NCBI GenBank assembly: GCA_032355985.1
Contig: JAUKVZ010000009.1
Location: forward strand, 38,504-102,503
DNA length: 64,000 nucleotides
Direction: 5' to 3'
Source: Sarcodiotheca gaudichaudii
Lineage: Eukaryota > Rhodophyta > Florideophyceae > Gigartinales > Solieriaceae
The notes under the pieces were generated by a model. That model had not been told where the DNA came from. It searched no databases and worked only from the letters and a program-made list of their open reading frames with translations. The position numbers and the translations under genes are program-made. Each line of letters begins with the position of its first letter. The stretch's first letter is position 1. Of this stretch, positions 1-64,000 are shown piece after piece.

Positions 1-340
1 GTGTGATGATGCGATCGGGCTCGATCCACATGCGAAGGGAGACCATGTCGGATGGATCGGCGCCTTCGGCAAGGTTGGCGCCGCGAAGGGTCAGGACGAA
101 TCCGTCGCCATGCCTTTCGATGCGCGGGCGGGACTGACCGGCGAGCAAGCCCAGAACGGCGACTTCATCGAGACCGGATTCCTCCTGAAGCCAGCGGCGG
201 CTTGATTCGTGCTCTCGATGAAAGTGAATCCAGATCGAGCCGCGGCCGGGCGTCCAGTCGCGCGCCTGCGCCCACGTGAGTTCGACGGGATCCCCGGCGC
301 CGAGATCGAAGGCGAAGATGAAGTCGGTGGAGGAGGCCAT
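1..340 (-). CDS. CorA/ZntB-type divalent cation transporter, N-terminal part (cut by window edge)
   Basis: The minus-strand frame from the ATG at 340 stays open to the window edge and gives 113 residues of the soluble N-terminal domain of a CorA-superfamily transporter. Visible family features are an aromatic G-x-I-W-I-H-F segment, a W-L-Q-E-E-S-G-L-D helix, a conserved L-A-G-Q-S-R-P-R segment, G-D-G-F-V-L-T-L-R-G-A-N and D-M-V-S-L-R-M-W. This pattern is closest to the ZntB/CorA-like branch (Zn2+ or Mg2+ transport at the inner membrane). The membrane helices and the G-M-N motif lie outside the window, so the substrate cannot be called. There is no Shine-Dalgarno; a TACCAT hexamer ends 7 nt before the ATG, suggesting a leaderless mRNA. 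It is divergent from modA. Confidence 0.75.
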   Translation of the reverse strand, partial: MASSTDFIFAFDLGAGDPVELTWAQARDWTPGRGSIWIHFHREHESSRRWLQEESGLDEVAVLGLLAGQSRPRIERHGDGFVLTLRGANLAEGADPSDMVSLRMWIEPDRIIT

Positions 341-416
341 GGAGGCTATGGTACCGCAGTCACCGCTCCTGACGCATGATCTCGCTCCGTGCGGCTGGAC
401 GGCTCATAATGCATGT

Positions 417-1220
417 GTGGCTGCCGAGACGAATCGAAACTTGCGATGGCTCGCCGGTCTGGCGATCGCTTGTGCTGCGCTGGGCGCCTGTGCGCCGAGT
501 CAGGAGGGCGCGTCTTCGGATGTGCTGACCATCTTCTGCGCCTCCAGCGCCGGCGATGCGATGTCACAGGTGGCGGAGGCGTTTGAGCGCGAGTCGGGTG
601 TTCGTGTTCGGGTCAATGTCGCGGGCACATCGACGCTCGCGCGGCAGATTCTGGCCGGGGCGGAGGCGGATGTGTTTCTTGCCGCGGACGAGGTGTGGAT
701 GAACTATCTCCAGCAGCAGGGCGCCGTGGTTGAAGGATCGCGGTTTGATCTGCTTGGCAATGAACTGGTGATGGTTACGCCGGTTGACGCCGCGCCGCCG
801 GATGATCGCTGGTATCTGAATGCGGCGATGGTCGTCGATCGTGTGTCGCTTGCGGATCCGACGCATGTGCCGGCGGGGCGGTATGCAAAGGAGGCGCTTG
901 ATTCGCTGGGGCAGTGGGATGCGGTGCATGATCGCATGATTCCGGCGCTGGATGTTCGCGCTGCGCTGCGGCTTGTGGAGATGGGTGAGGCGGATGTCGG
1001 CATTGTGTATCGCACGGATGCGCTTGGATCGGATGATGTGCAGATCGTGGGTACGTATCCGGCGGGCACGCATGTGCCGATTCGATATCCGTCGGCGCTG
1101 GTGCGCGACAATGGCGAGGGCGAGGCATTTCTGACATTTCTCAGGAGTGGCGCCGCTCGGGCGATCTTCGAAGAGGCCGGATTTGAAGTGATTGCACATG
1201 CGCGGGGAGTGGCGCCGTGA
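417..1220 (+). CDS. modA: ModA, molybdate ABC transporter substrate-binding lipoprotein
   Basis: Predicted periplasmic molybdate (or tungstate) binding protein. The N-terminus has a hydrophobic signal ending in L-G-A-C, a lipobox. The mature part opens with the ModA pattern (V-L-T-I-F-C-A-S-S-A-G-D-A, then A-G-T-S-T-L-A-R-Q-I and G-A-E-A-D-V-F-L-A-A), which forms the oxyanion pocket. From this start it is 267 aa, the normal family length. An in-frame reading opens far upstream at 276, but that stretch overlaps the divergent transporter and adds no signal peptide. I prefer the GTG at 417 because the lipoprotein signal begins there and a CATAAT hexamer ends exactly 6 nt before it. The stop overlaps the start of modB (GTGA), so modABC is one operon. 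Confidence 0.88.
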   Translation: MAAETNRNLRWLAGLAIACAALGACAPSQEGASSDVLTIFCASSAGDAMSQVAEAFERESGVRVRVNVAGTSTLARQILAGAEADVFLAADEVWMNYLQQQGAVVEGSRFDLLGNELVMVTPVDAAPPDDRWYLNAAMVVDRVSLADPTHVPAGRYAKEALDSLGQWDAVHDRMIPALDVRAALRLVEMGEADVGIVYRTDALGSDDVQIVGTYPAGTHVPIRYPSALVRDNGEGEAFLTFLRSGAARAIFEEAGFEVIAHARGVAP

Positions 1221-1906
1221 CGCCTGCCGAATGGGGCGCATTGCTGCTTTCTTTGCGTGTGGCGACTGTCGCGACGATCGTGATGATCCCGCCGGGCGTC
1301 TTCTGCGCGTGGCTGCTGGCGCGGCGATCGTTTCCGGGCAAGGTGTTGTTTGATGCGGCGCTGCATCTGCCGCTGGTGTTGCCGCCGGTGGTGGTGGGAT
1401 ATCTGCTGCTCGTGCTGCTGGGGCGTCAGGGTGTGATCGGTGGCTGGCTGCACAGCGCGCTGGGGATTGACATTGCGTTTACATGGGTGGCCGCGGCGAT
1501 CGCTTCGGCGGTGGTGGCGTTTCCGCTCTTCGTGCGGGCGCTGCGGCTTTCGATTGAGTTGATTGATCGGCGCCTGGAGGGCGCTGCGGCGACGCTGGGC
1601 GCTTCATCCTGGCGCATCTTCTGCACGATCACGCTGCCGCTGTCATTGCCGGGATTGTGCGCCGGCGCGCTGCTGGCCTTTGCGCGGGCGCTGGGTGAAT
1701 TTGGAGCAACGATCACGTTTGCGGGGAATATCGAGGGGAAGACGCGGACGCTGCCGCTGGCGATCTTTACGGAGTCGCAGGTTCCCGGCGGTGACGCCGC
1801 GGCGATGCGGCTGGTGGTGATCTCCATCGTGATTGCGCTGGGCGCGATGATCGGGGCGGAGCTGCTGGCGCGCTCCATGCATCGAAGGATCAGGGCGCAC
1901 GCATGA
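1217..1906 (+). CDS. modB: ModB, molybdate ABC transporter permease
   Basis: An inner-membrane permease of 229 aa with about five hydrophobic segments. It carries the ABC-permease cytoplasmic loop (E-G-A-A-A-T-L-G-A-S-S-W-R-I-F then I-T-L-P-L-S-L-P-G), which contacts the ATPase. The family typically has P-L-V-L-P-P-V-V-x-G-Y-L-L near the N-terminus, and that is seen here. The start is a GTG whose last two bases are part of the modA stop. The gene overlaps modC by ATGA, so translational coupling along modABC is likely. Confidence 0.9.
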   Translation: MTPAEWGALLLSLRVATVATIVMIPPGVFCAWLLARRSFPGKVLFDAALHLPLVLPPVVVGYLLLVLLGRQGVIGGWLHSALGIDIAFTWVAAAIASAVVAFPLFVRALRLSIELIDRRLEGAAATLGASSWRIFCTITLPLSLPGLCAGALLAFARALGEFGATITFAGNIEGKTRTLPLAIFTESQVPGGDAAAMRLVVISIVIALGAMIGAELLARSMHRRIRAHA

Positions 1907-2973
1907 TTGATGTGGCGATCCAACTTGCGCAGGGTGACTTTGAGCTGCATGTCGCGTTCACATCCGATGCGCCCGTGCTCGGTCTCTTCGGGTCCAACGG
2001 CGCGGGCAAGAGCACGCTGGTGCGCTGCATCGCCGGGCTGGAGCGCGGCGCCACGGGGCGGATCGTCATCGATGGGCGCACGCTGCTTGAAAGCGACAAG
2101 GGCATCGACCTGGCGCCGAATAAGCGGCGCGTGGGCGTTGTGTTTCAGGAGGCGCTGCTCTTTCCCCACTACTCGGTGCGTGGGAATCTGCTGTATGGGT
2201 CGAGCGCGACGAACGGGCGATTCGACACGATTGTCGAGCTGCTGGCGCTTTCGCCGCTGCTGTCACGGCGGCCGGCGGAGCTTTCAGGCGGTGAGCGGCA
2301 GCGCGCGGCGCTGGGGCGGGCGATTCTGAGCGAGCCGCAGGTGCTCGTGCTGGATGAGCCGATGGCTTCACTGGATGTGCGTCTGCGGCGGCAGATTCTT
2401 CCCTATCTGCGAAGCATTCAATCGGCGCTTTCGATTCCGATGATCTCGATCAGTCATGATCTGACCGAGCTTCTGCAACTGACGGATGAGCTGCTTGTGC
2501 TTGACGAAGGGCGCGTCGTCGGCTGCGGCAGGTATTCGCAGATCATTCACGAATCCACGGTGGCCGAGAGTCTGCATGATCGCGGGATGACGAACGTGCT
2601 TGGCGGGAAAGTCGTCTCGCATGATCAGCAGGCGGGTGTGTCGTTTGTGTCGCTGGGGGACAAGAGTGAGCATCGGATCAGTGTGCCGCGGCTTTCGCAG
2701 GCGCCGGGGGAGCGCGTTTCGCTGGCGCTGCGGCCCTGGGATATCGCGCTCGCGAAGGGGCCGGTGGAGGGCGTTTCGATTCAGAACCAGCTTTCGGCGC
2801 GCGTGGTTCGATCGACGGCTCTGGAGAAGCGGGTGTTGGTGGAGCTGGACCTGGGCTCGCCGGTGATCTGCGAGATCAGCCGCCGCAGCGCGGAGGATCT
2901 GGGAATCGAGGCCGGCGGTTCGGTGACGTGTCTGATCAAGAGTCACGCGTTTCAGCCGCTGGACTCGGCCTGA
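1903..2973 (+). CDS. modC: ModC, molybdate ABC transporter ATP-binding protein
   Basis: A cytoplasmic ATPase of 356 aa. Walker A is G-S-N-G-A-G-K-S-T at residues 30-38, the Q-loop is in V-V-F-Q-E near 81, the ABC signature L-S-G-G-E is at 127-131, and Walker B L-V-L-D-E-P ends at 153, followed by S-L-D. The His-loop lies in S-I-S-H-D. The final ~70 residues (Q-N-Q-L-S-A-R-V, then V-T-C-L-I-K-S-H-A-F) look like the Mop/TOBE domain that binds molybdate in ModC proteins. It completes modABC. No molybdenum-cofactor genes were seen nearby. Confidence 0.9.
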   Translation: MIDVAIQLAQGDFELHVAFTSDAPVLGLFGSNGAGKSTLVRCIAGLERGATGRIVIDGRTLLESDKGIDLAPNKRRVGVVFQEALLFPHYSVRGNLLYGSSATNGRFDTIVELLALSPLLSRRPAELSGGERQRAALGRAILSEPQVLVLDEPMASLDVRLRRQILPYLRSIQSALSIPMISISHDLTELLQLTDELLVLDEGRVVGCGRYSQIIHESTVAESLHDRGMTNVLGGKVVSHDQQAGVSFVSLGDKSEHRISVPRLSQAPGERVSLALRPWDIALAKGPVEGVSIQNQLSARVVRSTALEKRVLVELDLGSPVICEISRRSAEDLGIEAGGSVTCLIKSHAFQPLDSA

Positions 2974-3114
2974 GGGCGGCGAAAAAGTGTCGAGGCTTCG
3001 TGGCAGGTGACGGGCGGCTTTCCCGCCATTGGAGGTACGATGTGCTCCGTCCTGCGGGGAACGGGGCGCCAGACGCCGACCATTCAAGCCTTCCCCCCTT
3101 CGAAAGGGACATCC

Positions 3115-4764
3115 ATGAGACAATTGATTTCCGTGGCGCTGTGCGGCCTCGTCCTCGCCGGCTGTCAAAGCGCTGACAAGAATAAAGACGCGAAGCTGCA
3201 CGTCGGCGTCGATCGCTATCACAAGCCTGTATCGACGCAGAACATTCATGCGCAGCAGTGGTTCGATCAGGGCCTGCAGTTGACGTATGGCTTCCATCAC
3301 ACGGAGGCCGTGCGGTCCTACAAGAAAGCGTTGGAGATCGATCCGAACTGCGCGATGGCGTGGTGGGGCATCGGCTATGCGCTGGGGCCGAATATCAATG
3401 ATCCGATGATTACGCCGGAGCGCCATCAGCAGGCGTATGAAGCGACGCAGCATGCTGTGGCGCTGATCGATCATGCGTCGCCGAAGGAAGCGGCGTTGAT
3501 TCGGGCGCTGGAAGCGCGATATGCATCACCGATGCCGCAGGATGTGGCGCCTTTGAATGAGGCGTATGCCGACAGGATGCGCGGGGTGTATCAGCGCTAT
3601 TCGAATGATCCGGATATCGGGGCGCTGTACGCCGAGGCGCTGATGGATATGCAGCCGTGGGACTACTGGACGGCGCAGGATGAGCCGAAGGGCAACATCG
3701 AGGAAGTGGTTGAGGTGCTCGAGGCGGTGATGGCGATTGATGAGAATCATCCCGGCGCGCTGCACTTCTACATTCATGCGATGGAGTCAGGCCCTTACGC
3801 GGAACGCGCCGTGCCGATCGGCGATCGGCTGGTTGATCGTGTGCCGGGATCAGGCCATCTGCGGCATATGCCTTCGCACATCTATGCAGTGGTCGGGCGC
3901 TGGGCGGACGCTTCGGATGCGAACGAGCGAGCCATCGCGGCGGATCTGGCGACATTGGCCAACACGACGAACGAGGACTTCTACTGGCTGTATTACGGCC
4001 ACAATCTGCATTTCCTTGCGTACACCGCGATGATGGAATGCCGCTACGACACGGCGATGCGGGCTGCGCGCCAGCTCTGGCGCGATATGCCGCCGAGCGC
4101 CATCGAGGAGCTTGGCTGGCTCATTGAAGGAATCGTGCCCACGAAGTTTCACGTGATGATTCGCTTCGGCCGCTGGGAGGACATTCTGGCCGAGCCGGCG
4201 CCGCCGAAGGACTACATCGTGTCGAACGCGGTGTATCACTATGCGCGAAGCATTGCGTATTCGGCGCTGGGCGAGACGTATGAAGCGCGCGATGAGCTGA
4301 ACAAGTTCAACGCGATCGCCGATGCGATTCCTGAGAACTACATGCAGTTCAATAACAAGATGTCGACGATTCTGCCGATTGCGCGGCTGATGGTCGAGGC
4401 GGAGCTGATCTATCGCGAGGGCGACCATGAAGGCGCCTACGAACTTCTTCGCGAAGCGGCGGTGATGGAGGACGCTCTGGTCTACGACGAGCCGCCGGCG
4501 TGGATGGTGCCCGTGCGGCATGCGCTGGGCGCGCTGCTGATGGCGCAGGGCCACTATGCGGAGGCCGAGGAGGTCTATTACGAGGATCTCGAGCGGAATC
4601 CGAACAATGGCTGGGCGCTGCTGGGGCTGGAGCAGTCGCTGGCGGCGCAGGGCCGCGCGATTGAATCCGAGACAAACGCAAAGGCGCGCAAGTACGCCTG
4701 GCGGCGTGCGGATGTGAAGCCGGAGTCATCGTGCTACTGCGAGCCGGGGAAGACGTATCGGTGA
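3115..4764 (+). CDS. Tetratricopeptide-repeat lipoprotein
   Basis: A 549-aa predicted envelope lipoprotein. The ATG at 3115 gives a clean signal peptide ending L-A-G-C and follows an AAAGGG Shine-Dalgarno at good spacing. An upstream in-frame start at 3007 would put 36 odd residues in front of the signal and is rejected. The body resembles TPR proteins: G-L-Q-L-T-Y-G-F-H-H-T-E-A-V-R-S-Y-K-K-A-L-E-I-D-P then A-M-A-W-W-G-I-G-Y-A, and near the C-terminus A-L-L-M-A-Q-G-H-Y-A-E-A-E-E-V-Y. Similar A-W-W/Y-W-G TPR proteins of unknown function occur in many Gram-negatives. It follows modC by 141 nt and is followed by a terminator. The role is unknown, probably as a protein-interaction scaffold. Confidence 0.72.
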   Translation: MRQLISVALCGLVLAGCQSADKNKDAKLHVGVDRYHKPVSTQNIHAQQWFDQGLQLTYGFHHTEAVRSYKKALEIDPNCAMAWWGIGYALGPNINDPMITPERHQQAYEATQHAVALIDHASPKEAALIRALEARYASPMPQDVAPLNEAYADRMRGVYQRYSNDPDIGALYAEALMDMQPWDYWTAQDEPKGNIEEVVEVLEAVMAIDENHPGALHFYIHAMESGPYAERAVPIGDRLVDRVPGSGHLRHMPSHIYAVVGRWADASDANERAIAADLATLANTTNEDFYWLYYGHNLHFLAYTAMMECRYDTAMRAARQLWRDMPPSAIEELGWLIEGIVPTKFHVMIRFGRWEDILAEPAPPKDYIVSNAVYHYARSIAYSALGETYEARDELNKFNAIADAIPENYMQFNNKMSTILPIARLMVEAELIYREGDHEGAYELLREAAVMEDALVYDEPPAWMVPVRHALGALLMAQGHYAEAEEVYYEDLERNPNNGWALLGLEQSLAAQGRAIESETNAKARKYAWRRADVKPESSCYCEPGKTYR

Positions 4765-4795
4765 AGTAGCCGACCAGGCGAGCGCTGAAGCTGCG

Positions 4796-4848
4796 AAAGG
4801 GCGCGCACGATCATGGGATGCTCTCCCGCGATCGTGAGCGCCCTTTTT
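4796..4848. terminator. Strong bidirectional intrinsic terminator
   Basis: A long hairpin pairs 4797-4812 (AAGGGCGC…CACGATC) with 4830-4845 (GATCGTG…GCGCCCTT) with one internal mismatch and a 17-nt loop. It is followed by a T-run on the + strand and, on the minus strand, preceded by the complementary A-run. It lies between two convergent genes, the TPR lipoprotein (+) and the His-rich lipoprotein (-), and could stop both. Confidence 0.8.
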
Positions 4849-4859
4849 CGTGCGCTCGA

Positions 4860-5411
4860 TCAGCCCGCTGCCTTCACCTTGTACAGCTTCGTCGCCTTGA
4901 TCGTCAGCACGCTGTCATTGGGGCGCGGCGCCACCGTGCCCACGACGATCACTTCCACGAGCGGCTCGACGCCGTTGGCTTCAAGATCGACTTCCAGCGG
5001 ATTGCCATCTTCGCCGACGAGCATGATGGTCGCGTTATTGGCGGTGATGGATTCCTGCGATTCGCAGCAGTAATCCCACGGCGTGGGGCAGTGATCCTCT
5101 TCCATATCCGCGCAGCTCGGCACGGCCGGATCCATGATCAGGAAAATGGGGCTATCTTCACTGATTGGCGCCTTGCGGCCGCCGACGACACCTCGGATGG
5201 TGATCGTGTCGCCTTCCTTCACATGCGACTTGGCCTTGGCGACATCCTCGACGCCGGCGGGGGCGGATGCGAGGAGCCATGTCGCTTCGGCGGGCGCTGC
5301 GTGATCGTGGTCGGCGCCGTGGGCGTGATCGTGATGCTCGCCCTTGTCACAGGCGGCGAGCGAAAGGCAGGCAAGGATGGCGAGGCTTGCGGTCAATCGA
5401 TTCAGTTTCAT
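4860..5411 (-). CDS. His-rich lipoprotein, last gene of the ABC exporter operon
   Basis: A predicted lipoprotein of 183 aa with signal peptide and lipobox L-A-A-C (Cys21). A histidine cluster follows directly (His 26, 27, 29, 31, 35, 37 with Asp between), typical of metal-binding tails. The rest begins V-K-E-G-D-T-I-T-I-R-G-V-V-G-G and could be a small beta-barrel (OB-like) domain; it contains C-A-D-M-E-E-D-H-C and Y-C-C-E-S-Q. Of three in-frame ATGs (5426, 5420, 5411) I choose 5411, because GGAG lies about 9 nt upstream and the signal peptide starts there. It follows the permease gene closely on the same strand. Family unrecognised; metal binding is an inference from composition. Confidence 0.65.
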   Translation of the reverse strand: MKLNRLTASLAILACLSLAACDKGEHHDHAHGADHDHAAPAEATWLLASAPAGVEDVAKAKSHVKEGDTITIRGVVGGRKAPISEDSPIFLIMDPAVPSCADMEEDHCPTPWDYCCESQESITANNATIMLVGEDGNPLEVDLEANGVEPLVEVIVVGTVAPRPNDSVLTIKATKLYKVKAAG

Positions 5412-5446
5412 TGTGTTCATCTCCATCAGCCTTCATCGGCTGTTTG

Positions 5447-6622
5447 TCAGTTTGCTTTGAGCGCTTCCGGGATGGGCAGGCGCAGACAACGGATCGAAGG
5501 GGGCACGGCGCCGACAAGGCCGACGAGCAGACCGCCCGCGGCGCCGGCGAGTGTGACCGGCGCATCAAGTTCGAGCGCAAAGGCGCCCATGGAAAAACGA
5601 ATGGCGATGCCGTCGAGCAGCAGCGTGCCGACGCCAAGGCCGATGAGTGTGCCGCAGGCCGCGGCGAAAAGAGATTCCTCGCTGAGATTCAGCACAATCG
5701 CGGGGCGCGTAAAGCCAAGCGCCTGAAGCATGCCGACTTCGCGTACGCGGGCGGCAAAGGCGGCGTACATCGTGTTCAGCCCGCCGAGCAGCCCCCCCAT
5801 CGCAATCAACGCGGCCGTCACGAGAATCATGATGCGGATGGGCTTGTAGAACGCGGCGATGGAGCTGTAATACGTGCTCTCGCGAATCGCGACGATCTCC
5901 AGATCCAGGCGGCTCCTTGCGAAGAGATCGACATCGGCGAATGAGCCGTCACCGAGCGTGATCACGACGCAGGAGATCGACGCTTCGCGCTTCGTGGCGA
6001 TCTGCAGGTCGATCAGCGGCAGCCAGATCTCAGCATCCATCACAGTCGTCGGTGCGCGGAATCGACCGACGATGGTCCAGTCGCGATTGTCAAAGTGCAG
6101 CGTCTGGCCGATATCGAGGCGCTCGTCGGGCACGCCAAGTCTTGTCGCGGCCAGGGCGCCGACCATCAGTTCATCCTGTCCCGAGCGGGGCGGGCGGCCT
6201 TCGACGATCTCGACTTCCGGATGCACGAGCAGCGCCACCGGGCGCACGCCGCGCATGACGGCTTGAAGTTGTTCTTCATCACCACGAGATTCGCGCACGG
6301 GCAGAGCCATGTGGATTTCCGGCGAGGCGTAGATGACGCCCGCGGCTTCCTTGAGGCCCGCGATGCTTGCCGCGGCGATGCCTTCGACGGCCGAATCGAT
6401 CTGCGAGCGCTCCAGCGCTTCTTCGCTGCCGGCGCCGAGCAGGATGATGTTCTCGTTGATGGAGGCGCCTTGGGTGAGCGTCTTCTGCATGCCGCGTACG
6501 AATCCCGCGGCCGCCAGCACGAGCAGCACAACCAGCGCCGAGCCGAGCAGGGACGTGATCAGGCGCACGCGGCTTCTGCCGAGATTGCGGAAGGCGTATT
6601 CAAATGGAAGCTGACGCATCAC
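5447..6622 (-). CDS. FtsX/MacB-type ABC transporter permease (second)
   Basis: A 391-aa inner-membrane permease. One N-terminal helix (S-R-V-R-L-I-T-S-L-L-G-S-A-L-V then hydrophobic) is followed by a ~220-residue extracytoplasmic domain with G-R-x-P motifs (V-E-I-V-E-G-R-P-P, then G-A-L-A-A-T-R-L-G) and three C-terminal helices. The G-G-L-N-T-M-Y-A-A-F-A-A-R-V-R-E-V-G-M-L segment is the coupling region typical of FtsX-fold permeases. It is separated from the upstream permease by 16 nt. Together they form the heterodimeric membrane part of a mechanotransmission-type ABC system. Confidence 0.82.
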   Translation of the reverse strand: MMRQLPFEYAFRNLGRSRVRLITSLLGSALVVLLVLAAAGFVRGMQKTLTQGASINENIILLGAGSEEALERSQIDSAVEGIAAASIAGLKEAAGVIYASPEIHMALPVRESRGDEEQLQAVMRGVRPVALLVHPEVEIVEGRPPRSGQDELMVGALAATRLGVPDERLDIGQTLHFDNRDWTIVGRFRAPTTVMDAEIWLPLIDLQIATKREASISCVVITLGDGSFADVDLFARSRLDLEIVAIRESTYYSSIAAFYKPIRIMILVTAALIAMGGLLGGLNTMYAAFAARVREVGMLQALGFTRPAIVLNLSEESLFAAACGTLIGLGVGTLLLDGIAIRFSMGAFALELDAPVTLAGAAGGLLVGLVGAVPPSIRCLRLPIPEALKAN

Positions 6623-6638
6623 GCGGATTGATTCCTTT

Positions 6639-7790
6639 TCATACGGCTCTGAAACACGAGGCGATCTCCTGCCGCGCGGCCATGACGGCCGGCAGCAGCC
6701 CGGCGATCACACCCAGCGAGACGCATACACCGATACCAAAGAGAAGCAGACCGGGCCCCGCTTCAATCGGGATCGACACACCTTCGACCGAAAGCGCCAG
6801 ACTGCCGAGCTGCACGACGCCGATGGCGACAAGCGCACCCAGCGCGCCGCCGGCCAGAGCGATCAATCCACCTTCGGCCATGATCAGGATGGCGATGAGC
6901 CCGCGACGGAAGCCGAGCGTCTGCAACACCGCCTGCTCTGCGATGCGGCTCTGCACGCTGAGGAAGATCGCGTTGCCGACCAGCGCCAGCACGGCGACCA
7001 GGCAGCCCAGCCCAAGCCAGCGCGCAAATGCGACCAACTCGATCACATCATCGGCGATGCGGCTGGCGAACGCCTTTTCGGTGAACGTCGTCGTCGGCTC
7101 CTGCGCGGTGCGGAAGAGTTCGTCGATTTCCTCGGCGACCGGATCAAGTTGATCCGGCGAGTCCACCTGCACGAGGAACTGCGTGACGATGCCAAGCTCG
7201 TCGCGGCCCGCAAGCTGGACGAACTCCAGCGAGGTGTATGCCACGTTCTGATCCTGAGGATCTTCCGACTCGATGATGCCGGCGACGTAGGACGTGATGC
7301 CCGCAGCGTCGAAGGTCATGCCGGGCGACAGGTTTCGGCGCTTGGCCAGCGCTGAGCCGAGCAGAGATGCATCCGTGCGACGATTCCAGTCTTCGACCGA
7401 TCCGTCGACGATGCGAATCTTTCCTTTGCGCATGGCGAGGAACTGATCCTTATTGACGCCGCGGAAGGTGACGACGTCCAGGCTCGTGCGGCAATTGGAA
7501 ACGACGACCTTCACAGGCGCCGCGGTGCGCACGCCTTCAATGCGCTGGATCTTTGACTGGTAGTCCTGCGGCAAGGCGCTCGTCGCGGGGCAGAAGCGAT
7601 CCTTGCGATAGACGACAAGCGTGGTGTCCTTCGCGTTCTCTTCGGTGGCGCGGGCGACGCCCTCCTGCATGGCCTGCACGGCCGTGAAGAGGAACATGGC
7701 GATGGCGATGCCGCCGGCAGTGAGCAGCGTGCGCACGCGATGGCGCCACGCCTGCTTGAAGACATAAGGCATAAACTTGAGGACATTCAT
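6639..7790 (-). CDS. FtsX/MacB-type ABC transporter permease (first)
   Basis: A 383-aa permease paralogous in design to its downstream neighbour. The N-terminus H-R-V-R-T-L-L-T-A-G-G-I-A-I-A is the first helix, then an extracytoplasmic domain (V-T-F-R-G-V-N-K-D, later L-S-P-G-M-T-F-D-A), then three helices with F-L-S-V-Q-S-R-I-A-E-Q-A-V-L-Q-T-L-G-F-R-R, the usual coupling helix. Its ATG overlaps the ATPase stop by 4 nt (ATGA). The domain between helices 1 and 2 is where such systems contact the periplasmic adaptor or a lipoprotein substrate. Confidence 0.82.
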   Translation of the reverse strand: MNVLKFMPYVFKQAWRHRVRTLLTAGGIAIAMFLFTAVQAMQEGVARATEENAKDTTLVVYRKDRFCPATSALPQDYQSKIQRIEGVRTAAPVKVVVSNCRTSLDVVTFRGVNKDQFLAMRKGKIRIVDGSVEDWNRRTDASLLGSALAKRRNLSPGMTFDAAGITSYVAGIIESEDPQDQNVAYTSLEFVQLAGRDELGIVTQFLVQVDSPDQLDPVAEEIDELFRTAQEPTTTFTEKAFASRIADDVIELVAFARWLGLGCLVAVLALVGNAIFLSVQSRIAEQAVLQTLGFRRGLIAILIMAEGGLIALAGGALGALVAIGVVQLGSLALSVEGVSIPIEAGPGLLLFGIGVCVSLGVIAGLLPAVMAARQEIASCFRAV

Positions 7791-8509
7791 GAGGCTGCCC
7801 CCTTGATAGCGTCTTCTGCGAGCTGCTCTTCAACGCGCGTGCCGCCGAGGCGGCCCTTGGTCAGATGAAGTGTGCGCTTCGCATAGGACGCGGCTTTGGG
7901 ATCGTGCGTGACCATGATGATCGTGCGTCCGAGATCGGTGTTGAGACGTTGCAGCAGCGCCATCACGGATTCGGCGGCGACGCTGTCGAGATCGCCCGTC
8001 GGCTCATCGCAGACGAGGATCGTCGGATCGGTGACGATGGCGCGAGCGATGGCGACGCGCTGTTCCTGGCCGCCGGAGAGCTGACGCGGGAAATGCGAGC
8101 TGCGATCAGCGATGCCCACAACTTCCAGCGCCTCTTCGACGCGCCGGCGACGCTCGGCGCGGCTGATCTTGTGCAGCAGCAGCGGCAGCTCGACATTTTC
8201 ATACGCCGTCAGCACGGGCACGAGGTTGTAGAGCTGGAAGATGTAGCCGATGTGCGTCGAGCGCCAGGCGGCGAGCTTGCGCGGGATGAGTTCAACGATA
8301 TTGACGCCGTCGACGATCAACGTGCCGCTGGTCGGCGTGTCGATGCCGGCGATCATGTTCAAAAGCGTCGTCTTGCCGGCGCCGCTGGGGCCCATGAGCG
8401 CAAGGAAGTCGCCGTGCGGCACGTCAAGATCCATGCCGTCAAGCGGACGGATGACGCTGTCGCCCTTGCGATACTCGCGTGTCAAGCCTCTGCATTCGAT
8501 GAGTGTCAT
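7787..8509 (-). CDS. MacB/LolD-type ABC transporter ATP-binding protein
   Basis: A 240-aa ATPase. Walker A G-P-S-G-A-G-K-T-T at residues 40-48, Q-loop in Y-I-F-Q-L-Y-N-L-V-P (a MacB/LolD hallmark), signature L-S-G-G-Q at 144-148 and Walker B I-L-V-C-D-E-P-T at 164-171 followed by G-D-L-D-S. It overlaps the adaptor gene upstream and the permease downstream by 4 nt each, so the stoichiometry is probably set by coupled translation. Confidence 0.9.
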   Translation of the reverse strand: MTLIECRGLTREYRKGDSVIRPLDGMDLDVPHGDFLALMGPSGAGKTTLLNMIAGIDTPTSGTLIVDGVNIVELIPRKLAAWRSTHIGYIFQLYNLVPVLTAYENVELPLLLHKISRAERRRRVEEALEVVGIADRSSHFPRQLSGGQEQRVAIARAIVTDPTILVCDEPTGDLDSVAAESVMALLQRLNTDLGRTIIMVTHDPKAASYAKRTLHLTKGRLGGTRVEEQLAEDAIKGAAS

Positions 8510-10098
8510 GATGACGCCTCCCCGGCGCTTCGCATGCGGACGCGTTCGCCTTCATGCAGCTGTGTGGCGCTGGTGACGACGAGATCGCCGGGCCGAACAT
8601 CGCCACTGATGTGCGCCCAGTCCCCTTCGATCGATGAGACTGCGATAGCGATGCGCTCGGCGCGGCCGACGACGCCTCTTCGATTGCGGACGATCCAGAC
8701 ATCTGCGGCGCCATCGCTCTTGTCATGCAGCGCCGCCGCCGGCGCCAGGGCGCGTGTCGCCGCCTGCTTCGCCGCGGGCGTCATCGATGCCGTGCCTCCC
8801 CCACTGCCGAGAAACTTGACGCGCGTGAGCATCTCCGGCTTGAGGATGGGCGGCGGATCGATCACGCGCACCTTGACCTGCAGTGTGTTCTTCTGAAGAT
8901 CCGCTTCGTGCGTGATGCGCGTGACTTCGCCACCAAACGTCTGATCCGGCAGCACATCAACAATGACTTCGCAGGCCTGGCCGATGACAATGTGTGCGGC
9001 GTCGGCCAGCGGCACATCGACGCGAACCTGAATCTTCTTCGGATCATAAATGTGCACCAGGTGAGAGGAGTGCATGTCATCCATGCCCATCAGCACCTTG
9101 TCGCCCGGTGATTTCAATCGCTTCTGCACGAAGCCGCTGATCGGCGCGCGGATGGTCATGCGATCGAGGCGAAGCTGTTGTTCGGCGACCTTAGCCGCCT
9201 CAAGTGCGACGATCGCCTCCTTCTGCGTCACATCGGCGATGGCCGAATCGAGCGCCTGGCGCTCTTCGATGCGCAGCTCGTAGTTCCTCGTCGCGGCTTT
9301 CAGTTCCGCCTGCAGTTGATCGCGCCTCGCTTCGAGGATCTGCTGCTCGAGCGTGCGCGCTTCCAGCGCCGCCTCCTGGGCGGCAAGCTCCTGGCGCAGG
9401 ATGACCAGCTCGATCTCCGTCGCCGCACCGAAGCCGTGAGCATCCTCGCCGCGCTTGAGTTCTTCTTCGAATCGCACCTTCATGGCGCGCTCGCGTGCGA
9501 TGAGCGCGGGCAGCTGTGCAAGCTCCGCTTCGATGCGATCGACTTCCGCCTGCATCGCCTCGACGGCTCTGATGCGTTCGACCGGATGATCCCAGTCTGA
9601 CTGCGCCGCGCGCAGTTTCGCCTGCGCGATCGCCAGGTTCGCATTGGCCGAGGCAAGCTCCGCCTGCTCGCGCGCCAGCGACAGCTCCGCATCTTCGGCG
9701 ACCATCTTCGCGACGATCTGTCCCTTTTCCACCTGCTCGCCTTCGAGCACGAGCATCTCTTCAACGACGCCATCGGCCAGCGCCGTGCATGCGACGAAGT
9801 AGGGATCCGCCTCGAGCCAGCCGGGCGCCTGAACCGTGGGCGTGCGCACCGATCCGACCTGCCGATCGGCGACCGGAGCGACTTCGACGGCGCCGGAGCG
9901 TTCAAAGACGATGGGCTGCACTTCGACGGGCGTGGCCTTCTGCAGCGCTTCGCCGCCATTGATGATCACCAGCACGCCGATGGCCAGCGCTACGATCGCC
10001 GGGGCCGCAATATGGGTGAGGCTGCGCAGCCTTCGCTTCGGCGCACGCGCGCTGGCCGATGCGCCGGGCGCATCACCCTGGCCTGGATGGGAATCCAT
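8506..10098 (-). CDS. HlyD/MacA-family periplasmic adaptor protein
   Basis: A 530-aa membrane-fusion protein. A single membrane anchor sits near residues 25-50 (I-V-A-L-A-I-G-V-L-V-I-I-N-G). A biotinyl-lipoyl half follows (D-G-V-V-E-E-M-L-V-L-E-G-E-Q-V-E-K-G), then a long Ala/Glu/Arg-rich coiled-coil hairpin (about residues 130-300), the second lipoyl half (I-R-A-P-I-S-G-F-V-Q-K-R-L) and a beta-barrel (V-R-V-D-V-P-L-A-D-A). The ATG at 10098 has AGGAG 7 nt upstream and is preferred over the in-frame codon at 10158. It links the inner-membrane ABC unit to the outer envelope. No TolC-type gene is in the window. Confidence 0.85.
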   Translation of the reverse strand: MDSHPGQGDAPGASASARAPKRRLRSLTHIAAPAIVALAIGVLVIINGGEALQKATPVEVQPIVFERSGAVEVAPVADRQVGSVRTPTVQAPGWLEADPYFVACTALADGVVEEMLVLEGEQVEKGQIVAKMVAEDAELSLAREQAELASANANLAIAQAKLRAAQSDWDHPVERIRAVEAMQAEVDRIEAELAQLPALIARERAMKVRFEEELKRGEDAHGFGAATEIELVILRQELAAQEAALEARTLEQQILEARRDQLQAELKAATRNYELRIEERQALDSAIADVTQKEAIVALEAAKVAEQQLRLDRMTIRAPISGFVQKRLKSPGDKVLMGMDDMHSSHLVHIYDPKKIQVRVDVPLADAAHIVIGQACEVIVDVLPDQTFGGEVTRITHEADLQKNTLQVKVRVIDPPPILKPEMLTRVKFLGSGGGTASMTPAAKQAATRALAPAAALHDKSDGAADVWIVRNRRGVVGRAERIAIAVSSIEGDWAHISGDVRPGDLVVTSATQLHEGERVRMRSAGEASS

Positions 10099-10173
10099 GT
10101 CGAGTCTCCTGAGAATCGAGTCACACTGTGCGCGCATGCAACAGCGTGCGCGCACCATCCTTGTGGTCGAAAC

Positions 10174-10578
10174 TCAGATCCTCGGGGGACGCAGCAATGA
10201 AAGCTGGACGTCGCGGGGCGTCAGCGACTGATCAGTCGTCAGCCATTCGGCTTCAACGCCGAACTCCATGTCGCCCCAGGGCTCGCTGTCATCGATCATC
10301 GCGATGCGAACCTGTGTGCAGAAGCTCATCGGGCATGAGCAATCTTCGCAGTCCCGCTTCTCGGGTTTGTTCTGCGAAGGCGCCGGCGCCTCTGTCATGC
10401 AACAGCAGCAGCGGGTTTCCATCTCTGCCTGCGGCTCGACTTCCTCCATACAGCAGGAGTCCATAGCCGCGGGCGCACACTCCATGCGCACGGCGAGCAT
10501 GCCGAACGCCGCCGGCGCGACGACCAGTGAGGCCGCCGCGACGCCGAGTAGCCAGAGTGTGAAAGTGCGTGAGCGCAT
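10174..10578 (-). CDS. Cys-rich secreted or membrane-anchored small protein, first gene of ABC exporter operon
   Basis: A 134-aa protein with an N-terminal signal or anchor (T-L-W-L-L-G-V-A-A-A-S-L-V-V). It has eleven cysteines between residues 34 and 87 (34, 42, 43, 57-60, 77, 80, 82, 87), including four in a row, mixed with Met, Glu and Asp. That composition suggests soft-metal binding (Cu, Zn) or thiol chemistry, but I do not recognise a family. It has no Shine-Dalgarno; a TAGAAT hexamer ends 6 nt before the ATG, so it is probably transcribed leaderless from that point and heads the exporter operon, whose adaptor gene starts 75 nt downstream. Confidence 0.6.
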   Translation of the reverse strand: MRSRTFTLWLLGVAAASLVVAPAAFGMLAVRMECAPAAMDSCCMEEVEPQAEMETRCCCCMTEAPAPSQNKPEKRDCEDCSCPMSFCTQVRIAMIDDSEPWGDMEFGVEAEWLTTDQSLTPRDVQLSLLRPPRI

Positions 10579-10584
10579 CTGCTT

Positions 10585-10590
10585 ATTCTA
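10585..10590 (-). promoter_or_regulatory. -10 box of the ABC exporter operon (leaderless)
   Basis: TAGAAT on the minus strand, ending 6 nt before the ATG at 10578. With usual spacing, transcription would begin on or next to the A of the start codon. No convincing -35 box was found. Confidence 0.45.
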
Positions 10591-10742
10591 CCCATCGGAC
10601 TCGCCGGGGCTTCAGATTATTCCGATGCCGCCTCCAACGCCCCCGATCGAGGGCGCCATGCTGCCTTGACGTCCTGAAATGACGCCTGTTTCGACGTCCG
10701 GACATGAACCATGGCCGCCCGCCGCCGATCGCACAGCCTCTC

Positions 10743-11714
10743 TTAATTAGATGCGGCGTCCGCGATCGCGTCCCGGAAGTCCGGTTCTGCAGGTCCGTCC
10801 ATTGCCGCATTGCCAAGGATGGCCGTCAGCCCGGACTGCGCATACGCCCCCGCCAGCCGCTCCGCCTGGCGCGTAAACCCGTCCCAGTCGACGAAATACC
10901 GCTGGCCGGAGACGGGCTGCAGATCGTCATATCCACCCACGAGCGCCTCAGACACAATCGAACGCACGCTCTGTGCTCGATCCTCCCCCATGTCTGACGC
11001 CAGCCACAGGCGCGAATCCTGCTCGATGCTGACGCGCCCCATATACATGCCGACGCGCAAGCGCAGTCGCACGACAAGATCGACATCCAGCTCCGCAAGC
11101 AGCGCGCGCTCGGCGATCGCAAGCGTCTTCTCTGATTCACCATGCAGCGCCGGCAGCGGATGCGCCGGGATCGCGCGATACTGATTGACGCGACCCGTGT
11201 CGCCGCCGATGAGATTCAGATGCCGCACGATGGAGGATGCGTCGGAATCACTGCGTTCAAGCCTGCCCAGCGTGCGGCTGGTCGCCACTTCCTTCGAAGA
11301 AACAACGTCATATCCCGCATCGATCAGCGCCCGTTCCAACGCCGCGTGCACAGAGTCAGGCAACGTTTCGAACACCTGCTCCGGATACGCGACCTGCCGG
11401 CGAAAGATGCCCGACAGCTCGACCAGCGCCGTCCATGGCGAAAATGGCCCGCCGAACATCGCCTGGCGCGGCGAGGGCGTCACCTGCTTCATCGTGATGA
11501 ACTCGACGGTGCATTCCAGCACGGCGGCGCGTGAACCGGGCGCGCGATCGGGCGTCGTTTCATCGCGTCGCCACAGATGAGCATCGTGTAACTGAGCATG
11601 AAGTTCGCGTTCATGCAGAGCGCCGTCGACGACCAGCGGCGGCGCATGACAGCCGCCGGCGGCCAGAGCCGCACAAGCGCAAACGATCACACAGGCTCCC
11701 GCCCAGGTCTTCAT
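10743..11714 (-). CDS. Predicted lipoprotein of unknown function
   Basis: From the ATG at 11714 the product is 323 aa with a hydrophobic signal (A-C-V-I-V-C-A-C-A-A-L-A-A-G-G-C), a probable lipobox though with Ala rather than Leu at -3. The body has T-V-E-F-I-T-M-K-Q-V-T-P-S-P and V-D-L-V-V-R-L-R-L-R-V-G-M-Y, alternating beta patterns that might form an outer-membrane-associated domain. I do not recognise the family. A longer in-frame start at 11750 is less likely because it precedes the signal. It stands alone, about 100 nt downstream of the nucleoside transporter on the same strand. Confidence 0.6.
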   Translation of the reverse strand: MKTWAGACVIVCACAALAAGGCHAPPLVVDGALHERELHAQLHDAHLWRRDETTPDRAPGSRAAVLECTVEFITMKQVTPSPRQAMFGGPFSPWTALVELSGIFRRQVAYPEQVFETLPDSVHAALERALIDAGYDVVSSKEVATSRTLGRLERSDSDASSIVRHLNLIGGDTGRVNQYRAIPAHPLPALHGESEKTLAIAERALLAELDVDLVVRLRLRVGMYMGRVSIEQDSRLWLASDMGEDRAQSVRSIVSEALVGGYDDLQPVSGQRYFVDWDGFTRQAERLAGAYAQSGLTAILGNAAMDGPAEPDFRDAIADAASN

Positions 11715-11812
11715 GCATGGATCAATTCGACCCGTCGCCGCGGCCTGCACGACACTTTGATTCCGCCCCCGCTTGCCCGTTGCAGATCCTGTTTTTTCCG
11801 GACGTCCGCAGC

Positions 11813-13111
11813 TCAGATGATGATGCCGGCGATCGAAGCCGTCAGCCAGCTGGCCAATGCGCCGCCCAGCATCGCCTTGAGCGCCAGCGACACAATGACG
11901 CCGCGTTTCTCCGGGGCAAGCACCGTGAGGCCGCCGATCTGGATGCCGATGGAAGCGAAGTTGGCGAAGCCACAGAGAGCGAAGGTCGCGATGGTGATCG
12001 TCTTCTGCGAGATGGCGCCGTCGCCCGTGCGCTGCGCCGCTTCACCAAGCGATTCATACGCGTACAACTCCGTCACCAGCAGCTTCTCGCCAAGCAGCGA
12101 TCCGAAGAAGCGGCAGTCCGCCGGCGGCACGCCCATCACCCACGCCAGCGGCGACAGCAGCAGCCCGAGGATCGACTGAAGGTTGAATGTCTCCATGCCC
12201 AGCGCGCTGACGATCTGAGATCCGAAGTTCGTCTCCCCGAACGCCTCCAGCGGCCAGTTCACCAACGCCAACAACGCGACGAAAGCGATCAGCATCGCGC
12301 CCACATTCAGACACAGATGCAGCCCTTCCGAAGCGCCGTGCGCCGCGGCGTCAAACACATTCTGCGACTGACGGCCGAACGATTTAAGCGAGACATGCTC
12401 TTCGACGGGCGTTTCCTGCTGAGGCACGATGATGCGGGCGATGACGAAGGCCGCCGGTGCGGACATCACGCTTGCCGCCAGCAGATTCTTGATGACGGAC
12501 ACGCGCATCGCATCATCAGCATCGGCGCCGCCGACAAGCGTGCCGACGTACACGGCCAGCACGGATCCGGCCACGGTCGCAAAGCCGCCGACCATCAGCG
12601 TCGCATATTCGCTTCTTGTGAGCTTGTTGAGATAGGGACGCACGCACAGGGGCGCCTCCGTCTGCCCGACAAAGACGTTGGACGCCATGACCATCGCCTC
12701 GGCGCCCGTCACACCCATCGTCTTGCGAAACACCCACGCGAGGGCGGCGATGATGCGCTGCATCACGCCGATGTGATACAGCGTCGCCATCAGTGCGGCG
12801 AAGAAGATGATCACCGGCAGCACGCGCACGGCGAAGATAAAGCCGATGGGATTATCGTCCTTCAGCAGCGCATCCCCGAAGACGAACGCAATCCCCGCAT
12901 CCGCCTTGAGAATCACCTGATTGACGAACTGCGCCAGCCAGTCAAAGAGGTTGACGACGCCCGGCGTCTTCAGCAGCAGCAGGCCGATCGCACACTGCGC
13001 CGCCACGCCGATGAGCGCCAGGCGCAGCGGGAAGCGTCGCCGATCCTCGCTCAGAAGTGCCGCAATTCCGAGGAGAATCACGATGCCCAGCACGCCGCGC
13101 AGATCGCCCAT
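11813..13111 (-). CDS. NupC-type concentrative nucleoside transporter
   Basis: A 432-aa inner-membrane protein with many hydrophobic segments. Family landmarks: G-V-V-N-L-F-D-W-L-A-Q-F-V-N, V-L-P-V-I-I-F-F-A-A-L, G-Q-T-E-A-P-L-C-V-R-P-Y-L (the nucleoside-binding G-Q-T-E-A-P), then A-L-C-G-F-A-N-F-A-S-I-G-I-Q-I-G-G in the second half. CNT proteins import nucleosides with a cation gradient. The ATG overlaps the thymidine kinase stop (TGATG), so the two are translationally coupled: uptake plus phosphorylation of thymidine. A frame extension upstream to 13252 lies inside the kinase gene and is not the start. Confidence 0.9.
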   Translation of the reverse strand: MGDLRGVLGIVILLGIAALLSEDRRRFPLRLALIGVAAQCAIGLLLLKTPGVVNLFDWLAQFVNQVILKADAGIAFVFGDALLKDDNPIGFIFAVRVLPVIIFFAALMATLYHIGVMQRIIAALAWVFRKTMGVTGAEAMVMASNVFVGQTEAPLCVRPYLNKLTRSEYATLMVGGFATVAGSVLAVYVGTLVGGADADDAMRVSVIKNLLAASVMSAPAAFVIARIIVPQQETPVEEHVSLKSFGRQSQNVFDAAAHGASEGLHLCLNVGAMLIAFVALLALVNWPLEAFGETNFGSQIVSALGMETFNLQSILGLLLSPLAWVMGVPPADCRFFGSLLGEKLLVTELYAYESLGEAAQRTGDGAISQKTITIATFALCGFANFASIGIQIGGLTVLAPEKRGVIVSLALKAMLGGALASWLTASIAGIII

Positions 13112-13683
13112 CAATCGCCTCCAGCCGGTTTCGGCGCATGCAGATGTCTGCGGCAGCGATTCTCGAACATGCCCGGGCCGCCGACGACGATGGGCTCTTT
13201 GGATTCGAACAGCCGAATGGTGTGCACTGCCGGATGGCCGCAGATCGCGCACGGCGCCGTCAGCTTGATGACTTCATCCGCCTCGATGAGCAGCAGGGCC
13301 ATCTCGCCGAAAGGCTCGTTCATGCTGGTGCGATCCAGGCCCGCCAGCACAAGCTCCGAACCGCGACCGAGCAGGACGGTGATAATCTCATGCAGCCCTT
13401 CGATGAAAAAGTGCGCTTCATCCAGGCCGATCACATCCGCATCGATCGAAAGCAAATCTTGCGGCGATTCGATCGCAGCGCCGGACATGGAGCGCCCATC
13501 GTGCGTCGTCAGATCCGTCGGGTGGTAGCGATCATCAAGCGATGGCTTGACGCATGCGACGCGCCTGCCTGCATCGGCGGCGACTTCGAGACGCTCGATG
13601 AGCGCCGTCGTTTTGCCGGCGAACATCGGCCCGCAGATCACCGTCAGCCGGCCCGCAGGCCCGTCGCCATCCATGAACATCAT
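13111..13683 (-). CDS. tdk: Type II thymidine kinase
   Basis: A cytosolic enzyme converting thymidine to dTMP with ATP. Seen: P-loop G-P-M-F-A-G-K-T-T, Walker B-like V-I-G-L-D-E-A-H-F-F, and C-A-I-C-G with a later C-R-R-H, matching the structural-zinc ligands of type II kinases. The C-terminal region keeps the V-V-G-G-P-G-M-F segment (usually V-G-G-x-x-x-Y), so Tyr is replaced by Met/Phe in the substrate-lid area, a mild oddity. Three close ATGs (13683, 13680, 13674) are possible and no clear Shine-Dalgarno decides; an extension to 13728 runs into the terminator. About 190 aa, normal length. Confidence 0.87.
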   Translation of the reverse strand: MMFMDGDGPAGRLTVICGPMFAGKTTALIERLEVAADAGRRVACVKPSLDDRYHPTDLTTHDGRSMSGAAIESPQDLLSIDADVIGLDEAHFFIEGLHEIITVLLGRGSELVLAGLDRTSMNEPFGEMALLLIEADEVIKLTAPCAICGHPAVHTIRLFESKEPIVVGGPGMFENRCRRHLHAPKPAGGD

Positions 13684-13727
13684 GTTAACGAACGAAAGCG
13701 CGGGATCGGCCAGACGCCGGCAGCGCA

Positions 13728-13785
13728 AAAAGAAAGATCAGGAAGCTCTTCCCTCGTTTGCGGCACAAGGGGCGCTTCCTGATCT
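13728..13785 (-). terminator. Intrinsic terminator of the RRM protein gene
   Basis: A perfect 12-bp inverted repeat (13735-13746 with 13774-13785, AGATCAGGAAGC and its complement) has a 27-nt loop. Read on the minus strand it is followed by TTTCTTTTT. It stops transcription from the RNA-binding protein gene just before the thymidine kinase gene. Confidence 0.78.
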
Positions 13786-13825
13786 CTCAAAATAGTGTCG
13801 TTCTTGCGTCAGATCCGCCGGTGAT

Positions 13826-14104
13826 TCACCAGCGGCCGCCGCCGCCTCCGCCCGATCGCTCGGTGCGCGGGCGCGCCTCGTTGACTTTGAGCTGGCGGCC
13901 CATGTGCTCCTGCCCGTTGAGCGCCTCGATCGCGGCGCGAGCCTGCGCATCATCGGTCATCTCGACAAACCCGAAACCGCGCGCTCGCCCGGTCTCACGA
14001 TCCACCATCAACACCACGTCTTTCACTTCGCCGTGCTGACTGAAGAGCTCCGCGATGTCCGTATCGGAAGCCTGAAACGAAAGATTGCCTACGTAGATCC
14101 TCAC
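13826..14104 (-). CDS. Small RRM-type RNA-binding protein
   Basis: A 92-aa single-RRM protein: RNP2 is I-Y-V-G-N-L at residues 3-8 and RNP1 is R-G-F-G-F-V-E-M near 43-50, with E-L-F-S-Q-H-G-E and A-I-E-A-L-N-G between and after. The C-terminus is a Gly-rich, basic tail (S-G-G-G-G-G-G-R-W). Such proteins in cyanobacteria and planctomycetes bind single-stranded RNA and are often cold-responsive. I place the start at the GTG at 14104, which begins V-R-I-Y; the frame is open to 14197 but those extra residues look unlike the family. Confidence 0.85.
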
Positions 14105-14638
14105 GAAACCATCCCAAAACCCGAGCGGAAGAACCCGGACGCGATCCTCGGGAGCCAGCGCGCCCGACTCGCCGCACGCAGCAGTGCTCGACCGCACGCG
14201 CGCGACGACGCCAAATCAATCGCAAAAAGAATAACAAACGAAGGCCACGCCTCCCCGCGATGGCCGCCCGCGGCCTCCGGCTTCGCGATTTCGCGCACCA
14301 CTCCCCCATTGAGAGGGGGCCTCCGGACCGACGGAACCCCCCTGCGGACCCCCTCAGGCCCATTCTCGGCGCAGAAAGCCGGATTTGGCTTGCCGCTCAC
14401 CCGCTCCCTCCTTTAATCTGACAGGCGATCAGAGAGTTGGCTGGTCGATGCGCTCCTCACCCCCACTGTGGGCGGGGCGCATCGACCAGCCGATCATTTT
14501 GGCCCGACCGATTCCCCGGACGGGCTCGCTCCCTCGCCGGCCGCAAATCTGACCACGATTCGCGGCGGATTGCGCTTGTCTCTCTGGTACCTTGAAGAAC
14601 AGAGAGCGACTGCACACGCAGCCAGAGGCAGGCCGACC
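14105..14638. other. Intergenic region with a long hairpin, no gene seen
   Basis: No supported coding sequence. Open frames here are short and on both strands. The stretch near 14290-14360 is rich in C- and G-runs (for example CTCCCCCATTGAGAGGGGG, a small hairpin). The main structure is the 15-bp inverted repeat at 14439-14491, listed separately. Confidence 0.5.
14439..14491. repeat. Perfect 15-bp inverted repeat (hairpin)
   Basis: GGCTGGTCGATGCGC at 14439-14453 is matched exactly by its complement at 14477-14491. The 23-nt loop is C-rich then G-rich and can pair within itself. On the + strand it is followed by GATCATTTT, a weak T-run. It lies about 150 nt upstream of the choice-of-anchor-B gene and could be a terminator, a transcript-end stabiliser or a leader structure. 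Confidence 0.6.
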
Positions 14639-16375
14639 ATGTCCATCAGAGTTACTTCGATCACATTCCGCGCCCCCATTCTCGCGCTCGCATCCATCGT
14701 GATCGCGTTCATGTCACTCGCGGCGACGCCCGCCAACGCGCAGTTCACCGAGGCGCCGGCCGCGGCAGACATTCGCGACATGGGCGTCACCGAGCATTTC
14801 CAGGATCTGCTTGATCAGTGGCGCGCCGAGATCGCCGCACAGCCCCCCGCCGGCATCGAAGAAGGCTGCGGCAACTATCGCTGCGGCTGCGGCGCTGCCT
14901 GTGGTTGCGGCGATGTGTGCGGCTGCGGCTTTGACGATCAGGGCCCGCAATACGGCCCCGATCCGCGCGGCGTCTCGTACAACGGCATCTATCAGAGCCT
15001 GCGCGTCGCCATGCGCTCTCGCATCAGTGTCGAGGAGTTTCCCGGATTCTTCTCCCGCGCCAATGATTGCTGGGGATACGTCTCATCAACCGGACGCGAA
15101 TACGCCCTCGTCGGCCTCAACGCCGGCACGGCCATCGTCGAAGTCACCAACCCCGTCGCGCCGCAGATCATCAATATCATCCAGCATCCCGCCAGCAACT
15201 GGGGCGATGTGAAAGTCTTTGGCGAATACGCCTACTCCGTCAATGAAACGGGCGACGGCGTGCACATCATCGATCTTTCCAATGTCGATGAGGGCGATGT
15301 GCGTTTCGTCGGCACATTCGCCGGCGGCGGCGCCGTCACCAATCACAACATCGCCATCAATGAAGACTCCGGCTACGCCTACCTCTGCGGCTCGAGCATT
15401 CTCAATGGCGGGCTCATCGCCATGGATCTCTCCGATCCTGAAGCGCCCATCATGACCGGCGCCTGGACGGAGGCGTATGTGCATGACGCCGAGATCGTCA
15501 GCTACACCGAAGGCCCATACGAAGGACACGAAATCGCCTTTCTTTCCTGCGGGCGCACCGGTCTGGCCGTCGTCGATGTCACCGACAAGCAGAACATGAT
15601 CACGCTTGCACTGCGTCAGTATCCCGGTCTGAGCTACGCGCATCAGGCATGGCTCAATGACGACAAGACACATCTATATATGAATGACGAGCTCGATGAA
15701 GTGCAGGGCCGGGCGGATACAACACGCACGCTTGTATGGGATGTCTCCAACCTGGGCGGCATCACGCTGGCCGGCGAGTTCACCAGCCGTCGCAGTTCGA
15801 TTGATCACAATCTTTACGTGCAGGGCGACATCATCTTCGAGGCCAACTACACCAGCGGGCTTCGCATCTTTAAGGTCATCCACAATCCCGCCACACCGCT
15901 GCAGGTCGGCTGGTTCGACACGTATCCCAATAGTGAGTCAGCCTCTTTCGCCGGAGCGTGGTCCGTCTTTCCATTCCCCAGCGGCAATGTGGTTGTCACG
16001 GACATCAACCGAGGGCTCTTCATCCTCGATCCCTCCGAGGCCATCGCGTTCGAGCGCCCGCGCTTCCCGGTGCCGATTCCCGATGGCTGGCCAACCGAAT
16101 ATCCGGAAGGGCCCATCGTCGGCGGGACCGAGCTTCCGCCCCGCGGCAGCACGTTCTCAACACCAAACGCCGGCATCGGATCGCACAAGTCAGATCCCGG
16201 CGCGATCATCACGCCACCGTTCGGCGATGTTGATTACGACGGCGATCTCGATGCGCACGACCTGACGTACATCATTGAAAATCTCGGCACGGCGTCCATT
16301 ACGGATGATCTCAATGGCGATGGCGTGGTCGATGTGAACGATCTGATCGCGCTGATCCGCGTCATCTCCCGCTGA
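14639..16375 (+). CDS. Choice-of-anchor-B-like secreted protein with dockerin-like tail
   Basis: A 578-aa secreted protein with a signal peptide ending A-N-A-Q. Residues 77-96 hold seven cysteines alternating with Gly (C77, 82, 84, 88, 90, 94, 96). The main body shows LVIVD-like beta-propeller units: V-G-L-N-A-G-T-A-I-V-E-V-T-N-P, V-H-I-I-D-L-S-N, I-A-M-D-L-S-D-P, L-A-V-V-D-V-T-D, L-R-I-F-K-V, L-F-I-L-D-P-S-E, as in choice-of-anchor-B proteins. The tail has two calcium-type loops (D-V-D-Y-D-G-D-L-D-A-H-D-L and D-L-N-G-D-G-V-V-D-V-N-D-L) but lacks the W-G-P-C linker of the other dockerins here. Start chosen at 14639, with AGGCAGG upstream and the signal peptide directly after. Confidence 0.78.
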   Translation: MSIRVTSITFRAPILALASIVIAFMSLAATPANAQFTEAPAAADIRDMGVTEHFQDLLDQWRAEIAAQPPAGIEEGCGNYRCGCGAACGCGDVCGCGFDDQGPQYGPDPRGVSYNGIYQSLRVAMRSRISVEEFPGFFSRANDCWGYVSSTGREYALVGLNAGTAIVEVTNPVAPQIINIIQHPASNWGDVKVFGEYAYSVNETGDGVHIIDLSNVDEGDVRFVGTFAGGGAVTNHNIAINEDSGYAYLCGSSILNGGLIAMDLSDPEAPIMTGAWTEAYVHDAEIVSYTEGPYEGHEIAFLSCGRTGLAVVDVTDKQNMITLALRQYPGLSYAHQAWLNDDKTHLYMNDELDEVQGRADTTRTLVWDVSNLGGITLAGEFTSRRSSIDHNLYVQGDIIFEANYTSGLRIFKVIHNPATPLQVGWFDTYPNSESASFAGAWSVFPFPSGNVVVTDINRGLFILDPSEAIAFERPRFPVPIPDGWPTEYPEGPIVGGTELPPRGSTFSTPNAGIGSHKSDPGAIITPPFGDVDYDGDLDAHDLTYIIENLGTASITDDLNGDGVVDVNDLIALIRVISR

Positions 16376-16378
16376 CGA

Positions 16379-19024
16379 TCAGCGATCCTCATCCATCGCG
16401 TCGCCGGCGATCTCCGCAAACTCCGCGGCCTGCGCCTCATCGCCAGTCGCCTGATACAGCAGCGCCAGTTGCTTGGCCGCCAGTTTGACGCGGCGCATGT
16501 CAGGCTCCGGGCGGCTGGTCAGTGAGTCGTAACTCATCGTCAGCTCGCGCTCGGCATCCTCGTACTTGCCCTGCAGGCGCAGGCATTTGCCATAGTGCCC
16601 GCGGAAGACGGCCGTGTAGAGATGACCGGGTGGGAAGATCTGCGAAGCGGTCGCCACGGCTTCGGCCAGCAGCGCCTCGGCCTCGGCCAGTTTGCCCTGT
16701 TTCGTCAGCAGGCCGCCAAGATTGGACATCGAAACAAGCGTGCCGGGATCGGAATCCCCCAGCGTCTTCCTTCGCGCTGCGAGTGTGCGCTTGAGCACGA
16801 CCTCGGCGCCATCGATATCGCCCGCCTCTTCAAGGAAGTAGCCATAGTTGTTGAGCCAGCGCATCGTTGACGGATGCTCGTCGCCGAGATCCTCGGAGCT
16901 GATCGCGACGCACTGTTCAAAGAGCGGCCGCGCCTCGTCATACGCCTCCTGCCCCATGAGGAACATCGCCAGATCATTCATCGTCGCGATGGTGCGCGGA
17001 TGGCGCTCACCGAGAATGCGCCGGCGCCCGTCGAGCGTCGCGCGAAAGATCTCCTCCGCCTCCTCATCGCGCCCCAGATCCTCGAGGATCACCGCGTAGT
17101 TCTGCATCGCCGCCAGCGTGACCGGATGATCATCACCCTTGGTCTTGCGCTGCGACTCAAGCGCGGCTTCGATCGTCTCGCATGCTTCCGTCGTGCGGCC
17201 GGCGCGCTGCAGCGTCAGCGCAAGATTCGTCTGCGCCGTGATCGTGTCCTGATCCTCCGGACCCTCTGACTTCAGGAATCCCGCAACCGCCTCCTGCTGA
17301 ATCGGGATCGCCTCGTCGAAGCGACGATTGTTCACCAGGTATCCCGCCAGCGCATTTTGCGATCGCACCGTCTCGATATGACCTTCGCCCAGCAGGCGCG
17401 CGTTGCGCTCCACCTGCTCGCGCAGCTCGTCTTCATCAATCTCATGCAGATCAATGCGCAGATCGTTGAGCATCCGCTGACCCTTGCGCGTCTTCTCGTC
17501 CGTATCCCCAAGCTCCGTGCGCCGGATCTCCAGCCCGCGCTCGATGTGCGGACGCGCCAGCTCCGGCCGGCCCAGACTGCGATACGTCGATCCGATCGTC
17601 ATGCGCACCGAAGCTTCGACCAGGGGCTGATCCTCAAACGCGCCGTCAATGTCCCGCGCCGCCTCATCCAGCGCCTCGCGCACCGTCAGCTCGCGCCCCA
17701 GCGACTGCTCCGGCTTGGCCGAGCCCAGCAGATCGCTCGTCAGAAACTCGTTGATCGCCTCCGCCTCAGCCTTGGAAAGATCAGCAGCTTCGCGCGACGC
17801 GACCTCGCGCTGCAGCGCAAGCTGCGCTTCCTGCTCAGCCGCCTGGGCGCGCGTCATGCCCACGCTTGCCGCGACCAGCCCGCCGATCATCGCCAGAATC
17901 ACCACCGCCGCCGCCGCAACGCCCGCCCGATTGCGCCGGACGAACTTGCTCACCTTGTACGCCGTGCTCGGCGGACCCGCGACAACCGGCTCATGACTCA
18001 GATGCCTTTGAATGTCAGCCGCAAATCCCGCGGCAGACGCATACCGGCGCGTGCGATCCTTCTCCATCGCGCGCATCGTGATCCAGTCCAGATCTCCCTT
18101 GAGCTGGCGCGATAGCCCGCCGAGGTCAGTCGATCGCTTCTGCGCGACCATGCGCGTCTGCTCGCGATCAAGACTCGTCAGCTTTGTGCTCGGCTTGGGC
18201 GGATCCACCTCGCGAATGCGCCGCTGAATCTCGCCATACGCCGCGCTGCGCAGCTCCTTGGCATCGAAGGGCAGCGTGCCGCAGAGCAGCTCGTACATCA
18301 GCACGCCGAGCGAATAGATATCCGTGCGCGTGTCGATATCCAGCCCGCTCATCTCGGCCTGCTCGGGGCTCATGTACTCCGGCGTGCCGATGATCTGTCC
18401 CTGCTCGGTGAAGAGCGAGCGCTCCGTCAGGCGCGCGTGCGTCGCCTTGGCCACGCCGAAATCAATCACCTTGGGCGTCGGCTTGCCATCCTGCATCGCG
18501 ATCAGCACATTGCTCGGCTTGATGTCGCGATGAATGATGCCCTTCTGATGCGCATGCTGAATCGCATCGCACACTTCGAGGATCAGACGCAGCCGCGCCT
18601 CCGTCCCCAGCTTGTTCATGTCGGCGTAGTCGGTGATCGGCACGCCCTGCACATGCTCCATCACGAAGTAAGGCCGACCAAGCTCGGTCGCCCCTGCCTC
18701 GAAAACGCGCGCGATGCATGGATGGCTCATCAAGGCCAGCGCCTGCCGCTCGGATTCGAATCGAGCCACGACCTCGCGCGTATCCATGCCCAGCTTGATC
18801 AGCTTCAGCGCGACGCGCCGGCGCACGGCGCCCGTCTCTTCGGCGAGATACACCTCGCCCATGCCGCCCTCGCCAAGCGTGTCGATGATCCGGTACTTGC
18901 CGATGCGCTCGGGGCGATCGCCCGGCGCGGTGCCCGCATCCACGGACACCGGCCGCCTCGGGCTCGACTCCATCGTCGGCGCATCGCTCAGATCCCGCTC
19001 TTCGGGATGATCAGACATCATCAT
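16379..19024 (-). CDS. Membrane Ser/Thr protein kinase with C-terminal TPR domain
   Basis: An 881-aa kinase. Gly-rich loop G-E-G-G-M-G-E-V at 51-58, catalytic Lys74 in V-A-L-K-L, H-R-D-I-K-P-S-N at 165-172, D-F-G at 188-190, G-T-P-E-Y-M-S-P-E-Q at 213-222. A transmembrane helix (about 367-390) separates the cytoplasmic kinase from a long TPR/kinesin-light-chain-like region (repeats such as A-M-Q-N-Y-A-V-I-L-E-D-L-G-R). This kinase-TM-TPR design is very common in planctomycetes and is thought to sense signals through the TPR part. The start is the first of three consecutive ATGs, with GGAAGGA upstream; the longer open frame above it is antisense to the oxidoreductase. It converges on its left neighbour with 3 nt between stops. 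Confidence 0.9.
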   Translation of the reverse strand: MMMSDHPEERDLSDAPTMESSPRRPVSVDAGTAPGDRPERIGKYRIIDTLGEGGMGEVYLAEETGAVRRRVALKLIKLGMDTREVVARFESERQALALMSHPCIARVFEAGATELGRPYFVMEHVQGVPITDYADMNKLGTEARLRLILEVCDAIQHAHQKGIIHRDIKPSNVLIAMQDGKPTPKVIDFGVAKATHARLTERSLFTEQGQIIGTPEYMSPEQAEMSGLDIDTRTDIYSLGVLMYELLCGTLPFDAKELRSAAYGEIQRRIREVDPPKPSTKLTSLDREQTRMVAQKRSTDLGGLSRQLKGDLDWITMRAMEKDRTRRYASAAGFAADIQRHLSHEPVVAGPPSTAYKVSKFVRRNRAGVAAAAVVILAMIGGLVAASVGMTRAQAAEQEAQLALQREVASREAADLSKAEAEAINEFLTSDLLGSAKPEQSLGRELTVREALDEAARDIDGAFEDQPLVEASVRMTIGSTYRSLGRPELARPHIERGLEIRRTELGDTDEKTRKGQRMLNDLRIDLHEIDEDELREQVERNARLLGEGHIETVRSQNALAGYLVNNRRFDEAIPIQQEAVAGFLKSEGPEDQDTITAQTNLALTLQRAGRTTEACETIEAALESQRKTKGDDHPVTLAAMQNYAVILEDLGRDEEAEEIFRATLDGRRRILGERHPRTIATMNDLAMFLMGQEAYDEARPLFEQCVAISSEDLGDEHPSTMRWLNNYGYFLEEAGDIDGAEVVLKRTLAARRKTLGDSDPGTLVSMSNLGGLLTKQGKLAEAEALLAEAVATASQIFPPGHLYTAVFRGHYGKCLRLQGKYEDAERELTMSYDSLTSRPEPDMRRVKLAAKQLALLYQATGDEAQAAEFAEIAGDAMDEDR

Positions 19025-19179
19025 CAAGGTCGTCCTTCCGGGCGTTCCCCGCCGGGATGAAAGGCGCAGAATCACCCGCGCTGCCGCAGCCCTCGCACGA
19101 AGATTCGCTTCCGCACACAGTGTAACCCCAGCCCGGCGAAGCGCCCCACGTAAAGATGCGGCGCCCCCTCCCAAGCGAG

Positions 19180-19185
19180 TAGAAT
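19180..19185 (+). promoter_or_regulatory. -10-like box of the DadA-like gene
   Basis: TAGAAT ending 10 nt before the ATG at 19196. Predicted start of transcription falls within about 4 nt of the start codon. No -35 match was found. Confidence 0.35.
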
Positions 19186-19195
19186 CCCCTGTCGA

Positions 19196-20446
19196 ATGAC
19201 CCAGCCAACCGGCCACATCCTCATCGTCGGCGCCGGCGTCATCGGCGTCTGCGCCGCCTACGAACTCGCCTCCAGGGGCTACAGCGTCACCATCATCGAG
19301 CGCGATGAAGTGGGCCATGGCTGTTCCTACGGCAACGCCGGGCTCATCTCCCTCGGCCACCTTCCCATCCCCAGACCCGGACTCATCCGCCAGACCCTCA
19401 AATGGATGGCCGATGGCGACAGCCCCCTCTACATCGAACCTCGACTCGATATCGATCTCGCTCGATGGCTCTGGAAGTTCCGAGCAGCCTGCTCGCCCGA
19501 TCAGCTCGAGCAGAGCATGCGCATCACCTGCGGCCTGTCGCGCCTCTCCGAAGCCGGCTTCCGCCACTTCGCCCAGACCGAACATCTCAATTTCGACTTC
19601 CGACCCCTCGGCTATTACGAGGTCTATCGCACCGAAAAAGGCATCGAAGAATCCCAGCGCAACGCCGAAATCACCGCGCGTCACGGCTACGCCTACGAAC
19701 GCATCGACGGGCCCGAACTCCATCGGCGCGAACCGGCGCTCGCAAAGGACACCATCGGCGCCATCTGGTATCCGGACAGCTTCTTCTGCGATCCCTACCG
19801 CTTCGTCAGCGAAGTCGGCCGACTCGTCAAACGCATGGGCGTCGTCATTCGCGAGCATGTCGAAGCGAAGAGCTTCATCGAAGATGGCGATGACATTCGC
19901 GGCGTGATCACCGCGCAGGGCGAGCCGATCGAAGCGGATGCGGTGGTGCTTGCCGCGGGCATCTGGTCGGAGGCGCTCGCCCGCAAGCTGCGCATCCGCG
20001 TGCCGCTGCAGGCGGCCAAGGGATATCACCGCGACATTCCCGAGACCGATCCCCCGCTCTCGACCGCCTGCCTGCTCGGCGAATCAGCGATGGTCGCCAC
20101 TCCCATGAGCGGCCATCTGCGCCTCGCCGGCACGCTCGAGTTTTCCGGTGTCAATCTTGATGTTCGCCAAAACCGATTGAACATGCTCACGGAAGGCGCG
20201 CGCAAGTACCTGCCCTCGATCAACGGCGCCGCCCCGACTTCCGAATGGGTCGGCATGCGCCCCTGCCTGCCGGATGGCATGCCCATCATCGGCTGGGCGC
20301 CCAATCATCGAAACCTCTTCATCGCAACAGGCCACGCCATGCTCGGCCTGACCTTCGGCCCGGCGACGGGACGACTGGTCGCTGAATGTGTTGCGGAGGA
20401 AGAGACGTCGATCGATATCAGCGGTCTGCGCGCGGATCGGTTCTGA
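19196..20446 (+). CDS. DadA-like FAD-dependent D-amino acid dehydrogenase
   Basis: A 416-aa FAD enzyme of the DAO/DadA family that oxidises D-amino acids to 2-oxo acids. The N-terminus has the dinucleotide-binding G-A-G-V-I-G-V-C-A-A-Y-E-L-A-x-x-G then I-I-E-R-D-E, followed by the DadA-type S-Y-G-N-A-G-L-I-S. Near the C-terminus, G-M-R-P-C-L-P-D-G-M-P-I-I-G and G-H-A-M-L-G-L-T are FAD-contact motifs. TAGAAT at 19180-19185 ends 10 nt before the ATG and no Shine-Dalgarno is visible, pointing to a very short or absent leader. It stands divergent from the kinase. Confidence 0.85.
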   Translation: MTQPTGHILIVGAGVIGVCAAYELASRGYSVTIIERDEVGHGCSYGNAGLISLGHLPIPRPGLIRQTLKWMADGDSPLYIEPRLDIDLARWLWKFRAACSPDQLEQSMRITCGLSRLSEAGFRHFAQTEHLNFDFRPLGYYEVYRTEKGIEESQRNAEITARHGYAYERIDGPELHRREPALAKDTIGAIWYPDSFFCDPYRFVSEVGRLVKRMGVVIREHVEAKSFIEDGDDIRGVITAQGEPIEADAVVLAAGIWSEALARKLRIRVPLQAAKGYHRDIPETDPPLSTACLLGESAMVATPMSGHLRLAGTLEFSGVNLDVRQNRLNMLTEGARKYLPSINGAAPTSEWVGMRPCLPDGMPIIGWAPNHRNLFIATGHAMLGLTFGPATGRLVAECVAEEETSIDISGLRADRF

Positions 20447-20467
20447 AAACGACGATCGCCTCCGCCA

Positions 20468-20518
20468 CCCTCTCCCGCGCAGGCGCAGCCGAGTGGGAGA
20501 GGGCAGGGTGAGGGCTCC
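20468..20518 (-). repeat. Dispersed hairpin repeat, copy 1 (minus orientation)
   Basis: Matches the core of the repeat family of the 57.9-61.8 kb region but in the opposite orientation: on the minus strand it reads GAGCCCTCACCCTGCCCTC, then the central loop, then GGGAGAGGG. The arms CCCTCTCCC and GGGAGAGGG pair as a 9-bp hairpin. It lies between the convergent DadA-like gene and the M36 protease gene. Confidence 0.8.
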
Positions 20519-20600
20519 AACCTTCTACCTATTTCTCCATGCCTCAAACTGTCTGGTTGTCAGGCTGACGAAACAGCGCGGACCGACGCTTGCGCTTGTC

Positions 20601-23600
20601 TCACATCCCCCAGTTCCCAATCAACAGCGCCAGATCCGAACTTCCCACACTTCCATCCCCATCAAGATCCGAATCACACGCCGCCGGCGCCAGCGGGCAA
20701 GGCCCCCAGTTGCCGATCAGAATCGCAAGATCGCCGCTGCCCACCGTCCCATCACCATCAAGATCCGCCGGATGAGGCGCATCACACACAAACGCCGTCA
20801 GCGCGACAGCATCCACGCCCGACTCCACAACCGATCCGCCCACACCAAGATCAGTGGAGATAAATCGAATCCGCACCTGATCCGTCAGCGCGACGAACTC
20901 GCCGATGCGCAGCGAGTTGAACTCCCACCGATGCGTGTTCTCGCTCACGGCGCCGACGGGCGTCCACGAGCCGCCATCATCATCGGAAAGCTCGACGACC
21001 ATCGAATCCTCATAAGGATTGGCGCCGAAGTTATTCGAGTGCCACGAATAGAACGAGATGAACGCCTCCTCGGCGTCCGAGCAATCAAGCGCCGGCGAAG
21101 TCAAAATCACCGAGCCGCCATCGACATCGCTGTTGGCGACGAAAAGATCATCGACGGCATCCGTCAGAAACGCGTAGCCGCTGCCATCAGCATCCGATAC
21201 GGGATCGCCACGATCCCCGCCAAGCTGAGGCGGCACGCGCTCCCAGAAGCCATCATCCGCAACACCGGTAAACGACCAGCCCAGATCCATCTCCGCATCA
21301 TCAGCAAATCGAATCTCGCTCGAAGTCGCCGCAGCCAGGCCGTGCGAAGAGACCGGCGCATCCGGCGGATCCGTAAACGGCGCCGCGCCCGCCGTCGCCT
21401 CGACGTAATACAGCGCCGAATCCCCGCACGCCATCGCAGGCAGCGTCGCCTCATACATCCCCGGCGACATCTCCGTGAGCGCAATCGGCGCAAACCCGCC
21501 GCCACTAAGGTTGAACTGAAGCTGCGCCGAACCCGGATCCAGCGCATCGCCGCACAGCGAATCAATATGCACCGTCAAGGTCGGCGCAGGGCCCGGCGTC
21601 ACACTTCGCGTCGGATATCCATCCGGATACGAAAACGCCAGCCCTGTCGGCACATCAAACGCCTCGATCACATTCGAAACCGTCCCGCCCTGCGGACTGA
21701 GCGCACTGAACCCAAGCCCGCGCGACGCAAACCCGGCCCACAAGGCGCACGCATTGGCGCCTCCATTGTTCACCACATCCGCCAGCAGAATCGCATCGCG
21801 AGCCTGTACGAAACTCGGATTGGCCGGCGCCAGCTTCAGTGAATCCGTCAGCAGCACCAGCATCATCTCGTTGGCCGCGAAACCATGCGTCGCCGCCATC
21901 TCGGTGCGGCAGGCAAGCAGCATGTTGCACCAGATTTCGCCCATGTTGTGCACACTGTTCGGCACCGCAGAGCCAAACGCCGGATTCAAAGGCACGCCCG
22001 GATCCACATCAAACTGATCCGGATCAATATCCTCAAATGTCACCGGGCTGCGCAGCGGATCATTCACATACGGATACCGGCGAATCCCGAAGTAATAGTT
22101 CGTATCAAACCCCGGCTCGCCCTCATACGTCGCATACCCGCCGATCGCATGCACGCCCGCAAAATCATCGCCCGGCTCGGCAAGCAGACAGATCGCATAG
22201 AAATCGCTCCACCCCTCGCCCATCCCCGCGCCCTGCGGCGTCGTCAGATCGCCAAGCAGGCGAATCGTCAGCCCGTGCGTCAACTCATGATGCACGATCT
22301 GCGCATCAAAGGCGCCATCACGACCATTGGGCAGCGCATCCGGCCACAGGAACATCTCCATGCGCCCATCCGTGCCATCCAACCCCAGCGTGAGCATGCG
22401 CGCGTTCTCATCGCCGAAGCCATCCTGCACATCCGCGATGATCGCATCTCCGCCGACGCCGCCGCGACCGAAGTTGTCCGTCTGATAGTTGCCAAACTCC
22501 TCGGTGAACCCCAGGCCATACAGCCGATCGTGAAACCAGTTCGTCAGATAGAAGACCTGCGTCACCGCCGCATCGCGCGTCAGTGATGGCGACATTGAAT
22601 CATCGAACGCAAAATCAAACACCCGCGCCGGCGATCCCACTGGCCGCGGCAAGTCATCAACGTTGTCCCCATCCACATCCGTGTGCGCCCGCACATTGTT
22701 CCCGACCGTCGTATTCCCTCCATCGGGAATCCAGCCATCCGGACTCGCAACCGCATCCAGCGCCACAAGCGTCTCCATCGAACGCGCCACCGGCGTTCCC
22801 TGCGTTCCATCAGGCGTTGCCGGACCGGGCGTCAGCGGCGCCGGCGAATCACCCGTAAAGACGTGATACGTCGCCGCCTCCGTCCCGCCATGATGCGTGC
22901 CGCTGATCCTTCGCAGCACATCGCCATTGGTCGCATCAACCGTAACCTGCCACAGATCGCCATTGGCGTCATACAGCGCCACTTCATACGCGGCGCGCAG
23001 CTCAATCTGCGAGATCGGGAAGTACACGCGCTTCGTCAGCGTCTCGCCCAGCAGCCCGCCGGCGCGCTCGAAGCGCTGCATGGATCGTTCATCGGGCGCT
23101 GCGCCGATCGCACGAGGCAGATCAAACAGCCGCACGCCGACATGCTCAGCCGCGAGCACAATCGCCGCCGCCCGACCAAGGCGCAGTTCGCTGACGGCGA
23201 ACCCATCTTCCGGCGCCGCAAGCATTGTGTTGCTGATCGAAATCAGTTCTCCCCGCGCCGTGACACTTGCCCGCAGCTCACAGCCGGCGACATCGATCTC
23301 ATCAATCTGCTGCTGCCGCCAGATCGTCGTCATGCCGTTGTGCGCCGTCACGCCCTCGCGCGACACCCGCGCCTGCGCCAGCGCATCCCGCCCGATGCGA
23401 AATGTCTCCCGATGATCAACCACATACGACGCGATCACCGCATGCGGATCAACAGCGCCCACAACCGGCGCCGTCAGCAGTCCGCGGCGACTTCGCACGA
23501 AAGTCGCCGTGCCGAATCGCCCGCCCTGATCAATCACCGCCCCTGCCGCGGTCATCCGCTCGCTCGAAGCGACGATTCCCTCGCGCACATCAAAGGTCGC

Positions 23601-23687
23601 CGCCGGCTCGCCCGCACTGGCTGCGGCGCACACCATCACCATCGCGCCGCCGATGGCCGCACATCCGTGAACACAACCGCGCATCAT
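20601..23687 (-). CDS. Fungalysin-like (M36) secreted metalloprotease with GC-type dockerin tail
   Basis: About 1028 aa, secreted. After the signal peptide (A-A-A-S-A-G) comes an FTP/PepSY-type propeptide (about 30-250), then the catalytic region with the zinc site H-H-E-L-T-H-G (HExxH) and a downstream G-E-G-W-S-D giving the third ligand Glu, as in M36 peptidases. A later region (D-D-G-G-S-W-T-P-V-G) looks like a beta-sandwich. The tail is a typical two-loop dockerin: D-L-D-G-D-G-T-V-G-S-G-D-L and D-L-D-G-D-G-S-V-G-S-S-D-L with N-W-G-P-C-P between and ending N-W-G-M. ATG 23687 is preferred; a GTG at 23714 is possible. Confidence 0.85.
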   Translation of the reverse strand: MMRGCVHGCAAIGGAMVMVCAAASAGEPAATFDVREGIVASSERMTAAGAVIDQGGRFGTATFVRSRRGLLTAPVVGAVDPHAVIASYVVDHRETFRIGRDALAQARVSREGVTAHNGMTTIWRQQQIDEIDVAGCELRASVTARGELISISNTMLAAPEDGFAVSELRLGRAAAIVLAAEHVGVRLFDLPRAIGAAPDERSMQRFERAGGLLGETLTKRVYFPISQIELRAAYEVALYDANGDLWQVTVDATNGDVLRRISGTHHGGTEAATYHVFTGDSPAPLTPGPATPDGTQGTPVARSMETLVALDAVASPDGWIPDGGNTTVGNNVRAHTDVDGDNVDDLPRPVGSPARVFDFAFDDSMSPSLTRDAAVTQVFYLTNWFHDRLYGLGFTEEFGNYQTDNFGRGGVGGDAIIADVQDGFGDENARMLTLGLDGTDGRMEMFLWPDALPNGRDGAFDAQIVHHELTHGLTIRLLGDLTTPQGAGMGEGWSDFYAICLLAEPGDDFAGVHAIGGYATYEGEPGFDTNYYFGIRRYPYVNDPLRSPVTFEDIDPDQFDVDPGVPLNPAFGSAVPNSVHNMGEIWCNMLLACRTEMAATHGFAANEMMLVLLTDSLKLAPANPSFVQARDAILLADVVNNGGANACALWAGFASRGLGFSALSPQGGTVSNVIEAFDVPTGLAFSYPDGYPTRSVTPGPAPTLTVHIDSLCGDALDPGSAQLQFNLSGGGFAPIALTEMSPGMYEATLPAMACGDSALYYVEATAGAAPFTDPPDAPVSSHGLAAATSSEIRFADDAEMDLGWSFTGVADDGFWERVPPQLGGDRGDPVSDADGSGYAFLTDAVDDLFVANSDVDGGSVILTSPALDCSDAEEAFISFYSWHSNNFGANPYEDSMVVELSDDDGGSWTPVGAVSENTHRWEFNSLRIGEFVALTDQVRIRFISTDLGVGGSVVESGVDAVALTAFVCDAPHPADLDGDGTVGSGDLAILIGNWGPCPLAPAACDSDLDGDGSVGSSDLALLIGNWGM

Positions 23688-23800
23688 TCGTCGCGCCAAA
23701 CCTCTTCTCCTCACGCGGCCGCGCCATCGGCCGCCACCCCCATCCTATCCCGCGCCCCCGCCTCCCCCAACGCCGAATCCGACAATCCGCCCCGGCGCAC

Positions 23801-23835
23801 AAAAAAACCCGGGACGCGCTGGAGCGCATCCCGGG
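23801..23835 (-). terminator. Intrinsic terminator of the large metalloprotease gene
   Basis: The 12-bp stem pairs 23808-23819 with 23824-23835 (CCCGGGA arms plus GCGC, one mismatch) with a 4-nt loop. Read on the minus strand it is followed by seven T residues (23807-23801). It lies 60 nt downstream of the stop at 23895. Confidence 0.85.
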
Positions 23836-23894
23836 CTTCCTCGCTTTGACTGACGCTTCCTGGAGGCAGAAGCGCTCAGATCACGTCAAGTCAC

Positions 23895-26666
23895 TCAACG
23901 CTGCACGACGTACACCGTCTCCAGCGCACGATCGATGCGACGCTGCACATCGGCCATGTGCGCCGCCGTGTAGGGATCGCCGCTTGAAGCGCCCTTCTTG
24001 GCCTTCTTCGAGATGCCCTCGAGCTGACCAACCGAAAGAGCGCTGATCGTGCGAAGACTCGGGCTCGAAGACTCAAGCAACGCAAGATCGATCAGACGAT
24101 CAACATGCTCACGCTGCAGGTTGCGCCGGAAGCTCGATGTCTCCGCATCGCTTCCATACCGACTGCTCGACTCCGCCCACACCGCATCAGCGATGGTCTC
24201 CATCACCTCAGCAAGCGTCAGCACATCGCCCGAATCCTGCGCGCGATACTCATTGTCATACACGCGGCGAAGCTTCGTCGGGCTCATCATGATCGACATG
24301 ATCGAAGCCTGAAGACTGCCGACAAAATCATGCACCGGCATGCTCGGATCCGCAATCAGCTCGTTGAAGCCCTGCGGATCCCACCAGTACTCCTTGCCCA
24401 GATGACGCACGATCTTCGGCGTCAGGCCGAACGCATCATCATTGAACGCATTGCTCACGACCAGATCCAGCGCGCGGCGCTGCGTCTCGGCCGGAATATC
24501 CTCGATCGGCGCCCGCTCGCCCGGATCGCCCTTCCAGTCATTGTTCTCAAACGAGCCGCCCACCCAGCGCGACGCGATGTACATCGCGTAGAACTGCGTG
24601 TTCATCAGACCGTTCAGACGACGACGCGCAACAGCCCACGACTCGCCATCCTTCACAATGTCCTCGAGCAGCCTGTCCTGCAGCTCATCGCACAGAGAGA
24701 TACGCGACTCGGCGAACTTCAGATTGTCGGCGCCCATGTCCCACGTCATGTTGCGCGGATCGCCGCCGACCGACATCGCGATCTGACTGATGAAGATGTG
24801 ATCCGGATCAGCCACCTGGCTGCGAATCTCATCCAGCTTGTCCTCAGGGCCGTAGCCATAGGCGATGACCCACTCGTCGTAAGGACCAACCTCGCGCGTC
24901 GCATAGGGGCCCTGCTCCTCGCCGCACTCATGGTTGATGTTGATGGCGCAATAGTCCATCACCGAACCAACCGACGGACCCTCAAAGTCGCCCGAGTTCA
25001 TCTCCTCAAGCGTACGAATCGTCGAGGAAGCCATGTTGTGCTGCAGACCGAGGCAGTGACCAACCTCGTGCGCCGAGATGTAGCGCGTCATCTGACCGAC
25101 ATATTCCTCGGGCAGACCGTCGACCATATCGACATCCTCGCCATCCTCGGCGCCTTCCATCAGGCCCGCCTCAAACGCAAGGCTCGCCAGCGACATGTTC
25201 ATCGCCATCATCGAACCGATGTGGCATGCCGTGTTCGTCGGATTCTTCAGCGACTTCGTCCACGGATGCTCGCGGCTGGTCAGCGGCTCGGTCGCCGCCT
25301 TCTCCAGATCAAGCTTCTTCTGCAGAATCAGCTTCTCGCGCTCAACCGGCGAAGCCAGACGCACACGCGGATCCCACTCCGGATTCGCGTCATAAAACGC
25401 CAGCGTCTCCGGACTCATCGTCTCAGACACCATGCCCATGCTCAGCGATGACAGATTCTCATTCAGATTGCGCGTCAGACCCTGATGCCACACAACATCC
25501 GCATCAAGAATCTCACCCGTCATCGGATTCGTGCGGCTCGGACCAATCGCATACGTCTGATCCGTCACATTCCAGCGGAAGAAGTTGTATCGCGCATCCT
25601 CAGGATCCTTATCCATGTGCGCGCCCGTCGTCGCATCCTGCTGGTAAACCTCCAGCGCGCCGACGATGCCGATCTCTTCAAACGCCTTGTTCCACATCAA
25701 AATGCCGTCACGCACATACCGGCGATACTTCACCGGCGTTGTGTGCTCGATGTACCACACAAGCGGCTGCTTCGGCGGGCTCATCGAAAGCGAAGGATCA
25801 GCCTTCTCAATGTTCCAGCGCGAGATGTATCGATCCGTCACATCCGCATTGATCGGAACCGAGTAATCCAGATACAGATCGTAGAAGTAGCCCAGTCTCG
25901 GATCAGCCTTCCGCGGCTTGAACCCCGGCGTGCCTTCCATCAGATCCAGCGCATACGTCAGACGAATCAACTGACCCGTCTCATTGGGAAGCTCGTACTC
26001 GAAGATCACATTCTTCGGGAAGGCCTTCACCTTCTGAATGGATGCAAGCGTCGGATTCACCGCGCGAAACGTCGGACCGTACGGCGTGTCAGGCGGAAAG
26101 AACTTCGAAGCGCTCTTCGTGCCCATGCTGCCAAGATCAACGACCGGGCCGCCGCCGGGACCCATCGCAACAATCGGAAGCGCCGTGATGACCGTGCCCG
26201 TGTAGAGCTGGTTCATCGAGTCCGTCGCATTCTTGTCGCTGCTGGTGCGCTCCCACAGGTTCGGCTCGATCAGCGCAAGCTGCTTGCCGATCTTCTTCCA
26301 CTTCGCGTAGAAGGTCAGACCCATCACGCCCGCCTCAGGATGACCGCCCGAGATCGTCGGCGAAATCATCAGAAGCTGACTCTCATAGTTCGGAGGAAGC
26401 ACGCCGAGCAGCTTGCCCGACTCGCGATCCACATACAGGTCGTACAGAGGCTTCGCGCCGTCAGCCGTCGAAACGACCTTCTCAAGCTTCTCCACAACCT
26501 TGTCAAACGGCGGCAACTCACCTTCGCCGCCATTGCCCTGCGCGGCCATCATCGCCGCCATGGCGCCGGGAGGCATCTCCATCGCAGTCGTCGACGCCTG
26601 ATCACCAGCGATGGCGATCGACATCGTGCCCGCAACTGCCCCGCACAGTGCGATTTCCTTCAGCAT
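23895..26666 (-). CDS. Secreted zinc-dependent metalloprotease (DUF5117/DUF4953-like)
   Basis: A 923-aa protein with an N-terminal signal (L-C-G-A-V-A-G-T-M-S-I-A-I-A-G). The zinc motif H-E-V-G-H-C-L-G-L-Q-H-N matches the metzincin-type HExxHxxGxxH site, and M-D-Y near S-V-M-D-Y-C-A serves as the Met-turn. The long N-terminal part with L-L-G-V-L-P-P-N-Y, A-F-P-K-N-V-I-F-E-Y-E and V-P-I-N-A-D-V-T-D-R-Y resembles the DUF5117-DUF4953 metalloprotease family of Bacteroidota and Planctomycetota. The start at 26666 has GGAG 7 nt upstream; an in-frame extension to 26771 is not needed. No dockerin tail is present, unlike many neighbours. Confidence 0.82.
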   Translation of the reverse strand: MLKEIALCGAVAGTMSIAIAGDQASTTAMEMPPGAMAAMMAAQGNGGEGELPPFDKVVEKLEKVVSTADGAKPLYDLYVDRESGKLLGVLPPNYESQLLMISPTISGGHPEAGVMGLTFYAKWKKIGKQLALIEPNLWERTSSDKNATDSMNQLYTGTVITALPIVAMGPGGGPVVDLGSMGTKSASKFFPPDTPYGPTFRAVNPTLASIQKVKAFPKNVIFEYELPNETGQLIRLTYALDLMEGTPGFKPRKADPRLGYFYDLYLDYSVPINADVTDRYISRWNIEKADPSLSMSPPKQPLVWYIEHTTPVKYRRYVRDGILMWNKAFEEIGIVGALEVYQQDATTGAHMDKDPEDARYNFFRWNVTDQTYAIGPSRTNPMTGEILDADVVWHQGLTRNLNENLSSLSMGMVSETMSPETLAFYDANPEWDPRVRLASPVEREKLILQKKLDLEKAATEPLTSREHPWTKSLKNPTNTACHIGSMMAMNMSLASLAFEAGLMEGAEDGEDVDMVDGLPEEYVGQMTRYISAHEVGHCLGLQHNMASSTIRTLEEMNSGDFEGPSVGSVMDYCAININHECGEEQGPYATREVGPYDEWVIAYGYGPEDKLDEIRSQVADPDHIFISQIAMSVGGDPRNMTWDMGADNLKFAESRISLCDELQDRLLEDIVKDGESWAVARRRLNGLMNTQFYAMYIASRWVGGSFENNDWKGDPGERAPIEDIPAETQRRALDLVVSNAFNDDAFGLTPKIVRHLGKEYWWDPQGFNELIADPSMPVHDFVGSLQASIMSIMMSPTKLRRVYDNEYRAQDSGDVLTLAEVMETIADAVWAESSSRYGSDAETSSFRRNLQREHVDRLIDLALLESSSPSLRTISALSVGQLEGISKKAKKGASSGDPYTAAHMADVQRRIDRALETVYVVQR

Positions 26667-27011
26667 AGTTTCGCTCCATTCACGATCGTCAATGTCATTA
26701 CGGCCAACCCGACGCCGCGCCAAAACCTCGTTCCAGCGCCGCCAGAGCCGATCCCCGAGAGACACGGCCACACGAGCGCCGCTCCCCCATCCAGACGCGT
26801 GATACCGCCACTCCCGCCACAGGCTTCACATTCCCGAGGCCAATCCTCTTAAGGCGCCTCAGAAGCGCACGAGCGCAGATTGTCCCCCCCGGCGCCCCCC
26901 TCTCGACCCCCTGACAGCCTGTCAATCTCTGCGCACGCATCACTTCCACCCCCATGTGGCGGAACCGGTCCGCGACGACTGCCGAATATGCTCGCAGCAG
27001 AAAGGCCCTCC
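26667..27011. other. Divergent intergenic region
   Basis: It separates the minus-strand metalloprotease from the start of the + strand FG-GAP array and should hold promoters for both directions. I see no clear -35/-10 pair, no hairpin with a T-run and no supported small gene. Confidence 0.4.
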
Positions 27012-27170
27012 ATGAAGAAGCGCCCCCTCTCCTCCTCTGCCGCCTGTCTCCTCGCCCTCGGCGCTGGAGCCTCCGCAATCGCCGAGCCCCCATTCCCCGC
27101 AGACTTCAACGTCGGCGCGCTCGACACCGCCCTCGACATCGCCATCCTGCTGAGCTACTGGACGAACTGA
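27012..27170 (+). pseudogene. Signal-peptide/dockerin-end minigene, deletion relic of an FG-GAP paralog
   Basis: A 52-codon frame. Its N-terminus M-K-K-R-P-L-S-S-S-A-A-C-L-L-A-L-G matches the next gene's signal peptide (M-N-K-R-P-L-T-C-A-A-C-L-L-A-L-G), including the P-P-F-P after the cleavage region. Its last 13 residues A-L-D-I-A-I-L-L-S-Y-W-T-N are identical to that gene's last 13. Everything between (seven blades, first dockerin loop) is absent. The simplest reading is an internal deletion of about 540 codons in a duplicate. It keeps an intact frame and AAAGG before the ATG, so a short secreted peptide could still be made. Confidence 0.65.
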
Positions 27171-27213
27171 ACGACCCTGCCAGCCTGCAAACATGCTGGC
27201 GGCAAAGCACCCA

Positions 27214-28998
27214 ATGAACAAACGCCCCCTCACATGTGCCGCTTGTCTCCTCGCCCTCGGCGCCGCAGTTCCCGTCATCGCAGACCCGCCCTTCCCGGAT
27301 GTCCTTCCGGTGAACGAGCTGCGCCTTGATGAAGGTTTCCGAATCGTCCGCGCCCCCGACAGCGGCGGCGCCGGAACCGCCCTCGCATCCGCAGGCGATG
27401 TCAACGGCGATGGCGTCGATGACATCCTCATCGGCGCCTGGAACGCATCGCCCGGCGGAGGGCTTCGCACAGGACAGACCTTCGTCGTGTTCGGCGACAG
27501 CGACATCGCGCTCCACGGCGACCTCGATCTCGACACACTTGACGGCTCAAATGGATTCGTGATCGACGGCGTCAGCGAAGACCCTCTCAGCAGATGGTCG
27601 ATCGCAGGCGCCGGCGATATCAACGGCGACGGCTTCAAGGACATCGTCATCGGCGTCCCGTACGTCGGTCTCTATCCGAATGAAGACCGCGGCATGGCGT
27701 TCGTGATCTTTGGAGCCGCGGACATCGGCGCGTCCGGCGTCATCGAGCTAGCCTCGCTCGATGGCAAGAACGGCTTCGCCATCGAAGGTTTGTCCGGTGG
27801 CGATCGTCTCGGAGAGTCCGTCGATGGCGCAGGTGACGTCAATGACGATTCAATCGACGATCTCATCCTCGGCGCCCCCGGCGTCTTCGACCGCGATGAT
27901 GACTTCGGCGCAGGACGAGCGTACCTCATCTTCGGCGCTGCTGAGTTGGGCGCCGCAGGCAGCTTTGATCTCGACGCGCTCGATGGAGACAATGGCTTCC
28001 GATTCACGTCGCGTTCCTACGCAAACAACAATCTTCGCATCGACGGAGTCGGCGAATCCGTCGCAGGCGTGGGCGATTTCAACGGCGACGATGTCGACGA
28101 CCTGCTCATCGGCGCCCCGGGGTCGACGCCTGACGAGTCTGCACGCGGCGAGGCGTATCTCATCTTCGGCAGCGCCGATCTCGGCGCCTCCGGGCGCATG
28201 CAAGTCGAGGATCTGACCGGCGCCAACGGGTTCGTAGTAAGAACTGTCGACGAGCGATTCGAGGATCTGGGCAGCATCGTCGCGGCCGCCGGTGATGTCG
28301 ATGCAGACGATCACGCGGACGTGATCATTGGGCGACCGTACTTCGGGCATCGCTCGATTCTCCTGCGTGGCGGATCAATCGTTGGAGCATCCGGCGCGAT
28401 CACGATCTATGAGAGTGCAGAGTTCGGTGGCCATGTCATCTATGGTCCATGCAATGACATCGCGTGCGCCGGTGACATGAACGCGGACGGCCTTGACGAC
28501 ACTCTCTTCGGTCTGCGCCTCTCAGGCGGTTGTAATCCATTTGGCGGCGTCGATCCCGGCTTGGCGTTTGCGCTCCTGGGAACGCCAGATCCCCAGGCGC
28601 AGGATCCGGTCGATCTTTATGCGCCGTCTCCGCACGTCATTCAACTGATCGGCGATGCGCATGAACTTCCACCAACGGATTTCTGCCCCAAAGGAAGTCC
28701 ATATCGGGGATTCGGACAGACTCTCTCCGCCGCCGGCGATATCAATGACGACGGCTACGACGACTTCCTCCTGTCCGTGCCGTCTGCCCCCCGCGTCCAC
28801 GTCATCTTCGGCCGCAACGTCACATCACTCGGCGACCTCGACGACAACAACACCGTCGACGCAACAGACCTCGCCGACCTCCTCACCCAGTGGGGCCCAT
28901 GCGCCGAAGAGCCATCCCCCTGCCCGGCGGACCTCGACGGCTCCGGCCATGTCACTGCGCTCGACATCGCCATCCTGCTCAGCTATTGGACGAACTAA
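27214..28998 (+). CDS. FG-GAP seven-blade propeller protein with GC-type dockerin, array copy 1
   Basis: A 594-aa secreted protein. After the signal peptide come seven FG-GAP units with calcium loops such as D-V-N-G-D-G-V-D-D followed by I-L-I-G-A, an integrin-alpha-like beta-propeller. This is the most diverged copy: loops 3 to 5 are altered (D-V-N-D-D-S-I-D-D, D-F-N-G-D-D-V-D-D, D-V-D-A-D-D-H-A-D) and blade 6 holds a Cys pair. The tail is D-L-D-D-N-N-T-V-D-A-T-D-L, W-G-P-C, P-C-P-A-D-L-D-G-S-G-H-V and L-S-Y-W-T-N. Start 27214 is chosen by alignment with the relic upstream; 27193 is an in-frame alternative. Predicted cell-surface or secreted adhesin or binding protein; ligand unknown. Confidence 0.82.
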   Translation: MNKRPLTCAACLLALGAAVPVIADPPFPDVLPVNELRLDEGFRIVRAPDSGGAGTALASAGDVNGDGVDDILIGAWNASPGGGLRTGQTFVVFGDSDIALHGDLDLDTLDGSNGFVIDGVSEDPLSRWSIAGAGDINGDGFKDIVIGVPYVGLYPNEDRGMAFVIFGAADIGASGVIELASLDGKNGFAIEGLSGGDRLGESVDGAGDVNDDSIDDLILGAPGVFDRDDDFGAGRAYLIFGAAELGAAGSFDLDALDGDNGFRFTSRSYANNNLRIDGVGESVAGVGDFNGDDVDDLLIGAPGSTPDESARGEAYLIFGSADLGASGRMQVEDLTGANGFVVRTVDERFEDLGSIVAAAGDVDADDHADVIIGRPYFGHRSILLRGGSIVGASGAITIYESAEFGGHVIYGPCNDIACAGDMNADGLDDTLFGLRLSGGCNPFGGVDPGLAFALLGTPDPQAQDPVDLYAPSPHVIQLIGDAHELPPTDFCPKGSPYRGFGQTLSAAGDINDDGYDDFLLSVPSAPRVHVIFGRNVTSLGDLDDNNTVDATDLADLLTQWGPCAEEPSPCPADLDGSGHVTALDIAILLSYWTN

Positions 28999-29006
28999 GT
29001 CCCCAC

Positions 29007-30122
29007 TTAATCCAGCGTCTCCCGCAGCTGCTCCCCATCCACGCGCAGCGTCCGACGGATCTCATCCGTCTTGAACCCAAGCAGCTTCGGCCGCATCACG
29101 CTCTTCAGCGCCACGACGTCATACAGCTCCTTGACCATCCCCTCGATGCGCAGCCAATGCTCCGTCGTCCCCGTCTCAAGATCCACGACATGCACGGCGC
29201 AGCGCGCCTCGGCCGCACGATCTTCCAGGTTCTTATCAAGAGGCAATCCGCTGAACGTCCTGTTCTCGCGGCTGGCGCTCAACCCCACCAGCGCCTTCTT
29301 TCCGAAGAAGCTCATCCCGCGCAAAAACCCAGGGCAGAACGCCACCTCGTGAAACGAGCGATCGCTCCCGCCCGTGTTCACATACCCCAGAAAACCCGTC
29401 CCCGCATTCAAAAGCCACACGCGATCCGGCCAATCAGGATGCACCCGCGGCGAATGCGGCATCGACAGCCCCTCAGCTGCCACATCATTCGTCCGCACAT
29501 CCATCAAAAGCCCGCCGCCATCACGATGATCCCGCCAGCCATCACTCACATCCGACCGACTCACCATCGATACATACGCCGGCTCTCTTCTAACAGGATC
29601 AAACGCCATCCCGTTCAGATGACAACGATCCTCCGCCACCAGCCCCGAAATAAATGGCGGCTTCCAGATCGGCACAAAACTTCGCTCCGAATCCACCGTC
29701 GCCAGACAGTTGAACAAAGTCGCACAAAAGACCGGCGTCCCATCGCTGCGGCAATGCAGATCGTGAATATCAATATCACCCGTCGTATGCCCCACCGTCG
29801 GCACATACAACCGATCAAACCCGTCAGCCGTCGCGGCGCCCTGCGGCACATAGTTCTCCATCCGCCACAGCTGATACAGCGACGTCATCCACACCGTCTG
29901 CGCCGCATCATCAACATGCATCCCCATGCATCGATTAAACGTGCGCTCAAAGACGGAAAGCTTCCCATCCGGCTGCACGCCGACCATAAAGAGCTTCCCG
30001 ATCTGATACGTGGTGAACGCCAGACTCACGCGCTCCCGAGCCATCCACGAGACCAGCCCGCGTGAAGCCGTGAGCGCAAGCCCCTCACCCTTGCCCGTTC
30101 CGCCTGTTGGTGTCTGCGTCAT
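29007..30122 (-). CDS. TIGR03032-family protein of unknown function
   Basis: A 371-aa cytoplasmic-looking protein lacking a signal peptide. Family-like segments: L-A-F-T-T-Y-Q-I-G-K-L-F-M-V-G, R-C-M-G-M-H-V, L-W-T-S-type W-M-T-S-L-Y-Q-L-W-R-M-E-N, G-D-I-D-I-H-D-L, L-F-N-C-L-A-T-V-D, H-L-N-G-M-A, and L-L-N-A-G-T-G-F-L-G. These fit TIGR03032 (DUF4915), a six-bladed-propeller-like family often near TPR or sulfotransferase genes; no biochemical role is established to my knowledge. It is the only minus-strand gene inside the FG-GAP array and converges on copy 1 with 8 nt between stops. Confidence 0.8.
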   Translation of the reverse strand: MTQTPTGGTGKGEGLALTASRGLVSWMARERVSLAFTTYQIGKLFMVGVQPDGKLSVFERTFNRCMGMHVDDAAQTVWMTSLYQLWRMENYVPQGAATADGFDRLYVPTVGHTTGDIDIHDLHCRSDGTPVFCATLFNCLATVDSERSFVPIWKPPFISGLVAEDRCHLNGMAFDPVRREPAYVSMVSRSDVSDGWRDHRDGGGLLMDVRTNDVAAEGLSMPHSPRVHPDWPDRVWLLNAGTGFLGYVNTGGSDRSFHEVAFCPGFLRGMSFFGKKALVGLSASRENRTFSGLPLDKNLEDRAAEARCAVHVVDLETGTTEHWLRIEGMVKELYDVVALKSVMRPKLLGFKTDEIRRTLRVDGEQLRETLD

Positions 30123-30179
30123 GCAAAAAGCGTATCAAGCGCGCCCGGAGAGTGTCACAGCGGCGCCCATGATTTCCTG

Positions 30180-30208
30180 TTGGCGATTGCGGCGGCGAGG
30201 CGTATCTT
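30180..30208 (+). promoter_or_regulatory. Candidate promoter of FG-GAP copy 2
   Basis: TTGGCG (30180-30185) and TATCTT (30203-30208) separated by exactly 17 nt, 34 nt upstream of the ATG at 30242. Pattern match only. Confidence 0.4.
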
Positions 30209-30241
30209 GGGCAAATCCCGAGGTTGATTCCAGCACGAACC

Positions 30242-31996
30242 ATGCACCAGACCCACCGCACAACAGCCGCGATCCTCGCCTTCGCCGGCGCCGCCGAAGC
30301 GATCGGCGGATCTCCATTTCCCGCGTTCATCGACCTTTCCTCGCTCGACGCCTCCGTCGGTGTCGCGATCAATGGAGTCGATGATAGCGATCAGGCAGGC
30401 TTCTCAGTCTCATCCGCTGGCGACGTCAACGGCGACGGCATCGACGACATCATCATCGGAGCATTCGGAGCAGAGCCGAACGGCCATGTCTCAGGCGCTG
30501 CCTACGTCGTCTTTGGAGCGCTGAACATCGGCGCGGCCGGAGCGATCGAACTCTCGTCAGTGAACGGCGCAAACGGATTCGTCATCAATGGCATCGCTGG
30601 GTACGACTACGCCGGAAGATCTGTCTCCGGCGCCGGCGACATCAATGGCGACGGATATGCCGACCTGATCATCGGCGCCACAGGCGCGGACCCCAGTGGC
30701 GATAGGTCAGGCCAAAGCTATGTCGTCTTCGGAGGCCCCAATATCGGCGCCGGCGGAGCGATTGAGCTTTCATCACTCAATGGCGTCAACGGTTTCGCCA
30801 TCAACGGAGTTGATGAACACGACGGCAGCGGCGCGTCGGTGTCCGCCGCAGGTGATGTCAATGGCGACGGAATGGGCGACATCATCATCGGCGCGCCCGG
30901 CGCAAGTCCTGCTGGCTTACACGTCGGAGTGAGCTATGTCGTCTTCGGAGCGCCCGCCATCGGCGCATCCGGCGCGTTCGAACTCGCGTCGATCAATGGC
31001 GCAAATGGATTCGATATCAGAGGCGCCGTTACCTACGACTTCAGCGGTTTCTCCGTTGCAGCGGCCGGAGACGTCAACAACGACGGATTCGATGACGTGA
31101 TCATCAGCGCGTTCGACGCCGATCCACACGGACACCGCTCCGGCGAAAGCTATGTCGTGTTCGGCGGCAAGGAAGTCGCTGCCGGCGGCTCACTCGAACT
31201 CGCAACGCTCAATGGCCTGAACGGATTCGCCATGCGCGGAATCGATGAGAACGATTACAGCGGCTTCTCCGTCTCAGGAGCAGGCGATGTCAATGACGAC
31301 GGCATCGACGACGTGATCGTCGGCGCCTTTGCTGCCGATCCGAATGGCTTTGGCTCCGGCGAGGGATACGTTGTCTTCGGCGCCCCGACGGTCGGCGCCG
31401 GCGGAGTGATCGAACTCTCGTCCCTCAACGGCGCAAACGGATTCACGATCAACGGAATCGACCTTCTCGATCACTGCGGACGAGCCGTTGCGGCCGCCGG
31501 TGATGTCAACGGAGACGGCGTCGACGATCTCATCATCGGCGCATATCGCGCCGGCCCTTTGTCATCACACGAAGGCGAGTCTTACATCATCTTCGGCGCA
31601 TCGGATGTCGGCACAGGAGGCGTCATCGAAATCTCAACGCTCGACGTCAATGATGGTTTCACCGTGCGCGGAGACCGCTCAGGCGATCACAGTGGCGAAG
31701 CCGTCTCATGCGCGGGCGACGTCAACGGCGACGGCGTCGCCGACCTGCTCATCGGCGCGCGACAAGCTGATCCAAACGGGAGCTTTTCAGGCCAAACCTT
31801 CGTCATCTTCGGCCGCGCACGCTCCTCCGCAGACCTCAACTGCGACGGCCTGATCAGCGCCGTCGACCTCGCCATACTCCTCAGCTTCTGGGGACCATGC
31901 GCCGCCGCGCCAACCCCCTGCCCCGCCGACATCGACGGCTCCGGCGACATCGGCGCCTCCGACCTCGCCCAACTCATCGGACTCTGGGGTTCCTGA
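30242..31996 (+). CDS. FG-GAP seven-blade propeller protein with GC-type dockerin, array copy 2
   Basis: A 584-aa secreted protein. Its seven blades are regular, each about 68-70 residues: S-x-x-G-D-V-N-G-D-G-x-D-D-x-I-I-G-A, then A-D-P-N-G and S-Y-V-V-F-G, then I-E-L-S-S-L-N-G-A-N-G-F. The dockerin tail has D-L-N-C-D-G-L-I-S-A-V-D-L (a Cys in the first loop), F-W-G-P-C and D-I-D-G-S-G-D-I-G-A-S-D-L, ending L-W-G-S. The ATG at 30242 starts the signal peptide; a TTG at 30224 in frame is less likely. It opens a run of + strand paralogs to 47456. Confidence 0.85.
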   Translation: MHQTHRTTAAILAFAGAAEAIGGSPFPAFIDLSSLDASVGVAINGVDDSDQAGFSVSSAGDVNGDGIDDIIIGAFGAEPNGHVSGAAYVVFGALNIGAAGAIELSSVNGANGFVINGIAGYDYAGRSVSGAGDINGDGYADLIIGATGADPSGDRSGQSYVVFGGPNIGAGGAIELSSLNGVNGFAINGVDEHDGSGASVSAAGDVNGDGMGDIIIGAPGASPAGLHVGVSYVVFGAPAIGASGAFELASINGANGFDIRGAVTYDFSGFSVAAAGDVNNDGFDDVIISAFDADPHGHRSGESYVVFGGKEVAAGGSLELATLNGLNGFAMRGIDENDYSGFSVSGAGDVNDDGIDDVIVGAFAADPNGFGSGEGYVVFGAPTVGAGGVIELSSLNGANGFTINGIDLLDHCGRAVAAAGDVNGDGVDDLIIGAYRAGPLSSHEGESYIIFGASDVGTGGVIEISTLDVNDGFTVRGDRSGDHSGEAVSCAGDVNGDGVADLLIGARQADPNGSFSGQTFVIFGRARSSADLNCDGLISAVDLAILLSFWGPCAAAPTPCPADIDGSGDIGASDLAQLIGLWGS

Positions 31997-32004
31997 GCAC
32001 GACG

Positions 32005-32030
32005 ACCACCGGCGCGCCGCGCGCCGTGGT
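32005..32030 (+). terminator. GC-rich hairpin after FG-GAP copy 2 (possible terminator)
   Basis: ACCAC and GTGGT flank CGGCGCG and CGCGCCG-like arms with one bulge, beginning 9 nt after the stop at 31996. No T-run follows, so it may be a stability element rather than an intrinsic terminator. Confidence 0.3.
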
Positions 32031-32173
32031 CCCATACACCTGAACAGGGTTATCGCACCACGTGCGCACAGCTACGCGCGTCCTTATCAACCCGCATTCG
32101 ACCAATTTTGCTGGGAGCGGGCGCCAACTCCACTTAAACTCTTGCCTCCTGAGTTCTTACGGAGGCCATGACC

Positions 32174-35020
32174 ATGCCCGCCCGTGCGCCGTTTTCATCC
32201 GCCGCCATCATCCTTCTCGCCGGATCAGCCGCCGCCATCGCCGCCGGCCCATTCGGCGAAGTCATCGAGTTGTCAACCCTCAATGGCGCCGATGGCTTCG
32301 TGCTCAATGGCGCCGGCTTTTATGCCAGCAGCGGCTACGCCGTGTCATCCGCCGGCGATATCAATGGCGACGGCGTCGATGATCTCATTATCGGAGCCTA
32401 TGGCGCCAGCCCGAACGGCACAGCCTCCGGCCAGACCTATGTCGTCTTCGGCGCCACCGACGTCGGCGCCGGAGGGTCCATTGAACTGTCAGCGCTCAAC
32501 GGAACGAATGGATTCGCCCTCGATGGAATCTACGACGTCGATCGAAGCGGCGTCTCCGTCTCAGCCGCCGGCGATGTCAACAACGACGGCATCGATGATC
32601 TCATCATCGGCGCCAATTATGCGGATCCCAACGGATCCGCATCCGGCGAAAGCTACGTCGTCTTTGGTGGACCCACCGTCGGCGCCACCGGAACGGTCGA
32701 ACTCTCATCACTCAATGGCGCCAACGGGTACATCATCAATGGCGCCAACGCAGGCGATTACAGCGGCGGCGCCGTCTCATGCGCCGGCGATGTCAACGGC
32801 GACGGCATCGATGATCTCATCATCGGAGCCCGCGGCGCCGACCCGAACAGCTTCAACTCCGGCGAGAGTTACGTCGTCTTCGGAGGATCCACCGTCGGCG
32901 CCGCCGGATCGGTCGAACTCTCATCACTCAATGGCGCCAATGGGTTCATCGTCACCGGCCCAAACGCGGGCGATATCTGCGGCAGTTCCGTCTCATCCGC
33001 CGGTGATGTCAACGGCGACGGTGTCGACGATCTCATCATCGGCGCCCACGGCGCCGACCCCAATGGACTGTACTCCGGCCAGAGCTACGTCATATTCGGA
33101 GGATCCCACACCGGAGAAGAAGGAACAATCGACCCCTCCACCTTCGATGGCGAAGAAGGATTCGTCATCAATGGTGTCAATGCATACGACCGCGTCGGCC
33201 GCTCCGTATCTTCCGCAGGTGATGTCAATCGCGACGGCTTCGACGATCTCATCATCGGGGCAGAAGGCGTCGAAACAAATGGAAACTTCGCCGGCGCAAG
33301 CTACATCATCTTCGGCGCCCCCGATGTCGGCATGGGAGGAACAATCGAAATCGCGTCGATCAATGGAGCGAACGGCTTCGTGATCAACGGCGTCGATGTG
33401 AACGACTCAAGCGGCAGATCCGTCTCATCAGCAGGCGATGTCAACGGCGATGGATTCCATGATCTCCTGATCGGCGCATACAAAGCGCAGCCGAACGGGC
33501 CTGACTCCGGAGAGTGCTACGTCGTCTTCGGTGGCCCGGCCGTCGGCGCCGCAGGAACAATCGAACTCGCCGCGCTCGATGGTGATGATGGATTCGTCCT
33601 GGAAGGAATCGAACAGGACGACCTCTGCGGCGTCTCCGTCTCACCGGCCGGCGATGTCAACTGCGACGGAATCGATGACTTCCTCATCGGCGCGCCTGGA
33701 GCCGATCCGAACGGCTCGTACGATGGCGAATCCTACGTCGTCTTCGGCAAACCATCTCAGTTCTGGAGCAACCCAGCGGGTGGCGATTTCGACACCGCAT
33801 CAAACTGGCTCTGCAACGCCACCCCGATCGCGGGCTATGTGGTGATCAACCCGGCAATCGGTGTCACCGTCAACGGCCCTCCCGGTGCGCTCTTCGTCAG
33901 CACACTCGTGCTCGACGCAGACCTCGGCCGCACAACGCTCGACATGCAGGCGGGCTCACTCATCAGCGTCGAACGTGATTTCACGATCTCCTCGTCCGCC
34001 GCACTCGTCGGCGAAGGAACGTTCGTCGCCGAATCCGCCTTCACCAATGACGGCCTTATCGAGCCGACCGCCCTCGCGCTCGTCGCAGCGCAAGGCATCA
34101 CCAACAGCGGCGACATCACACTTGAAACTTTCGGCCCGACAACGACCCCCGAGCGACTCACTGTCTTCGGAGCGCTGACAAACGAGACCGGCGCACACAT
34201 CACCGCACGCGGCGCCGCATCCATCGAGTTTGCCGATGGCGTCACTAACTCCGGATCACTGAGTGTCGCATTCGCCCAGGCGACCGTCACCGGCCCGCTC
34301 ACCAACGTCGGAACCGATGACGGCATGGGCGGATTCGACCCCCTCGGAGTCATCTCTGTCTCCGGCGGATCCGAAGCGCTGCTCTCCGGAGACATCCTCA
34401 ATCAATCGAACATCTTCGTCACGCCCGACTCCACACTCTCCATCCTCGGCAGCCTCACCGGCAACGGCGTCTCCGGCCCCGACGGCATGGCAGGAACAGT
34501 CTTCATCGAAGGCGACTTCAATCCGGGATTCGCGCTCTCCACATCCATCACATGCTTCGAGGGCGACCTCACCATCAGCGCCCGAAGCGACACGTCCATT
34601 TCAATCGGCGGCACAAGCGCCGGCGCGCAACACGATCAGGTCATAAGCACGACATCAGTCACTGCCGCAGGCGACCTCAGGATCGAACTCGTAGGCGACT
34701 TTGCCCCATCCCGCGGCGACACCTTCACCATCATCAGCGCGCCCGCCGTCAACACGTCGTTCAATACGTTCACCGCGCCGCCCCTGCCGGACCCCCTCGT
34801 CTGGCGACTCATCGAAGAGCCGACGCACACCCGCGTGCTCGTCACTGTCGCCGCGGACCTCAATAGCGACGGCGTCGTCAGCGCAAACGACCTCGCCACA
34901 CTGATCAACAATTGGGGCCCGTGTCCCGCGTCGCCAACGCCATGCAAGGCAGATCTGGATGGCGACGGAACAATCGGCGCTTCCGACCTTGCCCGCATCA
35001 TCGGACGCTGGGGATCCTGA
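32174..35020 (+). CDS. FG-GAP seven-blade propeller protein with extra beta-rich region and GC-type dockerin, array copy 3
   Basis: 948 aa. Seven blades fill residues ~30-525. From about 530 a long extra region begins W-S-N-P-A-G-G-D-F-D-T-A-S-N-W, then repeated short strands (L-D-M-Q-A-G-S-L-I-S-V, F-T-N-D-G-L-I-E-P-T, L-T-N-E-T-G-A-H-I, N-S-G-S-L-S-V), and I-E-G-D-F-N-P-G-F-A and G-D-T-F-T-I-I-S-A, a pattern typical of right-handed beta-helix/autotransporter-like passenger regions. The dockerin starts near 893 with N-N-W-G-P-C-P. GGAGG lies 8 nt before the ATG at 32174, which is preferred over the ATG at 32168. Confidence 0.83.
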   Translation: MPARAPFSSAAIILLAGSAAAIAAGPFGEVIELSTLNGADGFVLNGAGFYASSGYAVSSAGDINGDGVDDLIIGAYGASPNGTASGQTYVVFGATDVGAGGSIELSALNGTNGFALDGIYDVDRSGVSVSAAGDVNNDGIDDLIIGANYADPNGSASGESYVVFGGPTVGATGTVELSSLNGANGYIINGANAGDYSGGAVSCAGDVNGDGIDDLIIGARGADPNSFNSGESYVVFGGSTVGAAGSVELSSLNGANGFIVTGPNAGDICGSSVSSAGDVNGDGVDDLIIGAHGADPNGLYSGQSYVIFGGSHTGEEGTIDPSTFDGEEGFVINGVNAYDRVGRSVSSAGDVNRDGFDDLIIGAEGVETNGNFAGASYIIFGAPDVGMGGTIEIASINGANGFVINGVDVNDSSGRSVSSAGDVNGDGFHDLLIGAYKAQPNGPDSGECYVVFGGPAVGAAGTIELAALDGDDGFVLEGIEQDDLCGVSVSPAGDVNCDGIDDFLIGAPGADPNGSYDGESYVVFGKPSQFWSNPAGGDFDTASNWLCNATPIAGYVVINPAIGVTVNGPPGALFVSTLVLDADLGRTTLDMQAGSLISVERDFTISSSAALVGEGTFVAESAFTNDGLIEPTALALVAAQGITNSGDITLETFGPTTTPERLTVFGALTNETGAHITARGAASIEFADGVTNSGSLSVAFAQATVTGPLTNVGTDDGMGGFDPLGVISVSGGSEALLSGDILNQSNIFVTPDSTLSILGSLTGNGVSGPDGMAGTVFIEGDFNPGFALSTSITCFEGDLTISARSDTSISIGGTSAGAQHDQVISTTSVTAAGDLRIELVGDFAPSRGDTFTIISAPAVNTSFNTFTAPPLPDPLVWRLIEEPTHTRVLVTVAADLNSDGVVSANDLATLINNWGPCPASPTPCKADLDGDGTIGASDLARIIGRWGS

Positions 35021-35083
35021 ACCAGATCGTCGCCGCCACGACTCTGGATCCTGCATCTTCCGGCACTGACGAAAACCATGTCC

Positions 35084-37933
35084 ATGCCCACTCGCGCACC
35101 GATATCCGCCGCCGCATGCATCCTCCTCGCAGGATCAGGCCATGCCGTCGCAGCCGACGTGTTCGGCCCGGTGCTCGAGCTTTCAAGTCTCAATGGCGCC
35201 AATGGCTTCGTGCTCAACGGGATCGATGCAGATGACAGAAGTGGTCTCTCTGTCTCCAATGCCGGCGACATTAATGGCGATGGATTCGACGATGTCATCA
35301 TCGGCGCCTACCGCGCCGATCCGACTGGTGATTTCTCCGGTGAAAGCTACGTCGTCTTTGGAGGCCCAGCCGCGGGCGCTGCGGGAACGATCGAACTCTC
35401 GGCGCTGAGCGGAACAGACGGATTCGTCATCAATGGGGCCGAAGCGTTCGATCAGAGTGGTTTCTCAGTCTCAGCAGCCGGCGATATCAACGACGATGGC
35501 ATAGATGATGTCATCATCGGCGCTCCTTTCGCGGATACGAACGGCGCCGCCTCCGGTGAAAGTTATGTCCTCTTCGGAGCGCCCGGCGTCGGCGCCGGAG
35601 GATCCGTCGAACTCGCATCGCTCAATGGAGCAAATGGATTCGTGCTTCGAGGAATCGACGCGAACGACTTCAGCGGCGATGCAGTCTCAGCAGCAGGCGA
35701 TGTCAACGCCGACGGCGTCGATGACCTCATCATCGGAGCGCGAGGCGCCAGCCCGAATGCAAACGCATCCGGCGAAGTCTACGTCGTCTTCGGCGGACCA
35801 GCCGTCGGCGCAGGCGGAACATTCGAACTCTCATCCCTCAACGGAACCAACGGTTTCGTGCTCAATGGCGCCAACACGTTTGATTCGAGCGGCGCGTCCG
35901 TCTCGGCAGCCGGAGATGTCAATGCCGACGGCGCCGACGATCTCATCATCGGAGCGAATCGAGCTGATCCAAATGGACAGGACTCCGGCGAGAGCTACGT
36001 CGTCTTTGGAGGGCCCGCAGTCGGAGCTGTTGGATCAATCGAACTCGCAGCGCTCGATGGAACGAACGGATTCGTGCTCAACGGAGTCAGCGCCAGCGAC
36101 AACAGCGGCGCCTCCGTCTCCGCGGCAGGCGATGTCAACGCCGACGGCGCCGATGATCTCATCATCGGAGCCTATCGCGCCAGCCCAAACGGCTCTTCGT
36201 CGGGCGAAAGCTATGTCATCTTCGGAGGACCCGCCGTCGGCGCCGGAGGATCCATCGAACTCGCATCGCTCAACGGAACAAATGGATTCGCGCTCACTGG
36301 CGTTGAAGCCAATGATCTCAGCGGCGCCTCCGTCTCCGCGGCAGGCGATGTCAACGCCGACGGCGTCGACGATCTCATCATCGGAGCGCCAGGCGGCGAT
36401 CCGAACGGAGCCGCATCGGGCGAAAGCTACGTTGTCTTCGGAGGACCCGCCATCGGCGCTGCGGGAACGATCGAACTCTCGGCGCTCAGCGGCGACAACG
36501 GTTTCATCCTTCATGGCGTCGCATCGCCCGATAGCAGCGGCGCTTCCGTCTCGACAGCCGGAGATGTCAATGGCGATGGCGCCGATGACTTCATCATCGG
36601 AGCGAACTTCGCCACGCCAAACGGCGCCTCCTCCGGAGCAAGCTACGTCGTCTTCGGCCGGCTCTCGAACCTCTGGAACAGCCCAGCCGGAGGAGAGTTT
36701 GACGATCCAGCCAACTGGGTCGCCTGCGCCGTGCCAACTGGCGGAGTCATTACGATCGAATCCGCCTTCGGCGTCACAATCAATGGCCCCGCCGGCGCCG
36801 TCTTCGCCGATGCCTTTCGCCTCGCGGCAAGCACCGGCCGCACCACCTTCAACATGCAGGCCGGCTCACTCATCAGTATCGAAGATGACTTCACAATCCC
36901 GACATCAGCCGCACTTACCGGCGCCGGAACGCTCATCACCGAAGCCGAGTTCACGAATAACGGCGTCATCGAGCCGACCGCGCTCACATGCATCGCCGCG
37001 CAGGACATCACAAACAACGCCGACATCAACCTGGCAAACTTCGGCCCCTCACCTACGCCGCATCAGCTCAGTGTCTCCGCCGCGCTGCATAATGAAGTCG
37101 GCGCCCGAATCACCATACGCGGCGACGCAACCATCGAAACCACCGGCGGCGTCACCAACTCCGGCGCAATGAGCATCGCATTCGCTCAGGCGACCATCAC
37201 CGGCCCGCTCACCAACACCGGAACCGACGATGGCATGGGAGGCTTCGATCCACTCGGACTCATCTCCATCTCCGGCGCCTCCCAGGTCGACATCACCGAC
37301 GACCTTCTCAATCAGTCCGACATCATCCTCGCTGCCGATTCCTCCCTCTCCATCCTCGGCAGCCTCACCGGCAACGGCGTCTCCGGCCCCGGCGCAGGCC
37401 CAGCCGGAACAGTTTTCATCGAAGGCGATTTCAACCCAGGCTTTGCGCTCTCAACCGGCATCGCATCCTTCGACGGCGACCTCAACATCGGCGCACAAAG
37501 CGAAACCACAATCTCCATCGGCGGCCCCACCGCAGGCGCACAACACGATCAGATCACCAGCGCATCAACCATCACAGCCGCAGGCGATCTCACCATCGAA
37601 CTCATCGGCGCCTTCACCCCATCCCGCGGCGACACCTACACCATCATCAGCGCACCAACCGTCAACACAACCTTCAACAACTTCACCGCGCCACCACTCG
37701 CAAACCCCCTCGTCTGGCGCCTCATCGAAGAGCCAACAGAAGTGCGCCTCCTCGTCACCGTCGCCGCAGACCTCAATAACGACGGCGCCGTCGGCGCAGT
37801 GGACATCGCCACACTCCTCGGCTTCTGGGGACCATGCCCCGCCGCGCCAGCGCCATGCCCCGCCGACCTCGACGCCGACGGCCAGGTCGGCGCCTCCGAC
37901 CTCGCCCAACTCATCGGACTCTGGGGCGGTTGA
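35084..37933 (+). CDS. FG-GAP seven-blade propeller protein with extra beta-rich region and GC-type dockerin, array copy 4
   Basis: 949 aa, the sister of copy 3 with the same architecture: seven blades, then W-N-S-P-A-G-G-E-F-D-D-P-A-N-W at about 527, the strand-rich region, and a dockerin from about 894 (D-L-N-N-D-G-A-V-G-A-V-D-I, F-W-G-P-C-P, L-W-G-G). Several blades use D-V-N-A-D-G-x-D-D and are near copies of each other (S-A-A-G-D-V-N-A-D-G), suggesting recent internal unit exchange. The ATGs at 35078 and 35084 are both possible; neither has a strong Shine-Dalgarno. Only 63 nt separate it from copy 3, so co-transcription is likely. Confidence 0.83.
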   Translation: MPTRAPISAAACILLAGSGHAVAADVFGPVLELSSLNGANGFVLNGIDADDRSGLSVSNAGDINGDGFDDVIIGAYRADPTGDFSGESYVVFGGPAAGAAGTIELSALSGTDGFVINGAEAFDQSGFSVSAAGDINDDGIDDVIIGAPFADTNGAASGESYVLFGAPGVGAGGSVELASLNGANGFVLRGIDANDFSGDAVSAAGDVNADGVDDLIIGARGASPNANASGEVYVVFGGPAVGAGGTFELSSLNGTNGFVLNGANTFDSSGASVSAAGDVNADGADDLIIGANRADPNGQDSGESYVVFGGPAVGAVGSIELAALDGTNGFVLNGVSASDNSGASVSAAGDVNADGADDLIIGAYRASPNGSSSGESYVIFGGPAVGAGGSIELASLNGTNGFALTGVEANDLSGASVSAAGDVNADGVDDLIIGAPGGDPNGAASGESYVVFGGPAIGAAGTIELSALSGDNGFILHGVASPDSSGASVSTAGDVNGDGADDFIIGANFATPNGASSGASYVVFGRLSNLWNSPAGGEFDDPANWVACAVPTGGVITIESAFGVTINGPAGAVFADAFRLAASTGRTTFNMQAGSLISIEDDFTIPTSAALTGAGTLITEAEFTNNGVIEPTALTCIAAQDITNNADINLANFGPSPTPHQLSVSAALHNEVGARITIRGDATIETTGGVTNSGAMSIAFAQATITGPLTNTGTDDGMGGFDPLGLISISGASQVDITDDLLNQSDIILAADSSLSILGSLTGNGVSGPGAGPAGTVFIEGDFNPGFALSTGIASFDGDLNIGAQSETTISIGGPTAGAQHDQITSASTITAAGDLTIELIGAFTPSRGDTYTIISAPTVNTTFNNFTAPPLANPLVWRLIEEPTEVRLLVTVAADLNNDGAVGAVDIATLLGFWGPCPAAPAPCPADLDADGQVGASDLAQLIGLWGG

Positions 37934-38096
37934 ACCGGGCACGCCCCCTCCGCGCCGCTCCCCGTGCGCCCAATTCGTCGGCGTAGCTCGCGCCCACGCC
38001 GATTGAACAAGCAATCCAGTTCGCTTGGCCGATACATCCAGGACCGCTTCATTCTCGACCTCCCCCCTGAAGGGGAGATACACCGAGGTCCTGCAG

Positions 38097-39899
38097 ATGA
38101 AATCCCACCCATTGGCGCGATACGCGCTGGCCGCATGCGCATGCTTCGCGCCCGCACGTGTCGCATCCGCCCAGTCGCCCTTCCCCTATATTCTCGATCT
38201 TGAGACGCTCGCCTCAGGCGATGGCGTCACGATCAACGGAGCCCGTGGCCAAGGCGCCGAATCAACCGACCGAGGCGACTACAGCGCAAGAGCAGTCGCG
38301 CTCGCCGGTGACATCAACAACGACGGTATCGACGACCTTCTCATCGGCGCCCCATACGTTGACACGGAAACCTCAACGAACGCCGGCTGTGTCTACGTCC
38401 TCTTCGGCGGCGCCGAGTTCAACGCGCACGACACGATCGAACTCGCCGACCTCGATCCAACCATGGGATTCTGCATCTTCGGCGCCACCGAGTACGACGA
38501 ATGCGGCATCTCCGCCGCCGCGGCGGGTGACGTCAATGGCGATGGCGTTGACGACATCATCGTCGGCGCCGTCAATGCCGATCGCGCGGGAAACGCGTAC
38601 ATCATCTTCGGCGCCGAGGACATCGGCGCATACGGCCCCATCGATTTGGGGACTCTCAGCGCCGGCCAGGGCGCCATCTACCGCGGCTTCGATGTCAGAA
38701 GCTCAACCGCCTCGACTGTCTCCGCCGCCGGAGATCTCAATGCAGACGGCTTCGATGATGTCGTCATCGGCGCACGCCTGGCCAACCCCGGACGCCTGGA
38801 CCTCTGCGGCCAGGCGTATGTCATCTTCGGCGCCGCCGATCTCGGCGCCCACGGCGTCGTCAATCTCGATTCACTCAATGGCGCCAACGGCTTCTACGTC
38901 AACGGGCGTTTCCAGAGCGGCCACACCGGCAGCGCATTCGCTGTCGGAGATGTCAACAACGATGGCCGCGACGACCTTCTCATCAGCGCCCCCTACGCGA
39001 CGCCCAGATACAACCAATGGGTCGGTGAGGTCTACGTCCTCTTCGGCTCGCCGACCATTGGAAGCGCCGGCGTCATGCATCCGGATGACCTCGATGGCGG
39101 GAACGGCGTCGTCATTGTCGGCGCCTTCAACAGCTTCGAAACAGGCCGTTCACTTGCGACTGGAGATCTCAACGCCGATGGCGTGGCGGACATCATCATG
39201 GGCGCCGTCGGACTCACGCCTGACGCAGAACATGGTTTCCCGCGCGACATTGGAGGCGCCTGGGTGCTCTATGGAGGCGCTCATCTCGGCGACGATGCGA
39301 TCGTCGATCTTGAGCAGATCACCTCATCCGACGGGTTCCTGATTCTCGGAGTAGACGAGAGCGATCAAGTTGGCGCCTCCGTCGCCGCCACGGATCTCAA
39401 TGCGGATGGAATCGATGACCTCATCATCGGCGCACCCGGCGCAGTGCGGATCTACAAGGGAGAGACGTATGTCTTCTTCGGCGCCGCTGATATCGGCGCA
39501 GACGCCGAACTCTTTATCAGCGAACTCGAATCTCTCAACGCATTCCGAGCGGTAGGCTTCGACCAGCTCTCATACTCAGGATCACGAGTCGCAGCCGCAG
39601 GCGATGTCAACGCCGACGGCGTCCAGGACTTCATCATCGGCGCATCCAGCGCAAGCCCGGATGGCAGAAAGAACGCCGGGCAGTCATATCTCATCTTCGG
39701 CAGACGAGCGCCGCAGCCCGGCGATCTCACCAATGACGGCCGCGTCGATCTCGCGGATATGGCCACCCTCCTCGGCGACTGGGGCGCCTGCCCGCAGATG
39801 ACCGCATGCCCCGCCGACTTCGACGAGTCCGGCGCTGTCGCCGCACACGACCTCGCCATCCTCCTCAGCTACTGGACCGCGCCCGACGCCTCGAACTGA
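38097..39899 (+). CDS. FG-GAP seven-blade propeller protein with GC-type dockerin, array copy 5
   Basis: 600 aa. The signal peptide ends A-S-A-Q-S-P-F-P. The seven blades are more diverged than in copies 2-4: loops include T-G-D-L-N-A-D-G-V-A-D and A-T-D-L-N-A-D-G-I-D-D. The tail is D-L-T-N-D-G-R-V-D-L-A-D-M, W-G-A-C-P-Q-M-T-A-C-P-A-D-F-D-E-S-G and ends S-Y-W-T-A-P-D-A-S-N, with the linker changed from P-x-P-C to Q-M-T-A-C. The ATG at 38097 follows CGAGGT; a frame extension to 38025 precedes the signal and is rejected. Confidence 0.82.
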   Translation: MKSHPLARYALAACACFAPARVASAQSPFPYILDLETLASGDGVTINGARGQGAESTDRGDYSARAVALAGDINNDGIDDLLIGAPYVDTETSTNAGCVYVLFGGAEFNAHDTIELADLDPTMGFCIFGATEYDECGISAAAAGDVNGDGVDDIIVGAVNADRAGNAYIIFGAEDIGAYGPIDLGTLSAGQGAIYRGFDVRSSTASTVSAAGDLNADGFDDVVIGARLANPGRLDLCGQAYVIFGAADLGAHGVVNLDSLNGANGFYVNGRFQSGHTGSAFAVGDVNNDGRDDLLISAPYATPRYNQWVGEVYVLFGSPTIGSAGVMHPDDLDGGNGVVIVGAFNSFETGRSLATGDLNADGVADIIMGAVGLTPDAEHGFPRDIGGAWVLYGGAHLGDDAIVDLEQITSSDGFLILGVDESDQVGASVAATDLNADGIDDLIIGAPGAVRIYKGETYVFFGAADIGADAELFISELESLNAFRAVGFDQLSYSGSRVAAAGDVNADGVQDFIIGASSASPDGRKNAGQSYLIFGRRAPQPGDLTNDGRVDLADMATLLGDWGACPQMTACPADFDESGAVAAHDLAILLSYWTAPDASN

Positions 39900-39909
39900 G
39901 CCAACTCCC

Positions 39910-41664
39910 ATGCGCACGAACACCCTTCATCGTTACATCGCCGCTCTCGTATTCGCCCTGATCCCCGCCGCCAACGCATCCGCGCAGAGCCTCTTCCCCG
40001 CGTCGATCGATCTCATCAATGTGGCCCCTGGTGAAGGCGTGATCATCGACGGCATAAACGACCACGACTTCAACGGTTTCTCCGTCGCGCGAATCGGAGA
40101 CATCAACAACGACGGCCGGGACGACTTCGCCATCGGCGCTCCCTACGCCGGAGACTTCGACAACTTCGAGTACTTCCAGGGCAAAGCCTTCATTCTCTTC
40201 GGCTCCCCGGACATCGCGGACGTATCGACGATCGACCTTGCGAATCTCAATGGACACAACGGATTCACCCTGACCTCATCGGAGGACTTGCATCGACTCG
40301 GCTTCGTCGTCGCGGCGGCCGGCGACATCAACGATGACGGCGTCGATGACTTCCTCGTAACCGCCGATGGCGCCTCAGTCGGCGAAAAACGCAGCGCCGG
40401 AGTCACCTACATCATCTTCGGCGATCCAGACATCGGCGCAGGCGGCGCCCTCGATCACACCGCGCTCGATGGCGGCGACGGCTTCACCTTCGTCGGCGCG
40501 CACACCGATGACCACTGCGGACACGACGCCGATGGCGTCGGCGATGTCAACGCGGACGGCGTAGACGACATCATCATCAGCTCACCCGCTGCGAACTACA
40601 ACGGCCAGGTCTATGTCATATTCGGTTCGACCACTGTCGGAGCCGCCGGAATGCTCGCACCAACAGATCTCAACGGGCACAATGGCGTCATCATCAATGG
40701 CGCCTACTTCGAGGATCAATGCGGCGATAGCGTCGCATGCGCCGGCGATGTCAACGCCGATGGTCACAACGACATCATCATCGGCGCCCCCTACGCCGCG
40801 CCGAACAAGCTGTGGTTCGCCGGAGAGTCATATGTCGTCTTCGGCGGCCCTCAGCTCGCCTCGCAACCCGTCATCGAACTGACGGATCTCGATGGCGCAA
40901 ACGGATTTCGAATTCTGGGTTTCCAGCAGCAGGACTTCAGCGGCGTCGTCTCATCCGCAGGCGACCTCAACGCCGATGGCGTCGACGATATCGCCATCGC
41001 AGCGCCTTCCAGCGTCACCGCAGAGACTGGTCGACTAAGCGTCATCTTCGGCCGCCCCGGCATCGGCCAGGACGGCGTGCTCGATTTCACGGCGCTTCCC
41101 CCGTCCCAGTCCATACTCATCACCGGCCCCGATGCGCTCAGCTCATTCGGATACGCCATCGGCAACGCCGGAGACCTCAACAACGACGGCCACGACGACT
41201 TCGCCATCGGCGCCCCCGGCACACACACGAACTTCTCAGGCGCCGTCTATGTCCTGTTCGCATCATCATCATTCAACACCCAGCCCGTCTGCGACCTCGA
41301 CGCTCTCGATGGCGCCGACGGATTCGTCGCATACACGCTCGCCGACGACGGCGTCTGCGGCGCCTCAGTCGGTGCAGCCGGAGATATCAATCATGATGGC
41401 GCCGATGACCTCCTCATCGGAGCGCCATGGACGGACATGCCCGGCGCCGAACACAGCGGCCGCTCATACATCATCTTCGGCAAGAGCCCAATCCCTGCAG
41501 ATCTCACCGGCGACGGCGTCATCACAGCGCTCGACCTCGCCACACTTCTCAGCTACTGGGGAACCTGCCCCGCACAACCCACCCCCTGCATCGCCGATCT
41601 CGATGGCTCCGGTGATGTCGGCGCCGCCGACCTCGCCGAGATGATCGGCTACTGGGGTTCCTGA
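39910..41664 (+). CDS. FG-GAP seven-blade propeller protein with GC-type dockerin, array copy 6
   Basis: 584 aa. The start lies 10 nt after the stop of copy 5, so the two are probably co-transcribed. The signal peptide ends N-A-S-A-Q-S-L-F-P, the same style as copy 5. Seven blades with loops such as D-I-N-N-D-G-R-D-D-F-A-I-G-A and D-L-N-A-D-G-V-D-D-I-A-I-A-A. The tail is D-L-T-G-D-G-V-I-T-A-L-D-L, Y-W-G-T-C-P, D-L-D-G-S-G-D-V-G-A-A-D-L and ends G-Y-W-G-S. Confidence 0.82.
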   Translation: MRTNTLHRYIAALVFALIPAANASAQSLFPASIDLINVAPGEGVIIDGINDHDFNGFSVARIGDINNDGRDDFAIGAPYAGDFDNFEYFQGKAFILFGSPDIADVSTIDLANLNGHNGFTLTSSEDLHRLGFVVAAAGDINDDGVDDFLVTADGASVGEKRSAGVTYIIFGDPDIGAGGALDHTALDGGDGFTFVGAHTDDHCGHDADGVGDVNADGVDDIIISSPAANYNGQVYVIFGSTTVGAAGMLAPTDLNGHNGVIINGAYFEDQCGDSVACAGDVNADGHNDIIIGAPYAAPNKLWFAGESYVVFGGPQLASQPVIELTDLDGANGFRILGFQQQDFSGVVSSAGDLNADGVDDIAIAAPSSVTAETGRLSVIFGRPGIGQDGVLDFTALPPSQSILITGPDALSSFGYAIGNAGDLNNDGHDDFAIGAPGTHTNFSGAVYVLFASSSFNTQPVCDLDALDGADGFVAYTLADDGVCGASVGAAGDINHDGADDLLIGAPWTDMPGAEHSGRSYIIFGKSPIPADLTGDGVITALDLATLLSYWGTCPAQPTPCIADLDGSGDVGAADLAEMIGYWGS

Positions 41665-41780
41665 CCACTGCGCTCCTTAAATAGGATGCCCCCCAAACTT
41701 CCCCCCACCCCACATTCCTCCTTGGATCGCCCTCATCCCTCAACTAAGGTGTCCCCCAGGGACCACCTGAAGGGACGAAA

Positions 41781-43529
41781 ATGCCGATCAACCTCCGTTT
41801 CAAGACCTCCGCCATCCTGCTCCTCGCAGGATCCGCCCACTCCGCATTCGCAGGACCGACCCCTGGCGAGGTCGAACTCTCAGCGCTCGACGGCTCAAAC
41901 GGATTCGCCATCAATGGCGCAGCCGCCGGTGACACCAGCGGCATATCAGTCTCCACCGCCGGCGACATCAATGGAGACGGCGTCGCAGATGTCGTCATCG
42001 GCGCCTATGAAGCCTCGCCCGCCTCCGGCGATTACGCAGGAAAAACATTCGTCGTCTTCGGCGGCGCAGGCGTCGGCGCAGGCGGATCCGTCGATCTCGC
42101 ACTGCTCAACGGAACCAACGGCTTCGTCATCAACGGCGAAGCCGAATATGACTACAGCGGATTCTCCGTCTCAAACGCAGGCGATATCAACGGCGACGGC
42201 GTCGACGACATCGTCATCGGCGCCATCTACGCCACCGCAAACAAGCAGTTCTATGCCGGAAAGACATACGTCGTCTTCGGCGCCATGAATATCGGCTCGT
42301 CCGGTTCACTCGAACTCGCCGACCTCAACGGCGCCAACGGTTTCGTCATCAATGGCGGCGACGAATACGATATGTCCGGCTTCTCCGTCTCAGCCGCAGG
42401 CGATATCAATGGCGATGGCTGCGATGACATCACCATCGGCGCGCCCCTCGCCTTCGCAGGGGGCGACTTCTACGCAGGCCAGGCCTACGTCGTCTTTGGT
42501 GATGAGAACATCGGCTCAACGGGAGTCATCAACCTCGCCGCGCTCACGCCGACCCAGGGCATCGCCGTCGCAGGACCCGGCGCCTACAACTTCGCCGGCT
42601 TCTCCGTCGACGGCGCAGGCGATGTCAATGGCGACGGCTGCGATGATCTCATCCTCGGCGCGCCCTACGCCACCGCCGGCGGCGAATACGGCGCCGGAAA
42701 AACCTATGTCGTCTTCGGCGACGAAAACATCGCCGACGCTCCAGTCCTGCTCCAGCTCCTCAATGGAACCGATGGCTTCGCCATCAATGGCGCCGCAGAA
42801 GACGATGGCTCCGGCTACTCCGTCGCAGGCGCAGGCGATGTCAACGGCGACAACTTCGACGACATCATCGTCGGCACGAGAAACGCCGCAACCGGAGATG
42901 CATACATCATCTTCGGCAGCGCCACCGTCGGCGCCGGAGGCATCCTCGATGTCACAGCGCTCAACGGAACAAACGGATTCGTCGCAACCAACGCCATGAG
43001 CGGAACCAAAGTCAACGCCGCAGGCGATTTCAACGGCGACGGCGTCGACGATTGCCTCATCGGCGCATACGGCGCAGATCCCGGCGGCCGCCTCGGCGCA
43101 GGACAGACGTTCCTCCTCTATGGCGATGCAAACATCGGCTCAACCGGCGCCTTCGATCTCGCAACCATCGACGGCGTCAACGGCCTCGCATTCAATGGCG
43201 TCGCTGTCGGTGACGCCAGCGGCTACTCCGCCGCATACGCCGGCGACATCAACGACGACGGCGCCACCGACATCATCATCGGCGCGCCCGACGCATCACC
43301 AGGCGCCATGCCCGCCGCAGGACAGTCCTATGTCATCTTCGGCGCATCCAGCGCCAACCCCGCCGATCTCTCCGGCGACGGCGTCGTCGGCGCAGTCGAC
43401 CTCGCCACACTCATCGGCCTCTGGGGACCATGCCCCGCCGAACCAGCCCCCTGCCCCGCAGACTTCGACGACTCAGGCGATGTCGGCGCAAGCGACCTCG
43501 CATTCCTCATCGGATTCTGGACCATCTGA
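41781..43529 (+). CDS. FG-GAP seven-blade propeller protein with GC-type dockerin, array copy 7
   Basis: 582 aa, with GAAGGGA 6 nt upstream of the ATG and a clear signal peptide (A-I-L-L-L-A-G-S-A-H-S-A-F-A). Seven blades; blades 3 and 4 carry Cys in the loop (D-G-C-D-D), blade 5 has D-V-N-G-D-N-F-D-D and blade 6 D-F-N-G-D-G-V-D-D-C. The tail is D-L-S-G-D-G-V-V-G-A-V-D-L, L-W-G-P-C-P, D-F-D-D-S-G-D-V-G-A-S-D-L and ends F-W-T-I. Confidence 0.83.
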   Translation: MPINLRFKTSAILLLAGSAHSAFAGPTPGEVELSALDGSNGFAINGAAAGDTSGISVSTAGDINGDGVADVVIGAYEASPASGDYAGKTFVVFGGAGVGAGGSVDLALLNGTNGFVINGEAEYDYSGFSVSNAGDINGDGVDDIVIGAIYATANKQFYAGKTYVVFGAMNIGSSGSLELADLNGANGFVINGGDEYDMSGFSVSAAGDINGDGCDDITIGAPLAFAGGDFYAGQAYVVFGDENIGSTGVINLAALTPTQGIAVAGPGAYNFAGFSVDGAGDVNGDGCDDLILGAPYATAGGEYGAGKTYVVFGDENIADAPVLLQLLNGTDGFAINGAAEDDGSGYSVAGAGDVNGDNFDDIIVGTRNAATGDAYIIFGSATVGAGGILDVTALNGTNGFVATNAMSGTKVNAAGDFNGDGVDDCLIGAYGADPGGRLGAGQTFLLYGDANIGSTGAFDLATIDGVNGLAFNGVAVGDASGYSAAYAGDINDDGATDIIIGAPDASPGAMPAAGQSYVIFGASSANPADLSGDGVVGAVDLATLIGLWGPCPAEPAPCPADFDDSGDVGASDLAFLIGFWTI

Positions 43530-43590
43530 TTCGCACCACCCCCCGAGCGCACCGATACCCCCTTCCCCAACCATTCGACGCACGCCCGCT

Positions 43591-43701
43591 TTATCGGTTC
43601 CAAACAAACCAAGAACCGGATCCCCACCCAGCCGCGGCTCGAATCATCTACCAACTCCAACGCCGTTTTCCCTACGAAAACACCATTCCACGATGTAAAA
43701 T
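43591..43701 (+). promoter_or_regulatory. Conserved promoter module of FG-GAP copy 8 with palindromic site
   Basis: Contains TTATCGGTTCCAAACAA (43591-43607), the perfect palindrome GTTTTC-N5-GAAAAC (43665-43681) and TAAAAT (43696-43701). The same three blocks precede copy 9, with the palindrome centre 23 nt before the hexamer in both. The palindrome covers the expected -35 position, so a dimeric regulator could act there. Confidence 0.55.
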
Positions 43702-43732
43702 CACGGCGTAGCGATTCCTCCGGAGCCTCGCC

Positions 43733-45469
43733 ATGAAGCAGCTTCCCACCTGCGCCGCCGCGCTCATCCTCCTCGCAGGATCAACCCACGCGGCAACCGG
43801 CGGCCTCTTCGGACCAACCGTCGAACTCGCCGATCTCAACGGCGCCGACGGTTTCATCATCCATGGCGTCAACGAAGGCGATTTCGCTGGCAAATCAGTC
43901 TCCGCGGCAGGCGACATCAATGGCGACGGCGTCGACGACATCATCATCGGCGCATGGGGTGTTGAGACGACCGACGACTACACCGGCGCCGTCTACGTCG
44001 TCTTCGGCGCAAGTGACATCGGCGCAAGCACACCGCTCGAACTCGCATCGCTCAATGGCGCCAACGGTTTCGTCATCTATGGACAGGCAGAGAACGATCG
44101 CTTCGGCGAATCCGTCTCAGCAGCCGGAGACGTCAACGGTGATGGCCTCGACGACATCATCATCGGCGCTTCATACGCCACCGGCACGAGCGGCGCAAGC
44201 TACATTCTCTTTGGCGCCGCAAACATCGGCGCCGGCGGCGTATTCGATCTCGCGACCCTCGATGGCTCAAACGGCTTCTTCGCCAGGACCAGCCAGGTGA
44301 GTTCCGACGGCAGGTCAGTCGACGACGCCGGCGACATCAACGGCGATGGCGACGACGATCTCATCATCGGCGCCCCGTTTGCAAGTTTCGATAGAGTCTG
44401 GACCGGCGCCGCATACGTCGTCTTCGGAGGTGTCGGCGTCGGCGCCAGTGGCGACGTCGAGCTTTCAGATGTCGATGGCGTCAGCGGATTCCTCATCAAG
44501 GGAATCGAGCACTTCGACGAAACCGGCCAGTCAGTCGCCGCCGCCGGTGACATCAACAACGATGGCATGGACGACGTCATCATCGGCTCGCCCACCGCCA
44601 ATCATTTGGCCAAAGGCCGCGCATACGTCGTCTTCGGCGACGCCAACGTCGGCGCCGGCGGCACGCTCGAGCTCGCCACGATCAACGGCGCAAACGGCTT
44701 CGTCATGAACGGACTCAACGACCGCGACTGGTGCGGCTGGTCCGTCACATCACCCGGCGATATCAACGCCGATGGCGTCGTTGATGTCATCGTCGCCGCC
44801 CATCAGGCCGACCCCAACGGCGACCGCTCCGGACAGTGCTATGTCATCTTCGGAGGCGACAACGTCGGCGCCACAGGCGAAATCGATCTCACAAGTCTCG
44901 ATGGCGACAACGGTTTCGTCATCAACGGCGCCAACGAATACGACATCTGCGGCATGTCCGTCGCCTCAGCCGGCGACATCAACGGCGACGGCGTCGACGA
45001 CCTCCTCATCGGCGCACGCAACGCAGATGGAAGCATCCCATACACCGGCGTCGCCTACGTCCTCTTTGGCAAGCCCGACATCGGCGCCGGCGGCGTCTTT
45101 GAACTCACAAGCGTCAATGGAAACAACGGCTTCGCCATCAACGGACGCAATCAGGCTGATCAGACCGGCGTCTCAGTCTCCGCGGCTGGCGACGTCAACA
45201 ATGATGGCGCCGACGACATCATCATCGGCGCATGGGGCGACGACACCAACGGCGAACACGCCGGCGCCACCTACATCCTCTTCGGCAAACCCTGCAACGA
45301 AGCAGACCTCACCGGAGACTGCATCGTCACCGCCGTCGACATCGCCGAACTACTCGGCGCCTGGGGACCATGCCCCGCCGAACCCGACCCCTGCCCAGCC
45401 GACCTCGACGGCTCAGGAAACGTCGGCGCATCCGACCTCGCCATCCTCATCGGCGCATGGACAAACTGA
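43733..45469 (+). CDS. FG-GAP seven-blade propeller protein with GC-type dockerin, array copy 8
   Basis: 578 aa. GGAG lies 8 nt before the ATG within a leader (CTCCGGAGCCTCGCC) shared with copy 9. Seven blades; blade 3 has D-I-N-G-D-G-D-D-D and blade 5 the variant P-G-D-I-N-A-D-G-V-V-D. The tail is D-L-T-G-D-C-I-V-T-A-V-D-I (Cys in the first loop), A-W-G-P-C-P, D-L-D-G-S-G-N-V-G-A-S-D-L and ends G-A-W-T-N, nearly the same as copy 9's tail. Confidence 0.84.
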   Translation: MKQLPTCAAALILLAGSTHAATGGLFGPTVELADLNGADGFIIHGVNEGDFAGKSVSAAGDINGDGVDDIIIGAWGVETTDDYTGAVYVVFGASDIGASTPLELASLNGANGFVIYGQAENDRFGESVSAAGDVNGDGLDDIIIGASYATGTSGASYILFGAANIGAGGVFDLATLDGSNGFFARTSQVSSDGRSVDDAGDINGDGDDDLIIGAPFASFDRVWTGAAYVVFGGVGVGASGDVELSDVDGVSGFLIKGIEHFDETGQSVAAAGDINNDGMDDVIIGSPTANHLAKGRAYVVFGDANVGAGGTLELATINGANGFVMNGLNDRDWCGWSVTSPGDINADGVVDVIVAAHQADPNGDRSGQCYVIFGGDNVGATGEIDLTSLDGDNGFVINGANEYDICGMSVASAGDINGDGVDDLLIGARNADGSIPYTGVAYVLFGKPDIGAGGVFELTSVNGNNGFAINGRNQADQTGVSVSAAGDVNNDGADDIIIGAWGDDTNGEHAGATYILFGKPCNEADLTGDCIVTAVDIAELLGAWGPCPAEPDPCPADLDGSGNVGASDLAILIGAWTN

Positions 45470-45559
45470 AGCGCCGACTGCGCGCTTCAGCAAACGTCGC
45501 TGTCGACGCCACCAAAGCGCACCGATAGCCGCATCTCCTTCATTCGATGCGCAGCCGAC

Positions 45560-45669
45560 TTATCGGTTCCAAACAATTTCAAAAACCGGATCCACACCCC
45601 CCCGCGGCCCGAATGAACCACTGACGCAAGCCGTTTTCCCTTCGAAAACAGCTACGCTCGGCGTAGAAT
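45560..45669 (+). promoter_or_regulatory. Conserved promoter module of FG-GAP copy 9 with palindromic site
   Basis: Second copy of the module upstream of copy 8: TTATCGGTTCCAAACAA at 45560-45576, GTTTTC-N5-GAAAAC at 45633-45649 and TAGAAT at 45664-45669. The 14-nt gap from palindrome to hexamer is identical to that of copy 8, while the sequence between conserved blocks has drifted. Confidence 0.55.
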
Positions 45670-45700
45670 CACTGCACCCTCGCGACTCCGGAGCCTCGCC

Positions 45701-47456
45701 ATGAAGCAGTTCTCCACCCGCGCCGCCGCACTCATCCTCCTCGCAGGCATGGTCCACGCCGCGACGACAGGCACATTCGAAGCGACGATTGAGCTCACTG
45801 AACTCAACGGCGACAACGGGTTCACCATGTACGGTGTCACCGCAACCGAATACAGCGGCGGCGCCGTATCCAATGCGGGTGACATAAACGGCGATGGAGT
45901 GGACGACCTGATCATCGGAGCCCAGTTCGCCAGCGCAAGCGAAGCCGTATCCGGCAAGTGCTACGTCGTGTTCGGCGCCAAAGGCATTGGCGCGAGCGGC
46001 GGATTGGATCTCTCGACACTCAATGGAGCGAATGGCTTCACGATCAATGGCATTGATGCGAGCGACTTTGCTGGTCGCTCGGTGTCCGCGGCAAGCGACG
46101 TCAACGCCGACGGATTTGATGATCTGATCATTGGAGCGTACCGCGGCGCCCCCAACGGCTTTGGATCCGGAGAAAGCTACGTCGTCTTCGGCGCACCCAA
46201 TGTCGGCGCAGGAGGCACGATCGAGCTTGCGACGCTCGATGGAGACAACGGGATTCCTCCTCGCTGGCGTCGACCCAGGTGACAGCAGCGGCGTGAAAGT
46301 GTCCGATGCAGGCGATATCAACAATGATGGCGTCGATGACATTGTCATTGGCGCCGTGAGCGCCGACCCGAACGGTGACCGGTCCGGCGAAGCCTACGTT
46401 GTGTTCGGCGCAGTCGACATTGGCGCAGCCGGCGCAATCGAACTTTCATCGCTCAATGGCGCGAACGGCTTCGTCATCAATGGGGTCGACGAAGACGATC
46501 GCTGCGGCGACTCCGTGTCCTCGGCGGGCGATATAAACAACGATGGCGTCGATGACTTGATCATCGGCGCTCTCAACGCTGGACCCGATGACAACGAATC
46601 GGGTGCAAGCTACATCGTCTTCGGGTCATCCAACGTCGGCGCAGGCGGGGTGCTTGAGCTTTCATCGCTCAATGGCGCCAACGGATTCGTGATCAAGGGC
46701 ATCGATGCTGATGATCACAGTGGCCATGCCGTCTCCTACGCTGGCGACATTAACGCCGATGGCGTGGATGACGTCATCATCGGAGCGTATGAAGCCGATC
46801 CGAACGGCAACCTCTCCGGCGAGAGCTACGTTGTGTTTGGCGCAGCCGGAATCGGCGCCGGCGGAGCAATGGATCTCGCATCACTCGATGGCGCCAACGG
46901 ATTCGTGCTGAATGGAATCAACAGCCGTGACTGGAGTGGATACTCAGCATCCGGCGCCGGAGATGTCAATGGCGACGGCGTCGATGATCTGATCATCGGA
47001 GCCTTGCGAGCCGCCCCAAATGGCACAGACTCAGGCCAGAGCTATGTCGTATTCGGAGCGACTGATATCGGATCGAGCGGTGAGTTCGAACTCTCTGCGC
47101 TCAGCGGAGCCAACGGATTCGCGATAAACGGCGCAGGGCAGGATGATCGAAGCGGCCGCTCCGTCTCAGGCGCCTGTGATCTCAATGCCGATGGCATTGA
47201 CGACGTGATCACAAGTGCGGGTGGCGCAGTTCCGACAAGGGGATTTAACGGCGCCACCAATGTCATCTTCGGCCGGTGCACGAACCCCGCAGACCTCACC
47301 GGAGACTGCATCGTCACCGCCGTCGACATCGCCGAACTCCTCGGCAACTGGGGACCATGCCCCGCCGAACCAGCCCCCTGCCCAGCCGACCTCGACGGCT
47401 CAGGAGACGTCGGCGCATCCGACCTCGCCATCCTCATCGGCGCATGGACAAACTGA
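45701..47456 (+). pseudogene. FG-GAP seven-blade protein, array copy 9, split by a single-base frameshift
   Basis: The frame from the ATG at 45701 (signal peptide like copy 8) runs through two blades and stops at 46282. The rest continues in the +2 frame to 47456. The switch lies at the G-run 46250-46252, in a conserved D-G-D-N-G-F position: one extra G turns the expected Phe codon frame into G-I-P-P-R. Counting both frames there are seven blades and an intact dockerin (D-L-T-G-D-C-I-V, N-W-G-P-C-P, G-A-W-T-N). Either a sequencing or assembly indel or a genuine recent mutation; no other stop is present, so decay is recent if real. Confidence 0.8.
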
Positions 47457-47541
47457 ACCGTCTCCGCCCTTAGCGCAAATCAAAAGCCGCAAACGCCCAA
47501 AAGCGCCCGCGGCCTTCCATCCCTTCCTCCATCAATCAAAG

Positions 47542-47616
47542 GGTGACCGAGGGGACTCGAACCCCCGACATCCTGGATCACAACCAGGTGCTCTAACCAA
47601 CTGAGCTACGGCCACC
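47542..47616 (-). tRNA. tRNA-His (anticodon GTG)
   Basis: Cloverleaf on the minus strand: acceptor arm GTGGCCG pairs with CGGTCAC, D arm G-C-T-C with G-A-G-C, anticodon arm CCTGG-TTGTGAT-CCAGG giving anticodon GTG, T arm GGGGG-TTCGAGT-CCCCT. The extra G(-1) diagnostic of tRNA-His is encoded at 47616 and faces C73 at 47542. The CCA end is not encoded. It lies antisense between the FG-GAP array and the PEP carboxykinase gene. Confidence 0.95.
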
Positions 47617-47961
47617 ATCTTCAGCCGCCATCCACGCGCCGCCGAGCCTCAATCCCATCCCGGGATCTCCGCCCCGCGCCCCGTAAAAGGCGACGGCCAG
47701 ACGGTACGACCCACGATTCCCCTCGTCAACGTCTGACACCCGCCAAACCTGCCCCCCAGCGGCAGATTCCCGACAAATCCATCCCCGCCCAGGGGCCGCA
47801 GAACCCCCGCCGGACGCTAGAATGCCGCCGCCGACCTCAGCATCCAGCCAGGCCCACCAAGGCGGGCGCACGACGCCCGTCCGTGGCGCCATCGACTCCG
47901 GATGCGTCAGGCCACAGGAAACCCTTTAAGGCACAACAAACCTCGCAAGGCGCTTTTCGCA
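47617..47961. other. Intergenic region upstream of PEP carboxykinase
   Basis: No supported gene. A TAGAAT hexamer at 47818-47823 is a possible -10, leaving a leader of about 135 nt before the preferred start at 47962. No riboswitch-like conserved fold was recognised. The in-frame ATG at 47902 would add 20 basic residues unlike the family. Confidence 0.4.
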
Positions 47962-49557
47962 ATGACAGTAACCGCAACCCTCACCGCCGCCGGACTCGAC
48001 CTCAACTCAAGCCGGGTCCTTCGCAATCTCTCCCCAGCCGCCCTCGTCGAGGCCGCGCTTTCAAAGGGTGAGGGTGAACTCGCCGCCAACGGCGCACTCG
48101 TCGTCTCAACCGGCGATCGCACAGGCAGAAGCCCTTCCGACAAACTGCTCGAAGACACCCCCGAAGTGCACGACAACATCTGGTGGGGCAAGGTCAACCA
48201 GCCCATGACCAGTGAGCAGTTCGACGCCGTTGAAAAGCTCGCCATCGAACGCCTCTCAAAGTCAGAAGAACTCTTCGTCTTCGATGGCTTCGTCGGCGCC
48301 GATCCCAAGTATCGCCTCGGCGTCACCACCATCACCGAACATGCCTGGCACGCACTCTTCGTCCAGACGCTCTTCATCAGACCCACCGAAGAAGAACTCA
48401 AGAGCTTCAGCGCCGACTGGACCATCCTCAACTGCGGCCGCCACAAGCTCACCGAAGCCGAACAGAAGAAGCTCGGCATCAACAGTCCCATCTGCATCGC
48501 CCAGTCGCTCTCGCGCAAGAAGGTCATCATCTTCGGCACCGAATACGCCGGCGAAATGAAGAAGTCCATTTTCTACGCGATGAACTACGACATGCCCGAT
48601 GTCGGCGTCTTCCCGATGCACTGCTCATCCAATGTCGCCGAAGACGATGCCGGAAACGTCGCACTCTTCTTTGGCCTCTCAGGCACCGGCAAGACCACGC
48701 TCTCCGCCGATCCCCATCGCGCGCTGATCGGCGATGATGAACACGGCTGGTCCGACGAAGGCGTCTTCAACTTCGAAGGCGGCTGTTACGCCAAGTGCAT
48801 CCGCCTCTCCGAAGAAGGCGAGCCCCAGATCTGGAACGCCATCCGATTCGGCTCCGTCCTCGAAAACACCGTCATCGATCCCAACACGCGCGTCCCCGAC
48901 TACGACGACGGCTCCATCACCGAAAACACACGCGTCACCTACCCCGTCGAGTTCATCCCCGGCGCGCAGATTCCCAGCATGGGGACGCACCCGAAGAACG
49001 TCGTCTTCCTGACCGCGGACGCCTTCGGCGTCATGCCTCCCGTCGCCAGACTCACCCCCGAGCAGGCGATGTACTACTTCATCAATGGATACACCTCCAA
49101 GCTCGCCGGCACCGAAGCCGGCGTCACGGAGCCCGTCCCCAACTTCAGCCCCTGCTTCGGCGGCCCATTCCTGCCGCGAACGCCCATGTCCTACGCGCAG
49201 CAGCTCGCCGAGCGCATCAAGAAGCACGGCGCCAACGTCTGGCTGCTCAATACCGGCTGGTCCGGCGGCCCCGCCGGCGTCGGCGAACGCTTCAGCCTCA
49301 AGTACACGCGCGCCATGGTCACCGCCATCCTCGATGGCTCACTCGCAAACGCCGAGTTCGTGACGGACCCGATCTTCGGCCTGAACATCCCCACCACCGT
49401 GCCGGGTGTGCCCTCCGAAGTCCTCAACCCGCGCGACACGTGGAAGGACAAGGCCGCCTACGACGAGAAGGCCAAGGATCTGGCGAGCCGCTTCCGCGCC
49501 AACGACAAGAACTACGAGATTTCAGACGACGTGCGCAAGGCCGGCCCCACCGGCTGA
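47962..49557 (+). CDS. pckA: ATP-dependent phosphoenolpyruvate carboxykinase
   Basis: A 531-aa cytosolic enzyme converting oxaloacetate and ATP to PEP and CO2, the first step of gluconeogenesis. Seen: G-D-R-T-G-R-S-P-S-D-K near the N-terminus, the kinase loop G-L-S-G-T-G-K-T-T-L-S-A-D, the metal site G-D-D-E-H-G-W, E-G-G-C-Y-A-K, and N-T-G-W-S-G-G near the C-terminus. Length and motifs fit the ATP-type (not GTP-type) enzyme. It probably shares a transcript with the two following genes (21-nt gap, then an overlap). Confidence 0.93.
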   Translation: MTVTATLTAAGLDLNSSRVLRNLSPAALVEAALSKGEGELAANGALVVSTGDRTGRSPSDKLLEDTPEVHDNIWWGKVNQPMTSEQFDAVEKLAIERLSKSEELFVFDGFVGADPKYRLGVTTITEHAWHALFVQTLFIRPTEEELKSFSADWTILNCGRHKLTEAEQKKLGINSPICIAQSLSRKKVIIFGTEYAGEMKKSIFYAMNYDMPDVGVFPMHCSSNVAEDDAGNVALFFGLSGTGKTTLSADPHRALIGDDEHGWSDEGVFNFEGGCYAKCIRLSEEGEPQIWNAIRFGSVLENTVIDPNTRVPDYDDGSITENTRVTYPVEFIPGAQIPSMGTHPKNVVFLTADAFGVMPPVARLTPEQAMYYFINGYTSKLAGTEAGVTEPVPNFSPCFGGPFLPRTPMSYAQQLAERIKKHGANVWLLNTGWSGGPAGVGERFSLKYTRAMVTAILDGSLANAEFVTDPIFGLNIPTTVPGVPSEVLNPRDTWKDKAAYDEKAKDLASRFRANDKNYEISDDVRKAGPTG

Positions 49558-49578
49558 TCGCGCCCGTCCCCCATTCAT

Positions 49579-50403
49579 ATGCCCGACACCCAAACACGCG
49601 CGCCGATGCAGCCCCATTCAGGGCCGCCCGAAACGGCGCCGCGTTCTCCTGCGCGCCCCGTACGCCCCATCCTGCGCGCCATCGAGTTTGTCGCACTCTT
49701 CATCGCCCTGCCCCTCATCTACGCCTACGGCTACATCGACATCCGGATGATCCCCTTCCTGCTCCTGCTCACGCTCGGCTGCGTCCTTCTCCTGCTCCTC
49801 GATCATTCCTTCCCCTCGCGCCTCCTCTGGAACGCCGCCCCGGTGCGCAAATCCATCGGCCCCGTTCTGATGTGGTTCATCCCGCTGGCCGTCGTCATCG
49901 GGCTGTTCACACTGCTCGTCAATCGCGACGGCCTCTTCGAGTTCCCGCGCCGGCGCACCACGCTCTGGCTCATCATCATGTGCCTCTACCCCATCTTCAG
50001 CGTGTATCCGCAGGAGCTGATCTGCCGCACGTTCTTCTTCCATCGCTACGGCCGCATCTTCGGCGAGGGCGCCGCGCTGATCGTCGCAAGCGCTCTCGCC
50101 TTCGCCTTCATGCACATCGTGCTTCTTAATTGGATCGCCGTCCTCTTCACCTTCGTCGGCGGCCTCCTCTTCTCATTCACCTACGCCCGCACAAAATCCC
50201 TGCTTCTGGTCACCATCGAACACGCCCTGTATGGGTGCTGGATCTTCACAATCGGCCTCGGAACCTATTTTTATGGGGGCGACGTCGATCGGCGCGAAGA
50301 TAGGCAATCGCCTTCCGCGCAAACCTCGCATACAATGAATCCCGGGCCGGAGGAGGCCCCGGATGGAGAGAGCGTCAACCTGCTGGTGGGACTGCGGCAA
50401 TGA
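49579..50403 (+). CDS. CPBP-family (CAAX-protease-like) intramembrane protein
   Basis: A 274-aa protein with about seven hydrophobic segments. The CPBP/Abi pattern is seen as Q-E-L-I-C-R at 145-150, F-M-H at 177-179 and I-E-H-A at 213-216. The first motif is normally E-E-x-x-x-R; here the first Glu is Gln145, which may change or weaken catalysis. Family members are intramembrane proteases or inactive homologs. The stop overlaps the ApaG start (ATGA), so expression is coupled. Confidence 0.75.
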   Translation: MPDTQTRAPMQPHSGPPETAPRSPARPVRPILRAIEFVALFIALPLIYAYGYIDIRMIPFLLLLTLGCVLLLLLDHSFPSRLLWNAAPVRKSIGPVLMWFIPLAVVIGLFTLLVNRDGLFEFPRRRTTLWLIIMCLYPIFSVYPQELICRTFFFHRYGRIFGEGAALIVASALAFAFMHIVLLNWIAVLFTFVGGLLFSFTYARTKSLLLVTIEHALYGCWIFTIGLGTYFYGGDVDRREDRQSPSAQTSHTMNPGPEEAPDGESVNLLVGLRQ

Positions 50404-50798
50404 TCGTTTCAACACATGGCTCCGAGACCGTCACCGATGGTGTTCGCATCATCGTTGAGCCCGAGTATCTCGCAGGCGAATCCGCCCCCGAGAACAACCG
50501 CTACATCTATTCCTACAAGGTCATCGTCGCCAACGAGAGCGAGACCCAGATCCAGATCCTCTCGCGCAACTGGATCATCATCGATTCCTCCGGCAAGCGC
50601 AACGAAGTTCGCGGCGAAGGCATCGTCGGCAAGCAGCCCACCCTCCAGCCCACGGAGACTTTCGAGTACTCCAGCTGGGCGCCCCTCGAAACCACATGGG
50701 GCACCATGGAAGGCAGCTACACCGTCAGGAACGCCGACGGACGTCAGTTTGAAGCCATGATCGATCGCTTCTACCTCGTCGGACCCACCGACGACTGA
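50400..50798 (+). CDS. apaG: ApaG
   Basis: A 132-aa single-domain protein with a fibronectin-like fold. Diagnostic segments: V-T-D-G-V-R-I-I-V-E-P-E-Y, Y-I-Y-S-Y-K-V-I-V-A-N-E-S, Q-I-L-S-R-N-W-I-I-I-D and V-R-G-E-G-I-V-G-K-Q-P-x-L-x-P, then S-S-W-A-P-L-E-T-x-W-G-T-M-E-G. ApaG is linked to Co2+/Mg2+ homeostasis in enterobacteria, though its biochemical role is not settled. Confidence 0.93.
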   Translation: MIVSTHGSETVTDGVRIIVEPEYLAGESAPENNRYIYSYKVIVANESETQIQILSRNWIIIDSSGKRNEVRGEGIVGKQPTLQPTETFEYSSWAPLETTWGTMEGSYTVRNADGRQFEAMIDRFYLVGPTDD

Positions 50799-50936
50799 CC
50801 CGCCATCACGCGCGTTTTTTGACCTATCCACCCGCGCGCGGCACGATACTGACATCCAGTTGACCATCGGAGGGGAGTCCGACCAGTCCGCGCGCCCACC
50901 GTCTGCGCGCTGCGCCAATCCGGAAGGAGCGCTCTC

Positions 50937-51548
50937 ATGACGACTCTCGCCATCGTGTCCGTCGCCGATCTCTGGCTGCCCATCCTCGTCGCCGCCGTCG
51001 CTGTGTTCATCCTCAGCGCGCTGACGTGGACAGTCATGCCGCATCACAAGAAGGAATGGAACCGCGCCGAGATCGAGCCCGAGATCCTGGCCGGCATCAA
51101 AGAGAAGAACGTCCCGCCCGGGCAGTACATGTTCCCCTACGTCGAGTGCGGCAAGGACATGAAGTCCCCCGAAAAGAAAGCGCTCTGGGAAGCCGGACCA
51201 TGGGGCACACTCATCGTCTTTCCCGGCCTGCCCAATATGGGCCGCAACATGGGACTCTCCTTCGTCTTCTACGCCATCGTCGGCGTCTTCGTCGCATACA
51301 TCTCCGGCCTCGCGCTTCAGCCCGGCGCCGACTTTATGCAGGTGCTTCAGGTCGCCGGCACGTGCGCCATCATGTGCTACGCCCTCGGCGGCATCCCCAC
51401 CGGCATCTGGTTCGGCAAGCCCGCGCGTTGCTTCTTCACCGATCTCTTCGACGCCGTGCTCTACTCCGCCGTCACCGGCGTCATCTTCGCCCTGCTCTGG
51501 CCGGCCGCCAATGGCGTCGCCGATGCCGCCGGCGCAGCGGGCCTTTGA
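50937..51548 (+). CDS. Membrane protein of unknown function
   Basis: 203 aa with an N-terminal helix (L-W-L-P-I-L-V-A-A-V-A-V-F-I-L-S-A-L), a soluble stretch (W-T-V-M-P-H-H-K-K-E-W, G-Q-Y-M-F-P-Y-V-E-C-G-K-D-M) and three C-terminal helices (M-G-L-S-F-V-F-Y-A-I-V-G-V-F; A-G-T-C-A-I-M-C-Y-A-L-G-G; L-Y-S-A-V-T-G-V-I-F-A-L-L-W). The M-P-H-H-K-K-E-W segment is a recognisable conserved block in planctomycete membrane proteins, but I know no function. GGAAGGAG lies 7 nt before the ATG. Confidence 0.65.
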   Translation: MTTLAIVSVADLWLPILVAAVAVFILSALTWTVMPHHKKEWNRAEIEPEILAGIKEKNVPPGQYMFPYVECGKDMKSPEKKALWEAGPWGTLIVFPGLPNMGRNMGLSFVFYAIVGVFVAYISGLALQPGADFMQVLQVAGTCAIMCYALGGIPTGIWFGKPARCFFTDLFDAVLYSAVTGVIFALLWPAANGVADAAGAAGL

Positions 51549-51594
51549 CCGCGACACTGGCCCCCTGCCCCCCCATCGTGATACAACAGGCGCC

Positions 51595-52257
51595 ATGAAG
51601 CGACGCCTAAATCCATCCCGACAAGCACTTCGCGCAGCGCAGATCCTCTGCGCTGCGTTTTTCTTTGGCACGCCGGCGCTCACCGGATGCGCAAGCACCG
51701 AGCCGCGAGCCGTCGCGCCCAACGAATCCTTTGAAGCCTTCGGCGTGACGATCCAGTCTCCCGTCGGCGAACTCTGGGCCGTCGATGAACAGCGCACGGA
51801 TGACGTCCTCATCCTCAACTTCTCCCGTCCCGAGCCGGACCTGACGAATACATCCACCGCGATCGTCGTCGGCGTCGAGCGCTTCCCCGAAGACCACATC
51901 CGCGAAACCTACGGCTCGCGCGAGGAGTACTTCGATACGCTCAAGTCCAACTGGGAGCGCACGGCAAGGGAAAACGACGATCTCGATCGGTTCGAGATGA
52001 TCGACTCCCATGCCTGGACGGAACGCTATCGCGGCCGCGAAGTCCTTCGCGCTCGCTCGCAGTTCAAGGAGCGCGACAACCCTCTCGCGCCGGACATGGT
52101 CTTCATCCTCGACAACGGCCAGTTCGTCACACTTCACCCGCGCAACGAAAGCGTCGGCGTCACCATCCTCTGGAGCCGCCGCGCCCCCGATGGCGCCCAC
52201 ACGACCTCCGCCGACGCCATCGCCAACGGCGTGATCTCGTCGATGGAGTTTGATTGA
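51595..52257 (+). CDS. Predicted lipoprotein of unknown function
   Basis: 220 aa with signal peptide and lipobox L-T-G-C at about residues 28-31. The body (F-G-V-T-I-Q-S-P-V-G-E-L-W-A-V, S-T-A-I-V-V-G-V-E-R-F-P-E, F-V-T-L-H-P-R-N) looks like a mixed alpha/beta domain. The longer frame from 51511 overlaps the previous gene and precedes the signal, so 51595 is the start. No Shine-Dalgarno; GATACA lies 9 nt upstream. Confidence 0.65.
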   Translation: MKRRLNPSRQALRAAQILCAAFFFGTPALTGCASTEPRAVAPNESFEAFGVTIQSPVGELWAVDEQRTDDVLILNFSRPEPDLTNTSTAIVVGVERFPEDHIRETYGSREEYFDTLKSNWERTARENDDLDRFEMIDSHAWTERYRGREVLRARSQFKERDNPLAPDMVFILDNGQFVTLHPRNESVGVTILWSRRAPDGAHTTSADAIANGVISSMEFD

Positions 52258-52284
52258 ACAATGCGTGTGTGAGGCGATCGCGCC

Positions 52285-52290
52285 TACACT
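52285..52290 (+). promoter_or_regulatory. -10-like box of the methyltransferase gene
   Basis: TACACT ending 6 nt before the ATG at 52297, placing the predicted transcript start on the start codon. Confidence 0.4.
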
Positions 52291-52296
52291 CCGCCG

Positions 52297-53052
52297 ATGT
52301 CCTCCTTCAAGGATCATTTCTCCGCCCACGCCAGCGAATACGCCGCGCATCGGCCGGTGTATCCGCAGGCGCTGTTTGACTGGATCCGATCGGTGGCGCC
52401 GGCTGATGCGAGCGTTGTCTGGGACTGCGCGTGCGGGAATGGGCAGGCGTCTGTTGATCTGGCGGCTCGTTTCGATCGGGTGATCGCGACGGATGCGAGC
52501 GAGCGGCAGATCGAGTCGGCGCAGGCGCAATCGAATGTCGAGTATCGCGTCGCATCGGCGACGAACTCGGGGCTTGCAGAGGCAAGTGTCGATGTCGTGA
52601 CGGTTGCGCAGGCGCTGCACTGGTTTGCCGGGGATGACTTCTACAACGAAGTGCGGCGAGTGCTTAAGCCGGGCGGGTTGCTGTGCGCCTTTGGCTACGG
52701 CCTGCAGCGGATTGAGCCTGCGATCGACGAGCGGATTGATGATTTCTACTGGAAGTCGCTGGATGGTTACTGGCCGCCGGAGCGGGCGCACTGTGATGAT
52801 CTGTATGCGTCGCTGCCCTTCCCTGCGCCGGAGCTGGAGTCGCCGCAGATTCCGATGACGGCCGACTGGTCGCTGGATCAGTTCCTCGCGTACGTGGATA
52901 CATGGTCGGGCGTTCGCCGCAATGCAGAGCAGACGGGGAGTGAGCCGGTCGAGGAGCTGGCCGCCGCGATCGCGCCATTGTGGGGTGAGCACGCGGCAAA
53001 GCGGACGGTGACGTGGCCTTTGATCCTCCGGGCGGCCGCCCCGCGCCCATAA
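52297..53052 (+). CDS. Class I SAM-dependent methyltransferase
   Basis: 251 aa. Motif I is V-V-W-D-C-A-C-G-N-G-Q (SAM-binding Gly loop) at about 40-50, the acidic residue after strand 2 is in V-I-A-T-D-A-S, and post-I/motif IV is D-V-V-T-V-A-Q-A-L-H-W-F, with V-L-K-P-G-G-L-L at motif V-VI. The Q-A-x-H-W-F signature is shared with trans-aconitate-type and Trm9-like small-molecule or tRNA methyltransferases; the substrate cannot be told. The gene straddles the point where strand composition flips. Confidence 0.85.
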   Translation: MSSFKDHFSAHASEYAAHRPVYPQALFDWIRSVAPADASVVWDCACGNGQASVDLAARFDRVIATDASERQIESAQAQSNVEYRVASATNSGLAEASVDVVTVAQALHWFAGDDFYNEVRRVLKPGGLLCAFGYGLQRIEPAIDERIDDFYWKSLDGYWPPERAHCDDLYASLPFPAPELESPQIPMTADWSLDQFLAYVDTWSGVRRNAEQTGSEPVEELAAAIAPLWGEHAAKRTVTWPLILRAAAPRP

Positions 53053-53271
53053 GAACCGTGCGCACGGGACCACCCCTTGCCAGGGGATGGCGCTTGCCAA
53101 CTGCCGCTGATCGTCAACAATCGTGCAGGTCGCCCAGACTCCGATAGAGGCGGCGATTTGGCATGAAGTTGAGTGCAACAGGCAGGTCCGCGTGCCGATA
53201 GATCGGCGGGCGCGATCCGTGTGCGATCTCTCCAGGACGAGAGGCGGATGCAGCGCAGCGAGGGAGCAGTC

Positions 53272-53661
53272 ATGGCAAGTGAGACGGCCCCGAAGGCGAG
53301 TGACATCAAGAGTCCCGTCGAGGGTCTGATCAGGGCGCTCGAGAAGAAGGCGCAGGCGGACGCTGAGCAGCGTGTGACGCCGCGGTTTCCGGTGCATCTG
53401 AGCGCGACGCTTGTGCGCATGGATGATCTCGGACGTTTGACGCCTTATGCGACGGTGTACATCGCCGATATCTCGCTGGGCGGCGTGTGCATGCTGTGCG
53501 AGAGCCGCTGTCCGGATGGGGCGGAGTATCTGCTGAATCTGGAGAGCGTGCTTGGGAAGGAGTGCTTCCTCCCGATTCGCGCGATGCAGTGCCGCAAGGT
53601 GCTGGGCTCGACGTATCGCGTTGGCGCTGCGTTTATCAAGGCTCTTTCGAACGCGGAATGA
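53272..53661 (+). CDS. PilZ-domain protein
   Basis: A 129-aa cytoplasmic protein. The PilZ cyclic-di-GMP signature is present as R-V-T-P-R (RxxxR) followed by D-I-S-L-G-G (D/N-x-S-x-x-G), the two parts that clamp c-di-GMP. An N-terminal charged helix (L-I-R-A-L-E-K-K-A-Q-A-D-A-E-Q) precedes it. The start at 53272 has GAGGGAG just upstream; the frame runs open to 53173 without any signal. Likely a c-di-GMP effector for motility, adhesion or exopolysaccharide. Confidence 0.82.
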   Translation: MASETAPKASDIKSPVEGLIRALEKKAQADAEQRVTPRFPVHLSATLVRMDDLGRLTPYATVYIADISLGGVCMLCESRCPDGAEYLLNLESVLGKECFLPIRAMQCRKVLGSTYRVGAAFIKALSNAE

Positions 53662-53678
53662 TGTTCTGCGCAAAGAAA

Positions 53679-53707
53679 GCGGGCGTGGTCCGATGGGCCA
53701 CACCCGC
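53679..53707. terminator. Hairpin after the PilZ gene
   Basis: GCGGGCGTGG (53679-53688) pairs with CCACACCCGC (53698-53707) with one mismatch. There is no T-run on the + strand, so it is a weak terminator candidate. Confidence 0.3.
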
Positions 53708-53727
53708 GCACAAGGAGTTGCCGAGAT

Positions 53728-53901
53728 ATGCCGCGTTCGATGACGTTGATCATCGAAGAGGCGCTTCGAGTCGCCCTGTTGGTCGCGAAACAGAACAGGC
53801 GACGGCCCTATAGATGCCAGCGCATGATCGTGCGGGCAAGTGCGGACATGCCGTCTGCGCGGCCTCTGCGCTTCACAATCGGCGGTTTGTGCGGTTTGTG
53901 A
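53728..53901 (+). CDS. Possible small basic protein (57 aa)
   Basis: A short frame with AGGAG 10 nt before its ATG. The product starts M-P-R-S-M-T-L-I-I-E-E-A-L-R-V-A-L-L-V, an amphipathic helix, then is strongly basic (Q-N-R-R-R-P-Y-R). It follows the PilZ gene by 66 nt. No homologs are known to me, and the frame may be chance. Confidence 0.3.
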   Translation: MPRSMTLIIEEALRVALLVAKQNRRRPYRCQRMIVRASADMPSARPLRFTIGGLCGL

Positions 53902-53964
53902 CGGCGTCCTTTCCGCATGTCCTAGAATCATCGCGTTCCCAACTTCCTGAAGGAGGAACCTGCG

Positions 53965-54417
53965 ATGGATGTGATGAACCCTGACTACATGAATGCGGTG
54001 CGGGAGACGTTTTCGCGCGCGAAGTTCACGGATGCGATCGGTGTGCGGCTTCTCGACGCCGGGCCGGGCTGGTGCGAGACGGAGCTTGTGATCGAGGAGC
54101 GGCATCAGCAGCAGAATGGATGCGTGCATGCGGGTGTGCAGGCGACGATGGCGGATCACACGGCCGGCGCCGCGGGGTTCACGGTGATCGGGGCGGATGA
54201 GTGGCTCCTCAGCAGTGAGTTCAAGATCAATCTGCTGCGTCCGGCGCAGGGCGAGCGGCTGCGCTGCCGCGGGACGGTGCTCAAGCCGGGGCGGCGGCTG
54301 GTGATCTCGGAGGCTGAGGTCTTCGCGGTGCACAACGGCGCGGAGAAGCTGGTTTCGAAACTGGGCGTGACGCTTGCGGTGCTGAAGGTTGCGCCTCGTG
54401 ACAATGGCGGATCGTAG
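53965..54417 (+). CDS. PaaI-type hotdog thioesterase
   Basis: 150 aa. The hotdog-fold acyl-CoA thioesterase motif is seen as Q-Q-N-G-C-V-H-A-G-V-Q-A-T-M-A-D-H-T-A-G-A-A (the H-x-G region with catalytic Asp), then S-S-E-F-K-I-N-L-L-R-P-A. GGAGGAA lies about 8 nt before the ATG, and a TAGAAT hexamer at 53923-53928 is a plausible -10. Members hydrolyse aryl- or acyl-CoA esters; the exact substrate is unknown. Confidence 0.87.
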   Translation: MDVMNPDYMNAVRETFSRAKFTDAIGVRLLDAGPGWCETELVIEERHQQQNGCVHAGVQATMADHTAGAAGFTVIGADEWLLSSEFKINLLRPAQGERLRCRGTVLKPGRRLVISEAEVFAVHNGAEKLVSKLGVTLAVLKVAPRDNGGS

Positions 54418-54459
54418 AACGCGGGCGAGGCGCGGATTGATTCGTGTATGCTCGGGTTG

Positions 54460-55926
54460 ATGACTCCGGCGGAAGCACAACAGATTCAGCGTCAGGCGCA
54501 GGCGCGGTATATGGCGGGCGATTTCACAAGCGCCGCGACGTTGCTGCGCCCGCTTGTCGCGGCGAAGCCGAAGGACCCTGATCTGCTGTATCGCCTGGCG
54601 ATGGCGGAGATGTATACCTCTGCGTATCCGATGGCGAAGAAGCGGATCGAGCAGGCGCTGAAGATCGCGCCGAAGTCGCCGGAGCTGCATTGCGCGATGG
54701 CGCAGTGCCGGCAACGCGAGGGCGCAGTGGATGATGCGATGCGTTCGATTGAGACGGCGCTGCGGCATGCGCCGGCGCATGGCGGGGCGCTGCATGAGAA
54801 GGCGGAGCTGCTGCGCGTGATGGGCCGGTATGGCGAGGCGCTGGAGACGCTGCGCAAGGCGCAGGCGACGGGGCAGGTGAATCCGGGGATGGATCTGCTG
54901 GAGGCGCAGATCGTGGGCGTGCTGGAAGGGCCGGCGGAGGCGGCGGCGTTTCTTGAGGCGCGGCTGGCGCGCGGGGATCTTCCGGCGGGGCCGGAGGCGA
55001 GCGTGAAGTTTCATCTGGGCGCGGCGCTGGAGAAGCTGGGCGAGCATGATCGTGCGTTTGAACTTGTCGCTGAAGCGAATGCATCGCGCGGGGGCGCGTA
55101 TGACGCGGATGCGACGGAGCGCTTTGCGGATGAGCTGATTGAGGCGTGGTCGGAGGAGTTCTTCCGGGAGGCGGCGCGGTCGACGAATGATTCGGCGGTT
55201 CCGGTCTTCATCGTGGGGATGCCTCGCTCGGGGACGAGTCTTGTCGAGCAGATCATCGCGAGTCATCCGGAGGGGTATGGGCTGGGTGAGCATGACGGGC
55301 TGACGGCGGTTGCGCATGAGCTCTTGCGTGATGAGTCGGGCTGGGCGATGGGCGCGAAGACGGGTGAGCTGACGGCGGCGAAGCTTTCAAGCGCTGCGCG
55401 GAAGCATCTGAATCAGATTCGCAAGCTGAACCGGAAGGCGGCGCGGATCACGAACAAGATGCCGACGAACTTTCTGCACTGCGGGTTGATTCGGCTGCTT
55501 TATCCGAACGCGACGATTCTGCATTGCGTGCGGGATCCGAAGGACACGTGTGTGTCCTGCTTCTTTCAGGATTTCGGGGCGCAGCATGTGTACACGCAGG
55601 ATCTGAAGGATCTGGCTTCGTTTTACAGGGTGTATGCGCGGGTGATGGATCACTTCAAGCGGGTGTTTGGAGCGACGGATGAGGGCGGGCTGTTTGATAT
55701 TGAATATGAAGCGCTGGTTGATGATCAGGAGCGCGTGAGCCGCGTGATGATCTGCGAGCAGCTTGGGCTGGAGTGGGACGAGGCGTGTCTTTCGTTTCAC
55801 ACGACTGATCGGGCGACGGTGACGGCCAGCCGCGATCAGGTGCGCAAGCCGATGTATCGCTCGAGCGTTGAGCGCTGGAAGCGATTTGAGAAGCATCTTT
55901 CGCCGCTGCTTGATGCGCTGGAGTAG
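54460..55926 (+). CDS. TPR-sulfotransferase fusion protein
   Basis: 488 aa. Residues ~1-190 are TPR repeats (A-R-Y-M-A-G-D-F-T-S-A, Y-R-L-A-M-A-E-M-Y, A-L-K-I-A-P-K-S-P-E). The C-terminal half is a sulfotransferase: the PAPS 5'-phosphosulfate loop I-V-G-M-P-R-S-G-T-S-L-V-E-Q and the 3'-phosphate motif I-L-H-C-V-R-D-P-K-D-T-C. Such fusions sulfate proteins or glycans and resemble TPST-like enzymes. I prefer 54460 over 54448 because the earlier ATG sits inside a TATGCT hexamer that ends 7 nt before 54460. Confidence 0.85.
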   Translation: MTPAEAQQIQRQAQARYMAGDFTSAATLLRPLVAAKPKDPDLLYRLAMAEMYTSAYPMAKKRIEQALKIAPKSPELHCAMAQCRQREGAVDDAMRSIETALRHAPAHGGALHEKAELLRVMGRYGEALETLRKAQATGQVNPGMDLLEAQIVGVLEGPAEAAAFLEARLARGDLPAGPEASVKFHLGAALEKLGEHDRAFELVAEANASRGGAYDADATERFADELIEAWSEEFFREAARSTNDSAVPVFIVGMPRSGTSLVEQIIASHPEGYGLGEHDGLTAVAHELLRDESGWAMGAKTGELTAAKLSSAARKHLNQIRKLNRKAARITNKMPTNFLHCGLIRLLYPNATILHCVRDPKDTCVSCFFQDFGAQHVYTQDLKDLASFYRVYARVMDHFKRVFGATDEGGLFDIEYEALVDDQERVSRVMICEQLGLEWDEACLSFHTTDRATVTASRDQVRKPMYRSSVERWKRFEKHLSPLLDALE

Positions 55927-55935
55927 GCGCGGGGT

Positions 55936-57183
55936 TTACTTGTTGAGCGCCTGGTTGATGGCCTGGCGGAGCATGTCTTTGACGCCGGGGCCGTAGCCGA
56001 TCTGGTTGAAGATGATGTTCCCTTGCTGATCGATGACGATGGTGTGGGGGATGGGGCTGACGCCATACATCTCGGCGACGACGCCTCGATCGAGGAGGAT
56101 GGGGAAGCTCCAGCCTTTTTCGGCGGCGAAGGCTCTGACCTTGTCGGGCGCTTCGCGGATGTTGACGGCGGCGAGGATGACATCGCCATCGTATTCATCG
56201 ACGATGCTTGCGACGGAGGGAAGGCCGGCGATGCAGGGCGCGCACCAGGTGGCCCAGAAGTCGAGGATGACGACCTTGCCGCGTTTGGCGGCGAGATCGA
56301 AGGTGTCGCCTTCGAGTGTTGGCAGCGCGAAGTTTGGCGCGGGGCCCTGGGGGCCGGCGGGCTGTCCTCCCATCTGGCGCTGGATTTGCTCTTCGATGGC
56401 GCTGTTGATGTCGGCGACGACTTTGTAGCCAGCGGGGAGTTCGGGCGCATCGAATGCATCCTTTGCGGCCCCGACCTTGTTGTCATCGAAGTTGAAGCCG
56501 ACGGTGATCATGAACTCGCCGGGTTGCATGTCGGGATTGGCGGGCGGCTCGATGACCATGTTGCGCAGCCAGGGCGTGTCGGAATCTTCGATGGCGAAGC
56601 GGATCTCGACGGGATCGGTGGCGTTTTCGTAGAGGCCCGGGCCTTTGGCGCGAAGGAGGTGGCGCGGGGGATTGGTGTCTTTATCGAGGCGGACGTAGGT
56701 GATGTCGGTGAGGGTTTCGGTGAAGGATTGGGCATCATCGAGGAGCGCGCCCATAGAGCTGATGACTTCGCCCCAGAAGTTTGAGCCGCCGAATGTGTCC
56801 ATGGCGCCGCGGGTGTTCGTCTCAGTGATCTGCGCGACTTTCATGGATGGCAGGAGCATGGTGAGCGATTCGCCATTGAAGACGACGATCTGATCGGAGC
56901 CGACGAGCATGGCGGAGGTGTTTGTCGGCGTGATGGCGAAGCGGCCGTTGCGATCGATGGTGATTTTCGCGGATGCGGGATCGACGGAGAGATCGGCGGG
57001 CAGGCCTTCGATTTGTGTGGAGGCTTCGAAGGTGAAGGCTTCGAGGTTTGCGTAGTGATCGAGCATGGCGTCGACGGCGCTGTCGGCGCGGTTGTCCTGT
57101 GCGGTGGCCGCGGGCGCGAGGGCGCAGGACAGCGCGATGGCGGTGAGCGAGGCGGCGCAGAACGAGTTCATTGCTCGATGCAT
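55936..57183 (-). CDS. Secreted DUF2092/LolA-like plus TlpA-type thioredoxin protein
   Basis: A 415-aa exported protein (signal peptide ends A-A-T-A-Q). Residues ~30-245 resemble the DUF2092/LolA-like beta-sheet domain (A-V-D-A-M-L-D-H-Y-A-N-L-E-A-F-T-F-E-A-S). The C-terminal part is a TlpA/ResA-type thioredoxin with the active site F-W-A-T-W-C-A-P-C, then V-D-E-Y-D-G-D-V and I-P-H-T-I-V-I-D-Q-Q-G. It probably reduces periplasmic disulfides. AGGAG precedes the ATG at 57183; an in-frame TTG at 57192 is less likely. It converges on the sulfotransferase with 9 nt between stops. Confidence 0.84.
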   Translation of the reverse strand: MHRAMNSFCAASLTAIALSCALAPAATAQDNRADSAVDAMLDHYANLEAFTFEASTQIEGLPADLSVDPASAKITIDRNGRFAITPTNTSAMLVGSDQIVVFNGESLTMLLPSMKVAQITETNTRGAMDTFGGSNFWGEVISSMGALLDDAQSFTETLTDITYVRLDKDTNPPRHLLRAKGPGLYENATDPVEIRFAIEDSDTPWLRNMVIEPPANPDMQPGEFMITVGFNFDDNKVGAAKDAFDAPELPAGYKVVADINSAIEEQIQRQMGGQPAGPQGPAPNFALPTLEGDTFDLAAKRGKVVILDFWATWCAPCIAGLPSVASIVDEYDGDVILAAVNIREAPDKVRAFAAEKGWSFPILLDRGVVAEMYGVSPIPHTIVIDQQGNIIFNQIGYGPGVKDMLRQAINQALNK

Positions 57184-57210
57184 GTTGATCAATCTCCTGG
57201 GTTTGACTGT

Positions 57211-58314
57211 TCAACAGTGTAGGGGCGGAGCGTTCTCCGGCGGGGCTCTGAGGTTGGATGTGTGTCTGCGCGTGTGTGAGCGGGATTTTCGTTGTGTTTG
57301 GCGGCGTTTCTTTTTGTCGCGCGCTGATTTAAGGCGTGCGGTTTTCGGTGCGCGCGAGGGGCCTTCGTGGTTGCGGATGCGTGATGCGGTTTCGGGCGCC
57401 GGAGGTTCGGGGGTTGATTCGATGGTCGGCGGTTCGGGTTGTTCGACCGGCGCGTCATCCTGCGCTTTTTGTCGGGCGCTTTCGAGGAGTTCGGCGGGCG
57501 AACGGGGATCGAGGGCGATGAGGGCCTGGGCGGCCTTGCGCGCGGATTCGGGTTTGGTGTCGGGGTGGATCTGCGTGATGCGAAGGAGCGTTGAGCGGGC
57601 GGCGGCGGGCGCGAGCTCGTCACGATGGAGCTGGCGGAGTTGGATGAGTGTTTTGATGCGCTCGATGCGATCGGAGTTTTCGGGGGCGGCGATCCAGCGC
57701 ATGAGCTGGGAGAGGGAGAGATTGAAACGGCGGGCGAGACGGAGGAGTGAGTCTTCGGAATCGAGTTCGGGATCTTCGTGATCGCGTGCGGTGAGGAAGG
57801 CGAGGATGAGGGAGTCGGATTCGGTGTCGGAGAGGGTTAATTGGGACGCATGCGTTGTTGGTTGGGTTTTGTGTTTGTTGGGCGCGGATGGGTGTTCGAG
57901 AGATGGAGAAGAGGGTAGGAGAGTGGAGCCCTCACCTGGCCTCTCCCACTCGGCTTCGCCTGCGCGGGAGAGGGAGGGGAGGGAAGAGTTGGACGCAGGC
58001 GTTAGTGGTTGGGCTTTGTGTTTGTTCGAAGATGCAGGACTTCGAGGATTGGAGGAGAGAGTAGAAGGTCGAGCCCTCACCCCGGCCCTCTCCCACTCGG
58101 CTTCGCCTGCGCGGGAGAGGGAGGGGAGGGAAGAGTTGGACGCAGGCGCTGTTGGTTGGTGTGTGTGTTTGTTGGGCGCGGGTGGGTGTTCGAGCGATGG
58201 AGAAGAGGGTAGGAGGGTGGAGCCCTCACCTGGCCTCTCCCACTCGGCTGCGCCTGCGCGGGAGAGGGAGGGGGAGTTGGTTTGGGGACGATCGAGGAGT
58301 GTTGTTGTTGTCAT
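57211..58314 (-). CDS. Protein of unknown function with three in-frame 49-residue units derived from the dispersed repeat
   Basis: A 367-aa frame. After a short N-terminus (M-T-T-T-T-L-L-D-R-P-Q-T-N) come three tandem 49-residue units, each starting P-S-L-S-R-A-G-(A/E)-A-E-W-E-R. Their DNA is the hairpin repeat found elsewhere in intergenic regions. Units 1 and 3 are nearly identical and unit 2 differs in the middle. The downstream ~200 residues look like an ancestral protein: an HTH-like helix pair (L-L-R-L-A-R-R-F-N-L-S-L-S-Q-L-M-R-W), a second helical block (I-Q-L-R-Q-L-H-R-D-E-L) and a basic disordered tail. No start codon follows the repeats at a sensible place, so they are probably translated. 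Confidence 0.55.
   Translation of the reverse strand: MTTTTLLDRPQTNSPSLSRAGAAEWERPGEGSTLLPSSPSLEHPPAPNKHTHQPTAPASNSSLPSLSRAGEAEWERAGVRARPSTLSSNPRSPASSNKHKAQPLTPASNSSLPSLSRAGEAEWERPGEGSTLLPSSPSLEHPSAPNKHKTQPTTHASQLTLSDTESDSLILAFLTARDHEDPELDSEDSLLRLARRFNLSLSQLMRWIAAPENSDRIERIKTLIQLRQLHRDELAPAAARSTLLRITQIHPDTKPESARKAAQALIALDPRSPAELLESARQKAQDDAPVEQPEPPTIESTPEPPAPETASRIRNHEGPSRAPKTARLKSARDKKKRRQTQRKSRSHTRRHTSNLRAPPENAPPLHC
57926..57979 (+). repeat. Dispersed hairpin repeat, copy 2
   Basis: Core starting GGAGCCCTCACCTGGCCTCT with GGGAGAGGG as the closing arm. It belongs to the third (most downstream) in-frame unit of the overlapping minus-strand gene. Confidence 0.85.
58071..58126 (+). repeat. Dispersed hairpin repeat, copy 3
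   Basis: Core GAGCCCTCACCCCGGCCCTC…GGGAGAGGGAGGG. About 146 nt downstream of copy 2, forming the middle unit of the tandem array; its flank differs from units 1 and 3. Confidence 0.85.
58219..58274 (+). repeat. Dispersed hairpin repeat, copy 4
   Basis: Core as copy 2, with GGCTGCGCC rather than GGCTTCGCC in the loop. It encodes the first in-frame unit, 13 codons after the start codon of the minus-strand gene. Confidence 0.85.
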
Positions 58315-58497
58315 GGGGGCATTGAAGCATGGGTGGGATTTGGGGCAAGGGTGATTTGGGGGAGGTGCGCGAAACGTGTGCGCGAGGCGCGATGTAGGCG
58401 GGGTATGTGCGTGATTTTTCTGAACGGGGGGCGATGTTCAGCGCGGCGCCCCCCTACGCGGGGATGCGAGATTTGGAGGTGTGATTAGACTTTGCGG

Positions 58498-58863
58498 ATG
58501 GATGAGCGGTTTGTGATCATTCGGCAGCCGTGGTGGGTGCGGATATGGCTGCATCCGGTGGGATGTGTTGTTGGTTACATCTCGCTGTTGATGATGGCGA
58601 TTGGATGTTTTCGATTGCTGACCGATGTGGCGGGGCTGCATCAGGTTTTGAGTTTCCTGATTGTGGGTCTGCTTGCGGTGTTTCGCGGTGCGGTTGTTAT
58701 TGCGCTTTGCGGGATTGCGGGTGCGATTGCTGTTTGGAATTGGCCGTGGTGGGTGGCGGCGCTTTGCAGTGTGCCTGGTGTGTGGGTTGGCGCGCTTGCG
58801 GTGTTCGGGAAGATTCGGTTTGAGAGTATTTTTGTGAAAGCGATTCGCGCGGCGAATGAGTAG
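58498..58863 (+). CDS. Small membrane protein of unknown function
   Basis: 121 aa with three hydrophobic segments (P-V-G-C-V-V-G-Y-I-S-L-L-M-M-A-I-G, F-L-I-V-G-L-L-A-V-F-R-G-A-V-V-I-A-L-C, W-W-V-A-A-L-C-S-V-P-G-V-W-V-G-A-L). No family recognised. The ATG at 58498 is chosen because TAGACT ends 6 nt before it; the TTG at 58492 in frame falls inside that gap. It is divergent from the repeat-bearing gene. Confidence 0.6.
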   Translation: MDERFVIIRQPWWVRIWLHPVGCVVGYISLLMMAIGCFRLLTDVAGLHQVLSFLIVGLLAVFRGAVVIALCGIAGAIAVWNWPWWVAALCSVPGVWVGALAVFGKIRFESIFVKAIRAANE

Positions 58864-59239
58864 TGCGTGGGGTGTTTGCATCTCGCGCTTCGGCTGCGCT
58901 TGCGCGGGAGCAGGAGAGCAGGTGATCAGGAGGTCGCAGGCGTTGGTGGGAATCTTTGGCGAATGGCGTGCGCGTCGAATAGTCGAGCGTGGGTAGAAGG
59001 AGTAAGAGGTGGAGCCCTCACCCCGGCCCTCTCCCACTTGGCTGCGCCTGCGCGGGAGAGGGAGGGGGACGTTGACGCGTTGCGCGCGCCTTTGGGAGGG
59101 GCGATGGGCGCTTTGGGCGCGGGGGTCCTGGTGGATGTTTGAGTGGATCGGGGCGTTGAGCCGAACGAAGGGTCATCGGGCGGATCGCGCGATTCGCTAT
59201 GTGGAGATTCTGTAAGCATTCAGCTGGAAGGGCGGATGT
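58864..59239. other. Repeat-bearing intergenic region
   Basis: No supported gene. It holds a degenerate repeat core at 58882-58917 and a full composite unit from about 58933 to 59067, whose left 80 nt closely match 61438-61515. Confidence 0.6.
58933..59067 (+). repeat. Dispersed composite repeat, copy 5 (linker plus hairpin core)
   Basis: The linker begins GTCGCAGGCGTTGGTGGG and contains TGGCGAATGG and GTCGAGCGTGGGTAGAAGG; the core is 59010-59067 (GGAGCCCTCACCCCGGCCCT…GGGAGAGGGAGGGGG). The same order of blocks recurs near 61440-61553 and 61697-61830. Confidence 0.85.
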
Positions 59240-59629
59240 ATGAACTGGTATCTGGAAGCGCTTCGGAAGTACGCGGTGTTCACGGGTCGTTCGCGGCGGA
59301 AGGAATACTGGTGGTATGCGCTGTTTCAGATCGTGATTGTGTATGGCGTCATCTTGATTGCGGGGAGCATGCCCGAGTCGTCGGGCGGGATCCTGGCGCT
59401 TGCAGCGCTGCTGTACGCGCTTGCGACATTCATTCCGAGCATTGCCGTCTCGGTGCGTCGTCTGCATGATTCGGGGAAGACGGGCTGGCTTGTGCTATTG
59501 AACTTCGTGCCGGCGATCGGGCCGATCATCATGATTGTGCTTTTCGCGCTGCCGAGCGATCCGGGATCGAATCTGTACGGACCGAATCCGATTACGGGTG
59601 AGTCTTCGGCTGCGCCTCCTTCGATGTGA
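59240..59629 (+). CDS. DUF805 membrane protein
   Basis: 129 aa. The DUF805 opening N-W-Y-L-E-A-L-R-K-Y-A-V-F-x-G-R-S-R-R-K-E-Y-W-W-Y is clear, followed by three or four helices and the family R-L-H-D-S-G-K-T-G-W-L loop and G-x-N-x-Y-G-P-N-P-x end. GGAAGGGCGG lies upstream of the ATG. The function of the family is unknown. Confidence 0.88.
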   Translation: MNWYLEALRKYAVFTGRSRRKEYWWYALFQIVIVYGVILIAGSMPESSGGILALAALLYALATFIPSIAVSVRRLHDSGKTGWLVLLNFVPAIGPIIMIVLFALPSDPGSNLYGPNPITGESSAAPPSM

Positions 59630-60000
59630 TGTTTTTGTCGATGTTGGTGTATGGCGCGCGGCGTTGGTGTTCGCTGCGCGTGTTTGTCATGCGCGGTTGG
59701 TTGGCAATGGTTGGAGACGTCTTAGATTGGGGAGCCCTCTCCCCGGCCCTCTCCCACTCGGGTGGGCCTGCTGAGGGAGAGGCAGGCGGGAAGGCTTGCC
59801 GTGAGCCGGGTGTGTGGGTTTGGTTTTCGGTCGGATGGGGTTTGTTTGCGGGGGCGAATGGGTGGTATCGGACGGTCTGGTGGGGGTATGGAACAGGCGG
59901 GAGGTTGGGTGCGAATAGTCCGATGGATGTTTGTGTCTGCGCGCGGGCATTGACGGGCTCGGGCGGTATGGGAGGCGGCGCCGTCAGGAGGGACGCTGCC
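59630..60000. other. Intergenic region with one repeat copy
   Basis: The frame of the next gene is open through this stretch, but there is no signal peptide and a repeat copy sits inside it, so I treat it as noncoding. Nothing else recognised. Confidence 0.5.
59731..59786 (+). repeat. Dispersed hairpin repeat, copy 6 (diverged)
   Basis: Starts GGAGCCCTCTCCCCGGCCCT; the loop and right arm have drifted (ACTCGGGTGGGCCTGCTGA, then GGGAGAGGC). Confidence 0.8.
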
Positions 60001-61308
60001 ATGGGGCTGGTATCAATGTTGGTTGTTGTTTCGTCTTGCGCGCTTGTGGGCGCGGGCGATGATGGTGTGCGCGGGGCGGCGCCGGAGTTTGGGCGTTATC
60101 GCATTGTGCGCATGCCGCAGTTTGGCGATTCGTTCTTTCGCGGGACGGCGCTGAACGAATCGCGGGAGGTTGTTGGCACGACGCTTGTTGATCAGGATGG
60201 ATCGCTGCGGCCGCGGGCGGTGGTGTGGCGGCCGGGCAGCGGGCTGACGCTGATGACGTCGCCTGATGTGATGGAGGTGACGGCCAATGACATCAACAAC
60301 AGCGGGCAGGTTGTCGGATTGATCGCGGAGCTGCCGGGCGAAGAGACGGGGACGACGCCTTCGATTGGTTACATCTGGGATTCGCGCACGAGCATTTTGC
60401 CGACGGATCTTGGGATCGCATCGCGGCAGGAGCCGGTGGCGATCAATGATCTTGGTGAGATTGCGGGGCGGGATTTCGATTTTGATGGGCCGCCCTGGTA
60501 TCGCGCCCCGGTGAGCGGGAACATCTTTGAGATCTTTCTGCCGGGGCAGGGTTTGATGATCGGCGCGAATGAGGCGACGGCGATCAGTGAGAATGGGATC
60601 GTTGTGGGCGCGATGGTGAATACTTCTTTTGCGCTGACTGCTTTTGCATGGACGCCGGGGGATGGGACGCAGGCGCTTGATGTGACGCCGACCACATTTG
60701 AGACGATTCCTGCGGGTGTGAACAGCGCCGGGCAGATTGCGGGGCGCATTGCGGATGATTTTGACAGGAGTGTTGCGCGCTGGGATGGCGTGGGCGCGCC
60801 GGTTGAGGATCTTGGGTTGTCGGATCCGTTTCAGTTTGTGTCGGTGGCGACTGACATTAATGAGGCGGGTGTGATTGTCGGTCAGTCGCCGAACGGGCGG
60901 CCTCCACCTGAGGGGTTTGATGTGCCTTTCATGTGGAAGGAGGGTGTGTTTCGGGATTTGAAGGATTTGAACAACACGCCGTTGCGCACGTTTGAGGTGT
61001 TTTATCGTGCGATTGATATCAATGAGCAGGATGAGATTCTTGTGCAGATGTGGTATTCGCCGCACGAGTTTGATTACGAGTGGGTGCTGCTTGTGCCGAC
61101 TTCGCCGGCTGATGTGAATGGTGATGGGTTTGTGAATGCGGAGGATCTTGCGGAGCTGCTTGGGCGCTGGGGCGTGTGTCCGGAGGTTGGGCCGCCGTTT
61201 CCTGAGGTGAGTTACTTCTGCAAGTGGGATCTTGATGGTGATGGAGTTGTCGGGGCGGCGGATCTTGCGGGATTGATTGGAAGCTGGGAGCTGGGAGAAG
61301 AGGATTAG
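60001..61308 (+). CDS. HAF-repeat secreted protein with GC-type dockerin tail
   Basis: 435 aa with a signal peptide. It contains HAF-type beta-propeller units: A-L-N-E-S-R-E-V-V-G-T, A-N-D-I-N-N-S-G-Q-V-V-G, A-I-N-D-L-G-E-I-A-G-R, A-I-S-E-N-G-I-V-V-G, G-V-N-S-A-G-Q-I-A-G-R, A-T-D-I-N-E-A-G-V-I-V-G, A-I-D-I-N-E-Q-D-E. The tail has D-V-N-G-D-G-F-V-N-A-E-D-L, R-W-G-V-C-P and D-L-D-G-D-G-V-V-G-A-A-D-L, the two-loop dockerin. AGGAGG lies 9 nt before the ATG at 60001, which decides the start. Surface or secreted; function unknown. Confidence 0.84.
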   Translation: MGLVSMLVVVSSCALVGAGDDGVRGAAPEFGRYRIVRMPQFGDSFFRGTALNESREVVGTTLVDQDGSLRPRAVVWRPGSGLTLMTSPDVMEVTANDINNSGQVVGLIAELPGEETGTTPSIGYIWDSRTSILPTDLGIASRQEPVAINDLGEIAGRDFDFDGPPWYRAPVSGNIFEIFLPGQGLMIGANEATAISENGIVVGAMVNTSFALTAFAWTPGDGTQALDVTPTTFETIPAGVNSAGQIAGRIADDFDRSVARWDGVGAPVEDLGLSDPFQFVSVATDINEAGVIVGQSPNGRPPPEGFDVPFMWKEGVFRDLKDLNNTPLRTFEVFYRAIDINEQDEILVQMWYSPHEFDYEWVLLVPTSPADVNGDGFVNAEDLAELLGRWGVCPEVGPPFPEVSYFCKWDLDGDGVVGAADLAGLIGSWELGEED

Positions 61309-61437
61309 CGAGACGAACTTTGCGCGTGGAGGAGCGCGCACCTATTGGACAACGCCGCGTGAAGCGTGCGTGTGAGGATCGACTGGCGGTCGGGTCTTTG
61401 TGCGTGCGGTTGAGCGCGGCGTTGTTCTATTTTGTTT

Positions 61438-61553
61438 TCGCAGGCGTTGGTGGGCATCCGTGGCGAATGGTGTGCGCGTCGGATCGTCGAGCGTGGATAG
61501 AACGAGTAGATGTGGGAGCCCTCACCCTGCCCTCTCCCGCGAGCGGGAGAGGG
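61438..61553 (+). repeat. Dispersed composite repeat, copy 7 (linker plus short core)
   Basis: The linker is a close match to 58933-59010. The core at 61515-61553 has a shorter loop: CCCTCTCCCGCGAGCGGGAG, then AGGG, giving a tight hairpin. Confidence 0.85.
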
Positions 61554-61638
61554 TGCGGAGCGCACGCGGAGTTTTGAATGTGATTGCGATGTGCCGACAC
61601 CTTTAGACGCTGAGCATGAGGAGAAGAGGTAGGAGGTT

Positions 61639-61695
61639 GAGCCCTCTCCCCGGCCCTCTCCCACTCGGCTGCGCCTGCGCGGGAGAGGGAGGGGG
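61639..61695 (+). repeat. Dispersed hairpin repeat, copy 8
   Basis: Full core GAGCCCTCTCCCCGGCCCTC…GGGAGAGGGAGGGGG, followed by ACGCAGGCGCTGGTG, the start of the next linker. Confidence 0.88.
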
Positions 61696-61696
61696 A

Positions 61697-61830
61697 CGCA
61701 GGCGCTGGTGACGAGTGATTTCCGCTGGCGTGTGCACAGGGTGTTCGAGCGTGGGTAGAAGGAGTAGAAGGTCGAGCCCTCTCCCCGGCCCTCTCCCACT
61801 CGGCTGCGCCTACGCGGGAGAGGGAGGGGG
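61697..61830 (+). repeat. Dispersed composite repeat, copy 9
   Basis: Linker ACGCAGGCGCTGGTG…GTTCGAGCGTGGGTAGAAGG then the core at 61774-61830. It ends 77 nt before the start of the isocitrate-lyase-family gene. Confidence 0.85.
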
Positions 61831-61894
61831 AGAGGGACACAGGCGGGTCGTTGACGCGGGTGGAGGTTTGATGTTGGCGCCGCGTCGGGTTGCC

Positions 61895-61900
61895 TATTGT
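61895..61900 (+). promoter_or_regulatory. -10-like box of the isocitrate lyase/PEP mutase-family gene
   Basis: TATTGT ending exactly 6 nt before the ATG at 61907; no Shine-Dalgarno precedes that ATG. Confidence 0.4.
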
Positions 61901-61906
61901 GTGTGC

Positions 61907-62740
61907 ATGGACACTGATATGCGCACGCGGGCGTTTCGTGACTTGCATGAGTCGGGGTGTTTTGTGTTGCCGAATCCGTGGGATGCGGGGAGCGCGGTGG
62001 CGCTTTCGCAATTGGGGTTCAAGGCGCTGGCGACGAGTAGTGCGGGGCTTGCTTTTGCGCGGGGGCGGCCGGATTCGGCGCTGGCGTTATCGCGGGAGAT
62101 GACGCTGGAGAATGTGCGCGCGATTGTCGGGGCGAGTGAGCTGCCGGTGAATGCGGATTTTCAGGCGGGGTATGGCGAGACGCCGGATGAGGTGTATGCG
62201 AGTGTGCGCCTGTGCGTCGAGACGGGGGTTGCGGGGTTGTCGATTGAGGATGCGACGGGTGATCCGGCGGCGCCTTTGTTTTCGATGGATGCGGCGCTTG
62301 AGCGTTTGAAGGCGGCGCGGGCGGCGATTGATGAGAGCGAGCGGCCGCGGGTTGTGCTGACGGCGCGGTGTGAGGCATTCCTGGTTGGTGATGCGACTCC
62401 TTTGGAGACGGCGCTGGTGCGTCTGGAGGCGTTTGCGAATGTGGGGGCGGATTGTTTGTATGCGCCGGATGTGCGTGAGCGGGCGGATGTGGAAGCCGTG
62501 CTTGCGGCGGCTTCGGGCACGCCGGTGAATGTGCTGGCGGCGGATCCATCGTGGATGACGCTGGAGTCGCTGGGCGCGCTTGGTGTGCGCCGGATCTCGG
62601 TGGGGTCTGCGCTTGCGCGTTCGGCGTGGACTGGGTTTTTGAATGCCGCCCGGCATATGTCGGAGACGGGATCGTTTACGGGGCTGGTTGGCGGGACTTC
62701 GTTTGGGGAGTTGAATGGGATGTTTGGGGGTCAGGCGTGA
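61907..62740 (+). CDS. Isocitrate lyase/PEP mutase superfamily protein
   Basis: 277 aa, TIM-barrel type. The N-terminus V-L-P-N-P-W-D-A-G-S-A-V-A-L matches the C-C-bond lyase/PEP mutase family, with A-T-S-S-A-G-L-A-F-A-R-G-R-P-D and V-N-A-D-F-Q-A-G-Y-G (metal-binding Asp), G-L-S-I-E-D-A-T-G and V-L-T-A-R-C-E-A-F. The usual active-site K-K-C-G-H of true isocitrate lyase is absent, so it is closer to 2-methylisocitrate lyase or oxaloacetate-hydrolase-like members; the substrate is unknown. The frame continues upstream through repeats to 61715, but the leaderless-type hexamer at 61895 supports this start. The last 10 nt overlap the convergent neighbour. Confidence 0.85.
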   Translation: MDTDMRTRAFRDLHESGCFVLPNPWDAGSAVALSQLGFKALATSSAGLAFARGRPDSALALSREMTLENVRAIVGASELPVNADFQAGYGETPDEVYASVRLCVETGVAGLSIEDATGDPAAPLFSMDAALERLKAARAAIDESERPRVVLTARCEAFLVGDATPLETALVRLEAFANVGADCLYAPDVRERADVEAVLAAASGTPVNVLAADPSWMTLESLGALGVRRISVGSALARSAWTGFLNAARHMSETGSFTGLVGGTSFGELNGMFGGQA

Positions 62741-63294
62741 GCCGGTGCGGCGGCTGGTCGGTTGGCGTCGTTTGACGGATTGAAGTAGAGCTGCGTGATG
62801 ATGAACACGAAGCTCAGGAACATGATTCCCTGATCGCGAACGTGGAGATGGACGCGCGTGTCTGCGGCGGTCTGCTGCGCCTGCGCGGCGGGGGTGGCGT
62901 GCTGGGGTTGGGCGCCGGTGGGCGGCGGTGTGTTTGAGGCGATCATGGCCGCGACGCACAGGATGCCGGTGAGCATGAACGCGCACACGTATGTCTTGCC
63001 GAACCATGATTCGCCGAGGTTTTTGCCGAGGATGGCGTGATGGAGCGCCGCCATGTGTGCGCGCATCTTTGTGCGCCTGGTCATGGCGGGTGTGGGCATT
63101 TCGATGTTGGCGAAGCCGGCGATGACGCCACCGACGGCCGCGGACGCGCCGACGGCAACGTAGAGCGCTGCCGCATTGGGCCTGGGCAGGAATCCGAACA
63201 CAAAGAGGCATGCCCACCATTGCAACACGATGAAGAAGAGAAGCGCTGCGACTGCGGACAGGAAGAAGAGGAGTTGACGGGTGTTGAGCCTCAT
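62731..63294 (-). CDS. Membrane protein of unknown function
   Basis: 187 aa with two N-terminal helices (L-L-F-F-L-S-A-V-A-A-L-L-F-F-I-V-L; A-L-Y-V-A-V-G-A-S-A-A-V-G-G-V), a middle helix (Y-V-C-A-F-M-L-T-G-I-L-C-V-A) and a C-terminal one (I-M-F-L-S-F-V-F-I-I-T-Q-L-Y-F-N-P). An Ala/Pro/Gln-rich linker separates the last two. No family recognised. A GGGAGA stretch precedes the ATG. Confidence 0.6.
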   Translation of the reverse strand: MRLNTRQLLFFLSAVAALLFFIVLQWWACLFVFGFLPRPNAAALYVAVGASAAVGGVIAGFANIEMPTPAMTRRTKMRAHMAALHHAILGKNLGESWFGKTYVCAFMLTGILCVAAMIASNTPPPTGAQPQHATPAAQAQQTAADTRVHLHVRDQGIMFLSFVFIITQLYFNPSNDANRPAAAPAHA

Positions 63295-63533
63295 GGCCGT
63301 CTCCCAGTCCCCCGGATGTTGTTGGATTGCCCTCCTGTTCCTTCATATCGGCAGAGTTGTTTCGTGCGGTGGAATTGGGGGTTTTTGAGGGTGTGTGCGG
63401 GGGTTTGTGGCGGTGCGGTTTTGCCGCGGCGGGGCGGAATGGCTGGTTGTGTGCGCGCTTGCAGCGGCGCGGAACCTGGGCGCGGGATGATGCGAAGAAC
63501 TTCATGGCGGCGGCGCGGGAGGAGGTCTTTGGT

Positions 63534-63908
63534 ATGCACGAGGCGCTTGGGTTTTTGATGTTTCTTGCTTTTGTTTCGCCGTTTGTGGCGCTGCCGGTGT
63601 TGATCGGGCGTCGGATGGCGAGTTTGTTTGAGGGGATGAGTCGGTGGCGGCTGTTGCCGCTGTCAAGTGTTGTGCTGGCGAATGTTGGTTGCGGCGTTGT
63701 GCAGGCGGCGCTTGTTGTGATGTGGGCGCTGACGCCGGATGTGCGGCTTGATGAGGTGTTTGCGTTTGAGGGGATTGGGTTTGTGTATGCGGGTGTGTGT
63801 GTTGTGATTGGGTGTGTTTCTGTTTTGTGGGTTGAGAGTGGGTTGCGGGAGAAACGGAGGGGGAAGCGAGAGGTGGCGGATGTGGATACTGATATTGATG
63901 GGTGTTGA
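63534..63908 (+). CDS. Small membrane protein of unknown function
   Basis: 124 aa with three hydrophobic segments (L-G-F-L-M-F-L-A-F-V-S-P-F-V-A-L-P-V-L-I; V-V-L-A-N-V-G-C-G-V-V-Q-A-A-L-V-V; I-G-F-V-Y-A-G-V-C-V-V-I-G-C-V-S-V-L) and a charged tail ending D-V-D-T-D-I-D-G-C. GGAGG lies 8 nt before the ATG at 63534. The frame extends to 63327 and a second ATG is at 63504, but both lack a Shine-Dalgarno. Base use is extremely G/T-rich. Confidence 0.55.
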   Translation: MHEALGFLMFLAFVSPFVALPVLIGRRMASLFEGMSRWRLLPLSSVVLANVGCGVVQAALVVMWALTPDVRLDEVFAFEGIGFVYAGVCVVIGCVSVLWVESGLREKRRGKREVADVDTDIDGC

Positions 63909-63941
63909 AGGTTGAGAGGCTGGGAGTGAGGGGGCGCGCTG

Positions 63942-63970
63942 TGCAGGGGGCTCAGGCGCCGCCCCCTGCA
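63942..63970. repeat. GC-rich hairpin near the window end
   Basis: TGCAGGGGGC (63942-63951) and its exact complement GCCCCCTGCA (63961-63970) with a 9-nt loop. No T-run follows; it may stabilise the end of the upstream transcript. Confidence 0.5.
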
Positions 63971-64000
63971 ACCCGGGCTGGGGAGGGATCGGAGGACGGC

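Follow-up and report, generated by a model that had tools for sequence, protein, structure and literature searches.

Nine tandem genes for secreted, predicted calcium-binding, integrin-like propellers with a common docking tail on a planctomycete contig

Overview

Nine paralogous propeller genes (c1 to c9) lie on the plus strand of a planctomycete contig, with one minus-strand gene between them, and encode secreted, predicted Ca-binding, integrin-like propellers with a docking tail common to all nine. Our preferred reading, to which we assign a probability of roughly 0.52, is that gene birth and death at this locus has produced an array of secreted, calcium-stabilized surface binding modules sharing a receptor that is not recognizable as a cohesin. 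The parts of these proteins are of known kinds.

Organization of the locus

The window, that is, the whole stretch of 64,000 nucleotides analysed, contains the array and its conserved flanks as follows.

20601..23714, minus strand: M36 metallopeptidase whose dockerin tail is of the array type; conserved array flank
23895..26771, minus strand: DUF4953/DUF5117 met-zincin; conserved array flank
26988..27170, plus strand: relic of a deleted tenth copy, 60 aa; signal peptide of the c1 type that runs in frame into the final half of a dockerin
27193..28998, plus strand: c1, seven-loop FG-GAP propeller and dockerin tail, 601 aa; least symmetric blades
29007..30122, minus strand: TIGR03032/DUF4915 protein; conserved neighbour of propeller genes
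30224..31996, plus strand: c2, propeller and dockerin tail, 590 aa when read from the listed TTG, an uncertain start; this copy was modelled
32168..35020, plus strand: c3, propeller, middle domain of ~360 aa and dockerin tail, 950 aa
35078..37933, plus strand: c4, propeller, middle domain and dockerin tail, 951 aa; within-gene blade likeness 67%
38025..39899, plus strand: c5, propeller and dockerin tail, 624 aa when read from the listed TTG; likelier start a Met 24 codons in
39910..41664, plus strand: c6, propeller and dockerin tail, 584 aa
41781..43529, plus strand: c7, propeller and dockerin tail, 582 aa; tree partner G059 B3
43733..45469, plus strand: c8, propeller and dockerin tail, 578 aa; leader and upstream DNA common to c8 and c9
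45701..47456, plus strand: c9 as a whole, in two overlapping frames
45701..46282, plus strand: first frame of c9, signal peptide and loops 1–2, then frameshift
46131..47456, plus strand: second frame of c9, loops 3–7 and dockerin tail; tree partner the intact G059 B8
47541..47615, minus strand: tRNA-His between the array and PEPCK; same place in G059
47902..49557, plus strand: ATP-type PEPCK; conserved right flank
49579..50403, plus strand: CAAX-type (Rce1-like) protease; conserved right flank

This layout bears out a preliminary description of nine tandem paralogs on one strand with a single minus-strand interruption; the array is real, but the start given for it there (27012) falls inside the relic and not inside c1. 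The relic was recognized from its tail match, sequence and translation, and its flank matches c1 and the G059 copies B1 and B2 in blastn, near their start and at their end. The frame of c9 shifts near position 46250, and since the gene occupies two overlapping frames it is either broken or affected by a sequencing error. Promoter-like sites numbered 3, against 3.9 in shuffled sequence, and thus showed no excess, and terminator-like sites numbered 17 against 12.2; we draw no conclusion on operon or promoter signals.

Propeller heads

The strict calcium-loop pattern G-D-x-N-x-D-G-x-D-D, by which every copy had been credited with exactly seven loops, recovers only 3–7 loops per intact copy. When ordinary substitutions are allowed, each of c1–c8 has exactly seven and c9 has 2+5, so that the count of seven stands under the relaxed pattern, compared with a mean of 0.05 and a maximum of 2 in 1000 residue shuffles of c2. 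Pfam FG-GAP (PF01839) was matched above its cut-off by c1–c8 and by the second frame of c9. The proposed closed, seven-bladed, integrin-alpha-like fold is supported by a good model of c2, the one copy modelled, and the heads are accordingly classed as predicted integrin-type FG-GAP seven-bladed propellers, the architecture being read from sequence and the fold from that model. By domain order they do not qualify as true integrin alpha subunits, in which thigh and calf domains and a transmembrane helix come after the propeller: what comes next here is either just the dockerin tail or first the middle domain and then the tail.

Bacterial integrin-type propellers have been surveyed before, with a predicted integrin-alpha fold and planctomycetes among the groups counted (PMC3192720). 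The proteins of that survey resemble ours in their seven FG-GAP repeats, each of which has one Ca site, but their role is limited to the cytoplasm, whereas the present genes have signal-peptide-like starts, dockerin tails and a tandem arrangement; the words 'dockerin' and 'paralog' were not found in its text. Seven loops are also common outside the array: among the 120 homologues ranked best in a listing of 7985, 72 have exactly this number, as do 64 of 112 once G034 and G059 genes are removed. We therefore reject a fixed blade number as a special trait of this locus, as which it had been presented.

Mean within-gene blade identity ranges from 32% (c1) to 67% (c4). FG-GAP is among the highly repetitive beta-propeller families in a study of propellers amplified from single blades (PMC9218822), in which within-gene identities >60% are described; c4 resembles these, but here a single locus spans internal symmetries from 32% to 67%, all with seven loops. 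The locus, which can be compared with a syntenic relative, thus brings together propellers that differ greatly in internal symmetry and is useful for studying the evolution of propellers and binding faces. Between paralogs of the array, blades at the same position are barely more alike than blades at other positions (0.449 vs 0.444). Against a null of cyclic rotations, a signal as high arose in 5/300 trials for the window, 0/300 for G059 and 0/300 for G034, which gives weak evidence that blade positions are kept between paralogs. This comparison covered 28 of 30 genes (194 blades), B3 and B4 being left out because they have fewer than seven recognized loops.

The preliminary description did not include an extra domain of ~360 residues between propeller and tail in c3 and c4. 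Searches there returned no Pfam family, and no NCBIfam family besides the tail. It was modelled with pLDDT of about 63–94, and since its best Foldseek match, a beta-helix, had an E-value of 3.3e-3, with none at or below 1e-3, we call it only beta-solenoid-like.

Comparison with related genomes

In the related genome G059 this locus recurs between the same flanking genes, the M36 peptidase being 61% identical over 493 residues, but with 2+6 copies where the window has 1+8; in G034 eight copies are scattered over the genome. A syntenic array with conserved flanks and a different copy number shows that the array is real, disposing of the concern that it might be an assembly artefact, and that it evolves by birth and death. 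In the gene tree, c7 pairs with G059 B3 (100/99), which has only four loops by the same pattern, and c9 with the intact G059 B8 (100/100), and the paired genes occupy corresponding array ends in the two genomes. The comparison shows that copies have been gained by duplication and lost by internal deletion and frameshift.

Selection and variability of the binding face

All 11 comparisons gave dN/dS < 1 (0.12 for the c9–B8 pair), and the compared copies are under purifying selection on average. An origin of the array largely through recombination between repeats, with copy number and variety under little selection, would fit the relic and the frameshift, the differing copy number with scattered copies in G034 and the near-interchangeable blade positions; dN/dS values below 1 throughout and the retention of paired genes at the same array ends argue against it, and we regard this account as very doubtful.

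Constraint is strongest on the Ca loops, with a pooled dN/dS of 0.09, a value that is low partly by construction because the loops were located by their pattern. Together with the regular loop in every blade, it would suit a structural role in which the propellers bind Ca within an outer layer or matrix and copy number sets dose and not ligand variety. We hold such a role to be decidedly improbable, since c1 and c3–c8 are just 39–58% identical to c2 and the loops of the BC/DA face vary above the rest of the protein, the BC loops being kept in c9–B8 (pN 0.04) while those of c7–B3 are not (0.40).

The BC and DA loops are the most variable part among the paralogs, but their excess is equal in 30 listed homologues from other genomes (in the 22 left without G034 and G059 genes, 1.80/1.61 against 1.42) and therefore does not demonstrate array-specific diversification. 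The earlier characterization of the set as diversifying consequently finds no support, and positive selection on the top face is not demonstrated, given the dN/dS values above and this equal excess elsewhere. Only c7–B3 approaches or passes 1, in single segments (pN/pS of 0.40/0.43 for BC and 0.39/0.34 for DA); its first strand being just as loose (0.36/0.36), relaxed constraint is as likely an explanation as positive selection.

The dockerin-like tail

The nine tails have two loops each, and the same tail type occurs on unrelated secreted proteins in the window, in agreement with the single shared type described previously. The label 'GC-type dockerin', in the NCBI sense, does not hold for them: none meets NF041540 (cut-off 29 bits, best array score 16.7), a dockerin widespread among proteins of the order and matched 57 times in this genome. 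PF00404 (cut-off 22.9) was exceeded by c3 (35.2) and c6 (25.4) only, with c1 and c2 just below and the other five unlisted. A profile of ten tails matches solved dockerins, including nearly whole-length matches to cellulosomal type I dockerins (e.g. 2y3n_B), which likewise have two Ca loops; the present tails differ from these in the Cys-x6-Cys linker found in most, a W near the end, a known cargo of propellers and a peptidase and the lack of any cohesin found with PF00963.

A sorting or processing signal, perhaps removed by a dedicated machine as with T9SS, MYXO-CTERM and PEP-CTERM tails, would offer a different explanation from a docking module. The tail stands at the extreme C-terminus in 50 of 57 cases, the NCBIfam models nearest to the M36 peptidase (all below cut-offs) take their names from T9SS, myxosortase and rhombosortase, a choice-of-anchor B protein in the window has a weaker dockerin-like end, and homologues with propeller and middle domain end either in a dockerin (c3, c4 and P0112) or in PEP-CTERM (P0050). 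We nevertheless think this explanation unlikely: the homologue P0014 carries both dockerin and PEP-CTERM, and the Ca loops of the dockerin are kept, for which a cleaved signal has no obvious need. Exosortase occurs in 295 of 301 genomes of the order and in this one alongside dockerin tails, so that the dockerin as its replacement is rejected. The nine array proteins all end in the dockerin tail and are not PEP-CTERM cargo, the eight PEP-CTERM matches of the genome lying on other contigs; with both systems in one genome and both signals on P0014, the tail need not be an anchor.

The receptor question

A search of the whole genome with PF00963, which may miss diverged cohesins, returned zero matches, extending the reported lack of a cohesin in the window, and the cohesin-bearing scaffoldin that a cellulosome or cohesin–dockerin system requires was thus not found by this model. 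Across 301 sampled genomes of Phycisphaerales, GC-dockerins occur in 247 and a PF00963 cohesin in 31; G001 has no match, G059 is not among the 31 and G034 has one match below cut-off. These proportions make the binding partner of the tails a testable cell-surface question in a little-cultured group, for which the array offers ready baits: its numerous tails share one type and are attached to heads that can be modelled well.

The tail may instead be an ordinary dockerin for a cohesin too diverged for PF00963, in a cellulosome- or 'planctosome'-like complex. Its profile points this way, as does the presence of GC-dockerins in 29 of the 31 cohesin-positive genomes (Fisher p 0.09). Ruminococcus is reported to have diverged cohesins that PF00963 misses (PMC11557425), and for freshwater planctomycetes a peptidase complex built on cohesins and dockerins has been proposed (PMC6461901); the latter resembles our case in its non-cellulosomal dockerins with peptidases among the cargo, but its model needs cohesin proteins, which PF00963 did not find here. 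Because 218 of the 247 GC-dockerin genomes lack a cohesin match, and this genome, G001 and G059 also have none (G034 has one below cut-off), we consider an ordinary dockerin somewhat unlikely. Literature searches found no paper combining FG-GAP, Planctomycet and dockerin, nor one combining dockerin, PEP-CTERM and exosortase; 'GC-type dockerin' was absent from the 20 papers listed out of 751 in a further search, and 'dockerin', 'cohesin' and 'FG-GAP' were not found in the text of a genomic survey of Phycisphaerae (PMC11266412).

Proposed function

Under the preferred reading of a birth-and-death array with a receptor not recognizable as a cohesin, each gene encodes a signal peptide (read by eye), a predicted closed propeller of seven blades, each with its own Ca2+ loop, and a dockerin-like tail with two loops, a beta-solenoid-like domain being added in c3 and c4. 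As such tails also occur on unrelated secreted proteins of the genome, the tail would act as a common plug into a surface receptor not recognizable as a cohesin. The binding face of the propeller would be formed by the BC and DA loops, an assignment that we carry over from integrins. Since the paralogs differ most there, the ligand (a polymer, a glycan or a cell surface) would differ from copy to copy and would be held at the cell, and the proteins would serve as adhesins or ligand-binders.

A broader scheme, which we offer as speculation and think improbable as a whole, is that Phycisphaerales possess an order-wide surface docking system: in each genome, dozens of proteins would engage a non-cohesin receptor through their dockerin tails. 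The array would supply this system with a repertoire of integrin-like binding heads, tuned to the lineage, that arise and are discarded through duplication, and the DUF4915 protein retained next to the propellers would be its partner or modifier. For DUF4915 we found no solved relative at E ≤ 1 and no paper in the literature search. The minus-strand gene meets TIGR03032 with 407.2 bits (cut-off 251.5), and its counterpart at the same position in G059 is 90% identical.

Genomic setting and organization of the array

The window (G+C 62.6%) spans positions 38504–102503 of contig C9 in a 4.54 Mb genome of 61 contigs (G000). Because its PEPCK is nearest to those of six MAGs labelled Phycisphaerales, Phycisphaerae or Planctomycetota (65–69%), we take the source organism, on this sequence evidence, to belong to the Phycisphaerales or to be closely related to them. 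The loci considered here are as follows.

14468–16375: choice-of-anchor B protein (TIGR04312; 309.8 bits, cut-off 100)
20601–23714: M36 metallopeptidase with a dockerin tail
26988–27170: open frame of 60 codons (60 aa), just upstream of c1, in which a c1-like signal peptide passes straight, and in frame, into the final half of a dockerin
27193–47456, plus strand: nine FG-GAP protein genes (c1–c9, in order)
29007–30122, minus strand: TIGR03032/DUF4915 gene (407 bits, cut-off 251.5)
59626–61308: HAF-repeat protein with a dockerin tail, its tail linker longer than in the array

The preliminary description of nine FG-GAP genes on one strand, interrupted by a single minus-strand gene, agrees with these coordinates, except that the array start it gave, 27012, falls within the 60-codon frame. 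The DNA of this frame matches c1, as well as two genes at the same place in a compared genome, G059, both close to the gene start and at its end; from its sequence we read the frame as the probable scar of a deleted tenth copy. Also near the dockerin-tailed genes is a gene for a protein kinase that contains a long TPR region (16379–20029).

Propeller fold and integrity of the copies

Under a pattern allowing ordinary substitutions, exactly seven calcium-binding loops were found in each of c1–c8, and two in one frame plus five in another in c9. The earlier count of exactly seven per copy therefore stands for c1–c8 under this relaxed pattern only, the strict pattern originally used finding 3 to 7 per intact copy. 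Shuffled c2 yielded a mean of 0.05 loops, so the seven-loop counts are not due to chance. The predicted propeller fold is borne out by a structural model of one copy and by the sequences of all copies; at E ≤ 1e-3, a search with c2 alone yields at least 7985 relatives. A frameshift near 46250 splits c9 into two frames that overlap at 46131–46282; since its G059 counterpart (B8) is intact and both c9 pieces are under purifying selection relative to it (dN/dS 0.12 and 0.22), the break is either recent or a sequence error.

Across paralogs, blades at the same position were only slightly more alike than blades at different positions (0.449 vs 0.444, a level also reached by 5 of 300 rotations). Likeness among blades of one gene reached 0.67 in c4 and 0.58 in c3, both above the across-gene level, and was 0.32 in c1; rather symmetric and strongly diverged propellers thus stand side by side in the array.

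Conservation of the locus and variation in copy number

The same locus with the same flanking genes is present in G059, which shows that the array is not an assembly artefact. Its order there is M36 protease, DUF4953 protease, two propeller genes, opposite-strand DUF4915, six propeller genes, tRNA-His, PEPCK and CAAX protease, so that propeller genes on the two sides of DUF4915 number 2 + 6 (B1–B8), against 1 + 8 in the window. The M36 proteases share 61% identity over the 493 residues compared, and the four neighbour genes also compared 67–90%. Comparison thus establishes that the array is real and changes in size through gene gain and loss. Another compared genome, G034, has eight full-length copies over seven contigs, one still adjoining DUF4915, as well as other FG-GAP genes that are less closely related; in G001 there are two full-length copies plus fragments, many at contig ends.

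In a tree of 30 genes, in which 9 of the 27 inner branches had strong support, c9 paired with B8 (support 100/100) and c7 with B3 (100/99), a tenth member on contig C7 of G000 grouped with its G059 counterpart (87/84), c1 fell with B1 and B2 (81/67; long branches), and the eight G034 copies (L117–L124) formed one clade (96/89). Some members are therefore old and retained, others lineage-specific. The tenth gene lies outside the array (L125, 3384–5132, in G000; L114, 1869–3632, in G059), and in both genomes the protein of the next gene has a similar C-terminus. B3 (L113, 5993–7867) has only four recognisable calcium loops, its counterpart c7 seven.

Selection and loop variability

Array-type genes or gene parts gave dN/dS of 0.12–0.58, below 1 in all 11 comparisons, values that are rough because dS spans 0.48 to 1.64; four neighbour genes gave 0.11–0.37. 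On average, array-type genes are under purifying selection. In integrins, the ligand side lies on the BC and DA loops. These were the most variable part of c1–c8 (entropy 1.89 and 1.80 bits; the CD loops had 1.37, p 2e-7, and the calcium loops 0.77). Pooled over 11 pairs, each gene used once, dN/dS was 0.52 for BC and 0.54 for DA, vs 0.34 for CD and 0.09 for the calcium loops, whose constancy is partly by construction because they were located by their pattern. BC loops were kept in the c9–B8 pair (pN 0.04) and not in c7–B3 (0.40). The same order of entropy held in 30 listed homologues from other genomes (BC 1.83, DA 1.64, CD 1.41) and in the 22 left after removing eight G034 and G059 genes (1.80, 1.61, 1.42; p 0.009). 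The BC/DA excess is therefore a family property and no evidence of diversification of this array; together with dN/dS below 1 throughout, this leaves the diversifying set originally proposed unsupported.

Dockerin-like tails and their possible receptor

A profile of ten tails (the nine array tails plus the M36 peptidase tail) matched the cellulosomal dockerin 2y3n_B over positions 1–53 of 55 (E 5.8e-5), calmodulins coming next (E 0.0015 and above), which by profile identifies the array tails as dockerin-like. Two of the nine pass the Pfam dockerin cut-off and none the NCBI GC-type cut-off (NF041540), so their earlier assignment to the GC type does not hold in NCBI's sense. G000 has 57 NF041540 places at E ≤ 1e-3, 11 above cut-off. 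A count of tails in the loci examined likewise came to 57, of which 40 are on propeller proteins; in 50 of these tails no more than six residues separate the end from the stop. Among 301 genomes sampled from the order around G001, NF041540 matches occur in 247 (above cut-off in 229), cohesin matches in 31 (above cut-off in 26) and both in 29; a whole-genome profile search of G000 returned no cohesin match. The C-terminus of the choice-of-anchor B protein resembles a dockerin more weakly (12.3 bits, cut-off 29). For the M36 peptidase, the nearest NCBIfam models, none of which reaches its cut-off, take their names from T9SS, myxosortase and rhombosortase tails.

Homologues with the c3/c4 architecture carry a dockerin (P0112), a PEP-CTERM (P0050) or the two together (P0014, in which the middle domain resembles that of c3/c4 only in part); the co-occurrence in P0014 speaks for the dockerin as a docking module and against its being the anchor. 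Exosortase is present in 295 of the 301 genomes and in two copies in G000, which has eight PEP-CTERM matches, five above cut-off. Replacement of exosortase by dockerin tails is thereby ruled out: the two exist side by side. As a conjecture, a tail receptor anchored by exosortase would fit. Signal peptides were read by eye. A shared receptor would hold the array proteins at the cell surface, and binding might be through the BC/DA face, different copies possibly taking different ligands.

Integrin-type propellers in bacteria (PMC3192720), freshly amplified propellers (PMC9218822) and planctomycete non-cellulosomal dockerins (PMC6461901) are already known. In the literature searched, we found neither a dockerin-tailed propeller array nor a joint treatment of dockerin, PEP-CTERM and exosortase.

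Association with DUF4915

Strong propeller matches (E ≤ 1e-60) are present in 30 genomes, and 18 of these also have DUF4915 relatives (E ≤ 1e-40), vs 10 of the 271 others (Fisher 2e-14, uncorrected for kinship). In five of the 18, DUF4915 lies at most 650 bases from a listed propeller match, in two more at 2.0 and 2.9 kb, and in 11 far off or on another contig. Because scoring covered just the top four propeller places of each genome, these figures for proximity are a lower bound. The link may partly reflect inherited gene order.
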